Of a stretch of 64,000 nucleotides of DNA, positions 1-64,000 are shown one piece after another. The position numbers and the translations under genes are program-made. The stretch covers positions 2,294,001 through 2,358,000 of the forward strand of contig NZ_CP062976.1 in the NCBI RefSeq assembly GCF_014898075.1. Direction: 5' to 3'. Position 1 is the first letter of the stretch, and every line of letters begins with the position of its first letter. The stretch is from Neisseria yangbaofengii (GTDB taxonomy: Bacteria; Pseudomonadota; Gammaproteobacteria; Burkholderiales; Neisseriaceae). The notes beneath the pieces are model-generated. The model was not told the DNA's origin. It saw only the letters and a program-made list of their open reading frames with translations, and did not search any database.

Positions 1-1269
1 GCTGAATTTTACCCGACGCTGCCAGGCATCTTTGATTTGCGCAGTGGTGAGTTGTTCCACCGCTTTCGGGTAGTCCTGCAAATAGCTGCTTTCCAGATTA
101 TGCACGCCAATCAGGCTTAAGTATTTCAGCAGTTTGGCATTGGAATCAAAGCGCAGCGGGAAGCTGCCGATGATGTTGGCTTTGGCCTGCTTCAACTCGG
201 CTTCGGTCGGCCCTTCGGCGATGAATTGCTCCACCACCGCTTGCACATCGGCCAAAGAAGTGCGGGTGTTTTTCTTTTGCGTCGAATAGCCGATGCTGAA
301 CACGCCTGCTTCGGTCAGCGGCATCAGGCTGCTGTACACGCCGTAGGTATAGCCTTTTTGGTCGCGCAGGCGGTTCATTAAGCGGCTGTCGAAACCGCCT
401 CCGCCCAGTACATAATTGCCCGCCACCAAAGCGTAATAATCGGGGTCGTGGCGTTTAATCAGCGGCATGCCCAAAATGATTTGTGCCTGTTCGCCGGCAA
501 ACGGAATGTCGCGGCGCCGGGCGGTTTGCGGCTGCACTGACGCAATATCGCTGCCCGCTTGGCTGGTGTGCGGCAAACCTTTCAATGCAGTTTGCACCAT
601 TTTTTCGGCTTGGCGACGACTGACATCGCCGACAATCGCCACCACAGCGTTGTCTTTGCCGTAATGGGTGCGGTGGAAGGCGCGGATGTCATCGAGCGTA
701 ACGGCTTTCAGGCTGTCCGCCGTCACATAAGCATCGCTGCCGTAAGGATGGCTTGGGTAAGCGAGCTTGGTAAACGCGCGGCCGGCGACAAAATCGGGGG
801 TGGTTTCCTGCTGCTGCAAAGCGGTAACGGCTTGCTTTTGGCGACGGGCAAACACGGCCGGATCAAAGCGCGGCGCGGTTAAGGATTCGTTGACCAAGGC
901 CAAGGTTTGGTTCAGGTTTTTGGCCTGGCTCAAGCTGCGGAAGCTGATGACGGCGGTTTCGTGGCCGCTCTCGCTGCCGATGTTGGCGGCGATGTCGTTG
1001 GCTTTTTCGTTGAAGGCTTCTTCATCCAGTGTTTTTGTACCGTTGGTCAGCAGCGCGGCGGTAAATTCGGCCACCTGGCTTTTGCCCGGCGGATTGAACA
1101 CGCTACCCGCGCCTTTGAAGCTGATTTCCATATCAACAATCGGATTTTCACGACGCTCGACCAGCAGAATCTGCGTGCCTTCAGGTGTTGTCCAGCGCTG
1201 AATGTCAGCGGCAGCCTGGGCGGCCAGCGGCAAGGCAGCCAGCGCGAGCAGTAAAGTTTTAGAATACAT
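1..1269 (-). CDS. M16-family peptidase-like protein, inactive-type partner (3' end outside window)
   Basis: An open frame runs from the ATG at 1269 off the left edge (423 codons seen; the family is about 440). It begins with a Sec signal peptide (MYSKTLLLALAALPLAAQA). The mature part is a pitrilysin/insulinase-type domain, but the zinc motif HxxEH is absent from the N-terminal half, as in the non-catalytic partner of periplasmic M16 pairs. The next gene upstream in the same direction (1319-2638) has the motif, so the two probably work as a heterodimer. A DUS-pair hairpin lies between them. The call rests on domain resemblance and the pairing. Confidence 0.8.
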   Translation of the reverse strand, partial: MYSKTLLLALAALPLAAQAAADIQRWTTPEGTQILLVERRENPIVDMEISFKGAGSVFNPPGKSQVAEFTAALLTNGTKTLDEEAFNEKANDIAANIGSESGHETAVISFRSLSQAKNLNQTLALVNESLTAPRFDPAVFARRQKQAVTALQQQETTPDFVAGRAFTKLAYPSHPYGSDAYVTADSLKAVTLDDIRAFHRTHYGKDNAVVAIVGDVSRRQAEKMVQTALKGLPHTSQAGSDIASVQPQTARRRDIPFAGEQAQIILGMPLIKRHDPDYYALVAGNYVLGGGGFDSRLMNRLRDQKGYTYGVYSSLMPLTEAGVFSIGYSTQKKNTRTSLADVQAVVEQFIAEGPTEAELKQAKANIIGSFPLRFDSNAKLLKYLSLIGVHNLESSYLQDYPKAVEQLTTAQIKDAWQRRVKFS

Positions 1270-1286
1270 GGTTACCCTTTCGGTTG

Positions 1287-1313
1287 AGGCCGTCTGAATG
1301 TTTCAGACGGCCT
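1287..1313. terminator. Inverted DUS pair between the two M16 genes
   Basis: AGGCCGTCTGAA and its complement are separated by three bases. Paired uptake sequences commonly act as factor-independent terminators in Neisseria. Read leftward, this one follows the stop codon at 1319. Confidence 0.7.
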
Positions 1314-1318
1314 TTCGA

Positions 1319-2638
1319 TTATTTTGCCGACGGTGTTTGCGGTTTCACTACGACTACGCTGGAACGCTTGTCGGTCAACAATTTGGCAGCGGCCTGCACC
1401 TCGGCGGCGGTCACTTTTTGCAGACGGCGGCGGATTTCGGCTTCGTCGCTGTATCGGAAACCGCGTGTTTCCAAGCGCCCCATCAAGGAGGCTTGCGAGG
1501 TCATGGAATCGCGCGCGTAGATTTCGCTGCTCATCATGCGGGTTTTGACGCGTTTGAGTTCGTCTTTACCCACGCCGTTGTCGGCGATGTCTTGGATTTC
1601 GGCGCGCATGGCGGCCAACAAATCCTGTTCGCCCACGCCGTTGCCCGGCATGGCCACCACATTAAACAGCGGCATTTCGCGGCTCAAAATATCGTAGTTC
1701 ACGTCCACACTCAAAGCGGTTTGCTTGCCGCGCACGAGATTTTTATCCAAGCGGCTGGACGAATTGCCCGACAAAATATCACTCAACACATCAAGCGCGT
1801 AAGGCAGCGTATCGCTGATTTTCTGCAAGGCGGGCACACGGTAAGACAATGCGACCAAAGGCTGGCGGGTCACGGCGGAGGCGGTTTCGGCAAATACCGG
1901 CTCGCGCTCGACAGGTTCGCTCAAATCGTTGCGCGGCGGCAGGGCTTTGGCGGGAATACTGCCGAATAATTGCGAGGCCGTCTGAAGGGTTTGCTTGGCA
2001 TCGACGTCACCGACAATCACCAACGTGGCATTATTGGGCGCATAAAACCGGCGGTACCAATCGCGCAAATCATCGGCTTTAAGCGTATGCAAATCATCCA
2101 TATAACCAATCACGCTGGCGCGCATCGACGGCTTGGTGAAGCTGTTGAGAAAAACGTGTTCCCACATTTTGCCGGCGGCGGTGTCTTCGGTGCGCTGGCG
2201 GCGTTCTTCACGAATCACGCTCATTTCGTTGGTGAAATCTTTGTCGCTGAAATTCAGGTTCTGCATGCGGTCGGCTTCGAGCTTCAACACTTCGGGCAGG
2301 TTGGCGGCGGAAATGTTTTCGTAATACACGGTTTCGCTGCGGTTGGTGTAGGCATTGAGCGTGCCGCCCAAAGCCGAAATACGGCGGTTGAATTCGCCTG
2401 AGGGTACCGACGGCGTGCCTTTAAACATCATGTGTTCCAACGCATGGCTCAAGCCGCTTTTACCGGGTTTCTCATCGATGCTGCCTACTTTATACCAAAG
2501 CTGCGATACCGCCACCGGCGCGCGCTTGTCTTCTTTGACAATCACTTTCAGGCCGTTGGGAAGGGTTTGCGACAACGTTTGCGCCCACACAGGCGCGGCA
2601 ACGGCCAGCGCGGCCAGCCAGACGGTTTTGCGTAACAT
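1319..2638 (-). CDS. M16-family zinc metallopeptidase, catalytic member
   Basis: 439 aa from the ATG at 2638, chosen because GAGG sits 6 bases upstream and the protein then opens directly with a signal peptide (MLRKTVWLAALAVAAPVWA); in-frame ATGs further upstream only add a non-signal tail. The inverted zinc motif HALEH is at about residues 65-69, with further Glu residues near 144 (VIREER) as candidates for the third ligand. The protein is probably periplasmic. Function by family: processing or degradation of peptides; substrate unknown. Paired with the HxxEH-less paralogue downstream. Confidence 0.85.
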   Translation of the reverse strand: MLRKTVWLAALAVAAPVWAQTLSQTLPNGLKVIVKEDKRAPVAVSQLWYKVGSIDEKPGKSGLSHALEHMMFKGTPSVPSGEFNRRISALGGTLNAYTNRSETVYYENISAANLPEVLKLEADRMQNLNFSDKDFTNEMSVIREERRQRTEDTAAGKMWEHVFLNSFTKPSMRASVIGYMDDLHTLKADDLRDWYRRFYAPNNATLVIVGDVDAKQTLQTASQLFGSIPAKALPPRNDLSEPVEREPVFAETASAVTRQPLVALSYRVPALQKISDTLPYALDVLSDILSGNSSSRLDKNLVRGKQTALSVDVNYDILSREMPLFNVVAMPGNGVGEQDLLAAMRAEIQDIADNGVGKDELKRVKTRMMSSEIYARDSMTSQASLMGRLETRGFRYSDEAEIRRRLQKVTAAEVQAAAKLLTDKRSSVVVVKPQTPSAK

Positions 2639-2815
2639 GGTTTTCCTCATCGTTGCAATTGAATAGAATGATAAACATTTCAATCAAAATGATAAAGCGC
2701 GTTTGCATGGTTTCACAGTCGGACATTCAGACGGCCAGAAACCTTTACCCGGTTTCTTTGATGGCGGATAATAGCCGTAACTTCATCCGTTTTCCATTCA
2801 TACAAAGGAAATATC

Positions 2816-3994
2816 ATGGCATTTTTGAAACTGACCGACCAAAACGTCAACGGTAAAACCGTCCTTATCCGCGCCGACATGAATGTGCCGCTTAAAGACG
2901 GCCAAATCAGCGACGACACCCGCATCCGCGCATCGCTCGAATCCATCCGCTATTGCTTGGACAATGGTGCGGCGGTAATTGTGATGACCCATCTTGGCCG
3001 CCCGACCGAAGGCGAATTCCAACCGGAAGACGATGTCGCCCCCGTAGCCGCGCATTTGGGCAAACTATTGGGCAAAGAAATCAAAGTGCTGAACGACTGG
3101 CGTGAAAATGCGCCCAAACTGCAAGCCGGTGAGATTGCCATGCTGCAAAACGTGCGCATCAACAAAGGCGAAAAGAAAAACGATTTGGAACTGGGCAAAG
3201 CCTACGCCGCTTTGTGCGACGTGTTCGTCAACGACGCATTCGGCACCGCCCACCGTGCCCAAGCTTCGACCGAAGCCGTGGCACAAGCCGCACCGGTGGC
3301 CTGCGCGGGTGTATTGATGGCGGGCGAACTTGATGCCTTGGGCAAAGCCTTGAAAGAACCGGCACGCCCGTTGGTGGCGATTGTGGCCGGCAGCAAAGTA
3401 TCGACCAAGCTCACCATCTTGGAATCACTGGCCGACAAAGTGGATCAATTGATTGTCGGCGGCGGCATCGCCAACACCTTCCTGCTGGCGGAAGGCAAAG
3501 CCATCGGCAAATCGCTGGCCGAAGCCGACTTGGTGGAAGAATCGAAAAAAATCTTGGCCAAAATGGCGGCCAAAGGCGGCTCCGTCCCACTGCCGGCCGA
3601 TGTGGTGACCGCCAAAGAATTTGCCGAAACCGCCGCTGCCGAAACCAAATCGATTGACGATACGGCCGCAGACGACATGATTTTGGACATAGGTCCGCAA
3701 TCGGCCCAAGCCTTGGCCGAAGTGTTGAAAAACGCCGGCACCATCGTGTGGAACGGCCCGGTCGGCGTGTTTGAATTCGACCAATTCGCCGGCGGCACCG
3801 AAGCCGTAGCCAAAGCCATTGCCGAGAGTCAGGCCTTCTCGATTGCCGGAGGCGGCGATACTTTGGCGGCGATTGCCAAATTCGGCATCACCGGCCAAAT
3901 CAGCTACATTTCCACCGGCGGCGGCGCGTTCTTGGAATTCTTGGAAGGCAAAGAATTGCCTGCCGTAGCGATTTTGGAAAAACGCGGTGCGTAA
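2816..3994 (+). CDS. pgk: Phosphoglycerate kinase
   Basis: 392 aa, full length for bacterial PGK. It catalyses 1,3-bisphosphoglycerate + ADP to 3-phosphoglycerate + ATP in glycolysis, in the cytosol. The N-terminal substrate-binding segment [18 protein letters not shown] and the C-terminal nucleotide loop [17 protein letters not shown] are clear. AAGGAAAT precedes the ATG. A DUS-pair terminator follows, so it appears monocistronic. No irregularities seen. Confidence 0.98.
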
Positions 3995-4018
3995 TTTCGT
4001 TTGATTACGGATAATTCA

Positions 4019-4060
4019 AGGCCGTCTGAAACGTTGTTTGAACAAGGTTTCAGACGGCCT
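4019..4060 (+). terminator. DUS-pair terminator after pgk
   Basis: Two inverted uptake sequences with a 17-base loop are followed by a T-rich stretch. They start 25 bases after the pgk stop codon. Confidence 0.75.
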
Positions 4061-4091
4061 TCTTTCCTTTTATAGCTGTTTGAAATAAAAA

Positions 4092-4197
4092 TATAGTGGA
4101 TTCACTTTAAAATAGGACAAGGCGGTGAGCCGAAGACAGTATAGATAATACGGCCAGGCGAACCAACGCCGTACTATTTTAAAGTAGATTCACTATA
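4092..4197. mobile_element. Correia-like miniature inverted-repeat element (106 bp)
   Basis: Both ends read inward as TATAGTG(G/A)AT followed by ACTTTAAAATAG, giving imperfect terminal inverted repeats of about 25 bp around a GC-richer centre. The end TATAGTGGATT and the TA at each border fit the Correia repeat family of Neisseria. It marks the left edge of the bacteriocin island. A second element with related ends (16329-16466) marks the right edge. Confidence 0.75.
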
Positions 4198-4370
4198 ATA
4201 CAGCGTTGCCGACTCCCTTATGTACTGGGTGTACACGGCGGTCATCGTCGGCGCCTTGCTTTATTTTTATTTTAAACCGTTATATTTCAAAACAGCACAA
4301 ACGGATAGCCGTCTTTTGAGTTTTCCGGTTCATAACGCAGAATTTTTTGTGAATTGTTCGGTCGAAACGT
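4198..4370. other. Gap between the Correia-like element and tolC
   Basis: 173 bp, no gene. It holds a GC-rich, partly self-complementary stretch at about 4200-4260 and the sequence downstream of the leftward tolC stop. Nothing further recognised. Confidence 0.4.
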
Positions 4371-5687
4371 TTAAAACAATACCGAATTCATGTGATTGAC
4401 ACGCTCCTCACTATCCAGCACACCCGCATGTTGCAGCAATTGCAAATACGCTTGTGCATAAGCATAATGTGCTTCCGCCAATTTTTGCGCGGCCTCCGCC
4501 ACTGCCTGTTGCGCCTGTGTTTCTTCCAGATTATTACGCACGCCTACCTGACGGCCTATGCGCGTTGCTTCCAGCTTGGCTTGATTGCTTTCCAGCAGCC
4601 TTTGCTGTGCTTCGGTCTGCATGCGTCCGCCCCGCGTATTTTCGTAAGCCTGTCTGACCGCCAGTTTGGTATTGCGTTCGGCGGCGGTGAGCAAATCCCT
4701 GTTTTGCAACTCGCGTGAGGCCGCTTCGCGGATACGGCTGGAAATGTGCCCGCCCGTAAACAAGGGCACGCTCAGTTGAACGGTGAGCGTCGATCCTTTG
4801 CTGCGGTATTTCATATCGCCCATGCCGCCACCGTAGTTATAGGTATTGTGGTTATCCTGATAACCGCCCGACAAGGTGACTGTCGGCCAGCGTCCGCTTT
4901 TGGCCTCTTTTACCGCTTCGGCGGCATTTTCTAATGTTTTGCGCTGCAATGCCCAATCCGGGTTATTCGCCTCGGCCAGAGCCTGCCAATCCTGTTCTTT
5001 CGTACCGGCCAGTAAATCGACAGGCATGCGGTTGCGTTTTATCGGGCTGATGCGGGCAGGATCAAGGCCGGTCAGGTTGGCCAACGTATTGTTGGCAACA
5101 ATGAGCTGGTTGTAGGTATCCACTTCTTTGGCCAAAGCCGCATCAAAACCGGCCTCGGCTTCTTTGGTATCCAAAATAGTGGCCGCCCCTTGCTTGAACA
5201 TCTCCTGCGCACGCTGATACTGCTGCGAATAGGCGGCTTTTTCTTCCCTTATCGCCTCAAGTTTGTCGCGGTTAAGCAAAACATTGAAATAAGCCTTGGC
5301 CACATCCATCCTCAATTTGCCTTCATTTCCGGCCAAACGCAAGTCAGCCATTTCTTCGGCGAGCTTACCCTGCTTGTATTGCGAAAAACGGCTCTTATCA
5401 AATAAAACCTGCTGAGCCTGCACATTCCAACCGACCGAGCGGGTGTTGGAAGAAAGCGATTCAGGCTGCGTCTGATAAATTCCGTTGGCCGTAATATGCG
5501 GCAAAAGCTGCGCCCGTGCCTGATGCTTTTTCTCCGCATCTGCATCACGCTCGTTTTTTGCGGCGGAAAAATCGGCGGAATACTTCAACGCCGCTTCCCA
5601 AGCATCTTTCAAGGTAAACGCCCCAACGGCGGGCGACAATAAAGAAACCGACACAAACACCAGCGGCAATCGTTTTAATTTCGACAC
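4371..5687 (-). CDS. TolC-family outer-membrane export channel
   Basis: 438 aa with a signal peptide (cleavage likely after SPAVGA) and the two-fold repeated alpha-helical TolC/OEP architecture. Motifs such as NVQAQQVLFD and QLSVPLFTGG mark the two strand-helix repeats. It would supply the outer-membrane duct for the adaptor and C39 ABC exporter at 12925-16307, with which it shares the island. It points away from the first precursor gene (6088) across a 400-bp divergent gap. The start is a GTG: the upstream ATG present in the truncated second copy (8178) is ATA here. It is not the only reasonable start, but none is better. Confidence 0.88.
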   Translation of the reverse strand: MSKLKRLPLVFVSVSLLSPAVGAFTLKDAWEAALKYSADFSAAKNERDADAEKKHQARAQLLPHITANGIYQTQPESLSSNTRSVGWNVQAQQVLFDKSRFSQYKQGKLAEEMADLRLAGNEGKLRMDVAKAYFNVLLNRDKLEAIREEKAAYSQQYQRAQEMFKQGAATILDTKEAEAGFDAALAKEVDTYNQLIVANNTLANLTGLDPARISPIKRNRMPVDLLAGTKEQDWQALAEANNPDWALQRKTLENAAEAVKEAKSGRWPTVTLSGGYQDNHNTYNYGGGMGDMKYRSKGSTLTVQLSVPLFTGGHISSRIREAASRELQNRDLLTAAERNTKLAVRQAYENTRGGRMQTEAQQRLLESNQAKLEATRIGRQVGVRNNLEETQAQQAVAEAAQKLAEAHYAYAQAYLQLLQHAGVLDSEERVNHMNSVLF

Positions 5688-6087
5688 GGCACATATCTCA
5701 AATCAAATTAAACACCTTCCTTAGTGGCGAATTATTAGATTTAGTTTTTAATCTACCCAAATCATGCGGATTCAATGCCATACGGGTTAACGAAGACAAA
5801 CCCTTCTTTACTTTATAAAAATAATTATCAAAATTATTTACATGAAAATGTAATTGGCCGTTGTCCTAAATTGACTTGTGACAAGGTTAAAAACCAAGCA
5901 GCATTAATCTATTTATGAAAATAAAATTTTGAATATGCATTTAAGGTAAATAGATTTTAATCAAAGTTTTCAAAAATATTCTGAAAACCGGTAAACAAAA
6001 TTAAGAAATCACACACCAACATTGTACTAATGCTGTAAAGCAGTATTGTTGAAAGATTGATTATTTGATTTTTTTAAGGAGTACGAA
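5688..6087. promoter_or_regulatory. Divergent control region between tolC and the first precursor gene
   Basis: 400 bp, very AT-rich and without a gene. It contains a 6-4-6 palindrome TTACATGAAAATGTAA at 5838-5853 (a candidate operator) and a small TGCT/AGCA hairpin near 6030-6045. A T7 run precedes TAAGGAG just upstream of the ATG at 6088. The whole stretch is duplicated at about 8171-8570 with the palindrome intact. Promoter hexamers are not clear enough to place. Confidence 0.5.
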
Positions 6088-6279
6088 ATGAAACCTTTGA
6101 AAGAACATGAGTTGCAGCAAGTGGCCGGCGGCTACAATTGGGGTGACTTCAAAGCCGACTGGAAGGCATTCAAGCAAGATGCACAAGACTGGTGGAAAGC
6201 CGTCGACAACGGTCTGGCCGAAGGTGACCGCATCAGCACTATTTGGAAAAACGCCCGCGATGCGGTACGGAATAACTAA
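6088..6279 (+). CDS. Double-glycine leader bacteriocin/microcin precursor, copy 1
   Basis: 63 aa. The leader MKPLKEHELQQVAGG (15 aa) has the ELxxVxGG signature recognised by C39 peptidases. The predicted 48-aa core begins YNWGDFKADW, is rich in Trp, Asp and Lys, and looks like an amphipathic helix rather than a glycine zipper. A strong Shine-Dalgarno (AAGGAG) lies 8 bases before the ATG. The exporter/protease at 14211 should cleave after GG and secrete the core. The copy at 8571 differs by one residue (Asp20 to Val). Antimicrobial activity is inferred from architecture only; a signalling peptide is an alternative. Confidence 0.85.
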   Translation: MKPLKEHELQQVAGGYNWGDFKADWKAFKQDAQDWWKAVDNGLAEGDRISTIWKNARDAVRNN

Positions 6280-6288
6280 GACATCGAT

Positions 6289-6358
6289 TTGATTACTGAT
6301 GGCGAATCATTGTATGTTTACTTAACAAATTTGGAAAGCGGCATGTTGGATTCTATAG
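6289..6358. repeat. Segment repeated in inverted orientation at 10660-10731
   Basis: About 70 bp downstream of the first precursor gene. One frame reads LITDGESLYVYLTNLESGML; the inverted partner at 10660-10731 reads LITDGKSLHAYLTNLERGML. Conservation at protein level suggests a fragment of a former gene that I do not recognise. Confidence 0.65.
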
Positions 6359-6385
6359 TTTAGTCCGACTACTGTGTTCCGAAGC

Positions 6386-6456
6386 GGGGAGTTTTCCCCA
6401 CAATGTAGCGACGTAGATTGTTGCTGTTTTTACTTTGCTTTTAATTTTTTTAAGGA
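6386..6456 (+). repeat. Intergenic module: short GC hairpin plus conserved TGT(G/A)GC(A/G)ACGT tract (copy 1)
   Basis: A GGGGA/TCCCC hairpin (6386-6399) is followed by TGTAGCGACGTAGATTG and a T-rich run up to the Shine-Dalgarno of the next precursor. Related modules occur at 9614-9689 (GGGG/CCCC hairpin, TGTGGCAACGTGATTG) and 10256-10295. The placement suggests a shared 5' leader or attenuator for precursor genes, or a recombination seam. Confidence 0.5.
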
Positions 6457-6464
6457 GACTGATT

Positions 6465-6719
6465 ATGCAGACTTTGACTTTGCAAAACGATTTCGGCCGT
6501 GAATTGACCATGGATGAATTGGAGATGATTGCAGGCGGTGCTTGGAGCTGGGGTGATTTTGGTAAATCCACTGTAGGCGGTGCTGTAGGCGGTGCTGCAG
6601 GCGGCGCAGTTACTGGTTCATTTGCTGGTGGAGTAGGTGCTTTGCCTGGGGCAGGCATCGGTGCGCTTGCTGGTGCTGCTAGTGGCGCAGCCACCTATTT
6701 GGCCGTCGGATGGTGGTAA
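6465..6719 (+). CDS. Double-glycine leader bacteriocin precursor, glycine-zipper type
   Basis: 84 aa from the ATG at 6465, preceded by AAGGAG; upstream in-frame starts lack a ribosome site. The leader MQTLTLQNDFGRELTMDELEMIAGG is 25 aa. The core (59 aa) starts AWSWGDFG and is dominated by Gly and Ala with repeated GxxxG spacing, as in membrane-inserting class II bacteriocins. It follows the 6088 precursor by 185 bp and is followed by a hairpin and a candidate immunity gene (6830). Confidence 0.87.
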   Translation: MQTLTLQNDFGRELTMDELEMIAGGAWSWGDFGKSTVGGAVGGAAGGAVTGSFAGGVGALPGAGIGALAGAASGAATYLAVGWW

Positions 6720-6736
6720 GGTAATCCATCTTTAAG

Positions 6737-6772
6737 GTGTTGGAGCAGCAGAATTTGTGTTGACTCCAACAC
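6737..6772 (+). terminator. Hairpin after the 6465 precursor
   Basis: Perfect 9-bp stem GTGTTGGAG/CTCCAACAC with an 18-base loop, followed by AT-rich sequence without a clean T-run. It could partly terminate transcription or protect the precursor mRNA. Confidence 0.55.
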
Positions 6773-6829
6773 ATTAATTATTAATTAGGTTATTTAATTT
6801 AAAGTTCTATTACCTTAGAAAGGACTACT

Positions 6830-6979
6830 ATGAAAAATATAGTTATGTACATTGTATTTTTTGCTGTTTGCTCAATAATTCTTTATCTTTTTAAAATATC
6901 TTGGATAGAAATTGCTTTAACCTCTATTATCGCCACCATCATATATGCGATAGTAATTAAAAAATTTTGGATTCAATGA
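6830..6979 (+). CDS. 49-aa two-helix membrane protein, candidate immunity protein
   Basis: ATG at 6830 with GAAAGGA 7-8 bases upstream. The product starts MKNIVMYIVFFAVCSIILYL, has two predicted membrane helices (about residues 4-21 and 25-43) and a basic tail (VIKKFWIQ). Position directly behind a precursor, tiny size and membrane nature fit an immunity protein for the 6465 or 6088 peptide. No homologue recognised. Confidence 0.6.
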   Translation: MKNIVMYIVFFAVCSIILYLFKISWIEIALTSIIATIIYAIVIKKFWIQ

Positions 6980-7100
6980 AAATATACATCCCAATGACTA
7001 TAAAACTATGATTAAATTGAAAAAAGAATAATACTAAATGGATTAATATATCATTTGTTAATTTTAGCTGAAGAACTATTTTGCACTACAAAAAATTACT

Positions 7101-7811
7101 GGAACTGACGTAGATTAGCAGTTAGGTTACACTCAAAAAATGAAGATAACCCATTGCAACACAGTAAATCTACACAGCGAAAGTTGCTTCGTTTTTTTTG
7201 TGTTAGAAGTTACTGCTCATTCAGTAGCGGATATACTCGGTATCCAATCTAATTCCGCTATGTTTTTTTACCGCAAAATCCGTCAAGTGATTGCCTGCTA
7301 TTTGGCACTTCAAGCAGACGAAGTTTTTGACGGCTCTATTGAGCCGGACGAAAGCTATTTTGGCGGACAACGCAAGGGTAAACTCGGTCGTGGTGCAGCC
7401 GGTAAAGCGGCTGTTTTTGGTATTTTAAAACGCAATGGTAAGGTCTATACTGTTGTGGTTGAAAACACCAAACAAGATACTTTACTACCTGTTATTAAAA
7501 GAAAAATCATGCCTGATAGTATTGTTTATACGGACTGTTACAAAAGCTGTGATGTGCTTGATGTGAGCGAATTTATTCATCATCGCATCAATCATTCACA
7601 GATTTTGCAGAGCGTCAAAACCGCATTAACGGCATTGAGAATTTCCGGAACCAAGCAAAACGTGTTCTGAGAAAACACAACGGAATTGACCGTAAATCTT
7701 TTCCCTTATTTTTGAAAGAATGTGTGTTCGTTTTAATTTTGGCACACCAAAAGAGCAGTTAAAAATTCTGCGAATTTGGTGTGGTGTTTAGGGCTAATCT
7801 ACGTCAGCCCC
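7101..7811 (+). mobile_element. IS1016-type insertion sequence (IS1595 family), degenerate
   Basis: 711 bp bounded by imperfect inverted repeats: GGAACTGACGTAGATTAGC on the left against GGGGCTGACGTAGATTAGC read inward from the right. It contains a frameshifted transposase. The flanking 8 bp (AAATTACT left, CTTTAATT right) do not match, so the element no longer sits in a simple insertion site. The right end abuts an inverted copy of sequence from 12.1-12.25 kb, which implies rearrangement at this IS. Confidence 0.87.
7140..7791 (+). pseudogene. IS1016-type DDE transposase, frameshifted
   Basis: Recognisable blocks are DESYFGGQRKGKLGRGAAGK and KIMPDSIVYTDCYKS. The reading frame is lost near 7608: the continuation (NRINGIENFRNQAKRVLRKH) is in another frame. 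It shifts again near 7723, where RFNFGTPKEQLKILRIWC resumes and stops at 7791. The N-terminal ~20 codons also look out of frame between two compensating indels. Transposase inactive. Confidence 0.88.
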
Positions 7812-7812
7812 C

Positions 7813-7942
7813 TTTAATTATTAATCAATCAAAATATCAATAACTTCCAATAACTTAATTTCACGATATCTTTTTTATTGTGTTCTAATAAAATTTCTAT
7901 CTGCTTTTCCTAAAAAAATGTCAAATTCATTCTGCTTTAATA
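7813..7942 (-). repeat. Inverted copy of 12123-12254
   Basis: About 130 bp that, reverse-complemented, match the last codons and 3' flank of the immunity-like gene at 11896-12135 with only a few differences. It begins exactly at the IS1016 right end and stops at the start of the truncated tolC copy (7944), so both borders are recombination junctions. Confidence 0.88.
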
Positions 7943-7943
7943 A

Positions 7944-8178
7944 CAGGCTGCGTCTGATAAATCCCGTTGGCCGTAATCTGCGGCAAAAGCTGCGCCCGTG
8001 CCTGATGCTTTTTCTCCGCATCTGCATCACGCTCGTTTCTTGCGGCGGAAAAATCGGCGGAATACTTCAACGCCGCTTCCCAAGCATCTTTCAAGGTAAA
8101 CGCCCCAACGGCGGGCGACAATAAAGAAACCGACACAAACACCAGCGGCAATCGTTTTAATTTCGACACGGCACACAT
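7944..8178 (-). pseudogene. Truncated second copy of tolC (5' end only)
   Basis: About 75 codons match the start of the intact tolC, including the signal peptide, then the frame runs into unrelated sequence (VIKAE, stop at 7927). Here an ATG (MCAVSKLKRL) is present where the intact gene has ATA. It cannot form a channel. It is part of the segmental duplication that brought in a second precursor gene. Confidence 0.93.
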
Positions 8179-8570
8179 CTCAAATCAAATTAAACACCTT
8201 CCTTAGTGGCGAATTATTAGATTTAGTTTTTAATCTACCCAAATCATGCGGATTCAATGCTATATGGGTTAACGAAAACAAACCTTTCTTTACTTCATAA
8301 AAATAATTATCAAAATTATTTACATGAAAATGTAATTGGCCGTTGTCCTAAATTGACTTGTGGCGAGGTTAAAAACCAAGCAGCATTAATCTGTTTATGA
8401 AAATAAAATTTTGAATATGCATTTAAGGTAAATAGATTTTAATCAAAGTTTTCAAAAATATTCTGAAAACCGGTAAACAAAATTAAGAAATCACACACCA
8501 ACATTGTACTAATGCTGTAAAGCAGTATTGTTGAAAGATTGATTATTTGATTTTTTTTAAGGAGTACGAA

Positions 8571-8762
8571 ATGAAACCTTTGAAAGAACATGAGTTGCAG
8601 CAAGTGGCCGGCGGCTACAATTGGGGTGTCTTCAAAGCCGACTGGAAGGCATTCAAGCAAGATGCACAAGACTGGTGGAAAGCCGTCGACAACGGTCTGG
8701 CCGAAGGTGACCGTATCAGCACTATTTGGAAAAACGCCCGCGATGCGGTGCGGAATAATTAA
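8571..8762 (+). CDS. Double-glycine leader bacteriocin/microcin precursor, copy 2
   Basis: 63 aa, same leader as copy 1 and identical core except Val at residue 20 in place of Asp (core residue 5). The T-run before AAGGAG is one base longer (T8 against T7). It is followed by a different downstream gene, a two-helix membrane protein at 8831, so the duplicated precursor has acquired a new neighbour. Both copies look expressible. Confidence 0.84.
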   Translation: MKPLKEHELQQVAGGYNWGVFKADWKAFKQDAQDWWKAVDNGLAEGDRISTIWKNARDAVRNN

Positions 8763-8830
8763 GTGTAAAACAAATTTCCCACTGGTAAATTTGATGAAAC
8801 CCAAAGGATTTGGAAAAGATTAGAAAACAC

Positions 8831-9025
8831 ATGCTGAATATGTTGCTGAAAATCTGTTTATGTATCTTTATCGCATTCTGTGTACTGACCCCTATAGTGT
8901 GGCTTTATGAAACCTTCACAAAGGGTTTTTCATGGAATGAAACGGCTGTTTACGCCAAATCTTTTGTAATATTTGTAGCCTTGGGTCTTTTGAGTAATTG
9001 GGCGATAAATAAGTATTTCAATTAA
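8831..9025 (+). CDS. 64-aa two-helix membrane protein, candidate immunity protein
   Basis: Starts MLNMLLKICLCIFIAFCVL. Two hydrophobic helices (about residues 3-27 and 42-60) flank a polar loop (ETFTKGFSWNETAVY). An in-frame TTG at 8810 is too close to AGGA to be preferred; the ATG at 8831 has GGAAAAG about 13 bases upstream, so the start is uncertain. It sits between two precursors. The C-terminal pattern (SNWAINKYFN) resembles the NKWFNKR end of the 10980 protein, suggesting a diverged family. Confidence 0.6.
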   Translation: MLNMLLKICLCIFIAFCVLTPIVWLYETFTKGFSWNETAVYAKSFVIFVALGLLSNWAINKYFN

Positions 9026-9068
9026 ACAATTTTTATTTTTTAAATTTATAAATTTAAAGGAGTAGATC

Positions 9069-9317
9069 ATGTACGAAATCACTTTGAATGAATTGGATCT
9101 TGTTTCCGGTGGCGGCAGATGGGTAGACGCAATAGAAAGTGCCGCAAATGGTGCCGGTGCGGGAGCTGCGGCCGGCGGCCTTGCCGGAGCAGGACTTGGC
9201 CTTTTAGGCGGGCCGTTCGCACCGGTGACCGTTACTGGAGGTGCTGCAGGTGGCGCGTTAATCGGTGGAGGCATTGGTGCCATCGGAGGTTTTGCCGCCG
9301 GCTGGAACGACTGGTAA
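9069..9317 (+). CDS. Double-glycine leader bacteriocin precursor, glycine-rich
   Basis: 82 aa, AAAGGAG before the ATG. Leader MYEITLNELDLVSGG (15 aa). The 67-aa core starts GRWVDAIES and then alternates Gly/Ala in GxxxG and AxxxG patterns before ending AAGWNDW. Such a composition favours helix-helix packing in membranes. It lies 43 bp behind the 8831 membrane protein and is followed by a hairpin. Confidence 0.86.
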   Translation: MYEITLNELDLVSGGGRWVDAIESAANGAGAGAAAGGLAGAGLGLLGGPFAPVTVTGGAAGGALIGGGIGAIGGFAAGWNDW

Positions 9318-9370
9318 ACCGTTTGTGCGGTAAAACGGTTTGCCGTATTGATGACATTTAAATCATGAGG

Positions 9371-9396
9371 CTTTCAACATTCAGAATGTTGGAAAG
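9371..9396 (+). terminator. Hairpin terminator after the 9069 precursor
   Basis: Near-perfect stem CTTTCAACATT/AATGTTGGAAAG with a short loop, followed 8 bases later by a T-run (GGGTTTTTTTAT). Confidence 0.7.
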
Positions 9397-9706
9397 TAAT
9401 ATGGGTTTTTTTATATTGTTTTCTTATCTATAACATAACCACCATTACCCTATTTACATCAAGTTGATTGTATTAACCATTATGGTCATGTGTTAGGTTG
9501 GGAAAATTTATTTGTGTTACGACGGGTGAATTTTTCCTTGAATGGAAAAGCTTTTTGAAAAATTCAGAAGGCAGGATGTTGAATCTTATAGTCCGGCACC
9601 CTGCATTCTAAATCGGGGGAGACCCCAATAGTGTGGCAACGTGATTGATTGCTATTTTTTAATTTGTTTTTAATTTTTATGTACTTATACAAGAAGGAAT
9701 ATGATC
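9397..9706. other. Intergenic region carrying hairpin/TGTGGCAACGTGA module (copy 2)
   Basis: 310 bp without a gene. The segment 9570-9600 (GGATGTTGAATCTTATAG) echoes 6342-6358. A GGGG/CCCC hairpin at 9614-9626 and TGTGGCAACGTGATTG at 9632-9647 repeat the arrangement before the 6465 precursor, so this looks like a copied upstream region for the 9707 precursor. Confidence 0.5.
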
Positions 9707-9877
9707 ATGAAAGAATTGAATCAAATGGAGTTGGATAATGTTGCAGGCGGTGCTTTCTGGGCTCCCATTGTTGCGGCATATGGAGCTAAATATGTGTTGG
9801 GAGCATTAGGAGGATCTGCGGCGACTGGCTTGGCTGCTGGGGTTGCGATAGGAGTTAGCCGTCAAAGCAGACGTTAA
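9707..9877 (+). CDS. Double-glycine leader bacteriocin precursor (56 aa)
   Basis: The leader MKELNQMELDNVAGG is a textbook ELxxVxGG leader. The core AFWAPIVAAYGAKYVLGALG... is 41 aa, hydrophobic, Gly/Ala rich, with a basic end (VSRQSRR). Of two in-frame ATGs (9701, 9707) the second has proper spacing (8 bases) from AAGGA. It is followed at 67 bp by a 31-aa single-helix peptide gene. Confidence 0.85.
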   Translation: MKELNQMELDNVAGGAFWAPIVAAYGAKYVLGALGGSAATGLAAGVAIGVSRQSRR

Positions 9878-9944
9878 ACAACGAATTTGCTTTATTTGGA
9901 ATTTCGAGTATACATTAAATTTTCCAAAATATATGGTCTAATTT

Positions 9945-10040
9945 ATGGGTACAGATAAATTATTGATTACGGTTATCTTAGTCTCTGCTGCTGTTGGCTT
10001 GCTGATAGGAGTTGCAATAGGACTAAGTAGTCTTAGATAA
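9945..10040 (+). CDS. 31-aa single-helix peptide, island accessory family
   Basis: MGTDKLLITVILVSAAVGLL then a short tail (IGVAIGLSSLR). One membrane helix, no GG leader. Its relative at 11227 (NEKDKTLLLVILIGSAIIG...GIAVGLNSLK) aligns throughout, so the ORF is conserved as protein and likely real despite its size and weak ribosome site. Both copies sit between a precursor or immunity-like gene and the next precursor. It could be immunity, a chaperone or a partner peptide. Confidence 0.6.
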   Translation: MGTDKLLITVILVSAAVGLLIGVAIGLSSLR

Positions 10041-10075
10041 CTAATTTTTAAGAGATTTTATTAAAGGAGTTAATT

Positions 10076-10243
10076 ATGAGCAGTAGCATGATTGAATTGG
10101 AATTATGTGAGTTGGAAAATGTACAGGGCGGAGCTCTCCCGGCGATTCTCTTTGTTCCCGCAGCTAAGTTGATTTATGCCTCTGTCGGCACTGCTGCTGG
10201 TGCAGGTGTTGTTGGTTATGGCCTTGCCCGGATATTTGGATAA
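10076..10243 (+). CDS. Double-glycine leader bacteriocin precursor (55 aa)
   Basis: AAAGGAG lies 6 bases before the ATG. Leader MSSSMIELELCELENVQGG (19 aa) with an unusual Cys. The 36-aa core starts ALPAILFVPAAKLIYASVG, hydrophobic, ending in GYGLARIFG. It follows the 31-aa peptide gene by 35 bp, so 9707, 9945 and 10076 may be one transcript. Confidence 0.83.
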   Translation: MSSSMIELELCELENVQGGALPAILFVPAAKLIYASVGTAAGAGVVGYGLARIFG

Positions 10244-10255
10244 TCTCAATTATGT

Positions 10256-10295
10256 TGTGGCAACGTGAGTTGTTACTGTTTTTAATTTTTTGTTA
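10256..10295 (+). repeat. TGTGGCAACGTGA module (copy 3)
   Basis: TGTGGCAACGTGAGTTG followed by a T-rich run, matching 9632 and 6404. Here it precedes a headless core fragment rather than an intact precursor. Confidence 0.5.
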
Positions 10296-10296
10296 A

Positions 10297-10368
10297 TCTT
10301 TAGCAACTTTTTCTTATTTTGGAGGAGTAGCTATTGGTGATGGTTTAATTGAAGGTGGATATTTCTGA
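10297..10368 (+). pseudogene. Remnant of a bacteriocin core without leader
   Basis: A 23-codon frame ending SYFGGVAIGDGLIEGGYF reads like the C-terminal part of a glycine-rich core. A stop codon lies directly upstream, there is no start or leader, and the repeated upstream module joins it abruptly. I infer deletion of the leader. The alternative is chance coding. Confidence 0.4.
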
Positions 10369-10452
10369 AAAAATTTTAGAAATCTCTTATTTTTAAATAG
10401 TCGGGAACGTAGTTTCTGAAATGGAACTGCGTTTCCAAAAAATAGGGTTTTG

Positions 10453-10641
10453 ATGATGGAAATTATTGCAATCGGTATTATTTTAATAGTTGCAACAATT
10501 TTTTTGATCCAAAAAGGTTTAGTCAAACCCGATGACAATGCTGATTGTATTAAAAAGAATCCTGTATTCTTTATTGCTAGTTTTATTTCTATTTTAATAG
10601 GAGTGACTTTCTTGTTAATAATAATTTTTCGAAAACTATAA
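10453..10641 (+). CDS. 62-aa two-helix membrane protein, candidate immunity protein
   Basis: MMEIIAIGIILIVATIFLIQ, a charged middle (KPDDNADCIKKN), a second helix (PVFFIASFISILIGVTFLLI) and a basic end (FRKL). The ribosome site is weak. Position behind the core remnant suggests it once protected against that lost peptide. No family recognised. Confidence 0.58.
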   Translation: MMEIIAIGIILIVATIFLIQKGLVKPDDNADCIKKNPVFFIASFISILIGVTFLLIIIFRKL

Positions 10642-10659
10642 AGCTTTAGTTGAACTAAA

Positions 10660-10731
10660 CTATTAGGATTCAGCATCCCTCTTTCCAAATTTGTTAAGTA
10701 AGCATGTAATGATTTGCCATCAGTAATCAGA
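10660..10731 (-). repeat. Inverted copy of 6289-6358
   Basis: Read leftward it encodes LITDGKSLHAYLTNLERGML, matching the fragment behind the first precursor. It demonstrates inversion or copying of intergenic pieces within the island. Confidence 0.7.
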
Positions 10732-10743
10732 GTTTTGGTATAA

Positions 10744-10905
10744 AACGGCCTTGAAAATTTCAATGGATTTGCTCTGTCTTTGTATTTTTTCCTGCTATTG
10801 GAGCATATTGATTCTGTTCAATATTTTTATTTTTTAATTTTTGGCGCATCAGGATTTTTAACATTGCTTTTTTCTGGTTATTTAAAAAATATTTCCGATA
10901 ATTAA
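10744..10905 (+). other. Open frame without start codon, possible decayed membrane protein
   Basis: 53 sense codons between stops, containing two hydrophobic stretches (FALSLYFFLLLEHI and YFYFLIFGASGFLTLLFSGY). No ATG or GTG is present, so it is at best the tail of a former immunity-like gene. The rest of 10642-10979 holds no gene. Confidence 0.25.
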
Positions 10906-10979
10906 ATTTTATTAAACGGAAATTAGTATACATCATGTGAAAATTTTGATTGATTTATTTCATAGGATTTCTTTTAACC

Positions 10980-11219
10980 ATGTCCGCACGAAAGTTTCCA
11001 TTGCTTACCGAAAGTATCTTTTTTGTCACAATGCTTTTCCTGGACTATTTTTTTATTTATTCAAATTTTTCAGAAACACTGAAGATGTCCGCCCTTCAGA
11101 CTTTGATTTTTGTACCGCTTAATTTTCTTTTAAACAAATGGTTCAATAAGAGGGTATTTGAGAAAAGGAATAACCAGATATACCATATAGTTGATTATTG
11201 TTATGATTTTTTTGATTAG
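10980..11219 (+). CDS. 79-aa membrane protein, candidate immunity protein (family with 12258 remnant)
   Basis: Start MSARKFPLLTESIFF at the ATG 10980 (AGGA 12 bases upstream; a TTG at 10950 would extend it). Two helices, then LQTLIFVPLNFLLNKWFNKR. The decayed gene at 12258-12431 aligns from LLT.SIFF through FNKR, which supports a real protein family. The tail after FEKRNNQ is longer than in the relative. The gene ends 7 bp before the 34-aa peptide at 11227, suggesting co-translation. Confidence 0.62.
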   Translation: MSARKFPLLTESIFFVTMLFLDYFFIYSNFSETLKMSALQTLIFVPLNFLLNKWFNKRVFEKRNNQIYHIVDYCYDFFD

Positions 11220-11226
11220 AGTAAGT

Positions 11227-11331
11227 ATGATGAATGAGAAGGATAAAACCCTGCTGCTCGTTATCCTTATCGGCAGTGCCATTATCGGTTTCCTGTACGG
11301 CATTGCGGTTGGTTTGAACAGTTTGAAGTAA
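11227..11331 (+). CDS. 34-aa single-helix peptide, paralogue of 9945
   Basis: MMNEKDKTLLLVILIGSAII then GFLYGIAVGLNSLK. Aligns along its length with the 9945 peptide: both have DK.LL, VIL.(S/G).A, G.A.GL.SL and a basic end. Single membrane helix, function unknown. Tightly coupled to 10980. Confidence 0.6.
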   Translation: MMNEKDKTLLLVILIGSAIIGFLYGIAVGLNSLK

Positions 11332-11607
11332 TGGGGGCAAACCGTTTTCAGACGGCCTGAATACCTTTGCAAAACCTCAGATTTGAACGGAATTCGAAAT
11401 GACAGAAGCGAAGAAATCTTAGACATATCATTAATATGGATAAGATTTCGAGCAATACATCATGAAGAAATGCACTAAAAGTGCAGGAACAAAATAAGGG
11501 CTTCACTTTTGAATATAGGGGCAATCATGCTTTTAAGCTCAAACAGCAGGCCGTCTGAAAACTTTAGGCGGGCTTCTATTATTTTTAAAAAATAGGGAAT
11601 GAAAAAT
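11332..11607. other. Gap with DUS copies before the last precursor
   Basis: 276 bp, no gene. It carries two uptake-sequence copies (near 11350 and 11557), the only clear ones between 5.7 and 12.9 kb. The ACCTTTGCAAAACCTCAG stretch resembles common Neisseria intergenic filler. Confidence 0.4.
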
Positions 11608-11790
11608 ATGAAAGAAATTGAACAGGTCACAGGTGGCTGGAGTTGGAGAGGTGCCATCTTTGGTGGAGCTGCGGGAGGTGCAGTGGGAGGTGTAGCCGGC
11701 GCAGGTGTCGGACTAGGTATTGGATTTATTGGAGGAGGTCTATTCGGTAAGGATGAACATCAAATGAGAGGTGCTAGTGGAAGCTGGTAA
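11608..11790 (+). CDS. Double-glycine leader bacteriocin precursor, glycine-zipper type
   Basis: The leader is MKEIEQVTGG from the ATG at 11608 (AGGGA 9 bases upstream) or MKNMKEIEQVTGG from 11599, which directly abuts the ribosome site. Both are short for the class. The core begins WSWRGAIFGGAAGGAVGG and is extremely Gly-rich, ending GKDEHQMRGASGSW. The WSW start parallels AWSWG in the 6465 precursor. A strong hairpin and a membrane-protein gene follow. Confidence 0.83.
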   Translation: MKEIEQVTGGWSWRGAIFGGAAGGAVGGVAGAGVGLGIGFIGGGLFGKDEHQMRGASGSW

Positions 11791-11813
11791 AACTAAGCGG
11801 TAATTTACTAGCT

Positions 11814-11852
11814 TGGATAAGCTATATCGAAATTTTTCTTATAGCTTATCCA
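11814..11852 (+). terminator. Hairpin after the 11608 precursor
   Basis: Perfect 13-bp stem TGGATAAGCTATA/TATAGCTTATCCA with a 13-base T-rich loop. Only a weak T-run follows, so partial termination or mRNA stabilisation is possible. Confidence 0.65.
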
Positions 11853-11895
11853 TTTAATTAAATTTTAATAATAATTATTAAAAAGGATGGATGAG

Positions 11896-12135
11896 ATGAC
11901 AAGTAAGTCAATAATAATACTATACACTATAGTATTCTTTATACTTTTTTCAACTTTTTATTTTTTATCTAAACACACTTTTATTAATTCCTTATTGTTG
12001 AGTTTTTCTATTTCAGTATGCAGTGCGGCAACTGTTATTTTTGCTAATAAATATTTAAAAAAAATGAGGTTGATTAAGATTCTCCTAATCGCTAAAGCAT
12101 TTTATTCGTTAAACTATTTCATATTATTAAAGTAG
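11896..12135 (+). CDS. 79-aa hydrophobic membrane protein, candidate immunity protein
   Basis: ATG at 11896 has AAAGGA at 8 bases; the in-frame ATG at 11887 overlaps that site. Starts MTSKSIIILYTIVFFILF. Three hydrophobic stretches with basic loops (NKYLKKMRLIK), which would place it in the inner membrane. It follows the 11608 precursor and hairpin. Its 3' end and flank are copied in inverted orientation at 7813-7942. Confidence 0.62.
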   Translation: MTSKSIIILYTIVFFILFSTFYFLSKHTFINSLLLSFSISVCSAATVIFANKYLKKMRLIKILLIAKAFYSLNYFILLK

Positions 12136-12254
12136 AATGAATTTGACATTTTTTTAAGGAAAGCAGATAGAAATTTTATTAGAACACAATAAAAAAGATA
12201 TTGTGAAATTAAGTTATTGGAAGTTATTAATATTTTGATTGATTAATAATTAAA
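12123..12254 (+). repeat. Source-like copy of the inverted segment at 7813-7942
   Basis: Covers the last codons of the 11896 gene and 119 bp of AT-rich flank. It ends exactly where the truncated immunity-like gene starts (12258), so this end is itself a junction. Confidence 0.87.
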
Positions 12255-12257
12255 TAA

Positions 12258-12431
12258 TTGCTTACAGGAAGCATCTTTTTTGCCGTGATACTTTTCCTAC
12301 AGTATTTGTTTATTAGCCCTGAACTTAAAGAAGCCTTGAAGGTTTCGCTCTTGCAGACGCTGATTTTCGTGCCGGTTAATTTCTTTTTAAACAAACGCTT
12401 CAACAAGCGGATATTTGAAGAAAAGAAATAA
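12258..12431 (+). pseudogene. 5'-truncated relative of the 10980 membrane protein
   Basis: 57 codons from LLTGSIFFAVILFLQY to FNKRIFEEKK. It aligns with 10980-11219 but lacks the MSARKFP start, and a stop precedes it. Only a TTG could initiate. The break coincides with the end of the 12123-12254 repeat, so truncation came from the rearrangement. Confidence 0.7.
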
Positions 12432-12496
12432 ACCTGTGCTGTCTAGCCCTCTTTATGGAAAACTCAGATAAACGAAAAAGTAAACGAGAAAATAAA

Positions 12497-12622
12497 ATGC
12501 TGTTGAAGCTATAGTTATTATTAGTTTGGTTATCATATGAATTGAATAAAGCCTTACCGCTTATCTTAAGTGGTATTGGCGCAGTATATGTTATTTTTCA
12601 AAATTTAACAAAAAAAACGTAA
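12497..12622 (+). pseudogene. Small membrane-protein gene with in-frame TAG
   Basis: ATG at 12497 reads MLLKL, a TAG, then LLLVWLSYELNKALPLILSG and a tail ending NLTKKT before TAA. If the stop is a mutation this was a 41-aa two-helix protein like the other immunity candidates. Low certainty because of size. Confidence 0.4.
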
Positions 12623-12924
12623 CATCGCCGAACTAAACGAGAATGATTATGTCTCAATCAAAGCTCTCAACTATTGAGCTTTAGTTTAGAGATGATATAT
12701 CCCTAACTAGAGACTCACAAATTGACATAGTATTTATATTTATAGGTGTAAACAATGAAAGAACTAAATTTATAGGCAGGCAAATTAAAAATGTTTGCTG
12801 GATATTGTATGCAACCTTATGTCCATACAAAATTTTCAAGCAAGGGGGTATTGATTTTTGATACTCCCTTTTGTTCTTTATCATAAAAACCAGTAATTCA
12901 AATCACTCAGTTTATTGAATTTAT
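12623..12924. other. Region before the exporter genes with degenerate leader-like reading
   Basis: 302 bp with no intact gene. At 12754 a frame reads MKELNL, TAG, AGKLKMFAG, which faintly resembles a ruined double-glycine leader. A terminator-like hairpin sits at 12844-12876. Promoter for 12925 probably lies in the last 50 bases, not resolvable by eye. Confidence 0.35.
12844..12876 (+). terminator. Terminator upstream of the adaptor gene
   Basis: GGGGGTAT/ATACTCCC stem with a T-rich loop followed by CTTTTGTTCTTT. It separates the precursor array from the transport genes. Confidence 0.65.
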
Positions 12925-14214
12925 ATGACCGACCAAAAACCTTTTTTCCGTCCCGAAGTGTTCGAGGCGAAGAAAAACCGTTGGACGGGGCATGTTGTGT
13001 TGTCCCGTCCGTTTTCTTTTGTCTTTTTAACCGGTTGTGCGGCAGCCGGAGCCGCGACGCTGATTGCGTTTGCCTTTTTCGGCAGCTATACGCGTAAAAC
13101 CACGGTAGACGGGCAATTGCTGCCCGCTGCGGGTTTGGTGCGCGTGTATGCGCCGGATACCGGTTTTGTGGCGTCGAAAAAAGTTTCAGACGGCCAATAC
13201 GTCAATGAGGGGGATGAATTGCTGACGCTTTCGATGCCGCGCTACAACGGCAGCGGTGATGTGCGGGCAAGATTGGTACAGGAAGCGGAAATGCGGAAAA
13301 AGATGCTGCTGGACGAAATCGGCCAAAAGAAAATGATGCAGCAGGGCGAGGAAAATACGCTGAAAAGCAATATAGGGAAGCTGGAAGACCAGTTGGCCGA
13401 TGTGCGCAACCAATTGCGCGGGCAGCGGCAACGGGTAGCCCTGGCCAAACAGGTGATTGAAAAATACCGGCCATTGCTGAAGCAGGGCTTTATTTCCGAG
13501 CAGCAGATGATTGGTTACGAAAACGAGCATTTGGATCAAGTGACCCAACTGGGCAGTCTGCAGCGCGAAGAGGCTTCCATCGGGCGCGAATTGGCGCAGC
13601 AGCGGCAGGCTTTGGCCGACTTGCCGGAAAAGCAGAAATCGGAATTGAGCCAACTTAACCGCAATGTGTCGGAATTGACGCAGGAAACGCTGAATCTGGA
13701 CATGCAGCAGGAGCAATCGGTGCGCGCGAGCAAATCCGGCTATGTGAGCATGGCTGATGTCGAAAACGGCCAGCAGGTTACGCCGTCTACTTTGTTATTA
13801 AGTATTGTGCCGGAAAAGGCGGATTTGGTAGCAAGCCTTTATGTGCCGAGCAAGGCAGCCGGCTTTATTAAGCCGAGCGACAAAGTCGTACTGCGCTACC
13901 AAGCCTACCCTTATGAAAAATTCGGTCATGCCGGCGGAAAAATCATGTCGATAGCGAAAACGGCTGTCGGCAGACAGGAGCTGACTTCATTGGGCAGAGC
14001 TGCTACAGGGGAGAACATTCAGCAACAAGCCCCCAACGAACCGGTTTATTTGGTCAGGGTAAAACTCGACAAGCAAACCATCAAGGTTTACGGTGAAGAG
14101 AAGCCTCTTCAGACGGGCATGGTATTGGAAGCGGATATCATGCACGAGCGCAAAAAGCTTTACGAATGGGTACTTGACCCGCTTTACACCATTACAGGAA
14201 AGCTGCATTCATGA
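12925..14214 (+). CDS. HlyD-family periplasmic adaptor (membrane fusion protein) for bacteriocin export
   Basis: 429 aa. Cytoplasmic N-terminus, one membrane helix at about residues 30-53, a lipoyl-type half-domain (VDGQLLPAAGLVRVYAPDTG), a long coiled coil (about 115-240, Gln/Glu rich) and the second lipoyl half (SKSGYVSMADVENGQQVTP). It links the ABC exporter encoded immediately downstream to TolC, as CvaA does for colicin V. The stop overlaps the start of the exporter gene by 4 bases (ATGA). It contains a DUS copy, unlike the precursor array, so it may be older in this genome. Confidence 0.93.
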   Translation: MTDQKPFFRPEVFEAKKNRWTGHVVLSRPFSFVFLTGCAAAGAATLIAFAFFGSYTRKTTVDGQLLPAAGLVRVYAPDTGFVASKKVSDGQYVNEGDELLTLSMPRYNGSGDVRARLVQEAEMRKKMLLDEIGQKKMMQQGEENTLKSNIGKLEDQLADVRNQLRGQRQRVALAKQVIEKYRPLLKQGFISEQQMIGYENEHLDQVTQLGSLQREEASIGRELAQQRQALADLPEKQKSELSQLNRNVSELTQETLNLDMQQEQSVRASKSGYVSMADVENGQQVTPSTLLLSIVPEKADLVASLYVPSKAAGFIKPSDKVVLRYQAYPYEKFGHAGGKIMSIAKTAVGRQELTSLGRAATGENIQQQAPNEPVYLVRVKLDKQTIKVYGEEKPLQTGMVLEADIMHERKKLYEWVLDPLYTITGKLHS

Positions 14215-16307
14215 ATTATTTGGAAAGAATCTCTTTCGGATTCGGCAAAAAATTGCCTGTCGTGCTGCAAACCGAAGTGGCCGAATGCGGCTTGGCCTGT
14301 CTCACGGCGGTGGCCGGTTATCACGGATACCATTCCGACCTGCGAACCATGCGACAACAGTATTCTTTGTCGCAAAAAGGCCTGACGATGGCCGATATCG
14401 TGCGCTTTGCCAATCATCTGAACCTGACTTCGCGTGCCTTGCGCCTGGATTTGGCCGACCTGCCTAACCTGCGCAAACCCTGCATCCTGCATTGGGATTT
14501 AAACCATTTTGTGGTCTTGAAAGAGACTTCTTCAGACGGCATTGTGATTATGGATCCGGCTGTCGGCAACCGTAAAATCCCGATGGAGGAAGTTTCACAG
14601 AAGTTTACCGGTATCGCGTTGGAGTTGTGGCCGAATTCGCGTTTTGAGAAAAAGGAAGCACGGCAAAAAGTCAGCATCTTATCGTTGCTTAAAGGCATTT
14701 CAGGCATCGGCTCTTCTCTGGCGCAAGTATTGATTCTGGCCTTTGCCTTGGAAATTTTCGGCTTGGTCAGCCCGTTTTTAATGCAGTGGGTCATCGACCA
14801 TGTAATTGTTTCGGCAGACCGCAACCTTTTGCTGACTTTGGTTTTGGGTTTCGGCCTGTTGATGATTTTGCAGCAGCTTACCGGCTTGCTGCAATCTTGG
14901 GTGAACATGCACCTGACCACTATGCTGAATGTGCAATGGAAAGCGAATATCTTCAAAAGACTGCTGGAACTGCCTGCCGACTATTTCTCCAAACGTCATT
15001 TGGGTGATGTGGTTTCCCGCTTCCAAGCGATTGACAATATTCAGGAAACCCTTACTTCCACGGCATTCAAATCCGTGTTGGGCGGCATCATGGCCATATT
15101 CACGCTGATCTTGATGTTTTACTACAGCGTGATTCTGACCATTGTCGTGTTAATCGCATTGTTGCTGTATATCATCATCCGCATTGCCGCCTATTACCCG
15201 TTGCGGCACGCCACCGAAGAAAACATTATCCACGAAGCCAAGCAGAATACCTATTTTATGGAAACCGTCCGCGGTATCCATACCGTGAAACTCTTTGAAA
15301 AAAACGAGCAACGGCATAATTCTTGGATGACCCTGTTTGTCGACACCGTCAACACCAATCTGACCACGCAGAAATTGGGTAATGTTTTCGATTTCGCCAA
15401 CAAGCTGCTTTTCGGTTTGGAAAGCATCATCATCGTTTATTTGGGCGCGACGCGCGTGTTGGACGGCGTATTCAGCGTCGGTGCACTGATGGCGTTTTGG
15501 GCATACCGGCAACAATTTGAAAACCGTGTCGCCGAATTGGTCGACCAATACATTAAAATTAGAATGCTCGGCCTGCATGCCGAACGGTTGGCCGACATCG
15601 TTTTGACCGAAACGGAAACGGAAACCGTTGAAGACAGCTACATCCCTGAAATTTCAGACGGCATCGATATAACCGTTGATAACGTATCGTTCAGATATTC
15701 GGAAAGCGAGCCCTACATCCTGCAAAACGTCAGCCTGCATATCAAGCAAGGGGAATCGGTAGCCTTTACCGGAAACTCCGGTTGCGGAAAATCTACGCTG
15801 ATGAACATTCTTATCGGCAACCTCAAACCGGAATCCGGCAATGTCACCGTCAACGGCCACGACATCCACAAACTTTCACCGCGCTTTATCCGCGGCCTCA
15901 GCGGCACGGTAACGCAGGACGATGTGCTTTTTGCCGGTTCGATTGCCGAAAACATCTGTTTTTTCGATGAAAATCCCGATATGGCCTTTATCGCACAATG
16001 TGCCGCCATGGCGATGATTCATGAAGATATCCTAAAAATGCCTATGGGTTATGAAACATTAATCGGCGACATGGGTAATGCGCTTTCGGGCGGACAAAAG
16101 CAGCGCATCATTATCGCCCGCGCACTCTACCGCAAACCGAAAATCCTGTTCTTAGACGAAGCCACCAGCAATTTGGATATTGAAAACGAACGTGCCATCA
16201 ACCATAACCTCAAAATGCTCAACATCACTAAAATCATGGTGGCACACCGTAAAGAAACCATCGAATCGGCAGATCGGGTAATCAACATGGGAGGATCACA
16301 AGCTTAA
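14211..16307 (+). CDS. Peptidase-containing ABC transporter (C39 domain) for double-glycine peptides
   Basis: 698 aa. The N-terminal C39 cysteine protease has Cys26 in QTEVAECGLAC, His99 in LNHFVVLKE and Asp115 in IVIMDPAVG, so the triad is complete. Six-helix membrane domain at about 155-430. The nucleotide-binding domain has Walker A GNSGCGKST, signature LSGGQKQR and Walker B ILFLDEATSNLD. It should cleave leaders after GG and export the cores. Same domain order as CvaB of the colicin V system. Runs as an operon with the adaptor. Confidence 0.96.
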   Translation: MNYLERISFGFGKKLPVVLQTEVAECGLACLTAVAGYHGYHSDLRTMRQQYSLSQKGLTMADIVRFANHLNLTSRALRLDLADLPNLRKPCILHWDLNHFVVLKETSSDGIVIMDPAVGNRKIPMEEVSQKFTGIALELWPNSRFEKKEARQKVSILSLLKGISGIGSSLAQVLILAFALEIFGLVSPFLMQWVIDHVIVSADRNLLLTLVLGFGLLMILQQLTGLLQSWVNMHLTTMLNVQWKANIFKRLLELPADYFSKRHLGDVVSRFQAIDNIQETLTSTAFKSVLGGIMAIFTLILMFYYSVILTIVVLIALLLYIIIRIAAYYPLRHATEENIIHEAKQNTYFMETVRGIHTVKLFEKNEQRHNSWMTLFVDTVNTNLTTQKLGNVFDFANKLLFGLESIIIVYLGATRVLDGVFSVGALMAFWAYRQQFENRVAELVDQYIKIRMLGLHAERLADIVLTETETETVEDSYIPEISDGIDITVDNVSFRYSESEPYILQNVSLHIKQGESVAFTGNSGCGKSTLMNILIGNLKPESGNVTVNGHDIHKLSPRFIRGLSGTVTQDDVLFAGSIAENICFFDENPDMAFIAQCAAMAMIHEDILKMPMGYETLIGDMGNALSGGQKQRIIIARALYRKPKILFLDEATSNLDIENERAINHNLKMLNITKIMVAHRKETIESADRVINMGGSQA

Positions 16308-16328
16308 AATTAAATTTCACCCGGGTTT

Positions 16329-16466
16329 TATAGTGGATTCACTATATACACGTAAAGGTATTGCCCGACCGCGAAGTAACGGTGATTTTATTCTGTGTAT
16401 AGACGCGCCAAACATCTTGGTATCGGTACGGAGCCGCCGGGCATAAAATAAGTGAAATCCACTATA
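16329..16466. mobile_element. Second Correia-like miniature inverted-repeat element (138 bp)
   Basis: Ends TATAGTGGATTCACT and, read inward from the right, TATAGTGGATTTCACT. The interior differs from the element at 4092-4197, but the ends are the same type. It lies 21 bp after the exporter stop and so brackets the island with the first element. Confidence 0.68.
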
Positions 16467-16664
16467 TTTTTCGGTCACCGCGCACCGGTGCATGGCCTCG
16501 ACTGCCCGGGCCGGCAGTTATTCCGATTCCGTTAATCGGTAATATTGATTGTTACCGTGGGCGGTACTGGCGACAACAACCGTTCCGGTCTTGGCCGGAA
16601 GCAGGCGGGCACTAATAATGGGTTGAATTAAAAAAGGAACCGGCAGACAGTTCTTGTTTCATGC
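16467..16664. other. Gap after the bacteriocin island
   Basis: 198 bp, GC-rich, no gene, no DUS pair; partly self-complementary (GGTACTGGCGACAACAACC, CCGGTCTTGGCCGG). Nothing recognised. Confidence 0.4.
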
Positions 16665-17003
16665 TTATTGATTGGCTTTGGTCCCGCCGGAGCCGTAAAC
16701 CGCGTTCCAAGCCGAATCCAGCTGTTGGCCGGCTTGCTGCAACACCGTTGCCTGCCCGGCTTTCACCGCCGTTGCCGCTTGGATTTCGCTTTGCAAACGG
16801 GTGATGTCTTCCTGCGCTTGTTGGGCACGCTTTTGCGCATCGGCCAAATCGGTTTGCAGGGTAATCAGTTTGCTGTCGTTGTTATTTTGAGCTTTCAGAG
16901 CGCTGCGGTAAGCAGATTGCGCCGAGAGCAAAGCATCTTCGGCAGAGCCGGCATAGGCGGCTGCGGATACCGCCAACACGGCGGCAGTCAGAAATCTTTT
17001 CAT
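16665..17003 (-). CDS. Small secreted coiled-coil protein
   Basis: 112 aa from the ATG at 17003 with AGGA 8 bases upstream. Signal peptide MKRFLTAAVLAVSAAAYA, then an Ala/Gln-rich, strongly heptad-like segment (LITLQTDLADAQKRAQQAQE) and a Gly-rich tail (GSGGTKANQ). No enzyme motif. Probably periplasmic; family not recognised. Confidence 0.75.
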   Translation of the reverse strand: MKRFLTAAVLAVSAAAYAGSAEDALLSAQSAYRSALKAQNNNDSKLITLQTDLADAQKRAQQAQEDITRLQSEIQAATAVKAGQATVLQQAGQQLDSAWNAVYGSGGTKANQ

Positions 17004-17051
17004 AGGGGCGTCCTTTAAAGATGGGGTTTGCCGGATAATGTAGCATAATCG

Positions 17052-17088
17052 AGGCCGTCTGAACACTTTGCGCAAGGTTTCAGACGGC
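17052..17088. terminator. DUS pair
   Basis: Inverted uptake sequences between the coiled-coil protein gene and gltX. Confidence 0.6.
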
Positions 17089-17175
17089 ATATGATGTCTG
17101 AATTATCATTCAAAAGGCCGGCTGAAAACCAATTTTCAGACGGCCTGTTATCCAATCAACAAAACTATCCGCAAC

Positions 17176-18570
17176 TTAGCCGCGGATACGGTGCAACACT
17201 TCTTCTTTGCCGATTAAAGCCAAAACTTCGTCCACACTCGGGGTTTTGGCAGTACCGCACACGGCCAGACGCAGCGGCATGCCGAGTTTGCCCATTTTGA
17301 TGTTTTCTTCGTCGCAGAACGGCTTGAACAAATCGTGAATCGATTCGGCATTCCATTCGGCCACACCCTCAAGTTTGTCGGCAAAGCGCAGCATCCGCGC
17401 GGCGGCTTCGTCATCCCAATGTTTTTGCACATCGGCTTCGGCAGGCGTTTGTTTTTGGTAGAAATACAGGCACTCATCCGCCAGCGTGTTCAAATCTTGC
17501 GCACGGTCTTTTACCAAGGCCAACACATCTTCCAGCGGCGGCTGATTGGTGTCGGTTAAACCGCGCACGGCCAAACGCTCTTGCAACAACTCGGCCAATT
17601 GGTCATTCGGCGTGATTTTGATGTGTTCGCCGTTAATCCAATAGAGTTTCTTCAAATCCATACGGCTTGGCGATGGAGAAACATCTTTCAAATCAAACCA
17701 TTCGATGAATTGTTCCATAGTGAAAAATTCATCGTCGCCATGCGCCCAGCCCAAGCGTGCCAAGTAATTCAGCATGGCTTCAGGCAAAATGCCCATCGCG
17801 CCGAAATCGGTAATCGCCACGGTGTCGCCGCTGCGTTTGGAGATTTTTTTGCCTTGCTCATTCAGAATCATCGGCAGGTGGGCGTATTCCGGCAAAGCGG
17901 CACCGATGGCTTTTAAGATGTTGATTTGTTTCGGCGTGTTGTTGACATGGTCGTCACCACGGATGACATGGGTCACGCCCATGTCGTAATCGTCGACCAC
18001 CACGCAGAAATTGTAGGTCGGTGTGCCGTCGGCGCGGGCAATAATCAAGTCATCGAGCGCTTCATTCGGAATGCTGATGTCGCCTTTTACCAAATCGTGC
18101 CATGCGGTTGCGCCCTCCAGCGGGGTTTTGAAACGCACCACCGGCTCTACGCCTTCGGGAATTTGCGGCAGGGTTTTGCCTGCTTCCGGACGCCAGCGGC
18201 GGTCGTAAGTGGCGGTGCCTTCTTTTTCAGCCTGTTCGCGCATGGCTTCCAATTCTTCTTTGGAACAATAGCAATGATACGCGTGGCCGCTTTCCAAAAG
18301 CCGGGCAATGACTTCTTTATAGCGGTCGAAACGGCGGGTTTGGTAGACAACGTTTTCAGCATTGTCGTAATGCAGGCCGACCCAATTCATGCCGTCTAAA
18401 ATGATGTTGACCGATTCGGCGGTAGAACGCGCCAAATCGGTGTCTTCGATGCGCAGCAGGAATTCACCTTTGTGCTTGCGTGCATAAGCCCATGAAAACA
18501 AGGCGGTACGCACGCCGCCTATGTGGAGGTAGCCGGTCGGGCTCGGGGCAAAACGGGTTTTGACGGTCAT
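17176..18570 (-). CDS. gltX: Glutamyl-tRNA synthetase
   Basis: 464 aa, class I aminoacyl-tRNA synthetase charging tRNA-Glu. HIGH-type motif at residues 9-19 (PSPTGYLHIGG) and KMSKS-type KKISKRSGD. C-terminal anticodon-binding region complete. AGGAAAACC lies upstream of the ATG. No irregularity. Confidence 0.98.
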   Translation of the reverse strand: MTVKTRFAPSPTGYLHIGGVRTALFSWAYARKHKGEFLLRIEDTDLARSTAESVNIILDGMNWVGLHYDNAENVVYQTRRFDRYKEVIARLLESGHAYHCYCSKEELEAMREQAEKEGTATYDRRWRPEAGKTLPQIPEGVEPVVRFKTPLEGATAWHDLVKGDISIPNEALDDLIIARADGTPTYNFCVVVDDYDMGVTHVIRGDDHVNNTPKQINILKAIGAALPEYAHLPMILNEQGKKISKRSGDTVAITDFGAMGILPEAMLNYLARLGWAHGDDEFFTMEQFIEWFDLKDVSPSPSRMDLKKLYWINGEHIKITPNDQLAELLQERLAVRGLTDTNQPPLEDVLALVKDRAQDLNTLADECLYFYQKQTPAEADVQKHWDDEAAARMLRFADKLEGVAEWNAESIHDLFKPFCDEENIKMGKLGMPLRLAVCGTAKTPSVDEVLALIGKEEVLHRIRG

Positions 18571-18640
18571 GATGGTTTTCCTAATGCGATACTGATAAAA
18601 GGAGTTATTGTACTGTTTTCAGGTGGTTTGAACAATTCAA

Positions 18641-18670
18641 AGGCCGTCTGAAAATATGTTCAGACGGCCT
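18641..18670. terminator. DUS-pair terminator after the ydcF-like gene
   Basis: AGGCCGTCTGAA and complement with a 6-base gap. It lies between the 3' end of 18688 and the 5' side of gltX. Confidence 0.65.
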
Positions 18671-18687
18671 GCGGATAAATTGATGAT

Positions 18688-19347
18688 TCAGCTTCGGCGG
18701 GTAAGGATATTCCAGACTTTGTCGCTCCAACTTTCAAATTGGTAGAGAAACAGCGCATAGCTTTCCTGCAACAAAAATTTGTCGCGCTTTTTACCGGCAT
18801 CGTAAAGCGTGGTCGGCGTGGCGGAAACGGCGGCATTCATGCCGAAATTTTTGGCGATGGCCTGCGCGCGCGCCAAATGATAGGGATCACTCACGATAAC
18901 CAGCGTTTCAATGCCGTTGGGGCGCAATAAGGGTTGGATGTTTTGCAGGTTTTCATAAGTATTGCGCGACGTGTTTTCAAACACGATGTGCCGCGCCGGA
19001 ATGCCTTGTTTGATGGCGTAGCGCCGCCCGACTTCGGCTTCGGTCATGTAGCCTTTTTTCGGGGTGCCGCCGGTGAAAATGATTTTATCCACACGCTGGC
19101 TTTGATACAGCGTAATCGCATGGTTAATGCGCTCGCGGAACACGGGCGACGGGCGTTTGTCCCACGCCGCCGCGCCCAATACCACGGCTGCATCGGCATG
19201 GAAATCTTTCGGCAGCGTCTGATTGCCCATGCGGTACACCTGCCAAACCGTCTCGGCAAACATCGCCGACACCAGCAACACGCTGAGTGCCAGACCGCGC
19301 AACAAATAGAAGCGCAAGCCGGTTCGACTGTGGAACAAACGGGGCAT
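18688..19347 (-). CDS. YdcF/SanA-type DUF218 membrane-anchored protein
   Basis: 219 aa. One N-terminal membrane helix (LLRGLALSVLLVSAMF), then the DUF218 fold with VVLGAAAWDKRPSPVFRERI, KIIFTGGTPKKG and SDPYHLARAQAIA. Related to SanA/ElyC, implicated in envelope integrity. Function here is inferred from family only. Confidence 0.85.
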   Translation of the reverse strand: MPRLFHSRTGLRFYLLRGLALSVLLVSAMFAETVWQVYRMGNQTLPKDFHADAAVVLGAAAWDKRPSPVFRERINHAITLYQSQRVDKIIFTGGTPKKGYMTEAEVGRRYAIKQGIPARHIVFENTSRNTYENLQNIQPLLRPNGIETLVIVSDPYHLARAQAIAKNFGMNAAVSATPTTLYDAGKKRDKFLLQESYALFLYQFESWSDKVWNILTRRS

Positions 19348-19373
19348 GATTCAGGCGGCCTCCCAATGTAAGG

Positions 19374-19733
19374 TTATGCCAATAGGGCTTCGATGTTTTC
19401 CAATGGGCGGCCAATCGCGGCGCGTTCGCGACCGACCAAAATCGGGCGTTCCAACAAGGCAGGATGCCTGACAATGGCGGCAAGCAGCGTGTCATTGTCG
19501 ATATCGGGCGCGTTTAAGCCCAATTCTTTATATAAATCGTCTTTTACGCGCATCATGCCGCGTACATCGTCCAAGCCGAGTTTGCGGAAAATCTCGGTTA
19601 AGGCCGCCAAATCCGGCGGCGTGGCCAAATAATGCACCGTTTCAGCCTCAATCCCGCGCGATTCCAATAAAGCCAAGGCTGCACGCGATTTGCTGCAGCG
19701 GTTGTTGTGATACAAAATCCATTCAGACGGCAT
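19374..19733 (-). CDS. arsC: ArsC-family thioredoxin-fold reductase
   Basis: 119 aa. Catalytic Cys at residue 13 in NNRCSKSRAAL, and RPILVGRERAAIGRP carries the conserved Arg residues of glutaredoxin-coupled arsenate reductases. No ars operon nearby, so the physiological substrate may be another oxyanion or a disulfide. Confidence 0.88.
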   Translation of the reverse strand: MPSEWILYHNNRCSKSRAALALLESRGIEAETVHYLATPPDLAALTEIFRKLGLDDVRGMMRVKDDLYKELGLNAPDIDNDTLLAAIVRHPALLERPILVGRERAAIGRPLENIEALLA

Positions 19734-19924
19734 GATGATATTCCTATGGTGAACCGTCCTATTATCAACCCCATTATGGCTTTACTCAACTATGTTATCA
19801 AACGATTGCGAATAAATCTCATTTTTGTGCAAAAATCCAACACCTTGACTTGAACCAAAACATTTGCCGTCTGAAAAGTTTACAATGGGCATGTTATCAA
19901 TCTCTCATTATTCGGGCCACGACC

Positions 19925-20404
19925 ATGAAAACCTTATCCGCCCTGATTTCCGCTTCCATGACCCTTTTATCTGCCAACGCATTCGCCGCCGATTTGCAAA
20001 TGTGGAACAGCACCGCGCCGCAATCACTGCAAAACCTGAAAGCACCGGTGCGCGTGGTGAACCTGTGGGCAACGTGGTGCGGCCCGTGCCGTAAGGAAAT
20101 GCCGGAAATGTCGGCATGGTATAAAGCGCAGAAAAAAGGCAGCGTCGACATGGTCGGCATTGCGCTCGACTCAACCGACAATATCGGCAAATTTTTGAAA
20201 ACCACGCCGGTGAGCTACCCGATTTGGCGCTACAGCGGCACCGGCAGCAGCCGGTTTATGAAATCGTTCGGCAACCAAGTCGGCGTGTTGCCGTTTACCG
20301 TGGTGGAAGCGCCTAAATGCGGTTACAAACAAACCATAACCGGCGAAGTCAACGCCAAAAGCCTGACCGCTGCCTTAAAAGCCGCCCAAGCCGAGTGCAA
20401 ATAA
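19925..20404 (+). CDS. Periplasmic thioredoxin-like protein (TlpA/ResA type)
   Basis: 159 aa from the ATG at 19925, giving a signal peptide (LSALISASMTLLSANAFA). Active site WCGPC at residues 51-55. Likely reduces periplasmic disulfides, for example during cytochrome maturation; the partner is unknown. Strand opposite to the upstream arsC-like gene. Confidence 0.9.
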   Translation: MKTLSALISASMTLLSANAFAADLQMWNSTAPQSLQNLKAPVRVVNLWATWCGPCRKEMPEMSAWYKAQKKGSVDMVGIALDSTDNIGKFLKTTPVSYPIWRYSGTGSSRFMKSFGNQVGVLPFTVVEAPKCGYKQTITGEVNAKSLTAALKAAQAECK

Positions 20405-20502
20405 CATTTGCCGCCGCTTCGGCGGTCTGGCGCATCAGGTCTCACCGTTTTGTGCTATAAGTGATTCATACAACAAAAAACAAAACAGAACAGGAGCCGC
20501 AG

Positions 20503-20989
20503 ATGGATATTTTTAAAGCCTTAATCGAAAACCACGACGTGCAACGCAAGCTGTGCGGTGAATTGGACACAGCCAAGCAGTGGGAAACAAAAAAGAAAAA
20601 ATACAAAGCCTTGCGACTTGAATCGGTGGCGCATGCGGTGGCGGAAGAGCGTCATCCGTATCTGCCGCCGATGCAATACGATGAAGGCATAGAAATTGCC
20701 CGTCACGCCATTGCCGAGCATCACGAAATGGACGAATTAATCGCTACCTTGAGTGATGGGCGCACCGGCGAGAGCCGCTGGCTGGAAACGGCAGAAGAGT
20801 TGATCAAAACAGTCGGGCACCATTTGAAGGAAGAAGAAAACGATGTTTCCGAAGGAAGCAGAGTTTCTGCGAAGCTAAAACGAAATTTTCGTCGATGCGC
20901 GCAAAGTGTTGGATAAAGCCCAAATCGACCGCTTAGGCCCACTTTATCAAACCGGATACGAAGAATTCAAAGCGGCGGAAAGCCAATAA
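20503..20989 (+). pseudogene. Hemerythrin-like protein gene broken by a 40-bp insertion
   Basis: ATG at 20503 with AGGAG 6 bases upstream. The frame is hemerythrin-like (ALIENHDVQRKL, ARHAIAEHHEMDELI, GHHLKEEEN) but ends early at 20916. Removing 20844-20883 restores 148 aa ending EIFVDARKVLDKAQIDRLGP... to the TAA at 20987; the remaining 447 bases divide by three. The insert is flanked by AAAACGA twice. The truncated product (137 aa) loses the last helix, so iron binding is doubtful. Confidence 0.85.
20844..20883. repeat. 40-bp insert in the hemerythrin gene
   Basis: Contains two mini-hairpins (TTCCGAAGGAA and GCAGAGTTTCTGC). Its last seven bases AAAACGA repeat those just before it (20837-20843), like a target duplication or a replication-slippage product. 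Origin unknown. Confidence 0.75.
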
Positions 20990-21325
20990 ATCCTGCTGTT
21001 TCACCGGCTTGCCGGCCTGACAATAAGTTGTGGATAAATTCGGGATAAAAATGCCGAGCCTTATCCGTCCTGCCGCTGCTGATTGTGCAGCGGTTTTGCC
21101 GTCTGACTGTAAGGAGGCCGAACAAATATTGTTCAAAACGGCGCAAAGCCTTTATAATCGGGCAAATCCGATTTTTTCAGACGGCCTGCGGCAAGGTTTG
21201 GCCACAGAGATGAAACGCTGTTTGTTGCACGCATGTTTATATCGGCAAAACAGGGGAAAGTTTGTGGATAATTTTTTTGAGTCCTTTATTTTCAGGCCGT
21301 CTGAAACCATTTTTCAGGAAGAATT
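20990..21325 (+). promoter_or_regulatory. Upstream region of ftsEX with candidate promoter
   Basis: 336 bp, no convincing gene. TTGTTC at 21129-21134 and TATAAT at 21153-21158 are 18 bases apart, a good sigma-70 match. Two DUS copies (21179, 21296) and a TGTGGATAA 9-mer lie nearby. Confidence 0.5.
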
Positions 21326-21976
21326 ATGATTCGTTTCGAACAAGTTTCCAAAACCTATCCCGGCGGTTTTGAAGCCTTAAAAAACGTCAGCTTTCAAATC
21401 AACAAAGGCGAGATGATTTTCATCGCCGGCCATTCCGGATCGGGCAAATCGACTATTTTGAAACTGATTTCGGGCATCACCAAGCCGACCGAAGGCAAAG
21501 TGTGGTTCAACAAGCAGGATTTAAGCGAACTGAGCGACAACCAAATCGGCTTTATGCGCCAACACATCGGCATTGTGTTCCAAGACCACAAAATTCTCTA
21601 TGACCGCAATGTGCTGCAAAACGTGATGCTGCCCTTGCGCATCATCGGCTACCAACCGGTCAAAGCAGAAGAGCGTGCGCGCATTGCGATTGAAAAAGTC
21701 GGTTTGAAAGGCCGCGAATCGGATATGCCGGTGTCGCTTTCCGGCGGCGAACAACAGCGTTTGTGCATTGCCCGCGCAGTGGTACACCAGCCGAGCTTAC
21801 TCATTGCCGACGAACCTTCCGCCAGCCTCGACCGCGCCTACGCGCTCGACATCATGGAATTATTCAAAACTTTCCACGAAGCCGGCACCACCGTGATTGT
21901 GGCGGCACACGATGAAACGCTGATGGCAGATTACGGCCACCGCGTCATCCGCCTGCAGAAAGGACGTTTGGCATGA
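21326..21976 (+). CDS. ftsE: Cell-division ATP-binding protein FtsE
   Basis: 216 aa. ABC ATPase with Walker A GHSGSGKST, signature LSGGEQQR and Walker B LLIADEP. It partners FtsX to control septal peptidoglycan hydrolysis. Stop overlaps the ftsX start by 4 bases (ATGA). Confidence 0.97.
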   Translation: MIRFEQVSKTYPGGFEALKNVSFQINKGEMIFIAGHSGSGKSTILKLISGITKPTEGKVWFNKQDLSELSDNQIGFMRQHIGIVFQDHKILYDRNVLQNVMLPLRIIGYQPVKAEERARIAIEKVGLKGRESDMPVSLSGGEQQRLCIARAVVHQPSLLIADEPSASLDRAYALDIMELFKTFHEAGTTVIVAAHDETLMADYGHRVIRLQKGRLA

Positions 21977-22890
21977 GTTTGATTCATTATGTTTCGCTGC
22001 ACGTCGAATCGGCGCGCACTGCGTTGAAACAATTAATCCGCCAACCTGCCGGCACTTTGCTGACCCTGCTGATGCTGGCGATTGCCATGACCCTGCCGCT
22101 GTTTCTCTATTTGGGTGTGCAAAGCGGCCAGAGCATTTTGGGCAAATTGAACGAATCACCGCAGATTACCGTATACATGGAAACCGATGCGGCCAAAACC
22201 GATACGGATACCGTACAAAATCTGCTGCAACGCGATACGCGTTTGGATACCGTGCGTTTCATCAGCAAGCAAGACGGTTTGGAAGAATTGCAATCGAATC
22301 TGGATCAGAATTTGGTGTCGATGCTGGATGAAAATCCGCTGCCGGATGTGTTTATCGTTACCCCTGATGCCAACTCTTCTCCGGCGCAAATGCAGGCGAT
22401 TTATCAGGATTTGGTGAAGCTGCCGATGGTGGAATCGGCGACCATGGATACGGAATGGATGCATACCCTGTATCAAATCAATGATTTTATCCACAAGATT
22501 TTGTGGTTTTTGGCGATTACCCTGGGCATGGCGTTTATTTTGGTGGCACACAACACCATCCGCCTGCAAATCTTGAGCCGCAAAGAAGAAATCGAAATCA
22601 CCAAGCTTCTGGGCGCACCGGCTTCATTTATCCGCCGCCCGTTTCTGTATCAAGCCGTATGGCAGAGTTTATTCTCCGCCGCCGTGAGCTTGGGCTTGTG
22701 TGCATGGCTGCTCAATACCGTGCGCCCGATGGCCGATTCGATATTCAAGCCTTACGGCCTGAATATCGGCTGGCGTTTCTTCAACGGCAGCGAAATCGCG
22801 CTGGTATTGGGTTTTGTGACTGCGCTGGGCGTATTCGGCGCATGGCTTGCCACCACGCAGCATTTGCTCGGGTTTAAAGCGAAAAAATAA
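21973..22890 (+). CDS. ftsX: Cell-division permease FtsX
   Basis: 305 aa. First membrane helix near residue 25-50 (LLTLLMLAIAMTLPLFLYLG), a periplasmic domain, then three C-terminal helices with the SRKEEIEITKLLGAP coupling motif. Operon with ftsE. Confidence 0.97.
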   Translation: MSLIHYVSLHVESARTALKQLIRQPAGTLLTLLMLAIAMTLPLFLYLGVQSGQSILGKLNESPQITVYMETDAAKTDTDTVQNLLQRDTRLDTVRFISKQDGLEELQSNLDQNLVSMLDENPLPDVFIVTPDANSSPAQMQAIYQDLVKLPMVESATMDTEWMHTLYQINDFIHKILWFLAITLGMAFILVAHNTIRLQILSRKEEIEITKLLGAPASFIRRPFLYQAVWQSLFSAAVSLGLCAWLLNTVRPMADSIFKPYGLNIGWRFFNGSEIALVLGFVTALGVFGAWLATTQHLLGFKAKK

Positions 22891-23054
22891 ATGGTTTCGG
22901 ACGGCCTGTGTTATCCACAGGCCGTTTTTATTCGGCCTTAAAATAACCAACATATTTGCGTTTGTTTTTTAAAACGGCGTACAATCTTTTCAGACGGCCC
23001 GAGATCTCGGCATTCAGTTCGTTTTCGATCCTATTCATCCCGAAAGGAACCCTC

Positions 23055-23537
23055 ATGACGGCACTTCAAACCATCGCACAACATTTGTCCGACCACCGCC
23101 AAACCGTCACCAGCGCGGAATCCTGCACCGGCGGTTTATTGTCGGCCGCATTTACCAGCATTTCCGGCAGCTCGCAGTGGTTTCACCAAAGCTTTGTCAC
23201 CTACAGCAACCAAGCCAAGGAAAACACTTTAGGCGTAATGCCCGAAACGTTGTTACAACACGGCGCGGTCAGCCGCGAAACGGTATATGAAATGGCGCGC
23301 GGAGCAAAAGCGGTGGCGCAGGCGGATTATGCGCTGAGTATTTCCGGCATCGCGGGACCCGAGGGCGGCAGCAAGGACAAACCTGTCGGCACGGTTTGGT
23401 TCGGCTTGGTCACGCCGGTGAAAAACATCGAATGCACGGCTTTATTTGAAGGCGACCGTGAAAGTGTGCGCCGCCAAGCGGTGGATTTTGCGCTGAATCT
23501 GTTGGCTGGACATTTAACTGCAAATCAAACTGCCTGA
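23055..23537 (+). CDS. pncC: CinA C-terminal type nicotinamide-nucleotide amidohydrolase
   Basis: 160 aa from the ATG at 23055 (AAAGGA upstream). Motifs SAESCTGGLLSAAFT and SISGIAGPEGGSKDKPVGTVW are diagnostic. Deamidates NMN in pyridine-nucleotide salvage; stand-alone form without the N-terminal CinA domain. Confidence 0.9.
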   Translation: MTALQTIAQHLSDHRQTVTSAESCTGGLLSAAFTSISGSSQWFHQSFVTYSNQAKENTLGVMPETLLQHGAVSRETVYEMARGAKAVAQADYALSISGIAGPEGGSKDKPVGTVWFGLVTPVKNIECTALFEGDRESVRRQAVDFALNLLAGHLTANQTA

Positions 23538-23551
23538 TGGGATAAACAAAT

Positions 23552-23589
23552 AAAGCAGGCCGTCCGAATTATTTCAGACGGCCTGCTTT
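23552..23589. terminator. Extended DUS-pair terminator
   Basis: AAAGCAGGCCGTC(C)GAA and complement with an 8-base loop and flanking A/T runs, serving the convergent genes 23055 and 23614. Confidence 0.75.
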
Positions 23590-23613
23590 ATTTAATCTGT
23601 CAAAAAATGACGA

Positions 23614-23811
23614 TTATTGTGCTGTGCTCGCTGCGCTGGCAGTCGCATCAGAAGCAGCGGCAGATTCTACCACTTCTTCAAAGGTCACAGGTGCAGAAGC
23701 TTGTTCAGCTTGAACTTCAACCGCAGCGGTTTTAGCTTCTTTTTCTGCTTGGGCAGCCAATACGGTGGCCGACAAAGCGGCAGCAGTCAATAATGCAGCA
23801 AATTTTTTCAT
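23614..23811 (-). CDS. Small secreted Ala/Glu-rich protein
   Basis: 65 aa. Signal peptide MKKFAALLTAAALSATVLAAQA and a 43-aa low-complexity mature part (EKEAKTAAVEVQAEQASAP). The upstream region 23812-23971 is AT-rich. No domain recognised. Confidence 0.7.
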   Translation of the reverse strand: MKKFAALLTAAALSATVLAAQAEKEAKTAAVEVQAEQASAPVTFEEVVESAAASDATASAASTAQ

Positions 23812-23971
23812 GGTATTTCCTTCTTACTTATGGTTTTCAAACACAGTATCAACAGCGATACGGTTTCTGTAAGAAAGCTTTAGGTAATAAAAGTTCAAAA
23901 AAATTTAGAAATATTACTTTAAATTCAATAATATAATATGTTTATATCATAAGTTTATCCGTATAGGAAAC

Positions 23972-24026
23972 AATAAAAGGCCGTCTGAACAACACGTAAG
24001 CATATTATTTCAGACGGCCTTTTATT
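23972..24026. terminator. DUS-pair terminator after the FKBP gene
   Basis: AATAAAAGGCCGTCTGAA with its inverted mate; A/T runs on both sides make it bidirectional. Confidence 0.75.
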
Positions 24027-24040
24027 TTATAAGGAACTAT

Positions 24041-24367
24041 TTAGTCATGAACTTTTAACAGTTCTACTTCAAAAACCAACGTTGCATTCGGCGGAATCAC
24101 GCTACCGGCACCGCGCGCGCCATAGCCCATTTCCGCAGGAATCGTTAATTTGCGCTTGCCGCCTTCTTTCATGCCGCCGAAACCTTCGTCCCAGCCCTGA
24201 ATCACTTGGCCGACACCCAAAATAATGGTCAAAGGCTGACCGCGGTCGACGCTGGAATCGAATTTGGTGCCGTTTTCCAACCAACCGGTGTAATGTACGG
24301 TGATTTCTTTGCCTTTAACGGCTTCTTTGCCGCTGCCGACTTCAATATCTTCAATAATCAAGCTCAT
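24041..24367 (-). CDS. FKBP-type peptidyl-prolyl cis-trans isomerase
   Basis: 108 aa from the ATG at 24367 (RKEGNS upstream codons contain the GAAGGAA ribosome site). Complete FKBP domain: [49 protein letters not shown]. No signal peptide, so cytosolic in this form. Confidence 0.93.
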
Positions 24368-24407
24368 GCTGTTTCCTTCTTTGCGTTGGAGAGGGGGAAG
24401 GTTTAGC

Positions 24408-24644
24408 TTAACACATTTTCTGCGCAGCGGCACATTGATGCAGCGGCAGCGGCATTTCCTGTTTTTTTGTTTTTTTGCGCTCGTAGCGGTTCCACGCTTT
24501 TTCATGGAAATAAAACACCACGGTATTCACCATCGGCTCGATCAAAGCCACCGCACTGGAAATGCCGATGCTGCCGGTCAGAACATAGGCCACGCTGAAG
24601 GCTACGCCGAAATGAAGCATTGCAAAGGTCATGGTTTTAATCAT
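24408..24644 (-). CDS. DUF2061 family inner-membrane protein
   Basis: 78 aa from the ATG at 24644 (GAGGGAAATATT upstream). Two membrane helices and the family pattern [20 protein letters not shown] ... [18 protein letters not shown]. Function unknown. Confidence 0.8.
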
Positions 24645-24789
24645 AATATTTCCCTCCAAGGCCCTCTGAAACTCGGCCTGTATCATTAAGAAGAATAATA
24701 ACGATTCGCAAATCATGCGTACAGTTGGATATTTTTATTTGACCTTAGCCTAAAACAATCGTTATAAAATTTCTCATAAAGGAAATTAT

Positions 24790-25740
24790 ATGAAGCCGCT
24801 AAAAATCGTCATGCTCGACCGCGCCACGCTGCCGGACCGCGACATTACCTTTGATTTTCCACATGAATTGATTTGCTACGATACCACCGGGCCGCACGAA
24901 GCCTTAGCCCGTATTGACGGTGCCGACATCGTGATGACCAACAAAGTGGTGGTCTCCGCCGAAGCCATTGCGCAAAATCCTCAGCTCAAGCTGATTGCGG
25001 TGGCGGCTACCGGCGTGAACAATGTCGATGTCGGGGCAGCAAAACAAGCCGGTGTAGCGGTGGCGAACGTGCGCGCTTACGGCAATGAATCGGTGGCGGA
25101 GCACGCCTTTATGCTGATGATTGCCTTAATCCGCAACCTGCCCGCCTATCAGCGCGACGTCGCTGCCGGCTTGTGGGAACAATCGCCGTTTTTCTGCCAT
25201 TACGGTGCGCCGATGCGCGATTTAAACGGCAAAACGCTGGCGGTTTTCGGGCGCGGCAACATCGGGCAAACTTTGGCACGTTATGCCGAAGCCTTCAATA
25301 TGAATGTAGTTTTCGGCGAGCACAAACATGCCGAAACAGTGCGCGAAGGTTATGTGTCGTTTGGGGAAGCGGTTCAGACGGCGGATGTGATTTCGCTGCA
25401 TTGCCCGCTGACCGAGCAAACCGCCAATATGATCGGCGAGACCGAATTGAAACAAATGAAGCCCGGCGCGATTTTGATTAACTGCGGCCGCGGCGGTTTG
25501 GTTGACGAAACCGCCTTAGTTGCTGCTTTGAAATACGGCCAAATCGGCGGGGCAGGGTTTGATGTGCTGACCGAAGAGCCGCCGCGCAATGGCAATCCTT
25601 TGCTCAAAGTGCATTTGCCGAACTTGATTATTACGCCGCACATGGCTTGGGCAAGCCACGAAGCCATCAACCGCTTGTTTGATATTCTGTTGGACAATGT
25701 GGATAAGTTTGTCAAAGGCCAACCACAGAATTTGGTGTAA
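24790..25740 (+). CDS. D-2-hydroxyacid dehydrogenase (glycerate dehydrogenase-like)
   Basis: 316 aa. NAD-binding GRGNIGQTLARYAEAF, catalytic Arg in INCGRGGLVDE, Glu in TEEPP and His in PHMAWAS. Best guess hydroxypyruvate/glycerate dehydrogenase; D-lactate dehydrogenase activity cannot be excluded by eye. TTGTGGATAG and DUS pairs follow. Confidence 0.88.
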   Translation: MKPLKIVMLDRATLPDRDITFDFPHELICYDTTGPHEALARIDGADIVMTNKVVVSAEAIAQNPQLKLIAVAATGVNNVDVGAAKQAGVAVANVRAYGNESVAEHAFMLMIALIRNLPAYQRDVAAGLWEQSPFFCHYGAPMRDLNGKTLAVFGRGNIGQTLARYAEAFNMNVVFGEHKHAETVREGYVSFGEAVQTADVISLHCPLTEQTANMIGETELKQMKPGAILINCGRGGLVDETALVAALKYGQIGGAGFDVLTEEPPRNGNPLLKVHLPNLIITPHMAWASHEAINRLFDILLDNVDKFVKGQPQNLV

Positions 25741-25856
25741 GGTTTAGAACGCTATCCACAATCAACACCCTTTATTCAGTAAGGTTTCTGTGAATCAAGC
25801 CGTATCAGCCCGAAAATACTTCTTGAAAACTTGTGGATAGTTTTGTGAACAATATT

Positions 25857-25889
25857 AAAATGCCGTCTGAAAGGTTCAGACGGCATTTT
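25857..25889 (+). terminator. ATGCCGTCTGAA-dialect DUS pair
   Basis: AAAATGCCGTCTGAA and complement, three-base loop, followed by TTTTAATTTTT. Confidence 0.75.
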
Positions 25890-25979
25890 AATTTTTATCG
25901 ATAATTCAAAAAGATAGATTGATGATTTTGTCTATTGGCTTTGTTATTTAATGTGGAAAAACTTATCACAACAAAAATC

Positions 25980-26017
25980 AAGGCCGTCTGAAATACTTTC
26001 CTATTTCAGACGGCCTT
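25980..26017 (-). terminator. AGGCCGTCTGAA-dialect DUS pair
   Basis: Inverted pair with a 14-base loop downstream of leftward gnd. Confidence 0.7.
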
Positions 26018-26068
26018 GATTCAATCAGCCATTCAAGCGGCTCATGCAAATCAGTTATCCACAATTGA

Positions 26069-27517
<1,449 letters not shown>

Positions 27518-27972
27518 TGAAGGAAGCTCCGTTATTGTTAATTTATCGGGCATTACTCTACCTGATTTACAGTGCTTTAACAATCCTTAACTTTCAAATT
27601 TTTTGAAAAGTTAGCTTAAGGTTTTTATCCGGGCTGAAAAGCCACAAACAGAACAATATTTAAAATTTAAATATAAAAAGATTATGATTACGAGCAGGCA
27701 GCTTTCTTGTGTATAACTTTTATCCCGATTATTTTTCAAAAACTTATCTAAAATAAACTCTAAGGATAAAGCGGCTTGCGGATTGTTTGCAAATGTGGAT
27801 AATTTTAAAATTTTCAGACAGTCTGTGTATAAATATCAGCTTACCGACAAGCTTATGCCAACTTATTCTTGGAAAATGCGAACGCTTTGGGCTATAGTCG
27901 GTCTGTTTAAGGTTATACGTTCAATTTAAGACCATTCAGGCCGTCTGAAACATGAGAAAAGAGGAGTATGAA
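27518..27972. promoter_or_regulatory. Divergent region between gnd and ggt
   Basis: 455 bp, no gene, AT-rich. Possible rightward promoter near 27880-27897 (CTATAGT as -10). A TGTGGATAA 9-mer at 27793 and one DUS at 27940 just before the ggt ribosome site. Confidence 0.4.
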
Positions 27973-29730
27973 ATGAAATCAACTTGGACATTAAGCATTT
28001 TGGCCACTTTGCTGCTGGCCGCTTGTGCACAATCTCCGGCGCCGAAACCGGCCGTGGTTTCCGCCGACACCCATTCACCGGAACAAGGTACGGGTTTGAC
28101 CGAGCAGAAATTGGTGCATGCCAAAGAATTTATGGCCGCTTCGGCCAATCCGTTGGCCACCGAAGCCGGCTATGAAATCTTGAAACGCGGCGGCAGCGCG
28201 ATTGACGCGATGATTGCCATGCAAACCACTTTGAGTCTGACCGAGCCGCAATCTTCCGGCTTGGGCGGCGGCGCGTTTTTAGTGTATTGGGACAACAAAG
28301 CCAAAAAACTCACCACTTTTGACGCACGCGAAACCGCACCGAAATCAGCCACACCGGAATTATTCCTAGATGCAAACGGCAAACCGCTGGCCTTTATGAA
28401 AGCCGTAGTCGGCGGCCGTTCGGTCGGCGTGCCGGGCATTCCGAAACTTTTGGAAGATACCCACAAGCGTTACGGCAAATTGCCGTGGCAAAGCCTGTTT
28501 GACAAGCCGATTCAGTTGGCCGAGCAAGGCTTTGCCGTATCGCCGCGTATGTCGCAATCAATTGAGCAAAACAAAGAATCGCTGCAACGTTATCCACAGA
28601 CTGCCGCTTATTTCCTGCCCAACGGCGTACCGTTGGCCGCAGGTACCGTGTTGAAAAACCCTGAATTCGCCCAATCGGTGAAACTATTGGCCACGCAGGG
28701 CAGCGCACCGTTTTATAATGGCAAACCGGCGCAGAATATGGTGAACACCGTCACCGGCGCGGCAGACAATCCGGGGAAAATCACGCTGGCCGACTTCAAA
28801 AACTACCGCGTCATCGAGCGCACGCCGGTGTGCGCACCGTATCGTGAATACGAAGTGTGCGGCATGGACGCCCCAAGCTCGGGCGGCATTGCTTTGAGTC
28901 AGATTTTGGGCATTTTGCAAACGCAAGACATGAAAAAAACGGGTGCGGAAAATATCCACAGTTGGCGCTGGATCGGCGACGCTTCACGCGTGGCCTTTGC
29001 CGACCGTGATTACTATGTGGCCGACCCTGATTTTGTCACTGTGCCGACCAAAGCCTTAATCAGCAAATCTTATTTGGACAGCCGCGCACAAGAAATCCGC
29101 GCCGCCGATAAAGCCTTGCCGCAAATCAATGCCGGTAAATTGAGCAATCAATTTGCCGCCGGCAAGCCGGTGGAGCTGCCTTCGACCAGCCACATCGTGA
29201 TTGTGGATAAAGAAGGTAACGTGGTTTCCATGACTACCTCGATTGAAAATGCCTTCGGTTCCACCTTAATGGCCAACGGCTATTTATTGAACAACGAATT
29301 AACCGACTTCGCTTTTAACCCGGCCAATGCTGAAGGCAAAGTGGTGGCCAACAGCGTGGCCGGCGGCAAACGCCCGCGTTCTTCCATGGCGCCGACCATC
29401 GTGATGAAAAACGGCAAGCCTTACATGGCGGTCGGTTCACCGGGTGGCAGCCGCATTATCGGTTATGTAGCCAAAACCTTAGTCGCGCACATCGACTGGG
29501 GCATGGATATTCAGACGGCCATTTCCCTGCCAAACATGCTCAACCGCGGCAGCACCTATGAAATTGAACAAGACACCGCTGCCGCCGCCCGTGCGCCGCA
29601 ATTGGAACAGCTGGGTTATAAAGTGCAGGTGCGCGATTTGAATTCAGGCGTACAAGGCATTGTCATCGGTAAAGACGGTTTGCAGGGCGGTGCCGACCCG
29701 CGCCGCGAAGGCAAAGTGATGGGGGACTGA
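27973..29730 (+). CDS. ggt: Gamma-glutamyltransferase, lipoprotein form
   Basis: 585 aa from the ATG at 27973 (GAGGAG upstream). Lipobox LLAAC with Cys18, so the precursor should be lipid-anchored. Self-cleavage nucleophile Thr405 in LPSTSHIVIVD; GSPGGSRIIG in the small subunit. Hydrolyses or transfers gamma-glutamyl groups, e.g. from glutathione. Known in Neisseria as membrane-associated. Confidence 0.95.
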   Translation: MKSTWTLSILATLLLAACAQSPAPKPAVVSADTHSPEQGTGLTEQKLVHAKEFMAASANPLATEAGYEILKRGGSAIDAMIAMQTTLSLTEPQSSGLGGGAFLVYWDNKAKKLTTFDARETAPKSATPELFLDANGKPLAFMKAVVGGRSVGVPGIPKLLEDTHKRYGKLPWQSLFDKPIQLAEQGFAVSPRMSQSIEQNKESLQRYPQTAAYFLPNGVPLAAGTVLKNPEFAQSVKLLATQGSAPFYNGKPAQNMVNTVTGAADNPGKITLADFKNYRVIERTPVCAPYREYEVCGMDAPSSGGIALSQILGILQTQDMKKTGAENIHSWRWIGDASRVAFADRDYYVADPDFVTVPTKALISKSYLDSRAQEIRAADKALPQINAGKLSNQFAAGKPVELPSTSHIVIVDKEGNVVSMTTSIENAFGSTLMANGYLLNNELTDFAFNPANAEGKVVANSVAGGKRPRSSMAPTIVMKNGKPYMAVGSPGGSRIIGYVAKTLVAHIDWGMDIQTAISLPNMLNRGSTYEIEQDTAAAARAPQLEQLGYKVQVRDLNSGVQGIVIGKDGLQGGADPRREGKVMGD

Positions 29731-29749
29731 TGAACATCTGCTTTGAATA

Positions 29750-29785
29750 AAACATGCCGTCTGAAAGGTTTCAGACGGCATGTTT
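29750..29785 (+). terminator. ggt terminator (DUS pair)
   Basis: AAACATGCCGTCTGAA and complement followed by TTTTTATTTT. Confidence 0.75.
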
Positions 29786-29830
29786 TTATTTTATACTTTA
29801 GCGACGGATATTGTGGATAAAGGAATGGCG

Positions 29831-30121
29831 ATGTTGGGGATTTTCATGTTGTTACTCTTTGGCAAACTGCAAGATTATTTTATCGAAAGCAGCAGCGCAT
29901 GGTATTGGGCGGCAGCATTGGCGGTGTTGCAGGTGCTGATGGCTGGGTTTGGCGGTGCAACTTTGTTTGGCACACTGTTTGCGGCGGCGACTTTATTTGT
30001 GTATGCGTGGGCTTATTTTGCACTGCTGCGTTATGTGGCGGATAATTTGCCGCTGTGGTTACTTATTTTATTTTTGGGTGCGCTGGCGCCTGTCTTTGTT
30101 TCTTTTATGAGTCTGGCTTAA
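29831..30121 (+). CDS. Small multi-helix inner-membrane protein
   Basis: 96 aa from the ATG at 29831 (AAAGGA 6 bases upstream; the ATG at 29825 is too close). Three hydrophobic segments (MLGIFMLLLFG, WAAALAVLQVLMAGFGG..., LWLLILFLGALAPVFVSF). No family recognised. Confidence 0.65.
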   Translation: MLGIFMLLLFGKLQDYFIESSSAWYWAAALAVLQVLMAGFGGATLFGTLFAAATLFVYAWAYFALLRYVADNLPLWLLILFLGALAPVFVSFMSLA

Positions 30122-30122
30122 C

Positions 30123-30157
30123 AAAATGCCGTCTGAAATATTTCAGACGGCATTTTT
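30123..30157. terminator. Bidirectional DUS-pair terminator
   Basis: AAAATGCCGTCTGAA, short loop, complement and T5, between convergent 29831 and lpxC. Confidence 0.75.
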
Positions 30158-30176
30158 ATGGATAACTATTTCAACT

Positions 30177-31094
30177 TTAAGCCGCGCTCGGCAATTCATG
30201 GAACGCAGCCGGTAAATCATCTTCGTGACTGAATTCTACCCACTCATAATTGCTTTCATCGGCCAAAATCACACGCAGTAAGGCATTATTGATGGCATGG
30301 CCGGATTTGTAGCCTTCGAATGCGCCGATAATCGGGTGGCCGACGATGTATAAGTCGCCGATAGCGTCGAGGATCTTGTGACGCACGAATTCATCGGGAT
30401 AGCGCAAACCTTCCGGATTTAGGATATCCACATCATCAATCACGATGGCATTGGTCAAGTTGCCGCCCAAGCCGAGATTATGGGCACGCATGAGTTCGAC
30501 TTCCTGCATAAAGCCGAAGGTGCGGGCACGGGCAATTTCGTCCACATAAGATTTGCCGGCGAAGTCGATTTCAAAAGTCGGCGCGCTGCGGTTGAATACG
30601 GGGTGGTCAAATTCGATGGTCAATGTCACTTTAAAGCCGTTGTAAGGAGTGAAACGCACCCATTTGCCGGTTTCTTTCACTTCTACGGGCTTTAAAATGC
30701 GCAGAAAACGTTTTTGCGCTTTTTGATCGACAATACCGGCATCCTGCAACAGGTAGATAAACGGCAGGCTGGAACCGTCCATAATCGGGATTTCAGGCGC
30801 GTTGAGTTCAATTAAAGCATTGTCCACACCGTAGGCGGATAGTGCGGACATAATGTGTTCGACGGTGCCGACACGCACGCCGTTTTCAGTGACCACGGTG
30901 GACGACAGGCGCGTATCGTTGATTAAGTAAGGCGTGAGTTTGATGATTTCGCCCTGCTCGCCGCTCAAATCGGTACGGCGGAAGGAAATGCCGCTGTTTT
31001 CCGGGGCGGGATGCAGGGTCAGCGCAACGCGTTCGCCCGAATGCAGGCCGACGCCGGTGACGCTGATGGATTTGGCAAGCGTTCTTTGCAACAT
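30177..31094 (-). CDS. lpxC: UDP-3-O-acyl-N-acetylglucosamine deacetylase
   Basis: 305 aa, committed step of lipid A synthesis. Zinc/catalytic motifs VGTVEHIMSALSAYG and VRHKILDAIGDLYIVGHP, and GHAINN near the C-terminus. Complete. Confidence 0.98.
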   Translation of the reverse strand: MLQRTLAKSISVTGVGLHSGERVALTLHPAPENSGISFRRTDLSGEQGEIIKLTPYLINDTRLSSTVVTENGVRVGTVEHIMSALSAYGVDNALIELNAPEIPIMDGSSLPFIYLLQDAGIVDQKAQKRFLRILKPVEVKETGKWVRFTPYNGFKVTLTIEFDHPVFNRSAPTFEIDFAGKSYVDEIARARTFGFMQEVELMRAHNLGLGGNLTNAIVIDDVDILNPEGLRYPDEFVRHKILDAIGDLYIVGHPIIGAFEGYKSGHAINNALLRVILADESNYEWVEFSHEDDLPAAFHELPSAA

Positions 31095-32613
<1,519 letters not shown>

Positions 32614-32628
32614 TTGGTTTAAACGTAG

Positions 32629-32669
32629 AAAAGGCCGTCTGAAAAATGAATTTTCAGACGGCTTTTTTT
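32629..32669. terminator. gap terminator (DUS pair)
   Basis: AAAAGGCCGTCTGAA with inverted mate and T7. Confidence 0.75.
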
Positions 32670-32683
32670 GCTTATCGGCATAG

Positions 32684-33364
32684 TTATGCTTGATGTAAGG
32701 CAATATCGATAATGGTGGCGGTTTGTGCTTGAATTTGAAATTCCACTTCGTAATCCAAGATGTTCATCACATACACGCGCTCCGGAATATTTTGATAGGC
32801 AGGGCGCGGGTCTTGGGCGATGCTTTGTACAATAACATCACGCTCTTTGGTGGATAATGCAGTTTGCAGTGCTTCGTTTTGCCACACAACAGTTAATTCT
32901 TGAGGTTTGCCGGTGACAAAACCACTGGCTGCATCTGTCTTGGCTTCGACAAACGGAATATAGGGTTTGATGTCGATAACCGGCGTGCCGTCGAGCAAAT
33001 CCGCGCCGCTGCAATAGAGTTTCACAGTTTTGTTGGTTTCAATGCGTTCGAGTTTGAGCAATGATAAGCCGAGATGGTTGGGGCGATGAGGGCTGCGCGT
33101 GGCAAACACGCCCATTTTTTGTTTGCCGCCCAAACGCGGCGGCCGCACCAACGGCGACCAACCTTCGCCCAATACACCATGAAAAATAAAGCTGACCCAA
33201 ATATAGCCAAAATCTTCCAAGCCGCGCACGCTGTCGGCGTGAAATTCGGGTTGCAATTCAATGCATACTTCCGCTGCCGGCACCAGGCCCGGCTGACGCG
33301 CCACGCCGAATTTTTGCTTGTAGGGAGAATGCACGCGGGCAATGGTTTCGATAGTGTAAGACAT
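32684..33364 (-). CDS. trmO: tRNA N6-threonylcarbamoyladenosine methyltransferase TrmO
   Basis: 226 aa from the ATG at 33364; ribosome site weak. Motifs HSPYKQKFGVARQPGL, FATRSPHRPNHLGLS and DIKPYIPFVE are typical. Methylates t6A37 of tRNA-Thr. Confidence 0.93.
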   Translation of the reverse strand: MSYTIETIARVHSPYKQKFGVARQPGLVPAAEVCIELQPEFHADSVRGLEDFGYIWVSFIFHGVLGEGWSPLVRPPRLGGKQKMGVFATRSPHRPNHLGLSLLKLERIETNKTVKLYCSGADLLDGTPVIDIKPYIPFVEAKTDAASGFVTGKPQELTVVWQNEALQTALSTKERDVIVQSIAQDPRPAYQNIPERVYVMNILDYEVEFQIQAQTATIIDIALHQA

Positions 33365-33548
33365 GATTGGCAAGGAGAGAAAAACCGTATCATATCACAG
33401 CAATAAGTCCCAAATCGGGCATGAATTTGATATAATACGCAGGTTTATTTTGCCGATAAACTGCATGTAAAACAGCGTTTCACGCGTTTTTATATGGCAA
33501 CAGGTTGGTGAAATAATAATTATTTATTTAAAATCAAACAGTTATAAT

Positions 33549-33564
33549 TGTTTCACGTGAAACG
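33549..33564. promoter_or_regulatory. parS-like ParB site
   Basis: TGTTTCACGTGAAACG, one mismatch (last base) from the bacterial parS consensus TGTTTCACGTGAAACA. Lies 10 bp upstream of waaC. Confidence 0.8.
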
Positions 33565-33573
33565 TCACTGCTT

Positions 33574-34554
33574 ATGAAAATTCTGCTCGTCCGTTTGTCC
33601 AGTATGGGCGATTTGATTCACACCTTGCCTGCTGTACAAGATTTGGCGCAACAGCGTCCGGATGTGGAATTGCATTGGTTGAGTGAAGCCGGTTTTGCCG
33701 ATATTGCCCGTTTGCACCCGTTCGTTAAAAAAGTGCATGCCATGAAATGGCGGCAATGGCGTAAAAACCTGATCCAAGCGGAAACATGGCGTGAAATAGG
33801 CCGTCTGAAAACTGTTTTGCAGCAAGAACAATTTGATTTTGTATTGGATAGCCAAGGGCTGATGAAAAGTGCCTTATTTGCCAAAATGGCAAAAGCGCCG
33901 ATTTATGGTTTGGATCAACACAGCGCCCGCGAAAGCTGGGCAGCGCATTTTTATCGGCAGAAGTTTGCCGTGGAAAAAGGCAGAAATGCGGTTTGGCGAA
34001 ACCGTATATTGTTCGCACAAGTATTCGGTTACGCCATGCCCGATCGGCAATCTTTCGGCTTAGAAGTACCCGAAGCAGGCCGTCTGAATAATTTGCACAC
34101 GCCTTATTATGTGGCGCTACATGCCACCAGCCGCGACAGCAAATTATGGCCATCCGAAAACTGGGTGGCTTTATTGCAGAAGCTGCATGCTGAGCAGAAT
34201 GCCAAGGTGTATCTGCCTTGGGGCAGTGCTACCGAAAAAGCACGTGCTGAAAAAATCGCCGCCAATCTGCCGTTTGCCATCGTGTGCGATAAAATGAACT
34301 TATTGCAGGCAGCAGATTTATTGGATAAGGCGGTCGGCGTGATTGGTGTGGATACCGGTTTACTGCACTTGGCCAATGCCTTGGATAAGCCGGTAGTCGG
34401 TATTTATACCGATACCGATCCGCTCAAAACCGGCGTGCAAGTGTCGCCGTGGGCTCAAAATTTGGGCAATGTGGCACAAATCCCGGCGATTGAAGAAGTT
34501 TATCGTATTTTGATGAAATGTGTGGTTGCTAAAAATAATTATCAGGCCGTCTGA
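33574..34554 (+). CDS. waaC: Lipopolysaccharide heptosyltransferase I
   Basis: 326 aa, GT9 family. MKILLVRLSSMGDLIHTLPA start and C-terminal GVDTGLLHLANALDKPVVGIY donor-binding motif. Adds the first heptose to Kdo2-lipid A in lipooligosaccharide core synthesis. TATAAT at 33431-33436 may belong to its promoter. Confidence 0.95.
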   Translation: MKILLVRLSSMGDLIHTLPAVQDLAQQRPDVELHWLSEAGFADIARLHPFVKKVHAMKWRQWRKNLIQAETWREIGRLKTVLQQEQFDFVLDSQGLMKSALFAKMAKAPIYGLDQHSARESWAAHFYRQKFAVEKGRNAVWRNRILFAQVFGYAMPDRQSFGLEVPEAGRLNNLHTPYYVALHATSRDSKLWPSENWVALLQKLHAEQNAKVYLPWGSATEKARAEKIAANLPFAIVCDKMNLLQAADLLDKAVGVIGVDTGLLHLANALDKPVVGIYTDTDPLKTGVQVSPWAQNLGNVAQIPAIEEVYRILMKCVVAKNNYQAV

Positions 34555-34572
34555 AACGCAACGCCGTCAAAT

Positions 34573-34590
34573 TATAGTGAATCCACTATA
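34573..34590. repeat. Correia-end palindrome
   Basis: TATAGTGAATCCACTATA is two element ends joined head to head without an interior, like an excision scar or a nested remnant. Confidence 0.55.
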
Positions 34591-34654
34591 CTTAGCCGAT
34601 GATTGAGTCGGCTGAATCGAAATTATTTTTGAAATTCCTGTTTAGGAGTATGGA

Positions 34655-35404
34655 ATGAAAGCATTGGTCGCAGTAAAACGCGTGGTTGATTACAACGTGA
34701 AAGTTCGTGTCAAAGCTGATGGTTCGGATGTGGATATCGGTAACGTAAAAATGTCGATGAACCCGTTTGACGAAATCGCCGTAGAAGAAGCTGTACGCTT
34801 AAAAGAAGCCGGCAAAGTCAGCGAAATTGTCGCTGTGTCTATCGGCGAAAAAAAATGCGAAGACACGTTGCGCACTGCTTTGGCAATGGGTGCAGACCGC
34901 GCGATTCATATTGAAGCCGATACCAGGCTCGAGCCTTTGGCTGTGGCTAAATTGCTGAAAGCCGTTGTTGAAAAAGAAAATCCGCAGATTGTGTTGCTGG
35001 GTAAGCAGGCGATTGATGACGATGCCAATCAAACCGCGCAAATGCTGGCTGCGTTATTGAATGCACCGCAAGCCACGTTTGCTTCTAAAGTGGAATTGAA
35101 CGATAACGAAATAATCGTGACCCGTGAAATTGACGGTGGCGAAGAAATGATTGCGTTGAACTTACCTGCGGTGATCAGCGCCGATTTGCGTTTGAACGAA
35201 CCGCGCTTCGTAAAATTGCCAAACATCATGGCCGCCAAGAAAAAGCCGCTGGAAAAAATGGCTTTGGCCGATTTGGGTGTGGATACTGGCGCACGCGTGA
35301 ATATGGTGAAAGTATTGGAGCCTAAAGCGCGCCAAGCCGGTGTGAAAGTTGCCGGTGTGGCTGAATTGGTCGAAAAATTGAAAAACGAAGCTAAAGTGAT
35401 TTAA
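34655..35404 (+). CDS. etfB: Electron transfer flavoprotein beta subunit
   Basis: 249 aa. [18 protein letters not shown] start and [21 protein letters not shown]-domain motif. Heterodimer with EtfA, carrying electrons from acyl-CoA-type dehydrogenases to the quinone pool. 12-bp gap to etfA. Confidence 0.97.
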
Positions 35405-35416
35405 GGGAGCGGAACC

Positions 35417-36352
35417 ATGAGCGTATTAGTGATTGCTGAACACAACAACCAGCATTTGAATCCTGCTACCCTGCACGCGGTCAAAGCGGCTGAAAAATTG
35501 GGTGAAGTTCATTTATTGGTGGCCGGTAACGGTGTCGCCACGGTAGCTGAAGATGCCGAACAAGTTGTCGGCGTGGCTAAGGTATTGGTTGCCGAAGCTG
35601 CACATTATGCCGAAGGCTTGGCTGAAGAATTGGCTCCGTTGGTGGTGAAATTGGCTGCCGATTACCGCTATGTTGCTGCTACGGCAACCGCATTCGGTAA
35701 AAACCTGCTGCCACGTGTGGCTGCGGTTTTGGATGTACCGCAAATTTCAGATTTGACTGAAATTGTGGATAACCAAACTTTTGTGCGTCCGATTTATGCC
35801 GGTAATGCTTTTGAAATGGTGCAAACGCCGTCTGAAAAATTGGTGTTGACTTTCCGCGCCACGGCTTTTGAAGCGGCTGCTGCTACCGGTGGTAATGCTG
35901 AAGTGGTGAACGTAGTTGCGCTTGAAGCGCAAAATATCAGCCGCTTTGTGAAACGCGAATTGGCGCAATCCGATCGCCCTGATCTGACCCAAGCCAATGT
36001 AGTGGTGACCGGTGGCCGTGCGTTGGGCAGCGCGGAAAACTTCAAACAAATTTTGACCCCTTTGGCGGATGTATTGGGTGCGGCCATTGGAGCTTCCCGT
36101 TCGGCAGTAGAAGCCGAATATGCACCGAATGATTTGCAAATCGGCCAAACCGGTAAAGTGGTTGCGCCGCAGCTTTATTTTGCCATCGGCGTGTCCGGTG
36201 CCATTCAACACGTTGCCGGTATGCAAGACAGCAAAGTGATTGTGGCTGTGAACAAAGATGCAGAAGCGCCGATTTTCAATGTGGCGGATTACGGTATTGT
36301 CGGCGATTTGTTCGAAATCGTGCCACAGTTAACCGAAGCATTGAAAAACTAA
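35417..36352 (+). CDS. etfA: Electron transfer flavoprotein alpha subunit
   Basis: 311 aa. C-terminal FAD-binding block [11 protein letters not shown] ... [14 protein letters not shown] ... IGVSGAIQH and [12 protein letters not shown]. Operon with etfB; GGGAGCGG before the ATG. Confidence 0.97.
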
Positions 36353-36390
36353 AAGTGTAGGAAACCCCAGTGTTGCTTACATTTTTCCTC

Positions 36391-36507
36391 TTTTGCCTGA
36401 AGATCCATTTTTGGGTTTTCGAGCGTTGTCAAGAATGTCGAAAGGTACAGTAAAGCCGTAGATTCTTGATAATGCTCAAAATCCCGAAACAAACGTTCAG
36501 GCAAAAA
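36391..36507. repeat. 117-bp inverted-repeat element after etfA
   Basis: Outer arms TTTTGCCTGAA/TTCAGGCAAAA are perfect. Inner arms (36415-36437 and 36468-36490) pair imperfectly around TCAAGAAT/ATTCTTGA. The loop is about 25 bases. The whole can fold into one long hairpin; T/A tracts flank it. Possible structured RNA, terminator or miniature transposon. Confidence 0.65.
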
Positions 36508-36566
36508 AATAAAAGCTGTTTTGCAATAAAAAGTGTAAACGACCCGGCGGTTTTTTACAATTAAAG

Positions 36567-36582
36567 TGTTTCACGTGAAACA
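36567..36582. promoter_or_regulatory. parS ParB-binding site
   Basis: TGTTTCACGTGAAACA, exact match to the bacterial parS consensus, in the etfA-yigZ gap. Confidence 0.87.
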
Positions 36583-36632
36583 TTTTCAGACGGCCTTTTC
36601 ATCAGGCCGTCTGAAATTTTTCCAGAGTAATC

Positions 36633-37244
36633 ATGACCATCACGACTTATTCCACCATTGCAGCGCATGTGCGGGCTGAAATCAAAGACAAAGGCAGCCG
36701 ATTTATTGCCTATGCCTATCCGATACACAGCGTCGCGCAGGTTAAGCAATATGTCGATGCTTTACGTGAAGAACACCACAAAGCACGGCATTGGTGCTAT
36801 GCCTATCGACTGGGTGTAGATGGTTTGCAGTTTCGTGCCAATGATGATGGCGAACCATCCGGCAGCGCAGGACGGCCGATTCTCGGTCAAATCGATTCGG
36901 CAGAATTGACCGATGTTCTGGTGGTAGTAGTGCGTTATTTTGGCGGCACATTATTAGGTGTACCCGGCTTGATTCAGGCGTATAAAAATTCTACTGCCGA
37001 AGCCTTAGCCATTGCCGAAATCATTGAGAAAAACATCGAAAAAACGGTTTGGATTCGTTGCGAATATCCTGTGTTGAACGAGGCAATTCGAATTGCTAGG
37101 CAGCATCAAGCCAAAATTATCGAGCAAGATTTACAATTGGATTGCAAATTAACCGTGCGCCTGCCTTTGGCAAATTACGAAGATTGTGTGACCGCTTGGC
37201 AGCATACCCGACAAATTGATGTTAACTTAGAAGAAATATTTTAG
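36633..37244 (+). CDS. YigZ/IMPACT family protein
   Basis: 203 aa. KDKGSRFIAYAYPI, DDGEPSGSAGRPIL and VRYFGGTLLGVPGLIQAY are hallmark motifs of the UPF0029 domain, with the DUF1949 C-terminal domain. Biochemical role unsettled. Confidence 0.92.
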   Translation: MTITTYSTIAAHVRAEIKDKGSRFIAYAYPIHSVAQVKQYVDALREEHHKARHWCYAYRLGVDGLQFRANDDGEPSGSAGRPILGQIDSAELTDVLVVVVRYFGGTLLGVPGLIQAYKNSTAEALAIAEIIEKNIEKTVWIRCEYPVLNEAIRIARQHQAKIIEQDLQLDCKLTVRLPLANYEDCVTAWQHTRQIDVNLEEIF

Positions 37245-37246
37245 TC

Positions 37247-37272
37247 TGCCGTCTGAAAATTTCAGACGGCCT
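37247..37272. terminator. DUS-pair terminator after yigZ-like gene
   Basis: TGCCGTCTGAA paired with TTCAGACGGC with a two-base loop. Confidence 0.65.
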
Positions 37273-37395
37273 ATTTATTTCAATTTGTGCTTGGCAAAGT
37301 TTGAACCATAGTGATTTAAAGCTGTTTAAGTGTGTGAATATAGGCTATAATTTCGTTTTAATCTGATTCGGAAATCAATGTTTCAAGGAGAAAGC

Positions 37396-38667
37396 ATGAA
37401 ATTGTTGGTTATTGGCAGTGGCGGTCGCGAGCATGCATTGGCGTGGAAACTGGCGCAATCCGAGCGCGTAGAAACCGTATTTGTGGCCCCCGGTAATGCA
37501 GGTACGGCGATTGAGCCGAAGCTGCAAAATATTGCTTTAACCGCGCATGCTGATTTGATTGATTTTTGTAATAAAGAAAACATTGCTTTTACCGTGGTGG
37601 GTCCGGAAGCGCCTTTGGCTGCAGGTGTGGTAAACGATTTTCGTGCACAAGGTCTGAAAATTTTCGGCCCTACCCAATATTCGGCGCAATTGGAAAGTTC
37701 AAAAGACTTTGCTAAAGCATTTATGGCCAAATACGGCATTCCGACTGCGCAATACCAAACCTTTGAAAACGCTGAAGCCGCGCATAATTACGTTAATCAA
37801 AAAGGCGCGCCGATTGTGATTAAAGCCGATGGTTTAGCTGCCGGTAAAGGCGTGATTGTCGCCCTCACCTTAGACGAAGCGCATGCCGCCATTGATGATA
37901 TGCTGCTTGGTAACAAAATGGGCAATGCCGGCGCACGCGTGGTAATTGAAGATTTCCTGCAAGGTGAAGAAGCCAGTTTTATTGTGATGGTGGATGGTGA
38001 AAACGTTTTGCCGATGGCTACCAGTCAAGACCATAAACGCTTATTGGACAATGACCAAGGCCCGAATACCGGCGGTATGGGCGCATACAGTCCGGCACCG
38101 GTGGTCACACAAGCCGTGTACGAACGTGCTATGAACGAAATTATTTTGCCTACTGTAAAAGGTATGCAGTCTGAAGGTCATCCATTTAGCGGCTTTCTGT
38201 ACGCCGGTTTGATGATTGATGAAAACGGTGCGCCTTATACCATCGAATTCAACTGCCGCTTCGGTGATCCGGAAACCCAGCCGATTATGAGCCGCTTGGA
38301 TACTGATTTGGTCGGTTTGATTGAAGCTGCGATTGACGGTAAATTAAACGAAGTCATTGCCGAATGGAACCCGCAAACTGCTGTCGGCGTGGTATTGGCT
38401 GCAGAAAATTATCCGGAATCGCCGAAAAAAGGCGACGTGGTTTCCGGTTTGGACGAAGCCAATCGAATCGGTAAAGTGTTTCATGCCGGTACATCGGTGA
38501 ACGCGCAAAACCAAATTATTACCAATGGCGGTCGTGTATTGTGCGTGGTCGGTTTGGGTGACGACGTGGCAGCAGCCAAAGGCAAGGCTTACGCAGCTTT
38601 GGAAAAAGTCAGCTTTGACGGCATGCAATACCGCAAAGATATTGCGGATAAAGCGATTAATCGCTAA
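37396..38667 (+). CDS. purD: Phosphoribosylamine-glycine ligase
   Basis: 423 aa from the ATG at 37396 (AAGGAGAAAGC upstream), giving MKLLVIGSGGREHALAWKL. ATP-grasp motifs VIKADGLAAGKGVIVA and CRFGDPETQ. Second step of purine synthesis. Confidence 0.97.
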   Translation: MKLLVIGSGGREHALAWKLAQSERVETVFVAPGNAGTAIEPKLQNIALTAHADLIDFCNKENIAFTVVGPEAPLAAGVVNDFRAQGLKIFGPTQYSAQLESSKDFAKAFMAKYGIPTAQYQTFENAEAAHNYVNQKGAPIVIKADGLAAGKGVIVALTLDEAHAAIDDMLLGNKMGNAGARVVIEDFLQGEEASFIVMVDGENVLPMATSQDHKRLLDNDQGPNTGGMGAYSPAPVVTQAVYERAMNEIILPTVKGMQSEGHPFSGFLYAGLMIDENGAPYTIEFNCRFGDPETQPIMSRLDTDLVGLIEAAIDGKLNEVIAEWNPQTAVGVVLAAENYPESPKKGDVVSGLDEANRIGKVFHAGTSVNAQNQIITNGGRVLCVVGLGDDVAAAKGKAYAALEKVSFDGMQYRKDIADKAINR

Positions 38668-38680
38668 TCTATGTTTTTAA

Positions 38681-38708
38681 AAGGCCGTCTGAAAATTCAG
38701 ACGGCCTT
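38681..38708. terminator. purD terminator (DUS pair)
   Basis: AAGGCCGTCTGAA and complement with a two-base loop. Confidence 0.7.
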
Positions 38709-38726
38709 CCTCATTCAGAAAATACC

Positions 38727-39299
38727 ATGAAACCGTTTCCCCGAATCTTATCTGCCAGCCAACAAAGAAAACTCACCGGCCATTTGAACTCAGGTGGTGT
38801 GGTGGCGTATCCGACCGAATCTTGCTACGGTTTGGGCTGTTTGCCGAAGCATGCACAAGGGTTGAAACGGGTGATTCATCTGAAAAAAAGGCCGCAGCAT
38901 AAGGGTATGATTGTTATTGGCAGCGATTTAGACCAGTTGCAACCTTTGATTAAAAGGCCGTCTGAAAATATGCAAATCTTATTGCAGCAAACTTGGCCGG
39001 CAGCAAAAACGTTTTTGCTGCCGTCTGAAAAAAGTGTGTTGCCATTATTGCGCGGTAAAGGCAGGGAAAAACTGGCCGTGCGCGTGCCTGATCATGTCGG
39101 TGCACGCCGATTGTGCCATGCTTTGAATACCCCATTGGTTTCTACATCGTGCAACCGGGCCGGAAAGCGCGCCTGCAAAACCGAGCGTGAAGTCAGAAGA
39201 CAATTTGGGCGGAAAGTGTGGATTATCGGCGGTTTAATCGGCCGTCAGAAAATACCAAGCCAAATTATTGATGGTGAAACAGGCAAACGTTTACGCTGA
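38727..39299 (+). CDS. tsaC: Threonylcarbamoyl-AMP synthase (TsaC/Sua5/YrdC family)
   Basis: 190 aa. VVAYPTESCYGLGC, LKKRPQHKGMIVI, and LVSTSCNRAGK match TsaC. Makes threonylcarbamoyl-AMP for t6A37 of tRNA, the same base later methylated by TrmO (32684). DUS copies inside the gene have shaped its sequence (KRPSEN). Confidence 0.92.
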   Translation: MKPFPRILSASQQRKLTGHLNSGGVVAYPTESCYGLGCLPKHAQGLKRVIHLKKRPQHKGMIVIGSDLDQLQPLIKRPSENMQILLQQTWPAAKTFLLPSEKSVLPLLRGKGREKLAVRVPDHVGARRLCHALNTPLVSTSCNRAGKRACKTEREVRRQFGRKVWIIGGLIGRQKIPSQIIDGETGKRLR

Positions 39300-39325
39300 T
39301 ACGTTTTAAAAATCAGCTAATTACG

Positions 39326-39368
39326 AAAAATGCCGTCTGAACATATAACATTTTCAGACGGCATTTTT
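39326..39368. terminator. DUS-pair terminator between convergent genes
   Basis: AAAAATGCCGTCTGAA with inverted mate and T5. Confidence 0.7.
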
Positions 39369-39388
39369 ATTGTGGATAATTTTGTGGA

Positions 39389-39826
39389 TTAAAGTTTTTT
39401 ACCACACACCAATTCATATTGTTTTTCGGTGATCGAGCCACTCATCACACTCATCGGGCGTAAATTAGTGGCAGTGTAGCGTTGGTTGGTAACAGTTTGT
39501 CCATGGTCATTCAGCAATTGCAAAGCCGTCAGACGGTAGGTTTTGTTGCCGCAATGGATTTCCCAATCGGCCAATGCCGTTTTATAAGCCGGTGTGTTGA
39601 CGAATTTTTCTTCGTTGGGTTTGGAAATCACTTTACGGTCGCGGAATATTACCAGCTGGCCGTTTCTCTTAATGCTGCTTTTATCCACCGCGATTTTAAT
39701 ATTGCCATTGGATGTGGTGCCGATGTTTTGCCAATTACCACCGCTTGAGTCGCCCGATGAAGCACAGGCAGCCAAAATCAATGCCAAAGAAGCAGTCATA
39801 CTCAAGCGATACCATTGCATATTCAT
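39389..39826 (-). CDS. Surface-adhesin-E-like lipoprotein
   Basis: 145 aa from the ATG at 39826 (GAGGA 7 bases upstream). Lipobox LILAAC. Mature part (WQNIGTTSNGNIKIAVDKSS, YRLTALQLLND) resembles the Haemophilus adhesin E fold: a short beta domain with two Cys near the end. Outer-membrane location and adhesion are inference. Confidence 0.7.
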   Translation of the reverse strand: MNMQWYRLSMTASLALILAACASSGDSSGGNWQNIGTTSNGNIKIAVDKSSIKRNGQLVIFRDRKVISKPNEEKFVNTPAYKTALADWEIHCGNKTYRLTALQLLNDHGQTVTNQRYTATNLRPMSVMSGSITEKQYELVCGKKL

Positions 39827-39994
39827 GTTTATCCTCGTTTTAAAATCAATCATTGCTATTATGCGTGAAGAATCAAGGTGAAGCAAACCGGCTTTGCAAA
39901 CCTTACCTTCAGATGGCATAGATTGTGGAAACTAAGCCATGCACACTGATGACAAAACCGTTAAAATAAGGCTTTTCACCCCCACGGACGCATC

Positions 39995-42319
39995 ATGAGC
40001 CAGCCCACAGCCCGACAAATTTTGCACGAAGTATTCGGTTATCCCGAATTTCGCGGCAATCAGGAAGCAGTGGTCAATACCTTGGCTCAAGGCGAAAGCC
40101 TGATGGTGTTGATGCCCACCGGCGGCGGCAAATCATTGTGCTATCAAATCCCGGCCTTGCTGCGAGAAGGTGTGGCCATTGTTGTGTCGCCATTGATTGC
40201 GCTGATGAATGATCAAGTTGCCAGCCTGCATGCGGCCGGTATTGAAGCGGCCAGTGTCAACAGCAGCACTAGCGGCGATGAAGCGCGTGAAATTGCCGAT
40301 AAATTGGCAGCAGGCCGTCTGAAACTTTTATATGTCGCCCCCGAGCGCTTGGTCACCGACCGCTTTTTGCATTTTCTCGATCAACAAAAAATCAGCCTGT
40401 TTGCCATTGACGAAGCCCATTGCGTGAGCCAATGGGGGCACGATTTCCGACCCGAATATCAGCAGCTAGACAGGTTGGCGCAACGTTATCCACAAGTACC
40501 GCGCATCGCCTTAACTGCTACTGCCGATGCCGCCACGCGTGCTGATATCAAGCATTATCTTCAGTTGGAACAATCGCCCGAATACATCGCCAGCTTCGAT
40601 CGGCCGAATATCTATTACCAAGTCATCGAAAAAAACAACGGTAAAAAGCAGCTACTTGATTTTATCCACAAGCAAATGAGCGGCCAAAGCGGTATTGTGT
40701 ATTGCCTAAGCCGCAAAAAAGTGGAAGATGTGGCACAGTTTTTATGCGACAACGGCTTGGAAGCGATTCCTTATCATGCAGGATTGAGCATGAACGTGCG
40801 CGAAGCCAACCAACGCCGCTTTACCTGCGAAGACAATGTGATTGTGGTGGCAACCGTAGCTTTCGGCATGGGCATTGATAAGCCTGATGTGCGCTTTGTT
40901 GCTCATCTTGATATGCCACAAAGTATTGAGCATTTTTACCAAGAATCCGGTCGTGCGGGGCGTGACGGACTGCCTGCCGTCAGTTGGCTGTGTTACGGCC
41001 TGAATGATTGGGTGCTGCTGCATGAACGCATTGCCGAAGGCAACAGTGACGAAGCGCAAAAGCAAGTTGAAATGCAAAAGCTCGATGCCATGCTGTCGGT
41101 ATGCGAAACCACCGAATGCCGCCGCGTGTTGTTGCTGCGCCATTTTGGCGAAACTTCACAACCATGCGGCCATTGCGACAATTGCCTGCATCCGCCGACT
41201 CGTTTTGACGGTACGGTGTTGGTGCAAAAGCTGTTAAGCTGCGTGTATCGTGTCGGCCAACGCTTTGCTGCCGGATATGTCACTAACGTTTTACGCGGCA
41301 AAAGCGACGAATGGATTCAGCGCAACCAGCATGATAAGTTATCCACATTCGGCATTGGCGGCAACCTGACCGACAAAGAATGGCGCAGCGTGATCCGACA
41401 ATGTATCAGCCTGGGCTATCTCACCGTCAATACCCGGCAATACCAATCTTTACAGCTCACCGATGACGCACGCAAAGTATTAAAAGGCGAAGCCGAAGTA
41501 TGGCTGCGCCCGCTCAAACGCGACAAAGCCGCTACGCAGAAACCGAAAGAAGAATGGCTGCGCACCGAGCGCGAAGAACGCATTTGGCAGGCACTGCGCA
41601 AATGGCGCATGGAAAAAGCCAAAGCGGCGGAAGTGCCGGCTTATGTTATTTGCGGCGACAAAACCCTGCGCGACGTGGTGGAAAAACTACCTCAAAATCT
41701 GGCCGAATTACACGAAATCTACGGCTTGGGCGAAGCCAAAATCAACAGCTTCGGCTTGGAAATCTTGGAAGTATGCCAAACCGCCGGTAATGGTCAATAT
41801 ACGCCGTCTAAAAACGCAAACGAAAACATTTCAGACAGCCTGATCACCGAACGCGGTAAAATCATGTGGCAAGCCCTCACCGCATGGCGTGATAAACAAG
41901 CGCAAACCGAAGGTGTGGCCTTAAGCAAAATTTTAAGCGACGACACCCTGCTTGACCTTATCCGCCTCACCCCCGAAACCGATTTGGACTTGCAAGGCAT
42001 ATACGGCTTGGGTGAAGTCAGAATCGGCCGTTACGCTACCGATATCTTATCGGTCTGTAATCCCTTTGCCGGTTCACTGGATGATGAAGCGGTAACCACA
42101 CGCAAACTCATGCGTGAATTGCTCGAATGGCGCCGCAAAACCGCCCGCGTTGAAAACATCGGGCCACACCAAATTTTCAGCAAAGTTACCCTGCGAGCCG
42201 TTACCGCCAAAAAGCCGCAAACAATGGCAGATTTGGCGGAGATTCATGGGGTAGATGAAGAGAAGCTGGCAAAGTATGGGGGAATTATATTGGAGATTGT
42301 GGATAAGTTTGTGAGTTGA
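39995..42319 (+). CDS. recQ: ATP-dependent DNA helicase RecQ with three HRDC domains
   Basis: 774 aa, longer than the E. coli enzyme (about 610). Walker A PTGGGKSLCYQ, DEAH box FAIDEAHCVSQWGHDF, zinc Cys cluster CGHCDNC, winged helix, then three HRDC repeats (about 525-605, 625-695, 705-774). Triple HRDC RecQ is a known Neisseria trait tied to pilin antigenic variation and repair. Confidence 0.97.
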   Translation: MSQPTARQILHEVFGYPEFRGNQEAVVNTLAQGESLMVLMPTGGGKSLCYQIPALLREGVAIVVSPLIALMNDQVASLHAAGIEAASVNSSTSGDEAREIADKLAAGRLKLLYVAPERLVTDRFLHFLDQQKISLFAIDEAHCVSQWGHDFRPEYQQLDRLAQRYPQVPRIALTATADAATRADIKHYLQLEQSPEYIASFDRPNIYYQVIEKNNGKKQLLDFIHKQMSGQSGIVYCLSRKKVEDVAQFLCDNGLEAIPYHAGLSMNVREANQRRFTCEDNVIVVATVAFGMGIDKPDVRFVAHLDMPQSIEHFYQESGRAGRDGLPAVSWLCYGLNDWVLLHERIAEGNSDEAQKQVEMQKLDAMLSVCETTECRRVLLLRHFGETSQPCGHCDNCLHPPTRFDGTVLVQKLLSCVYRVGQRFAAGYVTNVLRGKSDEWIQRNQHDKLSTFGIGGNLTDKEWRSVIRQCISLGYLTVNTRQYQSLQLTDDARKVLKGEAEVWLRPLKRDKAATQKPKEEWLRTEREERIWQALRKWRMEKAKAAEVPAYVICGDKTLRDVVEKLPQNLAELHEIYGLGEAKINSFGLEILEVCQTAGNGQYTPSKNANENISDSLITERGKIMWQALTAWRDKQAQTEGVALSKILSDDTLLDLIRLTPETDLDLQGIYGLGEVRIGRYATDILSVCNPFAGSLDDEAVTTRKLMRELLEWRRKTARVENIGPHQIFSKVTLRAVTAKKPQTMADLAEIHGVDEEKLAKYGGIILEIVDKFVS

Positions 42320-42441
42320 TTGATTAAGGCCGTCTGAAAAATAAGCTCAGTTGAATTTCTATTAATCTGACATTTTCAATTAAAAAATTTCTATTAAATT
42401 CTATTCAAAAACAACAAACTAAAAAATATTTTAAAATTTTT

Positions 42442-42469
42442 TGTCAGCTTCATAGTACCGTTTCGTCTA
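42442..42469 (+). promoter_or_regulatory. Candidate ECF-sigma promoter of the DoxX-HvfABC-sigmaE cluster
   Basis: TGTCAGC and CGTCTA separated by 15 bases, 35 bp before the DoxX gene. The CGTC-type -10 is common for ECF sigma factors. Autoregulation by the sigma at 45009 is inference. Confidence 0.4.
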
Positions 42470-42503
42470 AATCATCATTAATCGAATTAAACGGAACAGA
42501 TTC

Positions 42504-42950
42504 ATGAAAGAAGCTACCTCTTGGCAGGCCGGCATCAGCTTACTGGTGTTGCGTCTCTTTGCCGCGTATGAATTTTTTGAGGCAGGTTTAGAAAAATGGC
42601 GTGGCGAGAATTGGTTTGCCGAAATTGCCGATAAATTTCCGCCTCCCTTTTTATGGCTCTCACCAGAAATCAACTGGCAATTGGCGATGTTTGCCGAATT
42701 GATATTGCCCTTACTTTTGCTTATCGGTTTGGCTACGCGCTTTGCCGCAGCCGGATTGATGGTTTTAACACTAGTTGCTTGGGCGGCAGTGCATGCCGGA
42801 TTGGGCTACAACGTCGGTGAAGGCGGGTACAAAATGGCATTGATTTATTTAGTGGTGCTGCTACCATTGCTTTTACAAGGAGCAGGTCATTTTTCATTGG
42901 ATGCCTTAATCGGACGCCGATGCCGTTTGAAAAGCAGTTTGCTTGGCTAG
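42504..42950 (+). CDS. DoxX-family membrane protein
   Basis: 148 aa, four helices. VLRLFAAYEFFEAGLEKWRG and PLLLLIGLATRFAAAGLM are typical DoxX. Such proteins often accompany HvfA/bufferin-type genes and may handle redox chemistry in the membrane. 71 bp before the Cys-rich peptide gene. Confidence 0.88.
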   Translation: MKEATSWQAGISLLVLRLFAAYEFFEAGLEKWRGENWFAEIADKFPPPFLWLSPEINWQLAMFAELILPLLLLIGLATRFAAAGLMVLTLVAWAAVHAGLGYNVGEGGYKMALIYLVVLLPLLLQGAGHFSLDALIGRRCRLKSSLLG

Positions 42951-43021
42951 ATTTATAGTCTCAAAACGGACTTAAAACGTTTTATTTCACATTTAATACA
43001 TTTTTTTGGAAAGGAAAAAAC

Positions 43022-43303
43022 ATGATTAATAAAAAAACTGCTGCTGCGTTGGCAAGTGCGCTGTCTCTGTCCTTAGTGGCTTGTGCTCAGGCAGCTGAAA
43101 AAGCTTCGGCAAAGCCGACTGTTGCCCAAGCATCTAAAGCCAAGGCCGGTGAAGGTAAATGCGGCGAAGGCAAGTGCGGTGCATCTGCTGCAAAAACCAA
43201 AGCTGCTGAAGGCAAATGCGGCGAAGGCAAATGTGGTGCTGCCCCTGCAAAAACCAAAGCTGCCGAAGGTAAATGCGGCGAAGGTAAATGCGGTTCTAAA
43301 TAA
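43022..43303 (+). CDS. hvfA: HvfA-type Cys-rich RiPP precursor with six EGKCG motifs
   Basis: 93 aa. Signal peptide (ALASALSLSLVACAQA), a Lys/Ala-rich spacer, then three blocks of EGKCGEGKCG separated by A(S/P)AKTKAA-type linkers. EGKCG is the motif whose Cys is oxidatively modified by HvfB/HvfC in the Haemophilus system (oxazolone-thioamide, copper-binding). The product would be a periplasmic metal-binding peptide. Strong ribosome site AAGGAAA. Confidence 0.9.
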   Translation: MINKKTAAALASALSLSLVACAQAAEKASAKPTVAQASKAKAGEGKCGEGKCGASAAKTKAAEGKCGEGKCGAAPAKTKAAEGKCGEGKCGSK

Positions 43304-43490
43304 CAGCATGTGTTGTTTCAGGCCGTCTGAAAAGGCGGCCTCAATGGCATCTTTTTGACGTAAAATTTATTTTAAGATGCCGTTTAAAGCCGATTTAATT
43401 TAAGACAGGGGTTTTGTCATATAAAATAACAAATGAATGCAACGGGTTTACATTAAACCGGCCGTCTGAAAACAATAGGAACGATAAATC

Positions 43491-44330
43491 ATGATTCAAT
43501 ACACAGGCTTAGGGTATCGCCGTGATTTGGCGGAAGATTTTCTCAATCTGCCTGATGACAGCCCCATTGCGTTTATCGAAGCCGCCCCTGAAAATTGGTT
43601 GAAAATGGGTGGTCATGCACGCAAACAGTTTGACCGTGTAGCTGAAAAACTGCCGCTTGCTTTGCATGGATTATCGCTTTCTTTGGGTGGACAAGCACCG
43701 TTGGATACCGATTTAATTGCCGGTATCAAACAGATGATGCAGCAGTATGATTGCCGTTTTTTCTCCGACCATTTGAGCTATTGCCATGATGGCGGCCATC
43801 TTTATGATTTACTGCCATTACCTTTTACCGAAGAAATGGTGCATCATACTGCCGCGCGCGTGAAGCAGGTGCAAGATATGCTCGGCTGCCGCATTGCAGT
43901 GGAAAATACCTCGTATTACCTGCATTCCCCTTTGGCTGAAATGAATGAAGTCGAATTTCTCAATGCTATAGTCGATGAAGCTGATTGCGGCATACATTTA
44001 GACGTGAATAATATTTACGTTAATGCGGTGAACCATGGTTTGCTCAAACCTGCCGATTTTCTTGCCCAAGTCAACAAAAGCCGTGTCTGTTATCTCCATA
44101 TCGCCGGCCATGACCAAGAAGCAGAAGATTTGTTGATTGATACCCACGGTGCGCCTGTGTGCGGCGATGTATGGGATTTATTGGCCGATACTTACGTCGC
44201 ATTGCCGCATATTCCGCCCACTTTGCTCGAGCGCGATTTTAATTTTCCGCCGTTTGAAGAATTAACTGCCGAAGTCGGCCGTATCCGCGATTACCAGCAA
44301 AACGCACAAAAGGCTTACCTTCATGTCTGA
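43491..44330 (+). CDS. hvfB: MNIO-family (DUF692) peptide-modifying oxidase HvfB
   Basis: 279 aa. Multinuclear non-heme iron ligand motifs: [52 protein letters not shown] and DTHGAPV. Should install the modification on EGKCG Cys residues of HvfA. Overlaps hvfC by 8 bases; a DUS lies upstream. Confidence 0.93.
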
Positions 44331-45012
44331 AACATCCGCAGAATACCAACATCGCTTTGCCGCCGCTATTCGGGCCGGCGGTAATGCGCAGGATTTCGAC
44401 AGCTGCCGTTTGGCTGTTTATGTGCGTTTGGTGTACAACAATATCCACGGCTTTATCGATCGTTGTTATACCGAAACACCGCAATATTGTGCTGCTGAAA
44501 GCTGGCAGGCTGCTAAAATGCAGTTTATCCGCGAAGGGCAGGCTCAATCGCCTTATTTTCAGGAAATTGCCGGTGAGTTTTTACAATACTGCCGCCAACA
44601 CAACTTATTTTCAGACGGCCTGTTGGCATTGATGGATTTCGAGCACACCCAGCTTTTGGCAGAAACCGCCATCATTGAAGCTATGCGGCCGTATGATGCC
44701 GATGCGGTTTACACCTTGTCGGAGGCGGCATTTTTGCGTCATTATAATTATGCCGTGCATCATGATTTGAGCGAAAATCAAACTGCAATGCTGGTGTGGC
44801 GCAATCCGCAAGATGTCGTTTGGTACCGTGAAGCCGACGACTTTACTGCTTTATTGCTGCAAGCTTTGTCGGACAATCCGATGAATTTGGCCGGTTTGCA
44901 AGCGATGCTGGCTGAATGGATGCCGTCTGAAAATCCGCATTGGGCAGAAGAATTGGCATCACGTTGGCAAACATGGCATGCAGAAGGTATTTTAGCGGAG
45001 CGGCAGCCATGA
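44323..45012 (+). CDS. hvfC: HvfC-type partner protein (DUF2063)
   Basis: 229 aa. N-terminal DUF2063-like helices ([32 protein letters not shown]) that bind the precursor and the MNIO enzyme. Overlaps hvfB at the start and the sigma gene at the end (ATGA), so stoichiometry is likely coupled. Confidence 0.9.
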
Positions 45013-45587
45013 GCCTGAGCAGCTTAAGCCAGCGCCAACTCGATGAAATCCGACGTCATTTGGTGCGCTTTGCCTGCATTCAGTTGCCCGATCAAACCGA
45101 TTTGGCCGAAGACTTGGTGCAGGAAACCTTTTTTTCAGCATATCGTGCCGAAGAAAGCTTTAAAGGTGAAGCGCACGTCAAAAGCTGGCTGTTTGCCATT
45201 TTGAAAAACAAAATTATCGACAACTTGCGCCAAAGCCGCCGTCAGCGTGCCGTGTTTGTCAGCCGAGAAGAAGAAATGCTTGATGAAGCCTTTGACAATT
45301 TGTTCAACAGCCAAGGTCATTGGCAGGCGCATGGACGCCCGAGTACATGGACATCGCCCGAGCAAAGCCTGAATGAAAAACATTTCTACGCCGTATTGGA
45401 GGCGTGTTTGTACGGATTGCCGGAAAACACCGCGCGCGTGTTCATGATGAAAGAAATTCTCGGCTTTGACAGTGCCGAAGTCCGCACCCAATGCAGCCTG
45501 TCTGCCGCCAATTACCATACCATCATGCACCGCGCCCGAGAAGGTTTGCGCCAATGCCTGCAAATCAAATGGTTCAATCAAGGATAA
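45009..45587 (+). CDS. rpoE: ECF sigma factor (neisserial sigmaE/Ecf)
   Basis: 192 aa from the ATG at 45009 overlapping the hvfC stop. Region 2 DLAEDLVQETFFSAYRAEESF and KSWLFAILKNKIIDNLRQ; region 4 LPENTARVFMMKEILGFDSAEV. The neisserial Ecf is known to drive msrAB and its own locus. 4 bp before the anti-sigma gene. Confidence 0.93.
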   Translation: MSLSSLSQRQLDEIRRHLVRFACIQLPDQTDLAEDLVQETFFSAYRAEESFKGEAHVKSWLFAILKNKIIDNLRQSRRQRAVFVSREEEMLDEAFDNLFNSQGHWQAHGRPSTWTSPEQSLNEKHFYAVLEACLYGLPENTARVFMMKEILGFDSAEVRTQCSLSAANYHTIMHRAREGLRQCLQIKWFNQG

Positions 45588-45591
45588 CACC

Positions 45592-45780
45592 ATGAGAAAC
45601 TGCAAACAGATTACCCGCCTGCTCTCTCTGCAGCACGATGAAGGCACACTTTCTTTCAAGCAGCGAATGCGCATGCATCTGCATTTGACCATGTGCCGCG
45701 ATTGCCGTGAATACCGCAAACAGCTCGACACCATAGAACAGGGCTTGCAGCAGATGTTTGACGGTAAAAAAGCCGAATAG
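45592..45780 (+). CDS. mseR: Zinc-binding anti-sigma factor (MseR type)
   Basis: 62 aa from the ATG at 45592. The HLTMCRDC segment is the ZAS motif (His-x3-Cys-x2-Cys) of redox-sensing anti-sigma factors; no membrane helix, so cytosolic. Position right behind sigmaE matches MseR of N. meningitidis. The zinc site would release sigmaE upon oxidative or metal stress. Confidence 0.87.
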   Translation: MRNCKQITRLLSLQHDEGTLSFKQRMRMHLHLTMCRDCREYRKQLDTIEQGLQQMFDGKKAE

Positions 45781-45820
45781 GTACCTGAAACCTGCGCTGC
45801 CCATTATTTCGTTTTAACAT

Positions 45821-45867
45821 TGATGAGGCCGTCTGAAAGCATGGAAATCTTTCAGACGGCCTCATCA
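45821..45867 (+). terminator. Terminator of the sigmaE operon (DUS pair)
   Basis: TGATGAGGCCGTCTGAA with inverted mate; stem extends to 17 bp. Confidence 0.75.
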
Positions 45868-45937
45868 CTTACCCACAACCCCCACCCAAAAAATGCTAAA
45901 ATAACGCCTTATTTTCCAAACCTTTTCAGACGGCCTC

Positions 45938-48097
45938 ATGCTCACCGACTTAGAAAAAAACGCCATTCGCGACCACTACCAAAATATCGGCAAAAGCCTG
46001 CCGCATTTCCGTCCGCGTGCCTCGCAGCGGGAGATGATTGCGGTCATTGCCAATACCTTTTCGCGTACGCAAACGCGTGAAGAGGGCGGCGAAGCACCGC
46101 AGCGCGAAGGCGAGAGCATTGCCGTGATTGAAGGGCCTACCGGCGTGGGCAAATCACTGGCCTACCTGTTGGCCGGCGGCATCATGGCGCAGACGCGCGG
46201 CAAGCGGCTGATTGTATCGAGCGCGACCGTGGCTTTACAAGAGCAACTAGTAGAACGCGATTTACCGTTTTTGGTGGAAAAAAGCGGTTTGGAACTCAGC
46301 TTTGCCTTGGCCAAAGGGCGCGGCCGTTATCTCTGCCCCTACAAACTCTATCAACTCACCCAAGGCAACGCGCAGCAAAGCCTGCTCGGCTTTGAAGCGC
46401 CGACTGTATTGTGGGATAGCAAACCCAAGCCCGAAGAAATCCAGCTTTTGCGCGAAATGGCCGATGAATTCGGCACACGCCGCTTTAATGGCGACCGCGA
46501 CACATGGCCGGAAAAAATCGATGACGTGATTTGGTTTAAAGTTACCAACGACCGTCACGGCTGCCTCAAAGCCGCCTGTCCCAACCGCGCCGAATGCCCG
46601 TTTTATCTGGCACGGGATACATTGGAAACCGTTGATGTTGTTGTTGCCAACCACGATTTACTGCTGGCCGACATCAGCATGGGCGGCGGCGTGATTCTGC
46701 CCGCCCCCGAAAATAGTTTCTACTGCATCGACGAGGCACACCATCTGCCGAAAAAAGCCTTGAGCCAGTTTGCTGCCGAGCATTCGTGGAATACCGCCGT
46801 ATGGACCTTAGAAAAACTGCCGCAAATCACTGCCAAAATCGCCGCATTAGCCGACAAAACCGAATTGGCCAACCTTGCCGACGAAGCCGCCTCCTCGCTG
46901 CTCGACAGCCTGCACGAATGGCAATTCCACCTTGCTGAAGAACCCAAGCTCGGCCTCAACGCCGGCGAATACGACAGCGATACCGGCCGCAAAAGCAGCG
47001 AACCGATGTGGTTGTGGGAAGACGGCAAAATCCCCGAAGATTTGGAATTGCTGGTGTCCAACACCGGCGTGGCCGCGCGCAGCCTGCTGAAACACGTTTA
47101 TGGCCTCAACGACGCGCTATCTGCCAGCCGCCGCGACAAAGAGCAAGACGGCGCATTGATCGACCGCATAAGCAGCGAATTCGGCCTGTTTGTCTCCCGC
47201 ATCGAGCAAATCAGCGCCGTGTGGGATTTGTTTTCCACCGTGCCGAAAGAAAAAGAAGAGCCGCTGGCAAAATGGATTACCCGCCGCGTGGACGACAAAA
47301 ACGACTATGTATTCAATGCCAGCCCTATCAGCAGCGCCGGCCACCTTGCCAACAGCCTGTGGCGGCGTGCCGCCGGAGCCGTATTAACTTCCGCTACTCT
47401 GCAATCTTTGGGCAATTTTAACCTGCTGCTACGCCAAACCGGCCTGATTTGGTTTCCCCAAACCACCACACTCGCGCTGAAAAGCCCGTTTGACTTTGAA
47501 GCACAGGGTGAGCTTTATATCCCGCCGATTTACGCCAGCCCGAAAGACCCCCATGCCCACACCGCCGCCATCGTCGAATGGTTGCCCAAGCTGATTGCCG
47601 CCGACCAAGCCATCGGCACATTGGTACTGTTTTCTTCCCGCCGACAAATGCAGGAAGTCGCCCTGCGCCTGCCCGAAGAATATCTGCCCTTGCTGCTGAT
47701 ACAGGGCGAATTGCCCAAAACAGTGTTGCTGCAACGCCACTACGAAGCCCTGAAAGCAGGCAAAGCCAGCATTATTTTCGGGCTGGACAGCTTCGCCGAA
47801 GGGCTGGACTTACCCGGCGAAGCCTGCGTACAGGTCATCATTGCCAAACTCCCGTTTTCCATGCCTGACAACCCCATCGAGAAAACCCAAAACCGCTGGA
47901 TCGAACAACGGGGCGGCAACCCCTTTATCGAAATCACCGTGCCCGAAGCCAGTATCAAACTCGTCCAAGCCGTCGGCCGCCTGATCCGCACCGAACAAGA
48001 CTACGGTCGAGTAACAATACTCGATAATCGGGTTAAAACCCAACGCTACGGCCAACAATTATTGGCATGTTTGCCGCCGTTTAAACGGATTGGGTAA
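45938..48097 (+). CDS. dinG: DinG-family ATP-dependent DNA helicase
   Basis: 719 aa, XPD-like superfamily 2. Walker A EGPTGVGKSLAYLL, iron-sulfur Cys residues around 210-230 (CLKAACPNRAECPF), DEAH as CIDEAHHLPKKA, and the final motif LVQAVGRLIRTEQD. Resolves R-loops and replication obstacles. Confidence 0.96.
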   Translation: MLTDLEKNAIRDHYQNIGKSLPHFRPRASQREMIAVIANTFSRTQTREEGGEAPQREGESIAVIEGPTGVGKSLAYLLAGGIMAQTRGKRLIVSSATVALQEQLVERDLPFLVEKSGLELSFALAKGRGRYLCPYKLYQLTQGNAQQSLLGFEAPTVLWDSKPKPEEIQLLREMADEFGTRRFNGDRDTWPEKIDDVIWFKVTNDRHGCLKAACPNRAECPFYLARDTLETVDVVVANHDLLLADISMGGGVILPAPENSFYCIDEAHHLPKKALSQFAAEHSWNTAVWTLEKLPQITAKIAALADKTELANLADEAASSLLDSLHEWQFHLAEEPKLGLNAGEYDSDTGRKSSEPMWLWEDGKIPEDLELLVSNTGVAARSLLKHVYGLNDALSASRRDKEQDGALIDRISSEFGLFVSRIEQISAVWDLFSTVPKEKEEPLAKWITRRVDDKNDYVFNASPISSAGHLANSLWRRAAGAVLTSATLQSLGNFNLLLRQTGLIWFPQTTTLALKSPFDFEAQGELYIPPIYASPKDPHAHTAAIVEWLPKLIAADQAIGTLVLFSSRRQMQEVALRLPEEYLPLLLIQGELPKTVLLQRHYEALKAGKASIIFGLDSFAEGLDLPGEACVQVIIAKLPFSMPDNPIEKTQNRWIEQRGGNPFIEITVPEASIKLVQAVGRLIRTEQDYGRVTILDNRVKTQRYGQQLLACLPPFKRIG

Positions 48098-48110
48098 GTA
48101 GAAAATAAGG

Positions 48111-48155
48111 CAAAGCCGTCTGAAAATGGAGAAACATCATTTTCAGACGGCTTTG
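48111..48155 (+). terminator. dinG terminator (DUS pair)
   Basis: CAAAGCCGTCTGAAAATG and complement, followed by TTTTATT. Confidence 0.7.
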
Positions 48156-48486
48156 TTTTATTCCACTATAGTTGAACCACTGTATTTTCCATACAAAACC
48201 GGCTGTAGGTTGAGATTGATTAGGTATAGGGATGATAAAAAAATCTTATTTTTCAATAGGTTTTAAATAATAGGATCTTGATCCAGCCTGCAGCTTGTTC
48301 CCTTTATTATGAGGAAGTGGGAGTTTCTTTGAAACTTAAAGTCGGAATGTTTTCATACATGCTGATATGTTTCTGCTGATGATAAGGTCTGAACCCGGTT
48401 CGGTACAGGATTCAGTTCTTGAAAGTTGATTGTGCAGGCTGAATTGTTCACTTTCAGACGGCCTGTTTGTATGAGCGGATGACTTT
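48156..48486. other. Gap between dinG and the Dnd island
   Basis: 331 bp, no gene. Starts with a Correia-end-like CCACTATAGTTGAACCACTG stretch (48162-48181), otherwise unremarkable; one DUS near 48453. It marks the left edge of the island. Confidence 0.45.
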
Positions 48487-48750
48487 CTACCATTTATTCG
48501 GTTTCGCTCTCTGAATAATTTCCTCTATGACATTCAGGGCATTCAATTCCAAGCCCTCGCAATAAGCCAGAAATTCAAACAAATCCAAGCGGCGGTCGCC
48601 GGTTTCCACTTTGCCGATAAAAGAATGTATGACATCAAGCCGATCTGCCAATGCCCGTTGGGACAAGCCCAGTTCAAGCCGCCGCTTAGTCAGTATTTGC
48701 CGCAGATGTATATGTTCACTTGAATAAATAGAGAGGCGTAGGTTTTTCAT
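48487..48750 (-). CDS. XRE-family transcriptional regulator of the Dnd island
   Basis: 87 aa from the ATG at 48750. Helix-turn-helix LRQILTKRRLELGLSQRALA...VIHSFIGKVETGDRR. Small, like controller proteins of restriction-modification systems. Divergent from dndC with two palindromes between; one palindrome overlaps its own start codon. Confidence 0.87.
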   Translation of the reverse strand: MKNLRLSIYSSEHIHLRQILTKRRLELGLSQRALADRLDVIHSFIGKVETGDRRLDLFEFLAYCEGLELNALNVIEEIIQRAKPNKW

Positions 48751-48797
48751 TGCACCGATTTTAGGTACAATACTATTTGCACCTGTTTTAGGTGCAA
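48750..48797. promoter_or_regulatory. Two tandem palindromic operators between the XRE gene and dndC
   Basis: 48750-48770: TTGCACCG, 5 bases, AGGTACAA. 48777-48797: TTGCACCT, 5 bases, AGGTGCAA (perfect). Centres 27 bp apart. The first covers the regulator's start, the second probably the -35 region of dndC (TTGCAC, 18 bases, ATACTT). Confidence 0.8.
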
Positions 48798-48823
48798 TCA
48801 ATACTTAATTTTAAAAGCAGTTT

Positions 48824-49942
48824 ATGAATGCGATACCCATCTATGCAGAAACGCCGTTTGACACCATTCGCGGACAAATAATTGAAGAATACCTGAGTGA
48901 GGAACAATCCTATCCGTGGATTGTAACTTTTTCCGGCGGTAAGGACAGTACCTTAGTAGCACATTTGGTTTTTGAAGCCTTGCTTGCACTGCCCGCCAGT
49001 ATGCGGCGGCGGGAGGTATTTTTCGTATCCAACGACACATTGGTCGAAAGCCCGTTGGTTGTGCGGCATATGCGCGGGGAGTTGGACAAAATTCTGAAAG
49101 CCGCCAAGATTTTCAAATTGCCGGTCAGCGGAGAAGTAACGACGCCGAAATTACAGGAAACATTTTGGACTTTGTTAATCGGCAAAGGTTATCCGTCGCC
49201 CAACCGCAGTATGCGGTGGTGTACAGACCGCCTGAAAATCCAGCCTACCAGTAAATTTATTCTGGACAAAGTGGCGGAAAATGGTGCGGCTATTATTATT
49301 TTAGGCGTGAGGAAAGACGAATCCGCAACCCGTAAAGCCAGTATTGAAAGCCATCAAAACTTAGCCGGTTCTAATCTGACACCGCACGGCAGTCTGCCTA
49401 ATGCCTTTGTGTACCGTCCGATTGTCGATTTAAGCACGGATGACGTATGGGAATTTTTAGCAGGAAATAATCCGCCGTGGGGTGGTTCGCACGCGGATTT
49501 GGTCACACTGTACCGCGAAGCGGCGGGCGGAGAATGTCCGATTGTTTTATCACAGGAAGAAGCCCCGGGTTGCGGCACCAATTCCAGCCGTTTTGGTTGC
49601 TGGACATGTACGGTCGTAACGAAAGACAAGAGTCTTCAAGGATTTGTCGATGTCGGCAAAACCGAATATCAGCCATTGATTGATTTCAGGGATTGGCTGG
49701 TGGAAATCCGCAATAAACCCGAATACCGCCAAGTAGAACGGCGCAACGGCACCATTACGATTAAAGACGGCAAACACATTCCCGGCCCGTTTACCGTGGA
49801 AGCCAGACAAATGATATTGGCTAAATTATTGGAAATTCAGACGGCCTACGGGCATGAATTGATTACTCAGGAAGAAGTAGATTTGATTAAACGGATTTGG
49901 GCGGAAGATTTGATTCAATCGCATGTAAGGAAAAAATCATGA
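48824..49942 (+). CDS. dndC: DndC-like phosphorothioation protein (PAPS reductase family)
   Basis: 372 aa. PP-loop VTFSGGKDSTLVAH near residues 34-47; Cys residues in MRWCTDRLK and CGTNSSRFGCWTCT for an Fe-S cluster. Activates ATP/transfers sulfur for DNA backbone modification. Stop overlaps the next start (ATGA). Confidence 0.92.
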   Translation: MNAIPIYAETPFDTIRGQIIEEYLSEEQSYPWIVTFSGGKDSTLVAHLVFEALLALPASMRRREVFFVSNDTLVESPLVVRHMRGELDKILKAAKIFKLPVSGEVTTPKLQETFWTLLIGKGYPSPNRSMRWCTDRLKIQPTSKFILDKVAENGAAIIILGVRKDESATRKASIESHQNLAGSNLTPHGSLPNAFVYRPIVDLSTDDVWEFLAGNNPPWGGSHADLVTLYREAAGGECPIVLSQEEAPGCGTNSSRFGCWTCTVVTKDKSLQGFVDVGKTEYQPLIDFRDWLVEIRNKPEYRQVERRNGTITIKDGKHIPGPFTVEARQMILAKLLEIQTAYGHELITQEEVDLIKRIWAEDLIQSHVRKKS

Positions 49943-50157
49943 ATAAGGAAACCGAAAAGAGAGTGGCGGATTTGCTGCTGTGGAGTGACGGCACGGCAAA
50001 GCAGCTGATGATTAAAATTGCCGGAGAGCACGGAGTATCCGTCGATGCTTTGGCAGAATTGGTGGCATGGGAACGCGACCAGCAGGAACGTATCCGCAAA
50101 CGGGGCATGACGGAAGCGTTTAACGAAATCTTTGAAAACAAAACCTACTGGAAATAA
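49939..50157 (+). CDS. Small protein between dndC and dndD
   Basis: 72 aa, helical, charged: TEKRVADLLLWSDGTAKQLM...ELVAWERDQQERIRKR. Overlaps dndC by 4 bases and lies 3 bp before dndD, so it belongs to the operon. I recall small proteins annotated as associated with DNA-modification systems in this position, but no defined function. Confidence 0.75.
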   Translation: MNKETEKRVADLLLWSDGTAKQLMIKIAGEHGVSVDALAELVAWERDQQERIRKRGMTEAFNEIFENKTYWK

Positions 50158-50160
50158 ATC

Positions 50161-52206
50161 ATGTGGATACACTCAATCCGCTTGCGGAACTTTAAGTCTT
50201 ACGATAATGCGGTTTTTCACTTTCCCGAACCCGAAGGAGAACGCAATATCGTCTTAATCGGCGCACAAAACGGGCACGGCAAAACCACGCTCTTGGAAGC
50301 GGTTTACCTGTGTCTGTACGACAAAGACGCAGTCAGCCACCTTCAGCGCGCCGGTTTGAACGGTAAAGAAAAAGGCTATGCCGATTTTCTTCAATCTGCG
50401 CTGCACCATCAGGCAGAAACCAAATATCACCGCAAAGAAATGTCCTTAGAGGTGGAAATCTGCCAATACCGTCAAGACAGCAAATACAGCTTGCGTATCA
50501 AACGCAAATGGTATTTCGACACACAAGGAAAATACCAGCCTGCCGACGACTCGGCCGTCATCGAATTGGCGAAAAACGGCAAGTACGAATGGGTTAGGGA
50601 AGATATGGTGGGACACTATCTGAATGCCTTTGCCCTGCCGATTGACTACGCACCGTTTTTCTTTTTTGACGGAGAGAAAATTGTCAAAACGGCGGAGGGA
50701 AGCGGTGCAGGCGTTTGGCTTAGGCAGGCACTTAAAGGGTTGCTGGGCGTAACCTTATTGGAAAAACTGCGGGACAGTTTAAGAAGCTACCGCACCCAAA
50801 ATATTCCGAAAAACGCCGATAAAAGAATGCGGGAACAATTGGCAGATGCGGAACTCAGGTTAAGTCAGGCTGAGGTTTCTTTGGATGTACTTAACGAGGA
50901 ATTATCTGACGCAAATACACAATGGCAGCATTGGACAGAGAAACGCGACAGCCTGATGCAGCAACTTGGCGGCGGCAGCGATATACGCACATCTCAGGAT
51001 TTGATGCAGCAACGTGAACGGCTGGAGCAGGAGATGACTGAGTTTCAAAGCCATATCAAAGCCGCCGTTAAAGCGATGCCGCTGGCCTTTTTGCCGAGAG
51101 GCCGTCTGAATGACTTACAAAAACAATTGGAGCACGAGAAAAACCGTTTGAACCATGAAGCGGGTAAAAACCAAATTGCCGAAAAAGTCGATGATTTTTG
51201 GAATGCGTTTGTTGCCAGTGAAAAAGTGAATCGGGCATTTGGAGAAATGGCTGAGGTGATTTTTCGCCGACCTTTGCTGAAAGATGCGGTAGCAGAGTGT
51301 TGGGAGCAATTGTTTTATCCGCTGCCTGAAAACTGTGCCGGTAACATCGAACACAATTATCTTTCGGTCAATGCCCATGCTGAAATTCAAAACGAAATTG
51401 CCCGCTTAAGCGGTATGCCGCAAGGTGAAATCAGCAAACTGTTGGCAGAACAAGAAAAACGGGAAGCCGAACGGAAACGCATTATCGGCGAAATCGAAAA
51501 TTTGAAAGGAACCAATAATGACGAATTGGTCGGGCAGCTTCAAGAAGCCAATCAAGAAACGGATAAATACAAAGAATGTTTGGGTCATCTGAAAAGCAAT
51601 AAGATTCAACAAGAGCAATCTAAAGAACGCTGCCTTAAAGAAATTTCCGATTTGCAGAATCAGATTAGTAACAGCAACCCGCAATTACTTAAATCCCGTC
51701 GCGCGGGCGAAGTGGGCGAAGTGATTGAACTGCTGACAGCGGAATTATTGAAACAGAAAGTTGAAGAAGTCGGCGAAGCGGCGACACGGATTAACCGTTC
51801 TATTGCGCACGACGAGCGCATCGACCGTATCCGCATCGGCGCAGACGGCACAATGGTTTTGTTCGGCAGGGACGGCCGCGAATCACGGGTGGACTTGTCT
51901 GCCGGGCAGATGCAGATTCTGATTATGTCTTTGGTGTCTGCATTGGCGGAAGTAACACGTTATCAGGCACCGTTCATCATTGATACGCCGTTGGCACGTT
52001 TGGACGAAGGTCATCGCGAAGGCTTGTTCAACCATTGGAGTCATTTAAGCCAGCAGGTGATTTTGCTGTCGCAAGACACCGAGATTACCCCCGAAGTTTA
52101 CCGTCGTTTGGAACCGCATATCAGCCGCACTTATCTGGTAGAGGCCGAGTCTCTGGCCAGTGCCGGTGCGCGTTCGCAGGTTACCGCCGATGTGTATTTT
52201 GAATAA
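50161..52206 (+). CDS. dndD: DndD-like SMC/Rad50-type ATPase
   Basis: 681 aa. Walker A GAQNGHGKTTLLEA (about 33-46), a long coiled coil (about 220-500), signature DLSAGQMQILI and Walker B APFIIDTPLARLD. DndD supports nicking/ATP hydrolysis in phosphorothioation. A DUS lies inside the coiled-coil part. Confidence 0.92.
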   Translation: MWIHSIRLRNFKSYDNAVFHFPEPEGERNIVLIGAQNGHGKTTLLEAVYLCLYDKDAVSHLQRAGLNGKEKGYADFLQSALHHQAETKYHRKEMSLEVEICQYRQDSKYSLRIKRKWYFDTQGKYQPADDSAVIELAKNGKYEWVREDMVGHYLNAFALPIDYAPFFFFDGEKIVKTAEGSGAGVWLRQALKGLLGVTLLEKLRDSLRSYRTQNIPKNADKRMREQLADAELRLSQAEVSLDVLNEELSDANTQWQHWTEKRDSLMQQLGGGSDIRTSQDLMQQRERLEQEMTEFQSHIKAAVKAMPLAFLPRGRLNDLQKQLEHEKNRLNHEAGKNQIAEKVDDFWNAFVASEKVNRAFGEMAEVIFRRPLLKDAVAECWEQLFYPLPENCAGNIEHNYLSVNAHAEIQNEIARLSGMPQGEISKLLAEQEKREAERKRIIGEIENLKGTNNDELVGQLQEANQETDKYKECLGHLKSNKIQQEQSKERCLKEISDLQNQISNSNPQLLKSRRAGEVGEVIELLTAELLKQKVEEVGEAATRINRSIAHDERIDRIRIGADGTMVLFGRDGRESRVDLSAGQMQILIMSLVSALAEVTRYQAPFIIDTPLARLDEGHREGLFNHWSHLSQQVILLSQDTEITPEVYRRLEPHISRTYLVEAESLASAGARSQVTADVYFE

Positions 52207-52233
52207 CGGGCCGTCTGAAACATACAGGAAAAT

Positions 52234-53805
52234 ATGATGTACCGATTGAAACATACCGATAAAAAATGGGATACCGACTTTTTTCATACTTTGATGAGTG
52301 ATAAGCGGATCATCTCCAGCGAAGAAGCCAAAAAAATCCGCAGCAGGCTCAACGAAGCAGGCGCACTTCCGTATTTGGACGGTCATTATGATTGGGCAAT
52401 GCTGTGCATAGGTTATTGCTTCACCAAAGGGTTTACCGACATACCAGGCAAACTGAATCCCGCACCCGATGCCAAGGGAACGGAAATTCCTTCTTTCCAG
52501 ACCTGTTTTCAGGATTATTCGCGCCTGTGGCTGGTGATGCTGAGTGATGCGTTATTCCGCTTAAATCCTGATCGGGATTTAGGCAAGGAAGATTTGTATG
52601 CGCTGATTCATTCTTTATGGCATACCGGCGCGGTAGAGCTGAATGGTTTATGGGAAGGCTGTAAGCGGTTCAAGCCCGATGATGAATTGGCTGCAAGGCA
52701 GACTTTTTTGAATGAGCTCACCGATTTGGCTGTGAAAAATGCAGGTTTGGGAAGCATGACAGAGATTTCAGACGGTCAAGCTGAACAAGGACCGTCTGAG
52801 AACCAAGAGCAACGTCTGAGGAAGGCGTTTGCACAGCAAAATATCGGCATTGCAGATTTGAAATTCAATCATGCAGGCGCACGTTACGACATCTACCGCC
52901 TGCGCTTGAGCAGATACACGGATTTGGATAGATACCACCAAGGTTTGTGCTCAGAATTAGGCGTACAAAAAAGTGCACTGCGTATTGAACCATGCTACAA
53001 CAATGAAAGTCATGCTTATGATGTGAAGCTGTTGCGTGATGAAAATAAGTGGCATAAATTGGGTGCGCAAAAATTTGCCGAAGCCCTGAAAAGTTATGAT
53101 AAAGATTATATATTGCCCGTGTGCATCGGAATAGACGAATACGGCAAAGCCCATTTTAAGGATTTGGCTTCTGCACCGCATCTGCTGATTGGCGGCACGA
53201 CAGGGTCGGGCAAATCCGTATTTGTACGCACACTGTTACGCAGTCTGTTTGATTTATGCAAAGGTCAAGACAAAATGGAAGTGGCGATTCTTGACCCTAA
53301 AAAAGTCGACTACCGCATTTTTGAAAACGAAGAAGACCTCTATGAAGAACGGATTCTGGACGATTACGACGAAATGTACCAGTTCCTACTTGAAAGTGTG
53401 GAAGAATCCGAATGCCGTTATGCACTTATGAGCCGACATCGGGTTGAAAAACTTGCCCAGCTTCCCGAAAATATTCGTCCGCGCTACCGTGTGATTGTGG
53501 TTGATGAGTTGGCGAATTTGCTCAAGCATAAGGATGACATTGAAAAACAGCTGATAATGCTGGCTGAGAAAGCAAGGGCTTCCGGTATTCATTTGATTTT
53601 GAGTACCCAGCGTCCTGACGCTCAAGTATTAGACGGCACTTTGCGCAGCAATTTACCGGCACGGATTGCGTTGAGTGTACAAAAATCAACCGAATCCAAA
53701 ATTATCTTAGATGAAACCGGTGCGGAAAATCTGCTTGGCAAAGGCGACCATTTGGTCAAATGGGACAATGGAACGCCGTTTTTCCTGCATGGATTTGATG
53801 TGTAA
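52234..53805 (+). CDS. FtsK/HerA-type ATPase of the Dnd island, with DndE-like N-terminus possible
   Basis: 523 aa. Walker A GGTTGSGKSVFVRTLLR, Walker B YRVIVVDELANLL and ILSTQRPD place the C-terminal half in the FtsK/SpoIIIE group. No membrane helix. The N-terminal ~200 aa start MMYRLKHTDKKWDTDFFHTL, are not recognised, and might replace the small DndE. 27 bp after dndD with a DUS between. Island role inferred from operon position. Confidence 0.75.
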   Translation: MMYRLKHTDKKWDTDFFHTLMSDKRIISSEEAKKIRSRLNEAGALPYLDGHYDWAMLCIGYCFTKGFTDIPGKLNPAPDAKGTEIPSFQTCFQDYSRLWLVMLSDALFRLNPDRDLGKEDLYALIHSLWHTGAVELNGLWEGCKRFKPDDELAARQTFLNELTDLAVKNAGLGSMTEISDGQAEQGPSENQEQRLRKAFAQQNIGIADLKFNHAGARYDIYRLRLSRYTDLDRYHQGLCSELGVQKSALRIEPCYNNESHAYDVKLLRDENKWHKLGAQKFAEALKSYDKDYILPVCIGIDEYGKAHFKDLASAPHLLIGGTTGSGKSVFVRTLLRSLFDLCKGQDKMEVAILDPKKVDYRIFENEEDLYEERILDDYDEMYQFLLESVEESECRYALMSRHRVEKLAQLPENIRPRYRVIVVDELANLLKHKDDIEKQLIMLAEKARASGIHLILSTQRPDAQVLDGTLRSNLPARIALSVQKSTESKIILDETGAENLLGKGDHLVKWDNGTPFFLHGFDV

Positions 53806-54037
53806 GTTTCATTGCAGACAATAGAACAAAGTCGTCTGAAACAGTGCAGTGCGGCGGCTTACAAGGGCGGAGTCCTGTATCGAACAGGGTTCCGCCTTTT
53901 TATTCCAACTTTAATCCGTCATGATCATTGTAACGGATGTATTTGTGCATAAAATATCCGACTTTTGGGAAGCCCAAACATCATTTTCAGACGGCCTTGC
54001 GTTATTTCTTCACTATATCTTATTAGGAACAAACCGT

Positions 54038-54823
54038 TTACCCCTTCGGATAAAACTGCACCAAACTTTCCCCCTGCGGTAGTTTCAAGGCTTTGACCGC
54101 ATGGCCGTACACGGTTTCCAGTGTAACCGTGAGGCCGCCTTCTTCTGCGAAAATACGGTCGATACAGGCTTGGGCGGCTTCGGGGCGGGTGAAGGTAATG
54201 GCTTGCGACAGGCCCAATGTGTCCATGTCCTGCCGAAAAGTGTCGGCTTTTTTGTAGTGCAGGTCGAGTTTGGCGGTGTCTGTTACCGGGTCGTAGAAGC
54301 CGTTGCCGGCGAGCATGTCGCCGATGTCGTGCATGTCGATTAGGGTAGGTGCGCGGCAATCGATGCCGTGGTTTTTCAGACGGCCTGTGAGTTCCGCCAA
54401 CGTTTCTTGTCCGAAGTGGGTGAAAAACAGCAGGCCGTCGGTTTTGAGGGCGTTTGCCCAGTTTTGGAACACGGGCGGGAGTTCGGCGGCGGTTGTCAGG
54501 CTGAGGTTGGCCCACAGCATATCGGCGGCGGCTTCGGGCAACGCTTGGCTTAAAGGTTGGCAATGTTGCCCAATCTGTTTGCCGGTGAGTTTTTGCCAGA
54601 AGCTGCTTTTGCGCTCGGCAGCGGCCGTTTGAAGAAAGTCGGGGCGGGGGTCGTATTCGCTGAAGACGGCTTTGGGATAACGCGAAGCCAGCAGGCTGCG
54701 GCTGATGTCGGCATCTGCGCCAATCAGCAGGATGTGTTGCGGTATGTGGCGCACCAATGCCAAGCGTTCGTCGGTTTGTCGGGCAAGGTGGCGGTGGATT
54801 TGCCAGCGTGGGTCTTGATTCAT
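54038..54823 (-). CDS. bioC: BioC-type malonyl-ACP methyltransferase
   Basis: 261 aa from the ATG at 54823. SAM-binding region HILLIGADADISRSLLA is degenerate relative to classic GxGxG, but ADMLWANLSL and LKTDGLLFFTHFG fit BioC. One base separates its start from the bioH stop, supporting a role in pimelate synthesis for biotin. Confidence 0.82.
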   Translation of the reverse strand: MNQDPRWQIHRHLARQTDERLALVRHIPQHILLIGADADISRSLLASRYPKAVFSEYDPRPDFLQTAAAERKSSFWQKLTGKQIGQHCQPLSQALPEAAADMLWANLSLTTAAELPPVFQNWANALKTDGLLFFTHFGQETLAELTGRLKNHGIDCRAPTLIDMHDIGDMLAGNGFYDPVTDTAKLDLHYKKADTFRQDMDTLGLSQAITFTRPEAAQACIDRIFAEEGGLTVTLETVYGHAVKALKLPQGESLVQFYPKG

Positions 54824-54824
54824 T

Positions 54825-55568
54825 TCAGACGGCCTCGATAAAGCGTTGATACACACCGGCAAACTCATCGGCATGGCTGAGAAACGGGGAGTGGGCGGCA
54901 TGGTCGATCAGGTGCAGCGTGCTGTTTGGCAGATGGCGGTTGAGATATTCGCCCATGCGGGGCGGCGTAATGGCATCTTTTTGACCGTAAACGAGCAACA
55001 CGGGCTGCTGAATGCGCGCTAAAAACGGCCGTGCATCGGCGCGGTTGACTGCATCCAAAGCGGCTTGCAGGGCTTGCGGTGCGCCGTGGCGGATTAAATC
55101 GGGCAATACTTTGTGCAAAATAGTGTCGGCATTTTGTGTGTGCAGTAATTGTAATTGTAGAAACTGTTTGATATGTTTGGCATAATCCTGCTGAAACGCA
55201 CCGGCCATTTTCGCCAAAGCAGGATTGCTCAAACCTTCGGGATAATCGGCTTCGGCGGTGAATTTGGCAAAGCTGGCGGTGAGACACAGCGATTTCACTT
55301 TGTCGGGGTGGCGTGCGGCCAGATAAAGCGCAACCAAGCCGCCGAGCGACCAGCCGAGAATGTGCGCCGGCGTGTCGATTTGTGCGGCGTAATGGTCAGC
55401 TACGGCGGCAATGTCGAAATCGTCGGTAAAAGGCTCACCGCCGTGGCCGGGAAGGTTCAGCGCGTGGATTGCCCAATTGTGCGGCAAACGCGGTATGAAA
55501 TCGTCGAAAACATGGCGGTTGGCCGCCCAACCGTGAATCAGATAAACTTTTTTCGCAGAGTGTGGCAT
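54825..55568 (-). CDS. bioH: Pimeloyl-ACP methyl ester esterase
   Basis: 247 aa alpha/beta hydrolase. [14 protein letters not shown], nucleophile GWSLGG, Asp in [11 protein letters not shown] and His in [11 protein letters not shown]. Removes the methyl group added by BioC. Its start codon overlaps that of comF on the other strand (CATG at 55566-55569). Confidence 0.88.
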
Positions 55569-56292
55569 GGATTTTCTTTCTTATTGGCGCAGAATGAAAC
55601 AACGCTCGTGGTGGCGCGCCCATCGCTGCGTATTATGCCACGATTCTGCTTCAGACGGCCTGTGTCGCGGCTGCTTGGCCGATTTGTCAGAAAGCTTTAC
55701 CGATGCGGTCAATAGCTGCCCTTTGTGTTTTCGGCAGATTGTCGGCGGGGCGGTGTGTGGCCAGTGTCAGAAAAAGCCGCCGAAATTTGAGCGGATGTGG
55801 GCTTCGGTGTATTATGAGGCGCCGGTCAGCGGCATGGTGCATCAGTTCAAACATTTGGGCGACATGAGCATGCGGCGGCCGTTGGCGGATTTAATGCGCC
55901 GCCATGCGCCGGATTGGCTGGATATTGCCGAGATTGATTTCGTGCTGCCCATGCCGTTGAGCAAAGCCAGACGGTTTTATCGCGGCTTCAATCAGAGCGA
56001 AGAATTGGCCGAAAGCTTGGCGCGTGAATACGGCTGGCAAGTGTTGCCGCGCCAAATGGTCGAGCGCGCCCACAAACCGCCGCAAAGCACGCTCAAAAGC
56101 GATGAGCGACGGCGTAATGTGCGCAACATTTTCAAAATAAACAAGCCTTTGCCTGAAAACTGTAAGATATTGTTAATCGATGATGTGTTGACCACCGGTG
56201 CAACATTAAACGAATTGGCGAAAATGCTGAAAGCATCGGGCGCAAGCGCGGTTTATTGCTGGTGTTTGGCGCGTTCGCAATTGAAAAGATAG
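55567..56292 (+). CDS. comF: ComF-family phosphoribosyltransferase-like protein
   Basis: 241 aa. N-terminal zinc-type Cys pairs ([23 protein letters not shown]) and the C-terminal PRPP motif [17 protein letters not shown]. ComF proteins are needed for DNA transformation, fitting a naturally competent genus. An alternative start is the ATG at 55594. Confidence 0.9.
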
Positions 56293-56355
56293 CTAAAAAC
56301 TTTGACACCACCACGATGCTGTGGCATCTTACCTGACTCTAAGTGACTGATTTAT

Positions 56356-56820
56356 ATGTTTACTATCGTTTTGTATCAACCTGAAATCCCCCCGAATACG
56401 GGCAATATCATCCGATTGTGTGCCAATACCGGCGCGGAATTACACTTAGTCAAACCACTCGGATTTCCGCTCGATTCCACCAAAATGAAGCGCGCGGGTT
56501 TGGATTATCATGAGTTTGCAAAACTGACGGTACACGAGAATTTCGGAGCCTGCTTGAAAGCACTCGAAGGCCGCCGCATTTTCGCATTGACGACTAAAGG
56601 CAAAACCCGCCCCGACAAAGCCGAATTCCGGCCGGGCGATGTGTTTTTGTTCGGACCCGAAACGCGCGGTTTGCCGGCGGAAATTCTCGATACGCTGCCT
56701 GCCGGGCAAAAGCTTCGTTTGCCTATGCTGCCGGATAGCCGCAGCATGAATTTATCTAACACTGTTGCCGTGATGCTGTTTGAAGCGTGGCGGCAAAACG
56801 ATTATCAGGGCGGTATGTAA
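56356..56820 (+). CDS. trmL: tRNA (cytidine(34)-2'-O)-methyltransferase TrmL
   Basis: 154 aa SPOUT methyltransferase. PEIPPNTGNIIRLCANTG, FGPETRGLP and PMLPDSRSMNLSNTVAVMLFEA. Modifies the wobble base of tRNA-Leu isoacceptors. Confidence 0.95.
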   Translation: MFTIVLYQPEIPPNTGNIIRLCANTGAELHLVKPLGFPLDSTKMKRAGLDYHEFAKLTVHENFGACLKALEGRRIFALTTKGKTRPDKAEFRPGDVFLFGPETRGLPAEILDTLPAGQKLRLPMLPDSRSMNLSNTVAVMLFEAWRQNDYQGGM

Positions 56821-56901
56821 TCAACAAGCCGTCTGAACAGTCGTGATTTAAGTGTCGGTGTTTTCTTGAAAACATCGGCGCTTTGCGTGATTAACTCAAG
56901 A

Positions 56902-57762
56902 ATGGATTTTGTTTTGACCTTAAGCCGCCATACTTTATTCGCCACGCTGACGGCAGTTGCCATCGGCGTTTTCTCCATCGGTAACGCATCGGCGCAAACC
57001 GCCAAAGGTGCGCTGTTGGCCAAGCAGGCCGGCGAAATCATCGTGACCCAGCAAGACAGCATCGTGCGTGCTGAGAAACTGCACCCTTCTGCCAACCGCA
57101 GCTACAAAGTAGCAGGCAAACGTTACCAACCGATGACTAAAGTATCGTCGTTCAGCCAAAGCGGCAACGCTTCATGGTATGGCGACAAATTCCACGGCCG
57201 CAAAACCGCCAGCGGCGAGCATTACGATATGCTCGCCATGACCGCTGCCCACCGCACCCTGCCGATTCCGAGCTACGCTAAAGTGACCAACACCCGCAAC
57301 GGCAAAAGCGTGATTGTGCGCGTAAATGACCGCGGTCCGTTCCATGGCAACCGCGTAATGGATTTATCCAAAGCCGCCGCGCAAAAACTCGGTTTCATCA
57401 ACCAAGGCACGGCTCATGTGAAAATCGAGCAGATTGTGCCGGGCGTAAAACCGCAACAAGCTGCTGCACCTAAAGCCGTTAGCCCGAAAAATACCGCGCC
57501 GGCTGCCATTGCCGCCTTGTCGCCTGCACAAGAAATCTATGTGGATTTGAAAGCCTTCGGTACCGAGCGTGATGCACAGGCCTACATCGACCGCACCACC
57601 GAGCAGCTGGCTTCTTCTTTGACCAGCCCGAAAATGGCGGTTGAAAAACGCGGCCACGAATATGTGGTGCGCATGGGTCCGTTTACTGCGCAAGAGCGTG
57701 CGGATGAAGCCCAAACCCGTGTCCGCAGCTTGGCATACGGCAGCGTAGATTCGACGATTTAA
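56902..57762 (+). CDS. rlpA: RlpA-family septal ring lytic transglycosylase
   Basis: 286 aa from the ATG at 56902 with a signal peptide ending NASA. Double-psi beta-barrel ASWYGDKFHGRKTASGEHYD through VNDRGPFHGNRVMDLS, then a C-terminal SPOR domain (YVDLKAFGTERDAQAYI). No lipobox Cys. Probably acts on denuded glycan at the septum. Confidence 0.92.
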   Translation: MDFVLTLSRHTLFATLTAVAIGVFSIGNASAQTAKGALLAKQAGEIIVTQQDSIVRAEKLHPSANRSYKVAGKRYQPMTKVSSFSQSGNASWYGDKFHGRKTASGEHYDMLAMTAAHRTLPIPSYAKVTNTRNGKSVIVRVNDRGPFHGNRVMDLSKAAAQKLGFINQGTAHVKIEQIVPGVKPQQAAAPKAVSPKNTAPAAIAALSPAQEIYVDLKAFGTERDAQAYIDRTTEQLASSLTSPKMAVEKRGHEYVVRMGPFTAQERADEAQTRVRSLAYGSVDSTI

Positions 57763-57820
57763 CCGTTCAGACGGCCTGTCTTGATGATAAGGCCGTTTGA
57801 TTCGCTAAACTTGGTATAAT

Positions 57821-57857
57821 GAGGCCGTCTGAAACATTATGTTTTCAGACGGCCTTT
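57821..57857. terminator. DUS pair between rlpA and ruvA
   Basis: AGGCCGTCTGAA with mate, preceded by TTGGTATAAT (57811-57820), an extended -10 that may drive ruvA. Confidence 0.6.
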
Positions 57858-57879
57858 TCCACTTAACCCAGAGCTTTTT

Positions 57880-58464
57880 ATGATCAGCAGACTCACCGGC
57901 AAACTCATCGACAAACAGCCGCCGCAAATCGTCATTGATGTCAACGGCGTCGGCTATGAAGTCGATGTATCGATGCAAACCTTTTACAACCTGCCTGCAT
58001 TGAATGAAACCGTGCAGCTTTATACCCAATTGGCGGTGCGCGAAGATGCGCATTTGCTGTTTGGCTTTGCCACGGCGGCAGAGCGGGCGACTTTCCGCCA
58101 ATTGGTAAAGGTGAGCGGCATCGGTGCCAAAACCGCCTTAGGCATTTTATCGGCCATGAACGCCGACGAACTGGCACAGGCGGTGGCTGAAGAAGACGTG
58201 AAGCGTCTGTCTTCCGCGCCTGGCATCGGCAAGAAAACCGCTGAGCGCATGGTGCTGGAATTGCGCGGCAAGCTGGTGTCGGAAAATATTTCAGACGGCC
58301 TGTTTGCCCCAACCCAGAGCGCAGACGAAACCGACGACATTGTCAGCACTTTGCTGGCCTTGGGCTACAACGAGCGCGAAGCCAAAGCGGCGGTGAAAGG
58401 CATTCCGAAAGGCACCGACGTCGGTGAAGGCGTGCGCTTGGCTTTGAAGAATTTACTGAAGTAA
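57880..58464 (+). CDS. ruvA: Holliday junction DNA helicase subunit RuvA
   Basis: 194 aa. [20 protein letters not shown] start, two helix-hairpin-helix motifs ([25 protein letters not shown]) and a C-terminal RuvB-binding domain. Confidence 0.97.
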
Positions 58465-58507
58465 ACCAAAAATAAAAACTGAATAAAATCAAATAAATAT
58501 ATTTAAA

Positions 58508-58543
58508 CAACAGGCCGTCTGAAACTTTTCGGACGGCCTGTTG
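58508..58543. terminator. ruvA terminator (DUS pair, one mismatch)
   Basis: ACAACAGGCCGTCTGAA and complement with TTCGGAC in place of TTCAGAC. Confidence 0.65.
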
Positions 58544-58596
58544 CCTTCATGTTTTGTAAATAAGAATTATTAATATTAACAAGGAAGTAATGGATA

Positions 58597-58746
58597 ATGA
58601 GTGAAACCTGCTGCCCGTATTGCGATTACGTATGCGACGATGAAACCCATAAAGCCGCAGCCGCTATAAACGGTGTCGGATATGAAGTTATTTCCAGTGA
58701 ACCGGCTTTGATTCCGGCGGCGGAATGGGGCAAAATGTTGAATTAA
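58597..58746 (+). CDS. Small Cys-rich protein translationally coupled to the toxin-like gene
   Basis: 49 aa, MSETCCPYCDYVC then a helical part ending AAEWGKMLN. Four Cys in nine residues suggest zinc binding. AAGGAAG lies 9 bases upstream of the ATG. Overlaps the start of the 480-aa gene by 22 bases in another frame. Possibly an adaptor, chaperone or regulator of that protein. Confidence 0.7.
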   Translation: MSETCCPYCDYVCDDETHKAAAAINGVGYEVISSEPALIPAAEWGKMLN

Positions 58747-60167
58747 GTCCCATTGTCGTTACAGGATCAAGGCCGTCAGGCGGCGTAAACCATGCCCTTG
58801 CCGACGATAGCCTGCCCATTGTTATCGATAATGCCCCCTATACGGACATGGGCGGATCCGCCTATTTCGACCCCGCCGCAAGCGGAAATGCCGACTTTTC
58901 ACAAAATGCCGGTAGTACACCACCAACTGAAAACGTGCCCCAACCGCACCCCGAAGAAACCGCCAAATCTCTGGCCGGGGATATTGCTTCCCAAATCAAT
59001 ACCGCCACCGACCTTTTGGCCAAACCTTTGGAAGAGCGGGCGCAAATCCTGCAGAGAACCGCCGAACTCAAAAGCGAATTGGCCGCCACCTACGCCAACG
59101 GGATGATTACGTTCCAAAACGGCCAAATGCCCGCCGATGCCGCCGATTTTTACGCCCGCAATCCCGGCGCTTTGGCCGAAACCGTCGAAGCCATGCGCCA
59201 AGAAGCAAAAGAAATACACAAAATCGGCGGAGAAAACGCCGGCAAAGCCTATCTTATGGGCGTGGCGGGCAAATTGGCCGGCGGCGCGAGCAACGGATTG
59301 GATATCTTGGAACTCGGCGGCCGTCTGAACAAGGCTTACCATGAAGATACCCAGTCCAACTGGGACAGCGTATACGGGCAGTTTGCGAAAATCATGGTTG
59401 GCGCGGCAGGTGGAGCGGCTGCGTTGGGAACGGCAAGAGCATTAGGAGTTATGCTAACTTTAGCAGGAACTCCATTAGCTGGAGGTCTTGTAGCTTTGGG
59501 TGTTGGTATTGGCTTAACAATAGCCATTAGTAATGTAGCGGATTTTATCGAATCCGAAATATCCAAAGGTAATTCCATACTGTCTGCCCCGGTAGATGAT
59601 GTGACGGATTTGGTACTGGTCGGTGATATGCACCTGCCTATCGATGCGCGCCTCCGTGCTGACAATGTGACTATTTTCGGTAATCAGCGGTTTGACAATA
59701 TCGAGATAGAGGCCGATAAAGTGGAAATCGTCGGCGGTATTTCCAGCGAGGGAAATTTTATTGTACAGGCCAAAGAAACATCGGTTACGCCGTCTGAAAA
59801 CGTCGCACAAACGTTTTTAGAAAAAGCACAAGCCGAAGCCGTAGCGGCAGCGCAAAACGGTACGGATTCCACCGTACAAACCGAACAGGTTGAAGACGTA
59901 CCTGCTGAAGCCACCGAAGCGACTTTGGCTGAACTGCCGATTGCCGAAAATAAAACGGTAATCGGATACGACAGCCCCGAAAATATCTTGCCCGATGGTT
60001 CGCGGATAGACGACGAGATGTTCCTGTATTACGAAAATCAAGAAAGTTTGTTGTCCCAGCCCGTAACGGAAAATCCTATCCCTGCCGACGAGACCGTTGT
60101 CTATCCCGATATGGTAACGCCCGATATCGGTATGCCTGATATTTACGATGATTACATTATGTATTAA
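58725..60167 (+). CDS. Large toxin-like protein with glycine-rich hydrophobic hairpin
   Basis: 480 aa, no signal peptide. N-terminal VELSPIVVTGSRPSGG motif as seen near the start of some polymorphic effectors; helical middle (60-210); hydrophobic Gly-zipper segment about 225-275 (AAGGAAALGTARALG, AGTPLAGGLVALGVGIGLTI) like pore-forming toxin hairpins; then a beta-rich stretch and an acidic Pro-rich tail. Three membrane-protein paralogues follow. Pore-forming effector is my inference; no family recognised. Confidence 0.7.
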   Translation: MGQNVELSPIVVTGSRPSGGVNHALADDSLPIVIDNAPYTDMGGSAYFDPAASGNADFSQNAGSTPPTENVPQPHPEETAKSLAGDIASQINTATDLLAKPLEERAQILQRTAELKSELAATYANGMITFQNGQMPADAADFYARNPGALAETVEAMRQEAKEIHKIGGENAGKAYLMGVAGKLAGGASNGLDILELGGRLNKAYHEDTQSNWDSVYGQFAKIMVGAAGGAAALGTARALGVMLTLAGTPLAGGLVALGVGIGLTIAISNVADFIESEISKGNSILSAPVDDVTDLVLVGDMHLPIDARLRADNVTIFGNQRFDNIEIEADKVEIVGGISSEGNFIVQAKETSVTPSENVAQTFLEKAQAEAVAAAQNGTDSTVQTEQVEDVPAEATEATLAELPIAENKTVIGYDSPENILPDGSRIDDEMFLYYENQESLLSQPVTENPIPADETVVYPDMVTPDIGMPDIYDDYIMY

Positions 60168-60170
60168 ATG

Positions 60171-60200
60171 AAAAGGCCGTCTGAAATTTTCAGACGGCCT
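60171..60200 (+). terminator. DUS pair after the toxin-like gene
   Basis: AAAAGGCCGTCTGAA and complement with no loop beyond four bases. Confidence 0.6.
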
Positions 60201-60216
60201 GATATGGGATAAAAAT

Positions 60217-60762
60217 ATGTCAAATATCAATAGACCTAATAAAAAATTTGATGCCTTTATGATTTGGGTAGTCCTATTGTTTCCAATCGCGGTTTTTATA
60301 TTTAGCCCTGTTTATGCCGAGACTGCAGGACAAAAGGAATTCGCAGAATTTTTGGATAATTATTTATTCGGGCATGGTTATTACAAGCCTGATGCTTATC
60401 CGTTTGCCTCTAAGATAACCAATAGTTTTTCTTTAATTTTTGCAATTTTCGCTGCTTTTATTGCTGCGGTAATTCAAGGTTGGAAAAAATATGATTTTCC
60501 GGAAAAAAATACCATATTTGCAGGATTTATTCTTGTCGTATTGTTGATATTTTTTATTTGGACAAGTGTTGTGCATATGGAATTTTCAACATCTCAAGGC
60601 AGAAGTTTTGGAACTAAAGCTTCTTTTTACAATAATTATTTTTTTTATATGACTGCCATGCTGTCAAAAACGGTAGTTATTTATTTTGCAATTAGATTTA
60701 TTTTAGCATTTCTGGTTACTTTTCTTATTGAGTGGCAAGAGTACCGTGCAAAGAAGAAATAG
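60217..60762 (+). CDS. Multi-helix membrane protein, candidate immunity protein (intact paralogue 1)
   Basis: 181 aa. A hydrophobic first helix (MIWVVLLFPIAVFIFSPVYA), then a conserved EFLDNYLFGHGYYKPDAYPF block and three more helices. Shares FL/YLFG.GYY and FYNN.FF...SKTV patterns with the two genes downstream. Likely confers self-protection in the inner membrane. Confidence 0.75.
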   Translation: MSNINRPNKKFDAFMIWVVLLFPIAVFIFSPVYAETAGQKEFAEFLDNYLFGHGYYKPDAYPFASKITNSFSLIFAIFAAFIAAVIQGWKKYDFPEKNTIFAGFILVVLLIFFIWTSVVHMEFSTSQGRSFGTKASFYNNYFFYMTAMLSKTVVIYFAIRFILAFLVTFLIEWQEYRAKKK

Positions 60763-60769
60763 TTTGGTA

Positions 60770-60796
60770 AGGCCGTCTGAAACCTTCAGGCGGCCT
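60770..60796 (+). terminator. DUS pair between immunity paralogues
   Basis: AGGCCGTCTGAA pairs with TTCAGGCGGCCT (one mismatch). Confidence 0.5.
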
Positions 60797-60811
60797 ATAG
60801 GAGTGAGTTTT

Positions 60812-61368
60812 ATGCCTGAGAAAAAATTGAAGAATGGTTCTTTTGGACAGTATTGTTTTTTCCGATTGTGGTATTTTTATTGACACCTTCACATGCAGTA
60901 AGCCCTGTCGAAAATCAGGTGGCTGTTTTCGTGGACGAATATTTGTTCGGCCAAGGGTATTACAAACCCGAAGCCTATCCGTTTGCGGCGAAACTGACCA
61001 ACAGTTTTTCTTTTGTCTTTGCAGCTGCTGCAGCGTTTATAGCAGCATTTTCACAAGGTTGGAAAAAATATGATTTTTCTCAAACCGATCCGTTGCTGTT
61101 GGTATTAGTTATGCTGCCGCTGACTATTTTCAGTATCTGGTTAACTGTAGAACCTATGGAATTTTCAAAATCAACAAGCAGAAGCTGGGGGACAAGCGAA
61201 TCTTTCCACAATACTGTTTTTTTATATTTGTTCGCTATGGTCTGTAAAAATACAACGATATACCTTGGTATCAGATTTATTTTGGCATTTAGTTCAACTT
61301 TTTTGCTTGAGTGGAAAGAATACCGGGAAGAGAACACAATAAACGGTTTATATGAAAAACCGGCTTAA
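60812..61368 (+). pseudogene. Immunity paralogue 2, frameshifted in an A6 tract
   Basis: ATG at 60812 with AGGAG 8 bases upstream reads MPEKKLKNG and stops. With one extra A in the A-run 60821-60826 it reads MPEKKIEEWFFWTVLFFPIV and continues to 61368, matching paralogue 1 from its first helix. The open part (from 60853) keeps all later helices. Homopolymer location allows slippage, so it may be switchable. Confidence 0.75.
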
Positions 61369-61370
61369 AA

Positions 61371-61400
61371 AAAGCCGTCTGAAATTTTCAGACGGCCTTT
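61371..61400 (+). terminator. DUS pair after paralogue 2
   Basis: AAAAGCCGTCTGAA and complement, T4 run. Confidence 0.6.
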
Positions 61401-61411
61401 AGGAACTTTTC

Positions 61412-61922
61412 ATGAATAGAAAACAAATCGAATCATATCTATATTTACGGTATTTTAATTTTAACCGCCCTCCTGTTTATCCTGCTTCCGGCGCACCTTG
61501 CCGGCGGGTTGGATTTCTATTTAAACCGTTTGGTTGACGATTCCGTGTTTGCCGACGGTTATTACCGGCCATCCAATTATCCGTTTGCCGCCAAAGTAAC
61601 CAATGCCTTTTCCGCAGTTTTGGCTACGGTGGGCGGTATTTTTATGGGTGCTTGGCGCAGAAACGGGGTTACTGTTGCCCAATTGCCGAAAATAATCTGG
61701 CTAAGCTGTCTAATTATCATTGTATTGGGTTATCATCAGACAGAGATCAGCATTTATCCGCAAGAATATGGATCAGGCCGTTTGACCAATAAAAATTTTT
61801 ACAATACGTCTTTTTTCTTTCTTTTTGTTATGCTTTGCAAGACAGTCTGTATCTACTGTGCATTCAGAATGCCGGTTCCCCTTGTCCTATATACATTGAA
61901 AATAGGCCGGAAACCTGAATGA
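61412..61922 (+). pseudogene. Immunity paralogue 3, frameshifted near the start
   Basis: ATG at 61412 (AGGAAC upstream) reads MNRKQIESY then leaves the frame. One base fewer before IYIYGILILTALLFILL restores a protein of about 169 aa that shares DFYLNRLVDD...GYYRPSNYPFAAK with its neighbours. The remainder is open to 61922. Confidence 0.72.
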
Positions 61923-61924
61923 AA

Positions 61925-61953
61925 CAGGCCGTCTGAAAGTTTCAGACGGCCTG
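61925..61953 (+). terminator. DUS pair
   Basis: CAGGCCGTCTGAA and complement just after the stop of paralogue 3. Confidence 0.6.
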
Positions 61954-61959
61954 TAGTTC

Positions 61960-61987
61960 GGTAGGTTGGGTCTTGACCCAACCTACC
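61960..61987. terminator. Perfect 13-bp hairpin
   Basis: GGTAGGTTGGGTC, TT loop, GACCCAACCTACC. Followed by GCCCAACCTTTTTATTT. Strong terminator or a common Neisseria intergenic repeat. Confidence 0.7.
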
Positions 61988-62020
61988 GCCCAACCTTTTT
62001 ATTTCCCATCAGGTCAAACC

Positions 62021-62254
62021 ATGAAACTGCTTTTGTTCACCGCACTGATTTTACTCGGTGGCTGCGTATACCACGAAACGCCCTACGGCCGTACCGCCGT
62101 GATTGATTTGCCGACGCGCTCGGAAACGGTGATTCGCAAAACCGTCAATGTCAACGCGCCGCCGGGCACGACCGTTATTTATCAAGACAGCACGCCGGCG
62201 GGCTATCCGGCAGGCTATCCCGCGTATCCGCGCCGGTATGGGCGTTATGATTGA
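62021..62254 (+). CDS. Small lipoprotein
   Basis: 77 aa from the ATG at 62021. Lipobox LILLGGC with Cys at residue 11; mature part YHETPYGRTAVIDLPTRSET, ending in GYPAGYPAYPRRYGRYD, a Tyr/Pro repeat. No family recognised. Confidence 0.75.
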   Translation: MKLLLFTALILLGGCVYHETPYGRTAVIDLPTRSETVIRKTVNVNAPPGTTVIYQDSTPAGYPAGYPAYPRRYGRYD

Positions 62255-62428
62255 TGCGCCGCGGGGTGGTTTGCCGGTTTAGCATTCGCCTTGCCCCTGT
62301 TTTTCCAGTAAAATTACCCATATCGTTTTCACAAATATTTTCTAAAACTTTTTCTCAAAATGTTTCAGACGGCCTGCCCTATTGTAAAAGGCCGTCTGGA
62401 ACATTTGATTTTAAAAACACATAACAAT
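62255..62428. other. Gap before the ABC exporter
   Basis: 174 bp with an inverted DUS pair in reverse order (62362, 62389). No gene. Confidence 0.5.
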
Positions 62429-64000
62429 ATGATTAATAAAATATTTTCATGGTTTGAGTCGCGTATCGATCCCTATCCGGCCGCTGCACCCGCTACGCCG
62501 GAAAAAGGCTTATGGCGTTTCATTTGGAGCAGCATCGACGGCGTGCGCAAATGGATTGTCGTGCTGGCGTTGGCGACGGCAGTGATCGGCGTGATGGAAG
62601 CCTTGCTGTTCCAATTCATGGGTAAAGTCGTCGATTGGCTCGGCCAATACACGCCCGAAACGCTGTTTGCCGAAAAAGGCCTGGCACTGGCGGGCATGGT
62701 GGCGATGATGCTGTTTTCGATGGTGTGGACGTTTTTCGCGTCCAACCTGCGCCTGCAAACGCTGCAAGGCGTGTTCCCGATGCGCTTGCGTTGGAATTTC
62801 CACCGCCTGATGCTCAATCAAAGCTTGGGCTTTTATCAAGACGAATTTGCCGGACGCGTGTCGGCCAAGGTGATGCAAACCGCGCTGGCCCTGCGCGATG
62901 CGGTGATGACCATTGCCGATATGGTGGTGTATGTGCTGGTATATTTCATCACTTCCGGCGTAATTTTGGTGGCGCTTGATTCATGGCTGCTGCTGCCGTT
63001 TATCGGCTGGATTATCGGCTTCTCGCTGGTGATGCGCTTTTTAATTCCGAAGCTGGGCAAAACCGCCGCCGCGCAAGCCGATGCCCGCAGCCTGATGACC
63101 GGCCGCATCACCGATGCCTATTCCAACATCACCACTGTCAAACTCTTCTCCCACGGCGCACGTGAAGCAGCGTATGCCAAGCAGTCGATGCAGGAATTTA
63201 TGGTAACGGTACACGCGCAAATGCGTTTGGCGACACTGCTGCACACCTGCAGCTTCTTCGTGAACACCGCGCTGACCCTTTCCACCGCCGCTTTGGGCAT
63301 TTGGTTATGGCAGCAAGGTTCGGTCGGCGTGGGTGCTGTAGCGACTGCGACCGCCATGGCCTTGCGCGTGAACGGTTTGTCGCAATACATCATGTGGGAA
63401 TCGGCACGTCTGTTTGAAAACATCGGTACCGTCAACGACGGTATGTCTACCCTGACCAAGCCGCACACCATTCTCGACAAACCTAAAGCGCTGCCGCTTA
63501 AAGTGGATCATGGCCAGATTAAATTCGAGCATGTCGATTTCTCTTACGAAACCGGCAAGCCGCTGTTGAACGGTTTCAACCTCACCATCAAACCGGGTGA
63601 AAAAGTCGGCTTAATCGGCCGCAGCGGCGCGGGCAAATCGACCATCGTCAATCTGCTGTTGCGCTTTTACGAACCGCAAAGCGGCCGCATTTCGATTGAC
63701 GGCCAGAATGTGAATGATGTGACTCAAGAGAGCCTGCGCGCGCAAATCGGCTTGGTGACGCAAGACACGTCGCTGCTGCACCGTTCCGTGCGCGACAACA
63801 TCATCTACGGCCGTCCTGAAGCCACCGATGAAGAAATGCGTCAAGCTGCCGAGCGCGCCGAAGCTGCCGATTTCATTCCTAATCTTTCCGATTCCAAAGG
63901 CCGCCGCGGCTACGATGCCCATGTTGGCGAGCGCGGTGTCAAACTTTCCGGCGGCCAACGCCAACGCATCGCCATCGCCCGCGTGATGCTGAAAGATGCG
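62429..64000 (+). CDS. ABC exporter, membrane and ATPase domains fused (3' end outside window)
   Basis: 524 codons seen, open to the edge. Start MINKIFSWFESRIDPYPAAA. Membrane domain with six helices to about residue 325, then the ATPase domain: Walker A LIGRSGAGKSTIVNL and signature KLSGGQRQRIAIAR. Multidrug/lipid-exporter type; no protease domain, so unlike the bacteriocin exporter. Walker B lies beyond the end. Confidence 0.92.
   Translation, partial: MINKIFSWFESRIDPYPAAAPATPEKGLWRFIWSSIDGVRKWIVVLALATAVIGVMEALLFQFMGKVVDWLGQYTPETLFAEKGLALAGMVAMMLFSMVWTFFASNLRLQTLQGVFPMRLRWNFHRLMLNQSLGFYQDEFAGRVSAKVMQTALALRDAVMTIADMVVYVLVYFITSGVILVALDSWLLLPFIGWIIGFSLVMRFLIPKLGKTAAAQADARSLMTGRITDAYSNITTVKLFSHGAREAAYAKQSMQEFMVTVHAQMRLATLLHTCSFFVNTALTLSTAALGIWLWQQGSVGVGAVATATAMALRVNGLSQYIMWESARLFENIGTVNDGMSTLTKPHTILDKPKALPLKVDHGQIKFEHVDFSYETGKPLLNGFNLTIKPGEKVGLIGRSGAGKSTIVNLLLRFYEPQSGRISIDGQNVNDVTQESLRAQIGLVTQDTSLLHRSVRDNIIYGRPEATDEEMRQAAERAEAADFIPNLSDSKGRRGYDAHVGERGVKLSGGQRQRIAIARVMLKDA

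Follow-up and report, generated by a model that had tools for sequence, protein, structure and literature searches.

A self-contained double-glycine peptide export island with its own TolC in Neisseria yangbaofengii, a probable module for class-II-microcin-like peptides

The window analysed here, a 64,000-nt stretch of the Neisseria yangbaofengii chromosome, contains seven genes for precursors with a double-glycine (GG) leader within 7 kb, located between a divergent tolC gene and a gene pair encoding an adaptor and a C39 peptidase-containing ABC exporter. That this is a self-contained GG-peptide export island, TolC included, is well supported, and the island is a mobile module. We consider it probable that this self-contained module carries out type I secretion of class-II-microcin-like toxins and encodes their immunity proteins, and that its exporter also serves precursors scattered over the chromosome.

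Export machinery and island layout

The tolC gene (4371..5687, - strand, GTG start), which is transcribed away from the peptide cassettes, scored 243.4 bits against TIGR01844 (cut-off 225.15) and 195.8 bits against PF02321, and a genome search at an E value of 0.001 gave no other match of full length. At the other end, both on the + strand, lie the genes for an HlyD-type adaptor (membrane fusion protein; 12925..14214; HlyD_3 PF13437, 59.6 bits, cut-off 22.2) and for the exporter (14211..16307), which exceeded the cut-offs of PF03412 (122.9 bits), PF00664, and PF00005. An earlier note on this DNA had described an adaptor, a TolC, and a C39 exporter with a complete Cys26/His99/Asp115 triad, all of which were confirmed; Q20 is also present, and the catalytic columns are invariant in nine of nine homologous islands. 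The machinery therefore comprises the components that define class II microcin or GG bacteriocin systems, namely a C39-ABC exporter with its catalytic residues, a membrane fusion protein, and TolC; against the NHLP bacteriocin exporter model TIGR03796, the exporter reached 489.8 bits, below the cut-off of 853.3.

Among 46 Neisseria genomes, sampled at one genome per species, the order tolC-[cassettes]-adaptor-exporter was found in nine, at six insertion points, with 2.9-8.5 kb between tolC and the exporter. Because this order recurs at several insertion points, TolC is part of the module, as the earlier note had proposed in calling the exporter self-contained. The divergence of tolC correlated with that of the exporter (r 0.81; 0 of 5000 permutations equally high), a correlation that common species history could produce alone. 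The number of GG genes, which had appeared unusual in the earlier note, is ordinary in the group, since seven of the nine islands hold 3-16 of them. The islands of genomes G000 and G008 have a common neighbourhood. A clean empty insertion site was found for the G008 island; none was found for the window island by comparison of pgk and gltX, which lie approximately 4-5 kb apart in several genomes with no intervening island and in a relative orientation that differs from that in the window.

Double-glycine precursors of the window island

All seven precursors are open frames of 55-84 aa on the + strand with an ATG start, as the earlier note had read them. The first gene past tolC, precursor 1 (6088..6279; core YNWG...), encodes what we call the anchor peptide, and precursor 3 (8571..8762) is a second copy identical in 62 of 63 residues. 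Precursor 2 (6465..6719) has a Gly-rich core (AWSWG...GWW) that shares 34 of 59 residues with a gonococcal GG peptide. Precursors 4 (9069..9317; GRW...WNDW; 60% identity to gene 6916 of G021) and 7 (11608..11790; WSWR...) have Gly-zipper cores. Precursor 5 (9707..9877) has a cationic core (AFWAP...) and a relative in G006, which adjoins the G006 relatives of precursor 6 (10076..10243; ALPA...).

A GG-leader regular expression, composed after the leaders had been inspected, matched seven times within 5901-12900, compared with a mean of 0.28 and a maximum of 3 in 200 Markov copies; an ATG with a strong ribosome-binding site accompanied six of these matches and none in the 200 copies. The ribosome-binding site spans at least 4 bases in six of the seven precursors, and 11608 has AGG alone. 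The common leader ELxxVxGG of the earlier note holds for most, with slight departures in 6465 (ELEMIAGG) and 11608 (EIEQVTGG).

Each precursor is under 10 kDa with a GG leader, as is required of a class II microcin. TIGR03949 (class IIb lactobin A/cerein 7B type; cut-off 21.5) was exceeded by precursors 2 (25.1 bits) and 5 (26.8 bits) and narrowly missed by precursor 6 (20.4 bits); the other four were unmatched at E values up to 1. No precursor reached the cut-off of PF10439 (Bacteriocin_IIc; 27.1); the best scores were those of 6465 (27.0, 0.1 bit short) and 9707 (24.6), and 6088 and 8571 gave no match. None of the seven cores carries an SGNxY or DGTxY tail.

In the proposed mechanism, small precursors with a GG leader of 10-25 residues would be synthesised in the cytoplasm and cleaved after GG by the C39 domain, and the core would exit via the exporter, the adaptor, and the island-encoded TolC as an unmodified class-II-microcin-like peptide. 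For the Gly-zipper members (6465, 9069, 9707 with 10076, and 11608), the likeliest action would be insertion into the inner membrane of relatives that are sensitive to them.

Small membrane proteins as immunity candidates

Adjacent small membrane proteins (6830, 8831, 9945 and 11227, 10453, and 11896) are predicted to shield the producer. All are encoded on the + strand. The candidates for precursors 2 (6830..6979; 49 aa; peak hydropathy 2.4) and 7 (11896..12135; 79 aa; 2.5) each have an ATG with an AAGGA site, and the 62-aa protein at 10453..10641 has an ATG with AGG and a peak hydropathy of 2.9. The candidate at 8831..9025 may belong to precursor 4 or to the anchor peptide; its G021 homologue likewise sits between the anchor gene and the precursor-4 homologue. 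A 31-aa leaderless single-helix protein (9945..10040) resembles the precursor 5 core, with a local match SAAxGLxxGVAIGxS and a DNA match of approximately 40 nt, neither equalled in 2000 shuffles. A second such protein (11227..11331; 34 aa) resembles precursor-5 family cores in protein but not in DNA. Another membrane protein (10980..11219, + strand; 79 aa) has a probably degenerate paralogue with a TTG start (12258..12431, + strand), nucleotides 11000-11170 being 73% identical to 12257-12427.

The four to five small membrane proteins counted in the earlier note become three when strict rules are set for start and hydropathy (6830, 10453, and 11896) and approximately eight under relaxed ones. 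The strict rules yielded three on the sense strand and two on the antisense strand of the window region, so the bare count is weak; they also miss weaker proteins, and the counts obtained with them are minima. Across precursors, the neighbour rule applied gave a membrane-protein neighbour on the sense strand in 15 of 99 cases and on the antisense strand in 2 of 99. Among the 29 Gly/Ala-rich cores, 10 had such a neighbour (1 in the antisense control), as did 5 of the 70 other cores (1 in the control); for scattered genes alone the difference, 5 of 18 versus 3 of 30, was not significant (p 0.13). Under the strict rules, the islands of G011, G041, and G008 had no membrane-protein neighbour, nor did the island that holds 16 GG genes have an immunity-type one. 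Two groupings are conserved: membrane protein/GRW in G000 and G021, and AFWAP/ALPA/short helix in G000 and G006. Since Gly/Ala-rich cores more often have membrane-protein neighbours, the bacteriocin reading, a plausible one, suits that class best, and the earlier note's description of a bacteriocin island fits its remaining members less well.

Most short cores have no immunity-type neighbour, which is in keeping with a rather unlikely alternative in which the peptides do not kill rivals and are directed at the population that makes them, where they would promote lysis and the release of DNA, the genus being naturally transformable. The available text of a gonococcal study describes Naps, which are GG peptides, as promoting autolysis, and shows no antibacterial activity for them (PMC11798529). 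The nap island, however, is described there as relying on a C39 peptidase together with a channel of the FapF type and not on the C39-ABC/adaptor/TolC machinery, the window exporter is close to McbB of Moraxella catarrhalis, and the diversity of cores and their toxin/membrane-protein neighbours would better suit competition.

Duplication, selection, and the anchor peptide

The two anchor genes, 6088 and 8571, are recent copies of one gene, separated by three synonymous changes and one nonsynonymous change. The duplication also copied the tolC 5' end (7927..8178, - strand; 97% identity, tolC residues 1-75) and holds a partial IS1595-type transposase remnant (7140..7670, + strand; PF12762, 62.3 bits). 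An inverted copy of 12124-12254 (7813..7943; 131 nt, 96%) is a rearrangement scar. In the proposed model, tolC and the adaptor/exporter pair are fixed ends, and the cassettes between them would come and go and undergo duplication.

A 46-nt repeat occurs upstream of 6465 and 9707 and again at 10256. We considered and rejected it as a regulatory RNA or leader element, as shuffled sequences fold equally well (z -1.5 to 0.3), and a search of the region with Rfam gave nothing at gathering scores. Its consensus is not enriched genome-wide (10 occurrences versus 13 for the reversed control), and we treat it as a recombination footprint. No convincing conserved operator was seen by eye in the aligned tolC/anchor intergenic region, and the words upstream of 46 scattered genes are merely AT-rich, with no common motif. 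A phage origin was likewise rejected in searches with precursor 4 and the anchor family: the former was unmatched in a phage collection at an E value of 0.01, and the latter had no confirmed relative in viral contigs; PHROG gave only weak matches.

The duplications, truncated leaders, the transposase remnant, the tolC fragment, the degenerate 12258 gene, and truncated scattered genes could be taken as signs of a decaying relic that has lost its function. This seems very improbable: the exporter, adaptor, TolC, and all seven precursors are open, and purifying selection acts on most of the related cores found elsewhere; the changes between the anchor copies are too few to carry much weight. Pooled over nine comparable precursor pairs, core dN/dS was 0.23, several of the underlying dS values being saturated (>1), and one pair was near neutral (core omega 0.96). 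Free drift of the cores, which the earlier note had named as evidence against its reading, was thus not observed in the nine available pairs, with that one near-neutral case. In the preferred reading, that of a toxin module, the peptides form a fast-changing set and are probably antibacterial weapons.

The anchor peptide is not explained by this export/toxin model. Its family also occurs in the G021, G011, G022, G008, G006, and G041 islands; none of the seven anchor-type islands has lost it, and in six it is first past tolC. Its omega is low (0.07-0.12 in four comparisons; 0.27 for the window versus G021), and it has no constant membrane-protein neighbour. It may have an accessory role or act as a signal. 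These features, together with pheromone roles suggested for meningococcal GG peptides in the available description of strain 8013 (PMC2784325), are compatible with the broader view that the short peptides, above all the anchor, are pheromone-like signals or accessories and that only some Gly-zipper members are toxins. We regard that view as unlikely, since the island reading frames include no recognisable gene for a sensor or regulator and dozens of unrelated cores fit poorly with signalling alone.

Scattered precursors

A leader profile was built from the leaders of seven genomes (37 in islands and two just beyond the G006 exporter). It gave 128 matches, 113 of them in the seven island genomes, and the reversed profile gave one. 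Only the matches outside islands are independent, because the profile derives from those genomes' own leaders; there were 65 of these in the seven genomes, and 48 were verified. Two truncated genes (G000 602951 and G043 621856) are counted among verified genes. G008 alone had 33 matches. Because related precursors lie scattered over the chromosome, the window island represents only part of the repertoire, and the same exporter would handle the scattered precursors as well.

More tentatively, and with considerable doubt, we suggest a chromosome-wide repertoire in which one C39/TolC module would serve dozens of precursors, in single intergenic cassettes and in arrays, with near-fixed leaders and freely replaced cores. 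It would include Trp/Pro-rich peptides from 13 residues upward, for which we know of no bacterial counterpart, and two-peptide toxins in which a leaderless copy of the toxin helix (9707/9945; G006 6625/7355) might stay in the membrane and confer immunity by blocking pore assembly.

Relationship to known systems

The closest proven GG bacteriocin system that we compared is mcbABCI of M. catarrhalis plasmid pLQ510: the window exporter is 55% identical to McbB and the adaptor approximately 39% identical to its counterpart, both systems have GG leaders, and the small mcb immunity gene corresponds to candidates in the window. In contrast to the window island, mcb has a single bacteriocin and a single immunity gene, and a split JmjC reading frame, and tolC was unmatched in the 8.8 kb examined. 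Its KKW-ending core type is absent from the window island; a similar core is scattered in G008, where it resembles McbC (1 of 1000 shuffles equally good), yet with only 14 of 60 identities. The island does not conform to the second type of C39 locus, in which GG peptides with SGNxY/DGTxY tails accompany a JmjC_2/ROXA-like gene; all three JmjC matches of the window genome lie at 2,260,713-2,264,770, outside the island.

The streptococcal blp locus, like the window island, has variable bacteriocin/immunity cassettes next to one GG-peptide exporter; unlike it, blp is Gram-positive, without an outer-membrane channel, and pheromone-controlled. In MccV, cvi precedes cvaC, and at 8831/9069 the immunity candidate is likewise 5' of the toxin; MccV uses the host's unlinked TolC. 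The window group differs from class II microcins in its many precursors per exporter and its scattered precursors. The components listed in a review for class II microcins of the MccV type (PMC9746304), namely GG leader, C39-ABC exporter, adaptor, TolC, and toxin-adjacent immunity gene, all have parallels in the window, where the immunity genes are candidates.

Inactivation of McbB is reported to have abolished killing (PMC2761928). The C39 units of meningococcal strain 8013 (NMV_0104-0106 and NMV_1948-1949; NeMeSys), compared by description only, also combine Neisseria GG peptides with small Gly-rich cores, a C39-ABC exporter, an adaptor, and a TolC-like protein; they differ in having five candidate GG peptides, two units, and a TolC-like protein numbered apart (NMV_0625), as far as that description goes (PMC2784325). 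According to the available part of a review, deletion of meningococcal NMB0097 or NMB0098 removed growth inhibition (PMC9263626). The gonococcal nap island, as described, likewise encodes small GG peptides and is an AT-rich Neisseria island of horizontal origin; it pairs a C39 peptidase with a FapF-like channel, whereas in the window island C39 is fused to the ABC exporter and the channel is TolC (PMC11798529).

Biological significance

The locus and its scattered partners provide concrete, testable genes in less-studied Neisseria species, among them Neisseria wadsworthii. If one exporter does have dozens of swappable substrates, it would be a natural system for studying substrate acceptance by C39 exporters and the evolution of toxin/immunity pairs in a genus that is naturally transformable. 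The short Trp/Pro-rich cores are candidate peptide leads.

The island and its gene content

The window covers 2,294,001-2,358,000 of a 2.65-Mb Neisseria genome that forms one contig, and within it an AT-rich stretch lies between two genes that we take, from reading their protein sequences, to be pgk (2816-3994) and gltX (17176-18570, minus strand); its G+C content is 31-41% across 6-13 kb, compared with 43-57% in most of the window. The stretch contains tolC on the minus strand, seven genes with a double-glycine (GG) leader on the plus strand, genes for several small membrane proteins, and those of an adaptor (12925-14214) and a C39-ABC exporter (14211-16307). The seven GG-leader precursors proposed in the earlier note were borne out: seven such reading frames lie within 7 kb, whereas 200 Markov copies contained a mean of 0.28, and six of the seven have an ATG and a strong ribosome-binding site, a combination found in none of the copies. 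The complete Cys26/His99/Asp115 triad claimed for the exporter was likewise confirmed, as Q20, C26, H99 and D115 are present and invariant in all nine homologous islands. Of the 87 copies of the Neisseria uptake word GCCGTCTGAA in the window, five fall within 4371-16307.

The precursor genes starting at 6088 and 8571, which encode the anchor peptide, are two copies of one gene. Besides the gene, the duplication copied the tolC 5' end together with intergenic DNA (blocks of 300 nt at 99% and 212 nt at 98%, spaced by 2482-2483); a remnant of IS1595 type and an inverted repeat of 131 nt mark the junction. Precursor 6465 (31% Gly) is followed by a 49-aa membrane protein, and the Gly-zipper precursor 11608 by one of 79 aa. 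Membrane protein 8831 sits between anchor gene 8571 and the Gly-zipper precursor 9069 and could be the partner of either, because homologues of all three keep the same order in another genome, G021; a neighbour like 8831 is absent beside most other anchor genes. The small cores (the part after the leader) of 9707 and 10076 are cationic, with net charges of +4 and +2, and a 31-aa leaderless helix protein (9945) lies between them; relatives of these three genes are grouped in G006 in a different order. At 12755-12775, an ATG and the start of a GG-type leader (MKELNL) span six codons before a stop, a frame that is probably a decayed precursor.

Cassette regions of related islands

Between tolC and the adaptor gene, the seven anchor-type islands hold 51 GG genes: 7 in the window genome (G000), 8 in G021, 16 in G011, 4 in G022, 8 in G006, 5 in G041 and 3 in G008. 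Seven of the 51, whose leaders miss the regular expression, were added by eye; G021 8099 was counted despite its TTG start, and one G022 match was left out as a chance frame. The anchor family is the first gene after tolC in six of the seven islands and the fifth in G006. Non-anchor cores are patchily distributed, and many cores in G011 and G021 are short and Trp/Pro-rich. G039 and G035 carry the two remaining tolC-linked islands, which belong to another type: each has one JmjC gene plus two GG/GA-leader genes (118-125 aa), a 28-aa TTG frame in G035 being left out of the count. Under the same rule, 12 of 14 non-Neisseria loci, taken from 80, have one or two plausible GG/GA genes and two have none, two further frames being judged chance.

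Nine precursor pairs drawn from two genome groups (G006/G041 and G011/G021/G022) gave a pooled dN/dS of 0.21 (leader 0.16), with single pairs ranging from 0.06 to 0.80. Across these pairs the cores have a pooled value of 0.23, so that the free drift named in the earlier note as a ground for refutation was not observed; the core of one pair (G006 9155/G041 8035) stands at 0.96. More distant comparisons with the window genes gave 0.27 for the anchor, 0.40 for 9069, 0.53 for 9707 and 0.33 for 10076. Given the low pooled dN/dS, most pairable cores belong to genes that are being maintained; for the majority of the 51 island genes there was no close partner for comparison.

Precursors scattered over the chromosome

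A profile built from 39 leaders was searched in the 46 genomes of the genus (E up to 0.1) and gave 128 matches, 113 in the seven anchor-type genomes (G000 13, G006 12, G008 33, G011 17, G021 9, G022 15, G041 14) and 15 in eight of the 39 others; the reversed profile gave one. Because the profile came from island leaders, we examined the 77 matches outside islands, of which 65 belong to the seven genomes and 12 to five further ones. An ATG, a ribosome-binding site of at least 4 bases and the GG were present in 57 of them: 48 in the seven genomes (G008 25, G022 12, G041 4, G000 3, G011 2, G006 1, G021 1) and nine elsewhere (G043 5, G030 2, G026 1, G020 1). The flanks of these 57 genes have 30-52% G+C, and at six inspected loci the scattered genes sit between longer reading frames. 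In the window genome, intact scattered precursors at 1,867,698 and 717,573 each have a membrane-protein gene just downstream; a third is truncated, and another four matches do not pass these criteria, some of them clearly decayed. Near the gene at 1,867,698, a frame at 240-818 of locus L178 looks similar, by eye, to the island's transposase remnant.

The common leader and the co-occurrence suggest that the island exporter may also serve the scattered precursors. G043 has no close exporter match; however, it is not a clean exporter-negative genome, since its assembly is 85% complete and also without pgk and gltX matches. In G008 (locus L166, 526001-542000), one GG gene is present three times, its products identical (core EDWIPAYFGFYPRRTDSIFRQEERD; 2452-5227 and 13309-13766 of the locus); the copies head groups of GG genes, which suggests recent copying.

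Two kinds of core and their neighbours

Among 99 precursors (48 scattered and 51 in islands), a small membrane-protein gene lay within 250 bases on the same strand beside 10 of 29 Gly/Ala-rich cores (at least 28% Gly+Ala) but only 5 of 70 others (Fisher p 0.0013); the antisense-strand control gave 1/29 and 1/70. The difference kept p below 0.01 at thresholds of 20 to 35% and without identical cores. In islands alone the counts were 5/11 and 2/40 (p 0.003), and among scattered genes alone 5/18 and 3/30 (p 0.13). Trp+Pro content was about twofold higher in the low-Gly/Ala cores (15% versus 7%).

A 15-residue stretch (SAAxGLxxGVAIGxS) aligns the 31-aa protein 9945 with the core of 9707, and in G006 a 25-residue stretch aligns the 33-aa protein 7355 with the neighbouring 6625; in neither case did any of 2000 shuffles reach an equally good match. 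The 9707/9945 match also holds in DNA (0/2000), whereas the 11227 protein resembles 9707 in protein and not in DNA (1968/2000). Against the other Gly-rich window cores (6465, 9069 and 11608), 45 to 87 of 2000 shuffles were as good for 9945; the test does not fully separate families, since 11608 against G006 7355 was equalled by only 5 of 2000. The shuffles do not keep the hydrophobic pattern, so that descent of the leaderless helix proteins and toxin cores from a common source is likely rather than proven. Such a helix could act as a decoy of the toxin's helix and thereby confer immunity. Leaderless helix proteins of 32 aa (MKELTVERLLYWAGVIAVIGFIGG... and MKDINVNRLLTWAGIIAVLAFIGG...) beside GG genes in G008 (L166, near 529373) and G022 (L172, near 273399) are perhaps a second case like 9945. 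As helices, the anchor cores are mildly amphipathic (equalled by 4 to 49 of 1000 shuffles in five members).

Distribution and insertion sites

Of the family's 83 genomes, 13 have an exporter match at E <= 1e-150, every one in the genus of the window; one is a fragment (G031), another has stops (G015), and 11 are open and full-length. Ten of the 46 genomes of the genus have a TolC relative with 57% identity or more; in G020 there is one of 43%. The linkage of TolC to the exporter suggested in the earlier note held, tolC lying divergently 2.9-8.5 kb from the exporter in nine of the ten (9/46 genomes); in the tenth, G029, it is on a different contig. Pairwise identities of the exporter correlate with those of the adaptor (r 0.94) and TolC (r 0.81), values reached in 0 of 5000 permutations; species history contributes to these correlations.

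Immediate neighbours define six insertion points (G000; G021/G011; G022; G006/G041; G008; G039/G035), with a wider neighbourhood common to G000 and G008. The G008 island, with one further gene, is inserted between two genes that are 7.7 kb apart in G008; their window counterparts are separated by 66 bases (22890 and 22956), with no island between. This position, 6.6 kb beyond the island of the window, represents a clean empty counterpart of the G008 insertion site.

About 23 kb before the window there is another C39 exporter, with 66% identity (locus L084, 2256001-2276000; features at 4713-5867, 6096-11132 and 13371-15455). Its neighbours are a JmjC_2/ROXA-like gene, of which there are also two partial copies, and four GG-type peptides. 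Tails such as SGNNYGG or DGTNY are present on three of these peptides and might serve as a motif for hydroxylation or for a receptor. Within the genus, 8 of 46 genomes have JmjC relatives, six of them with an exporter close by.

Relation to known systems

The exporter shares 55% identity with McbB of the Moraxella plasmid pLQ510, and in Moraxella killing is reported to have been lost on inactivation of mcbA, mcbB or mcbC (PMC2761928). On pLQ510 (L222), the plasmid of the proven mcb bacteriocin, a JmjC relative precedes mcbA in two reading frames (39-797 and 812-1120; 60% and 48% identical); the terms cupin and JmjC are absent from the main text of the 2009 mcb paper (PMC2761928). A gonococcal record that is listed as a plasmid but by its size is a chromosome, NZ_CP119140.1 (L223), encodes at 5274-10085 a C39 exporter in an open frame, with 69% identity, together with an adaptor and a pair of GG/GA-leader peptides; no tolC or JmjC match was found within 18 kb. 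The 6465 core agrees at 34 of 59 residues with a GG peptide beside a gonococcal C39 exporter; a scattered G008 peptide weakly resembles McbC (14/60) and has 28 of 57 residues in common with a second gonococcal GG peptide. According to a review, growth inhibition was abolished when meningococcal NMB0097 or NMB0098 was deleted (PMC9263626). Against a general bacteriocin function stand the many cores, most of those found, without an immunity-type neighbour, and the Nap precedent (PMC11798529).

Meningococcal GG peptides (PMC2784325), the nap island and mcbABCI are already described. Among the titles and abstract openings found in an open-licence library, none described a tolC-bracketed multi-peptide island or, in Neisseria, GG precursors scattered over the chromosome; as subscription journals lay outside the search, the evidence of novelty is weak. 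The components are of known kinds; what sets the system apart is the tolC-bracketed arrangement of the module, how many likely substrates there are for each exporter, and the scattering of these substrates. The island is a genuine, functional-looking GG-peptide secretion island and one part of a larger, scattered repertoire.
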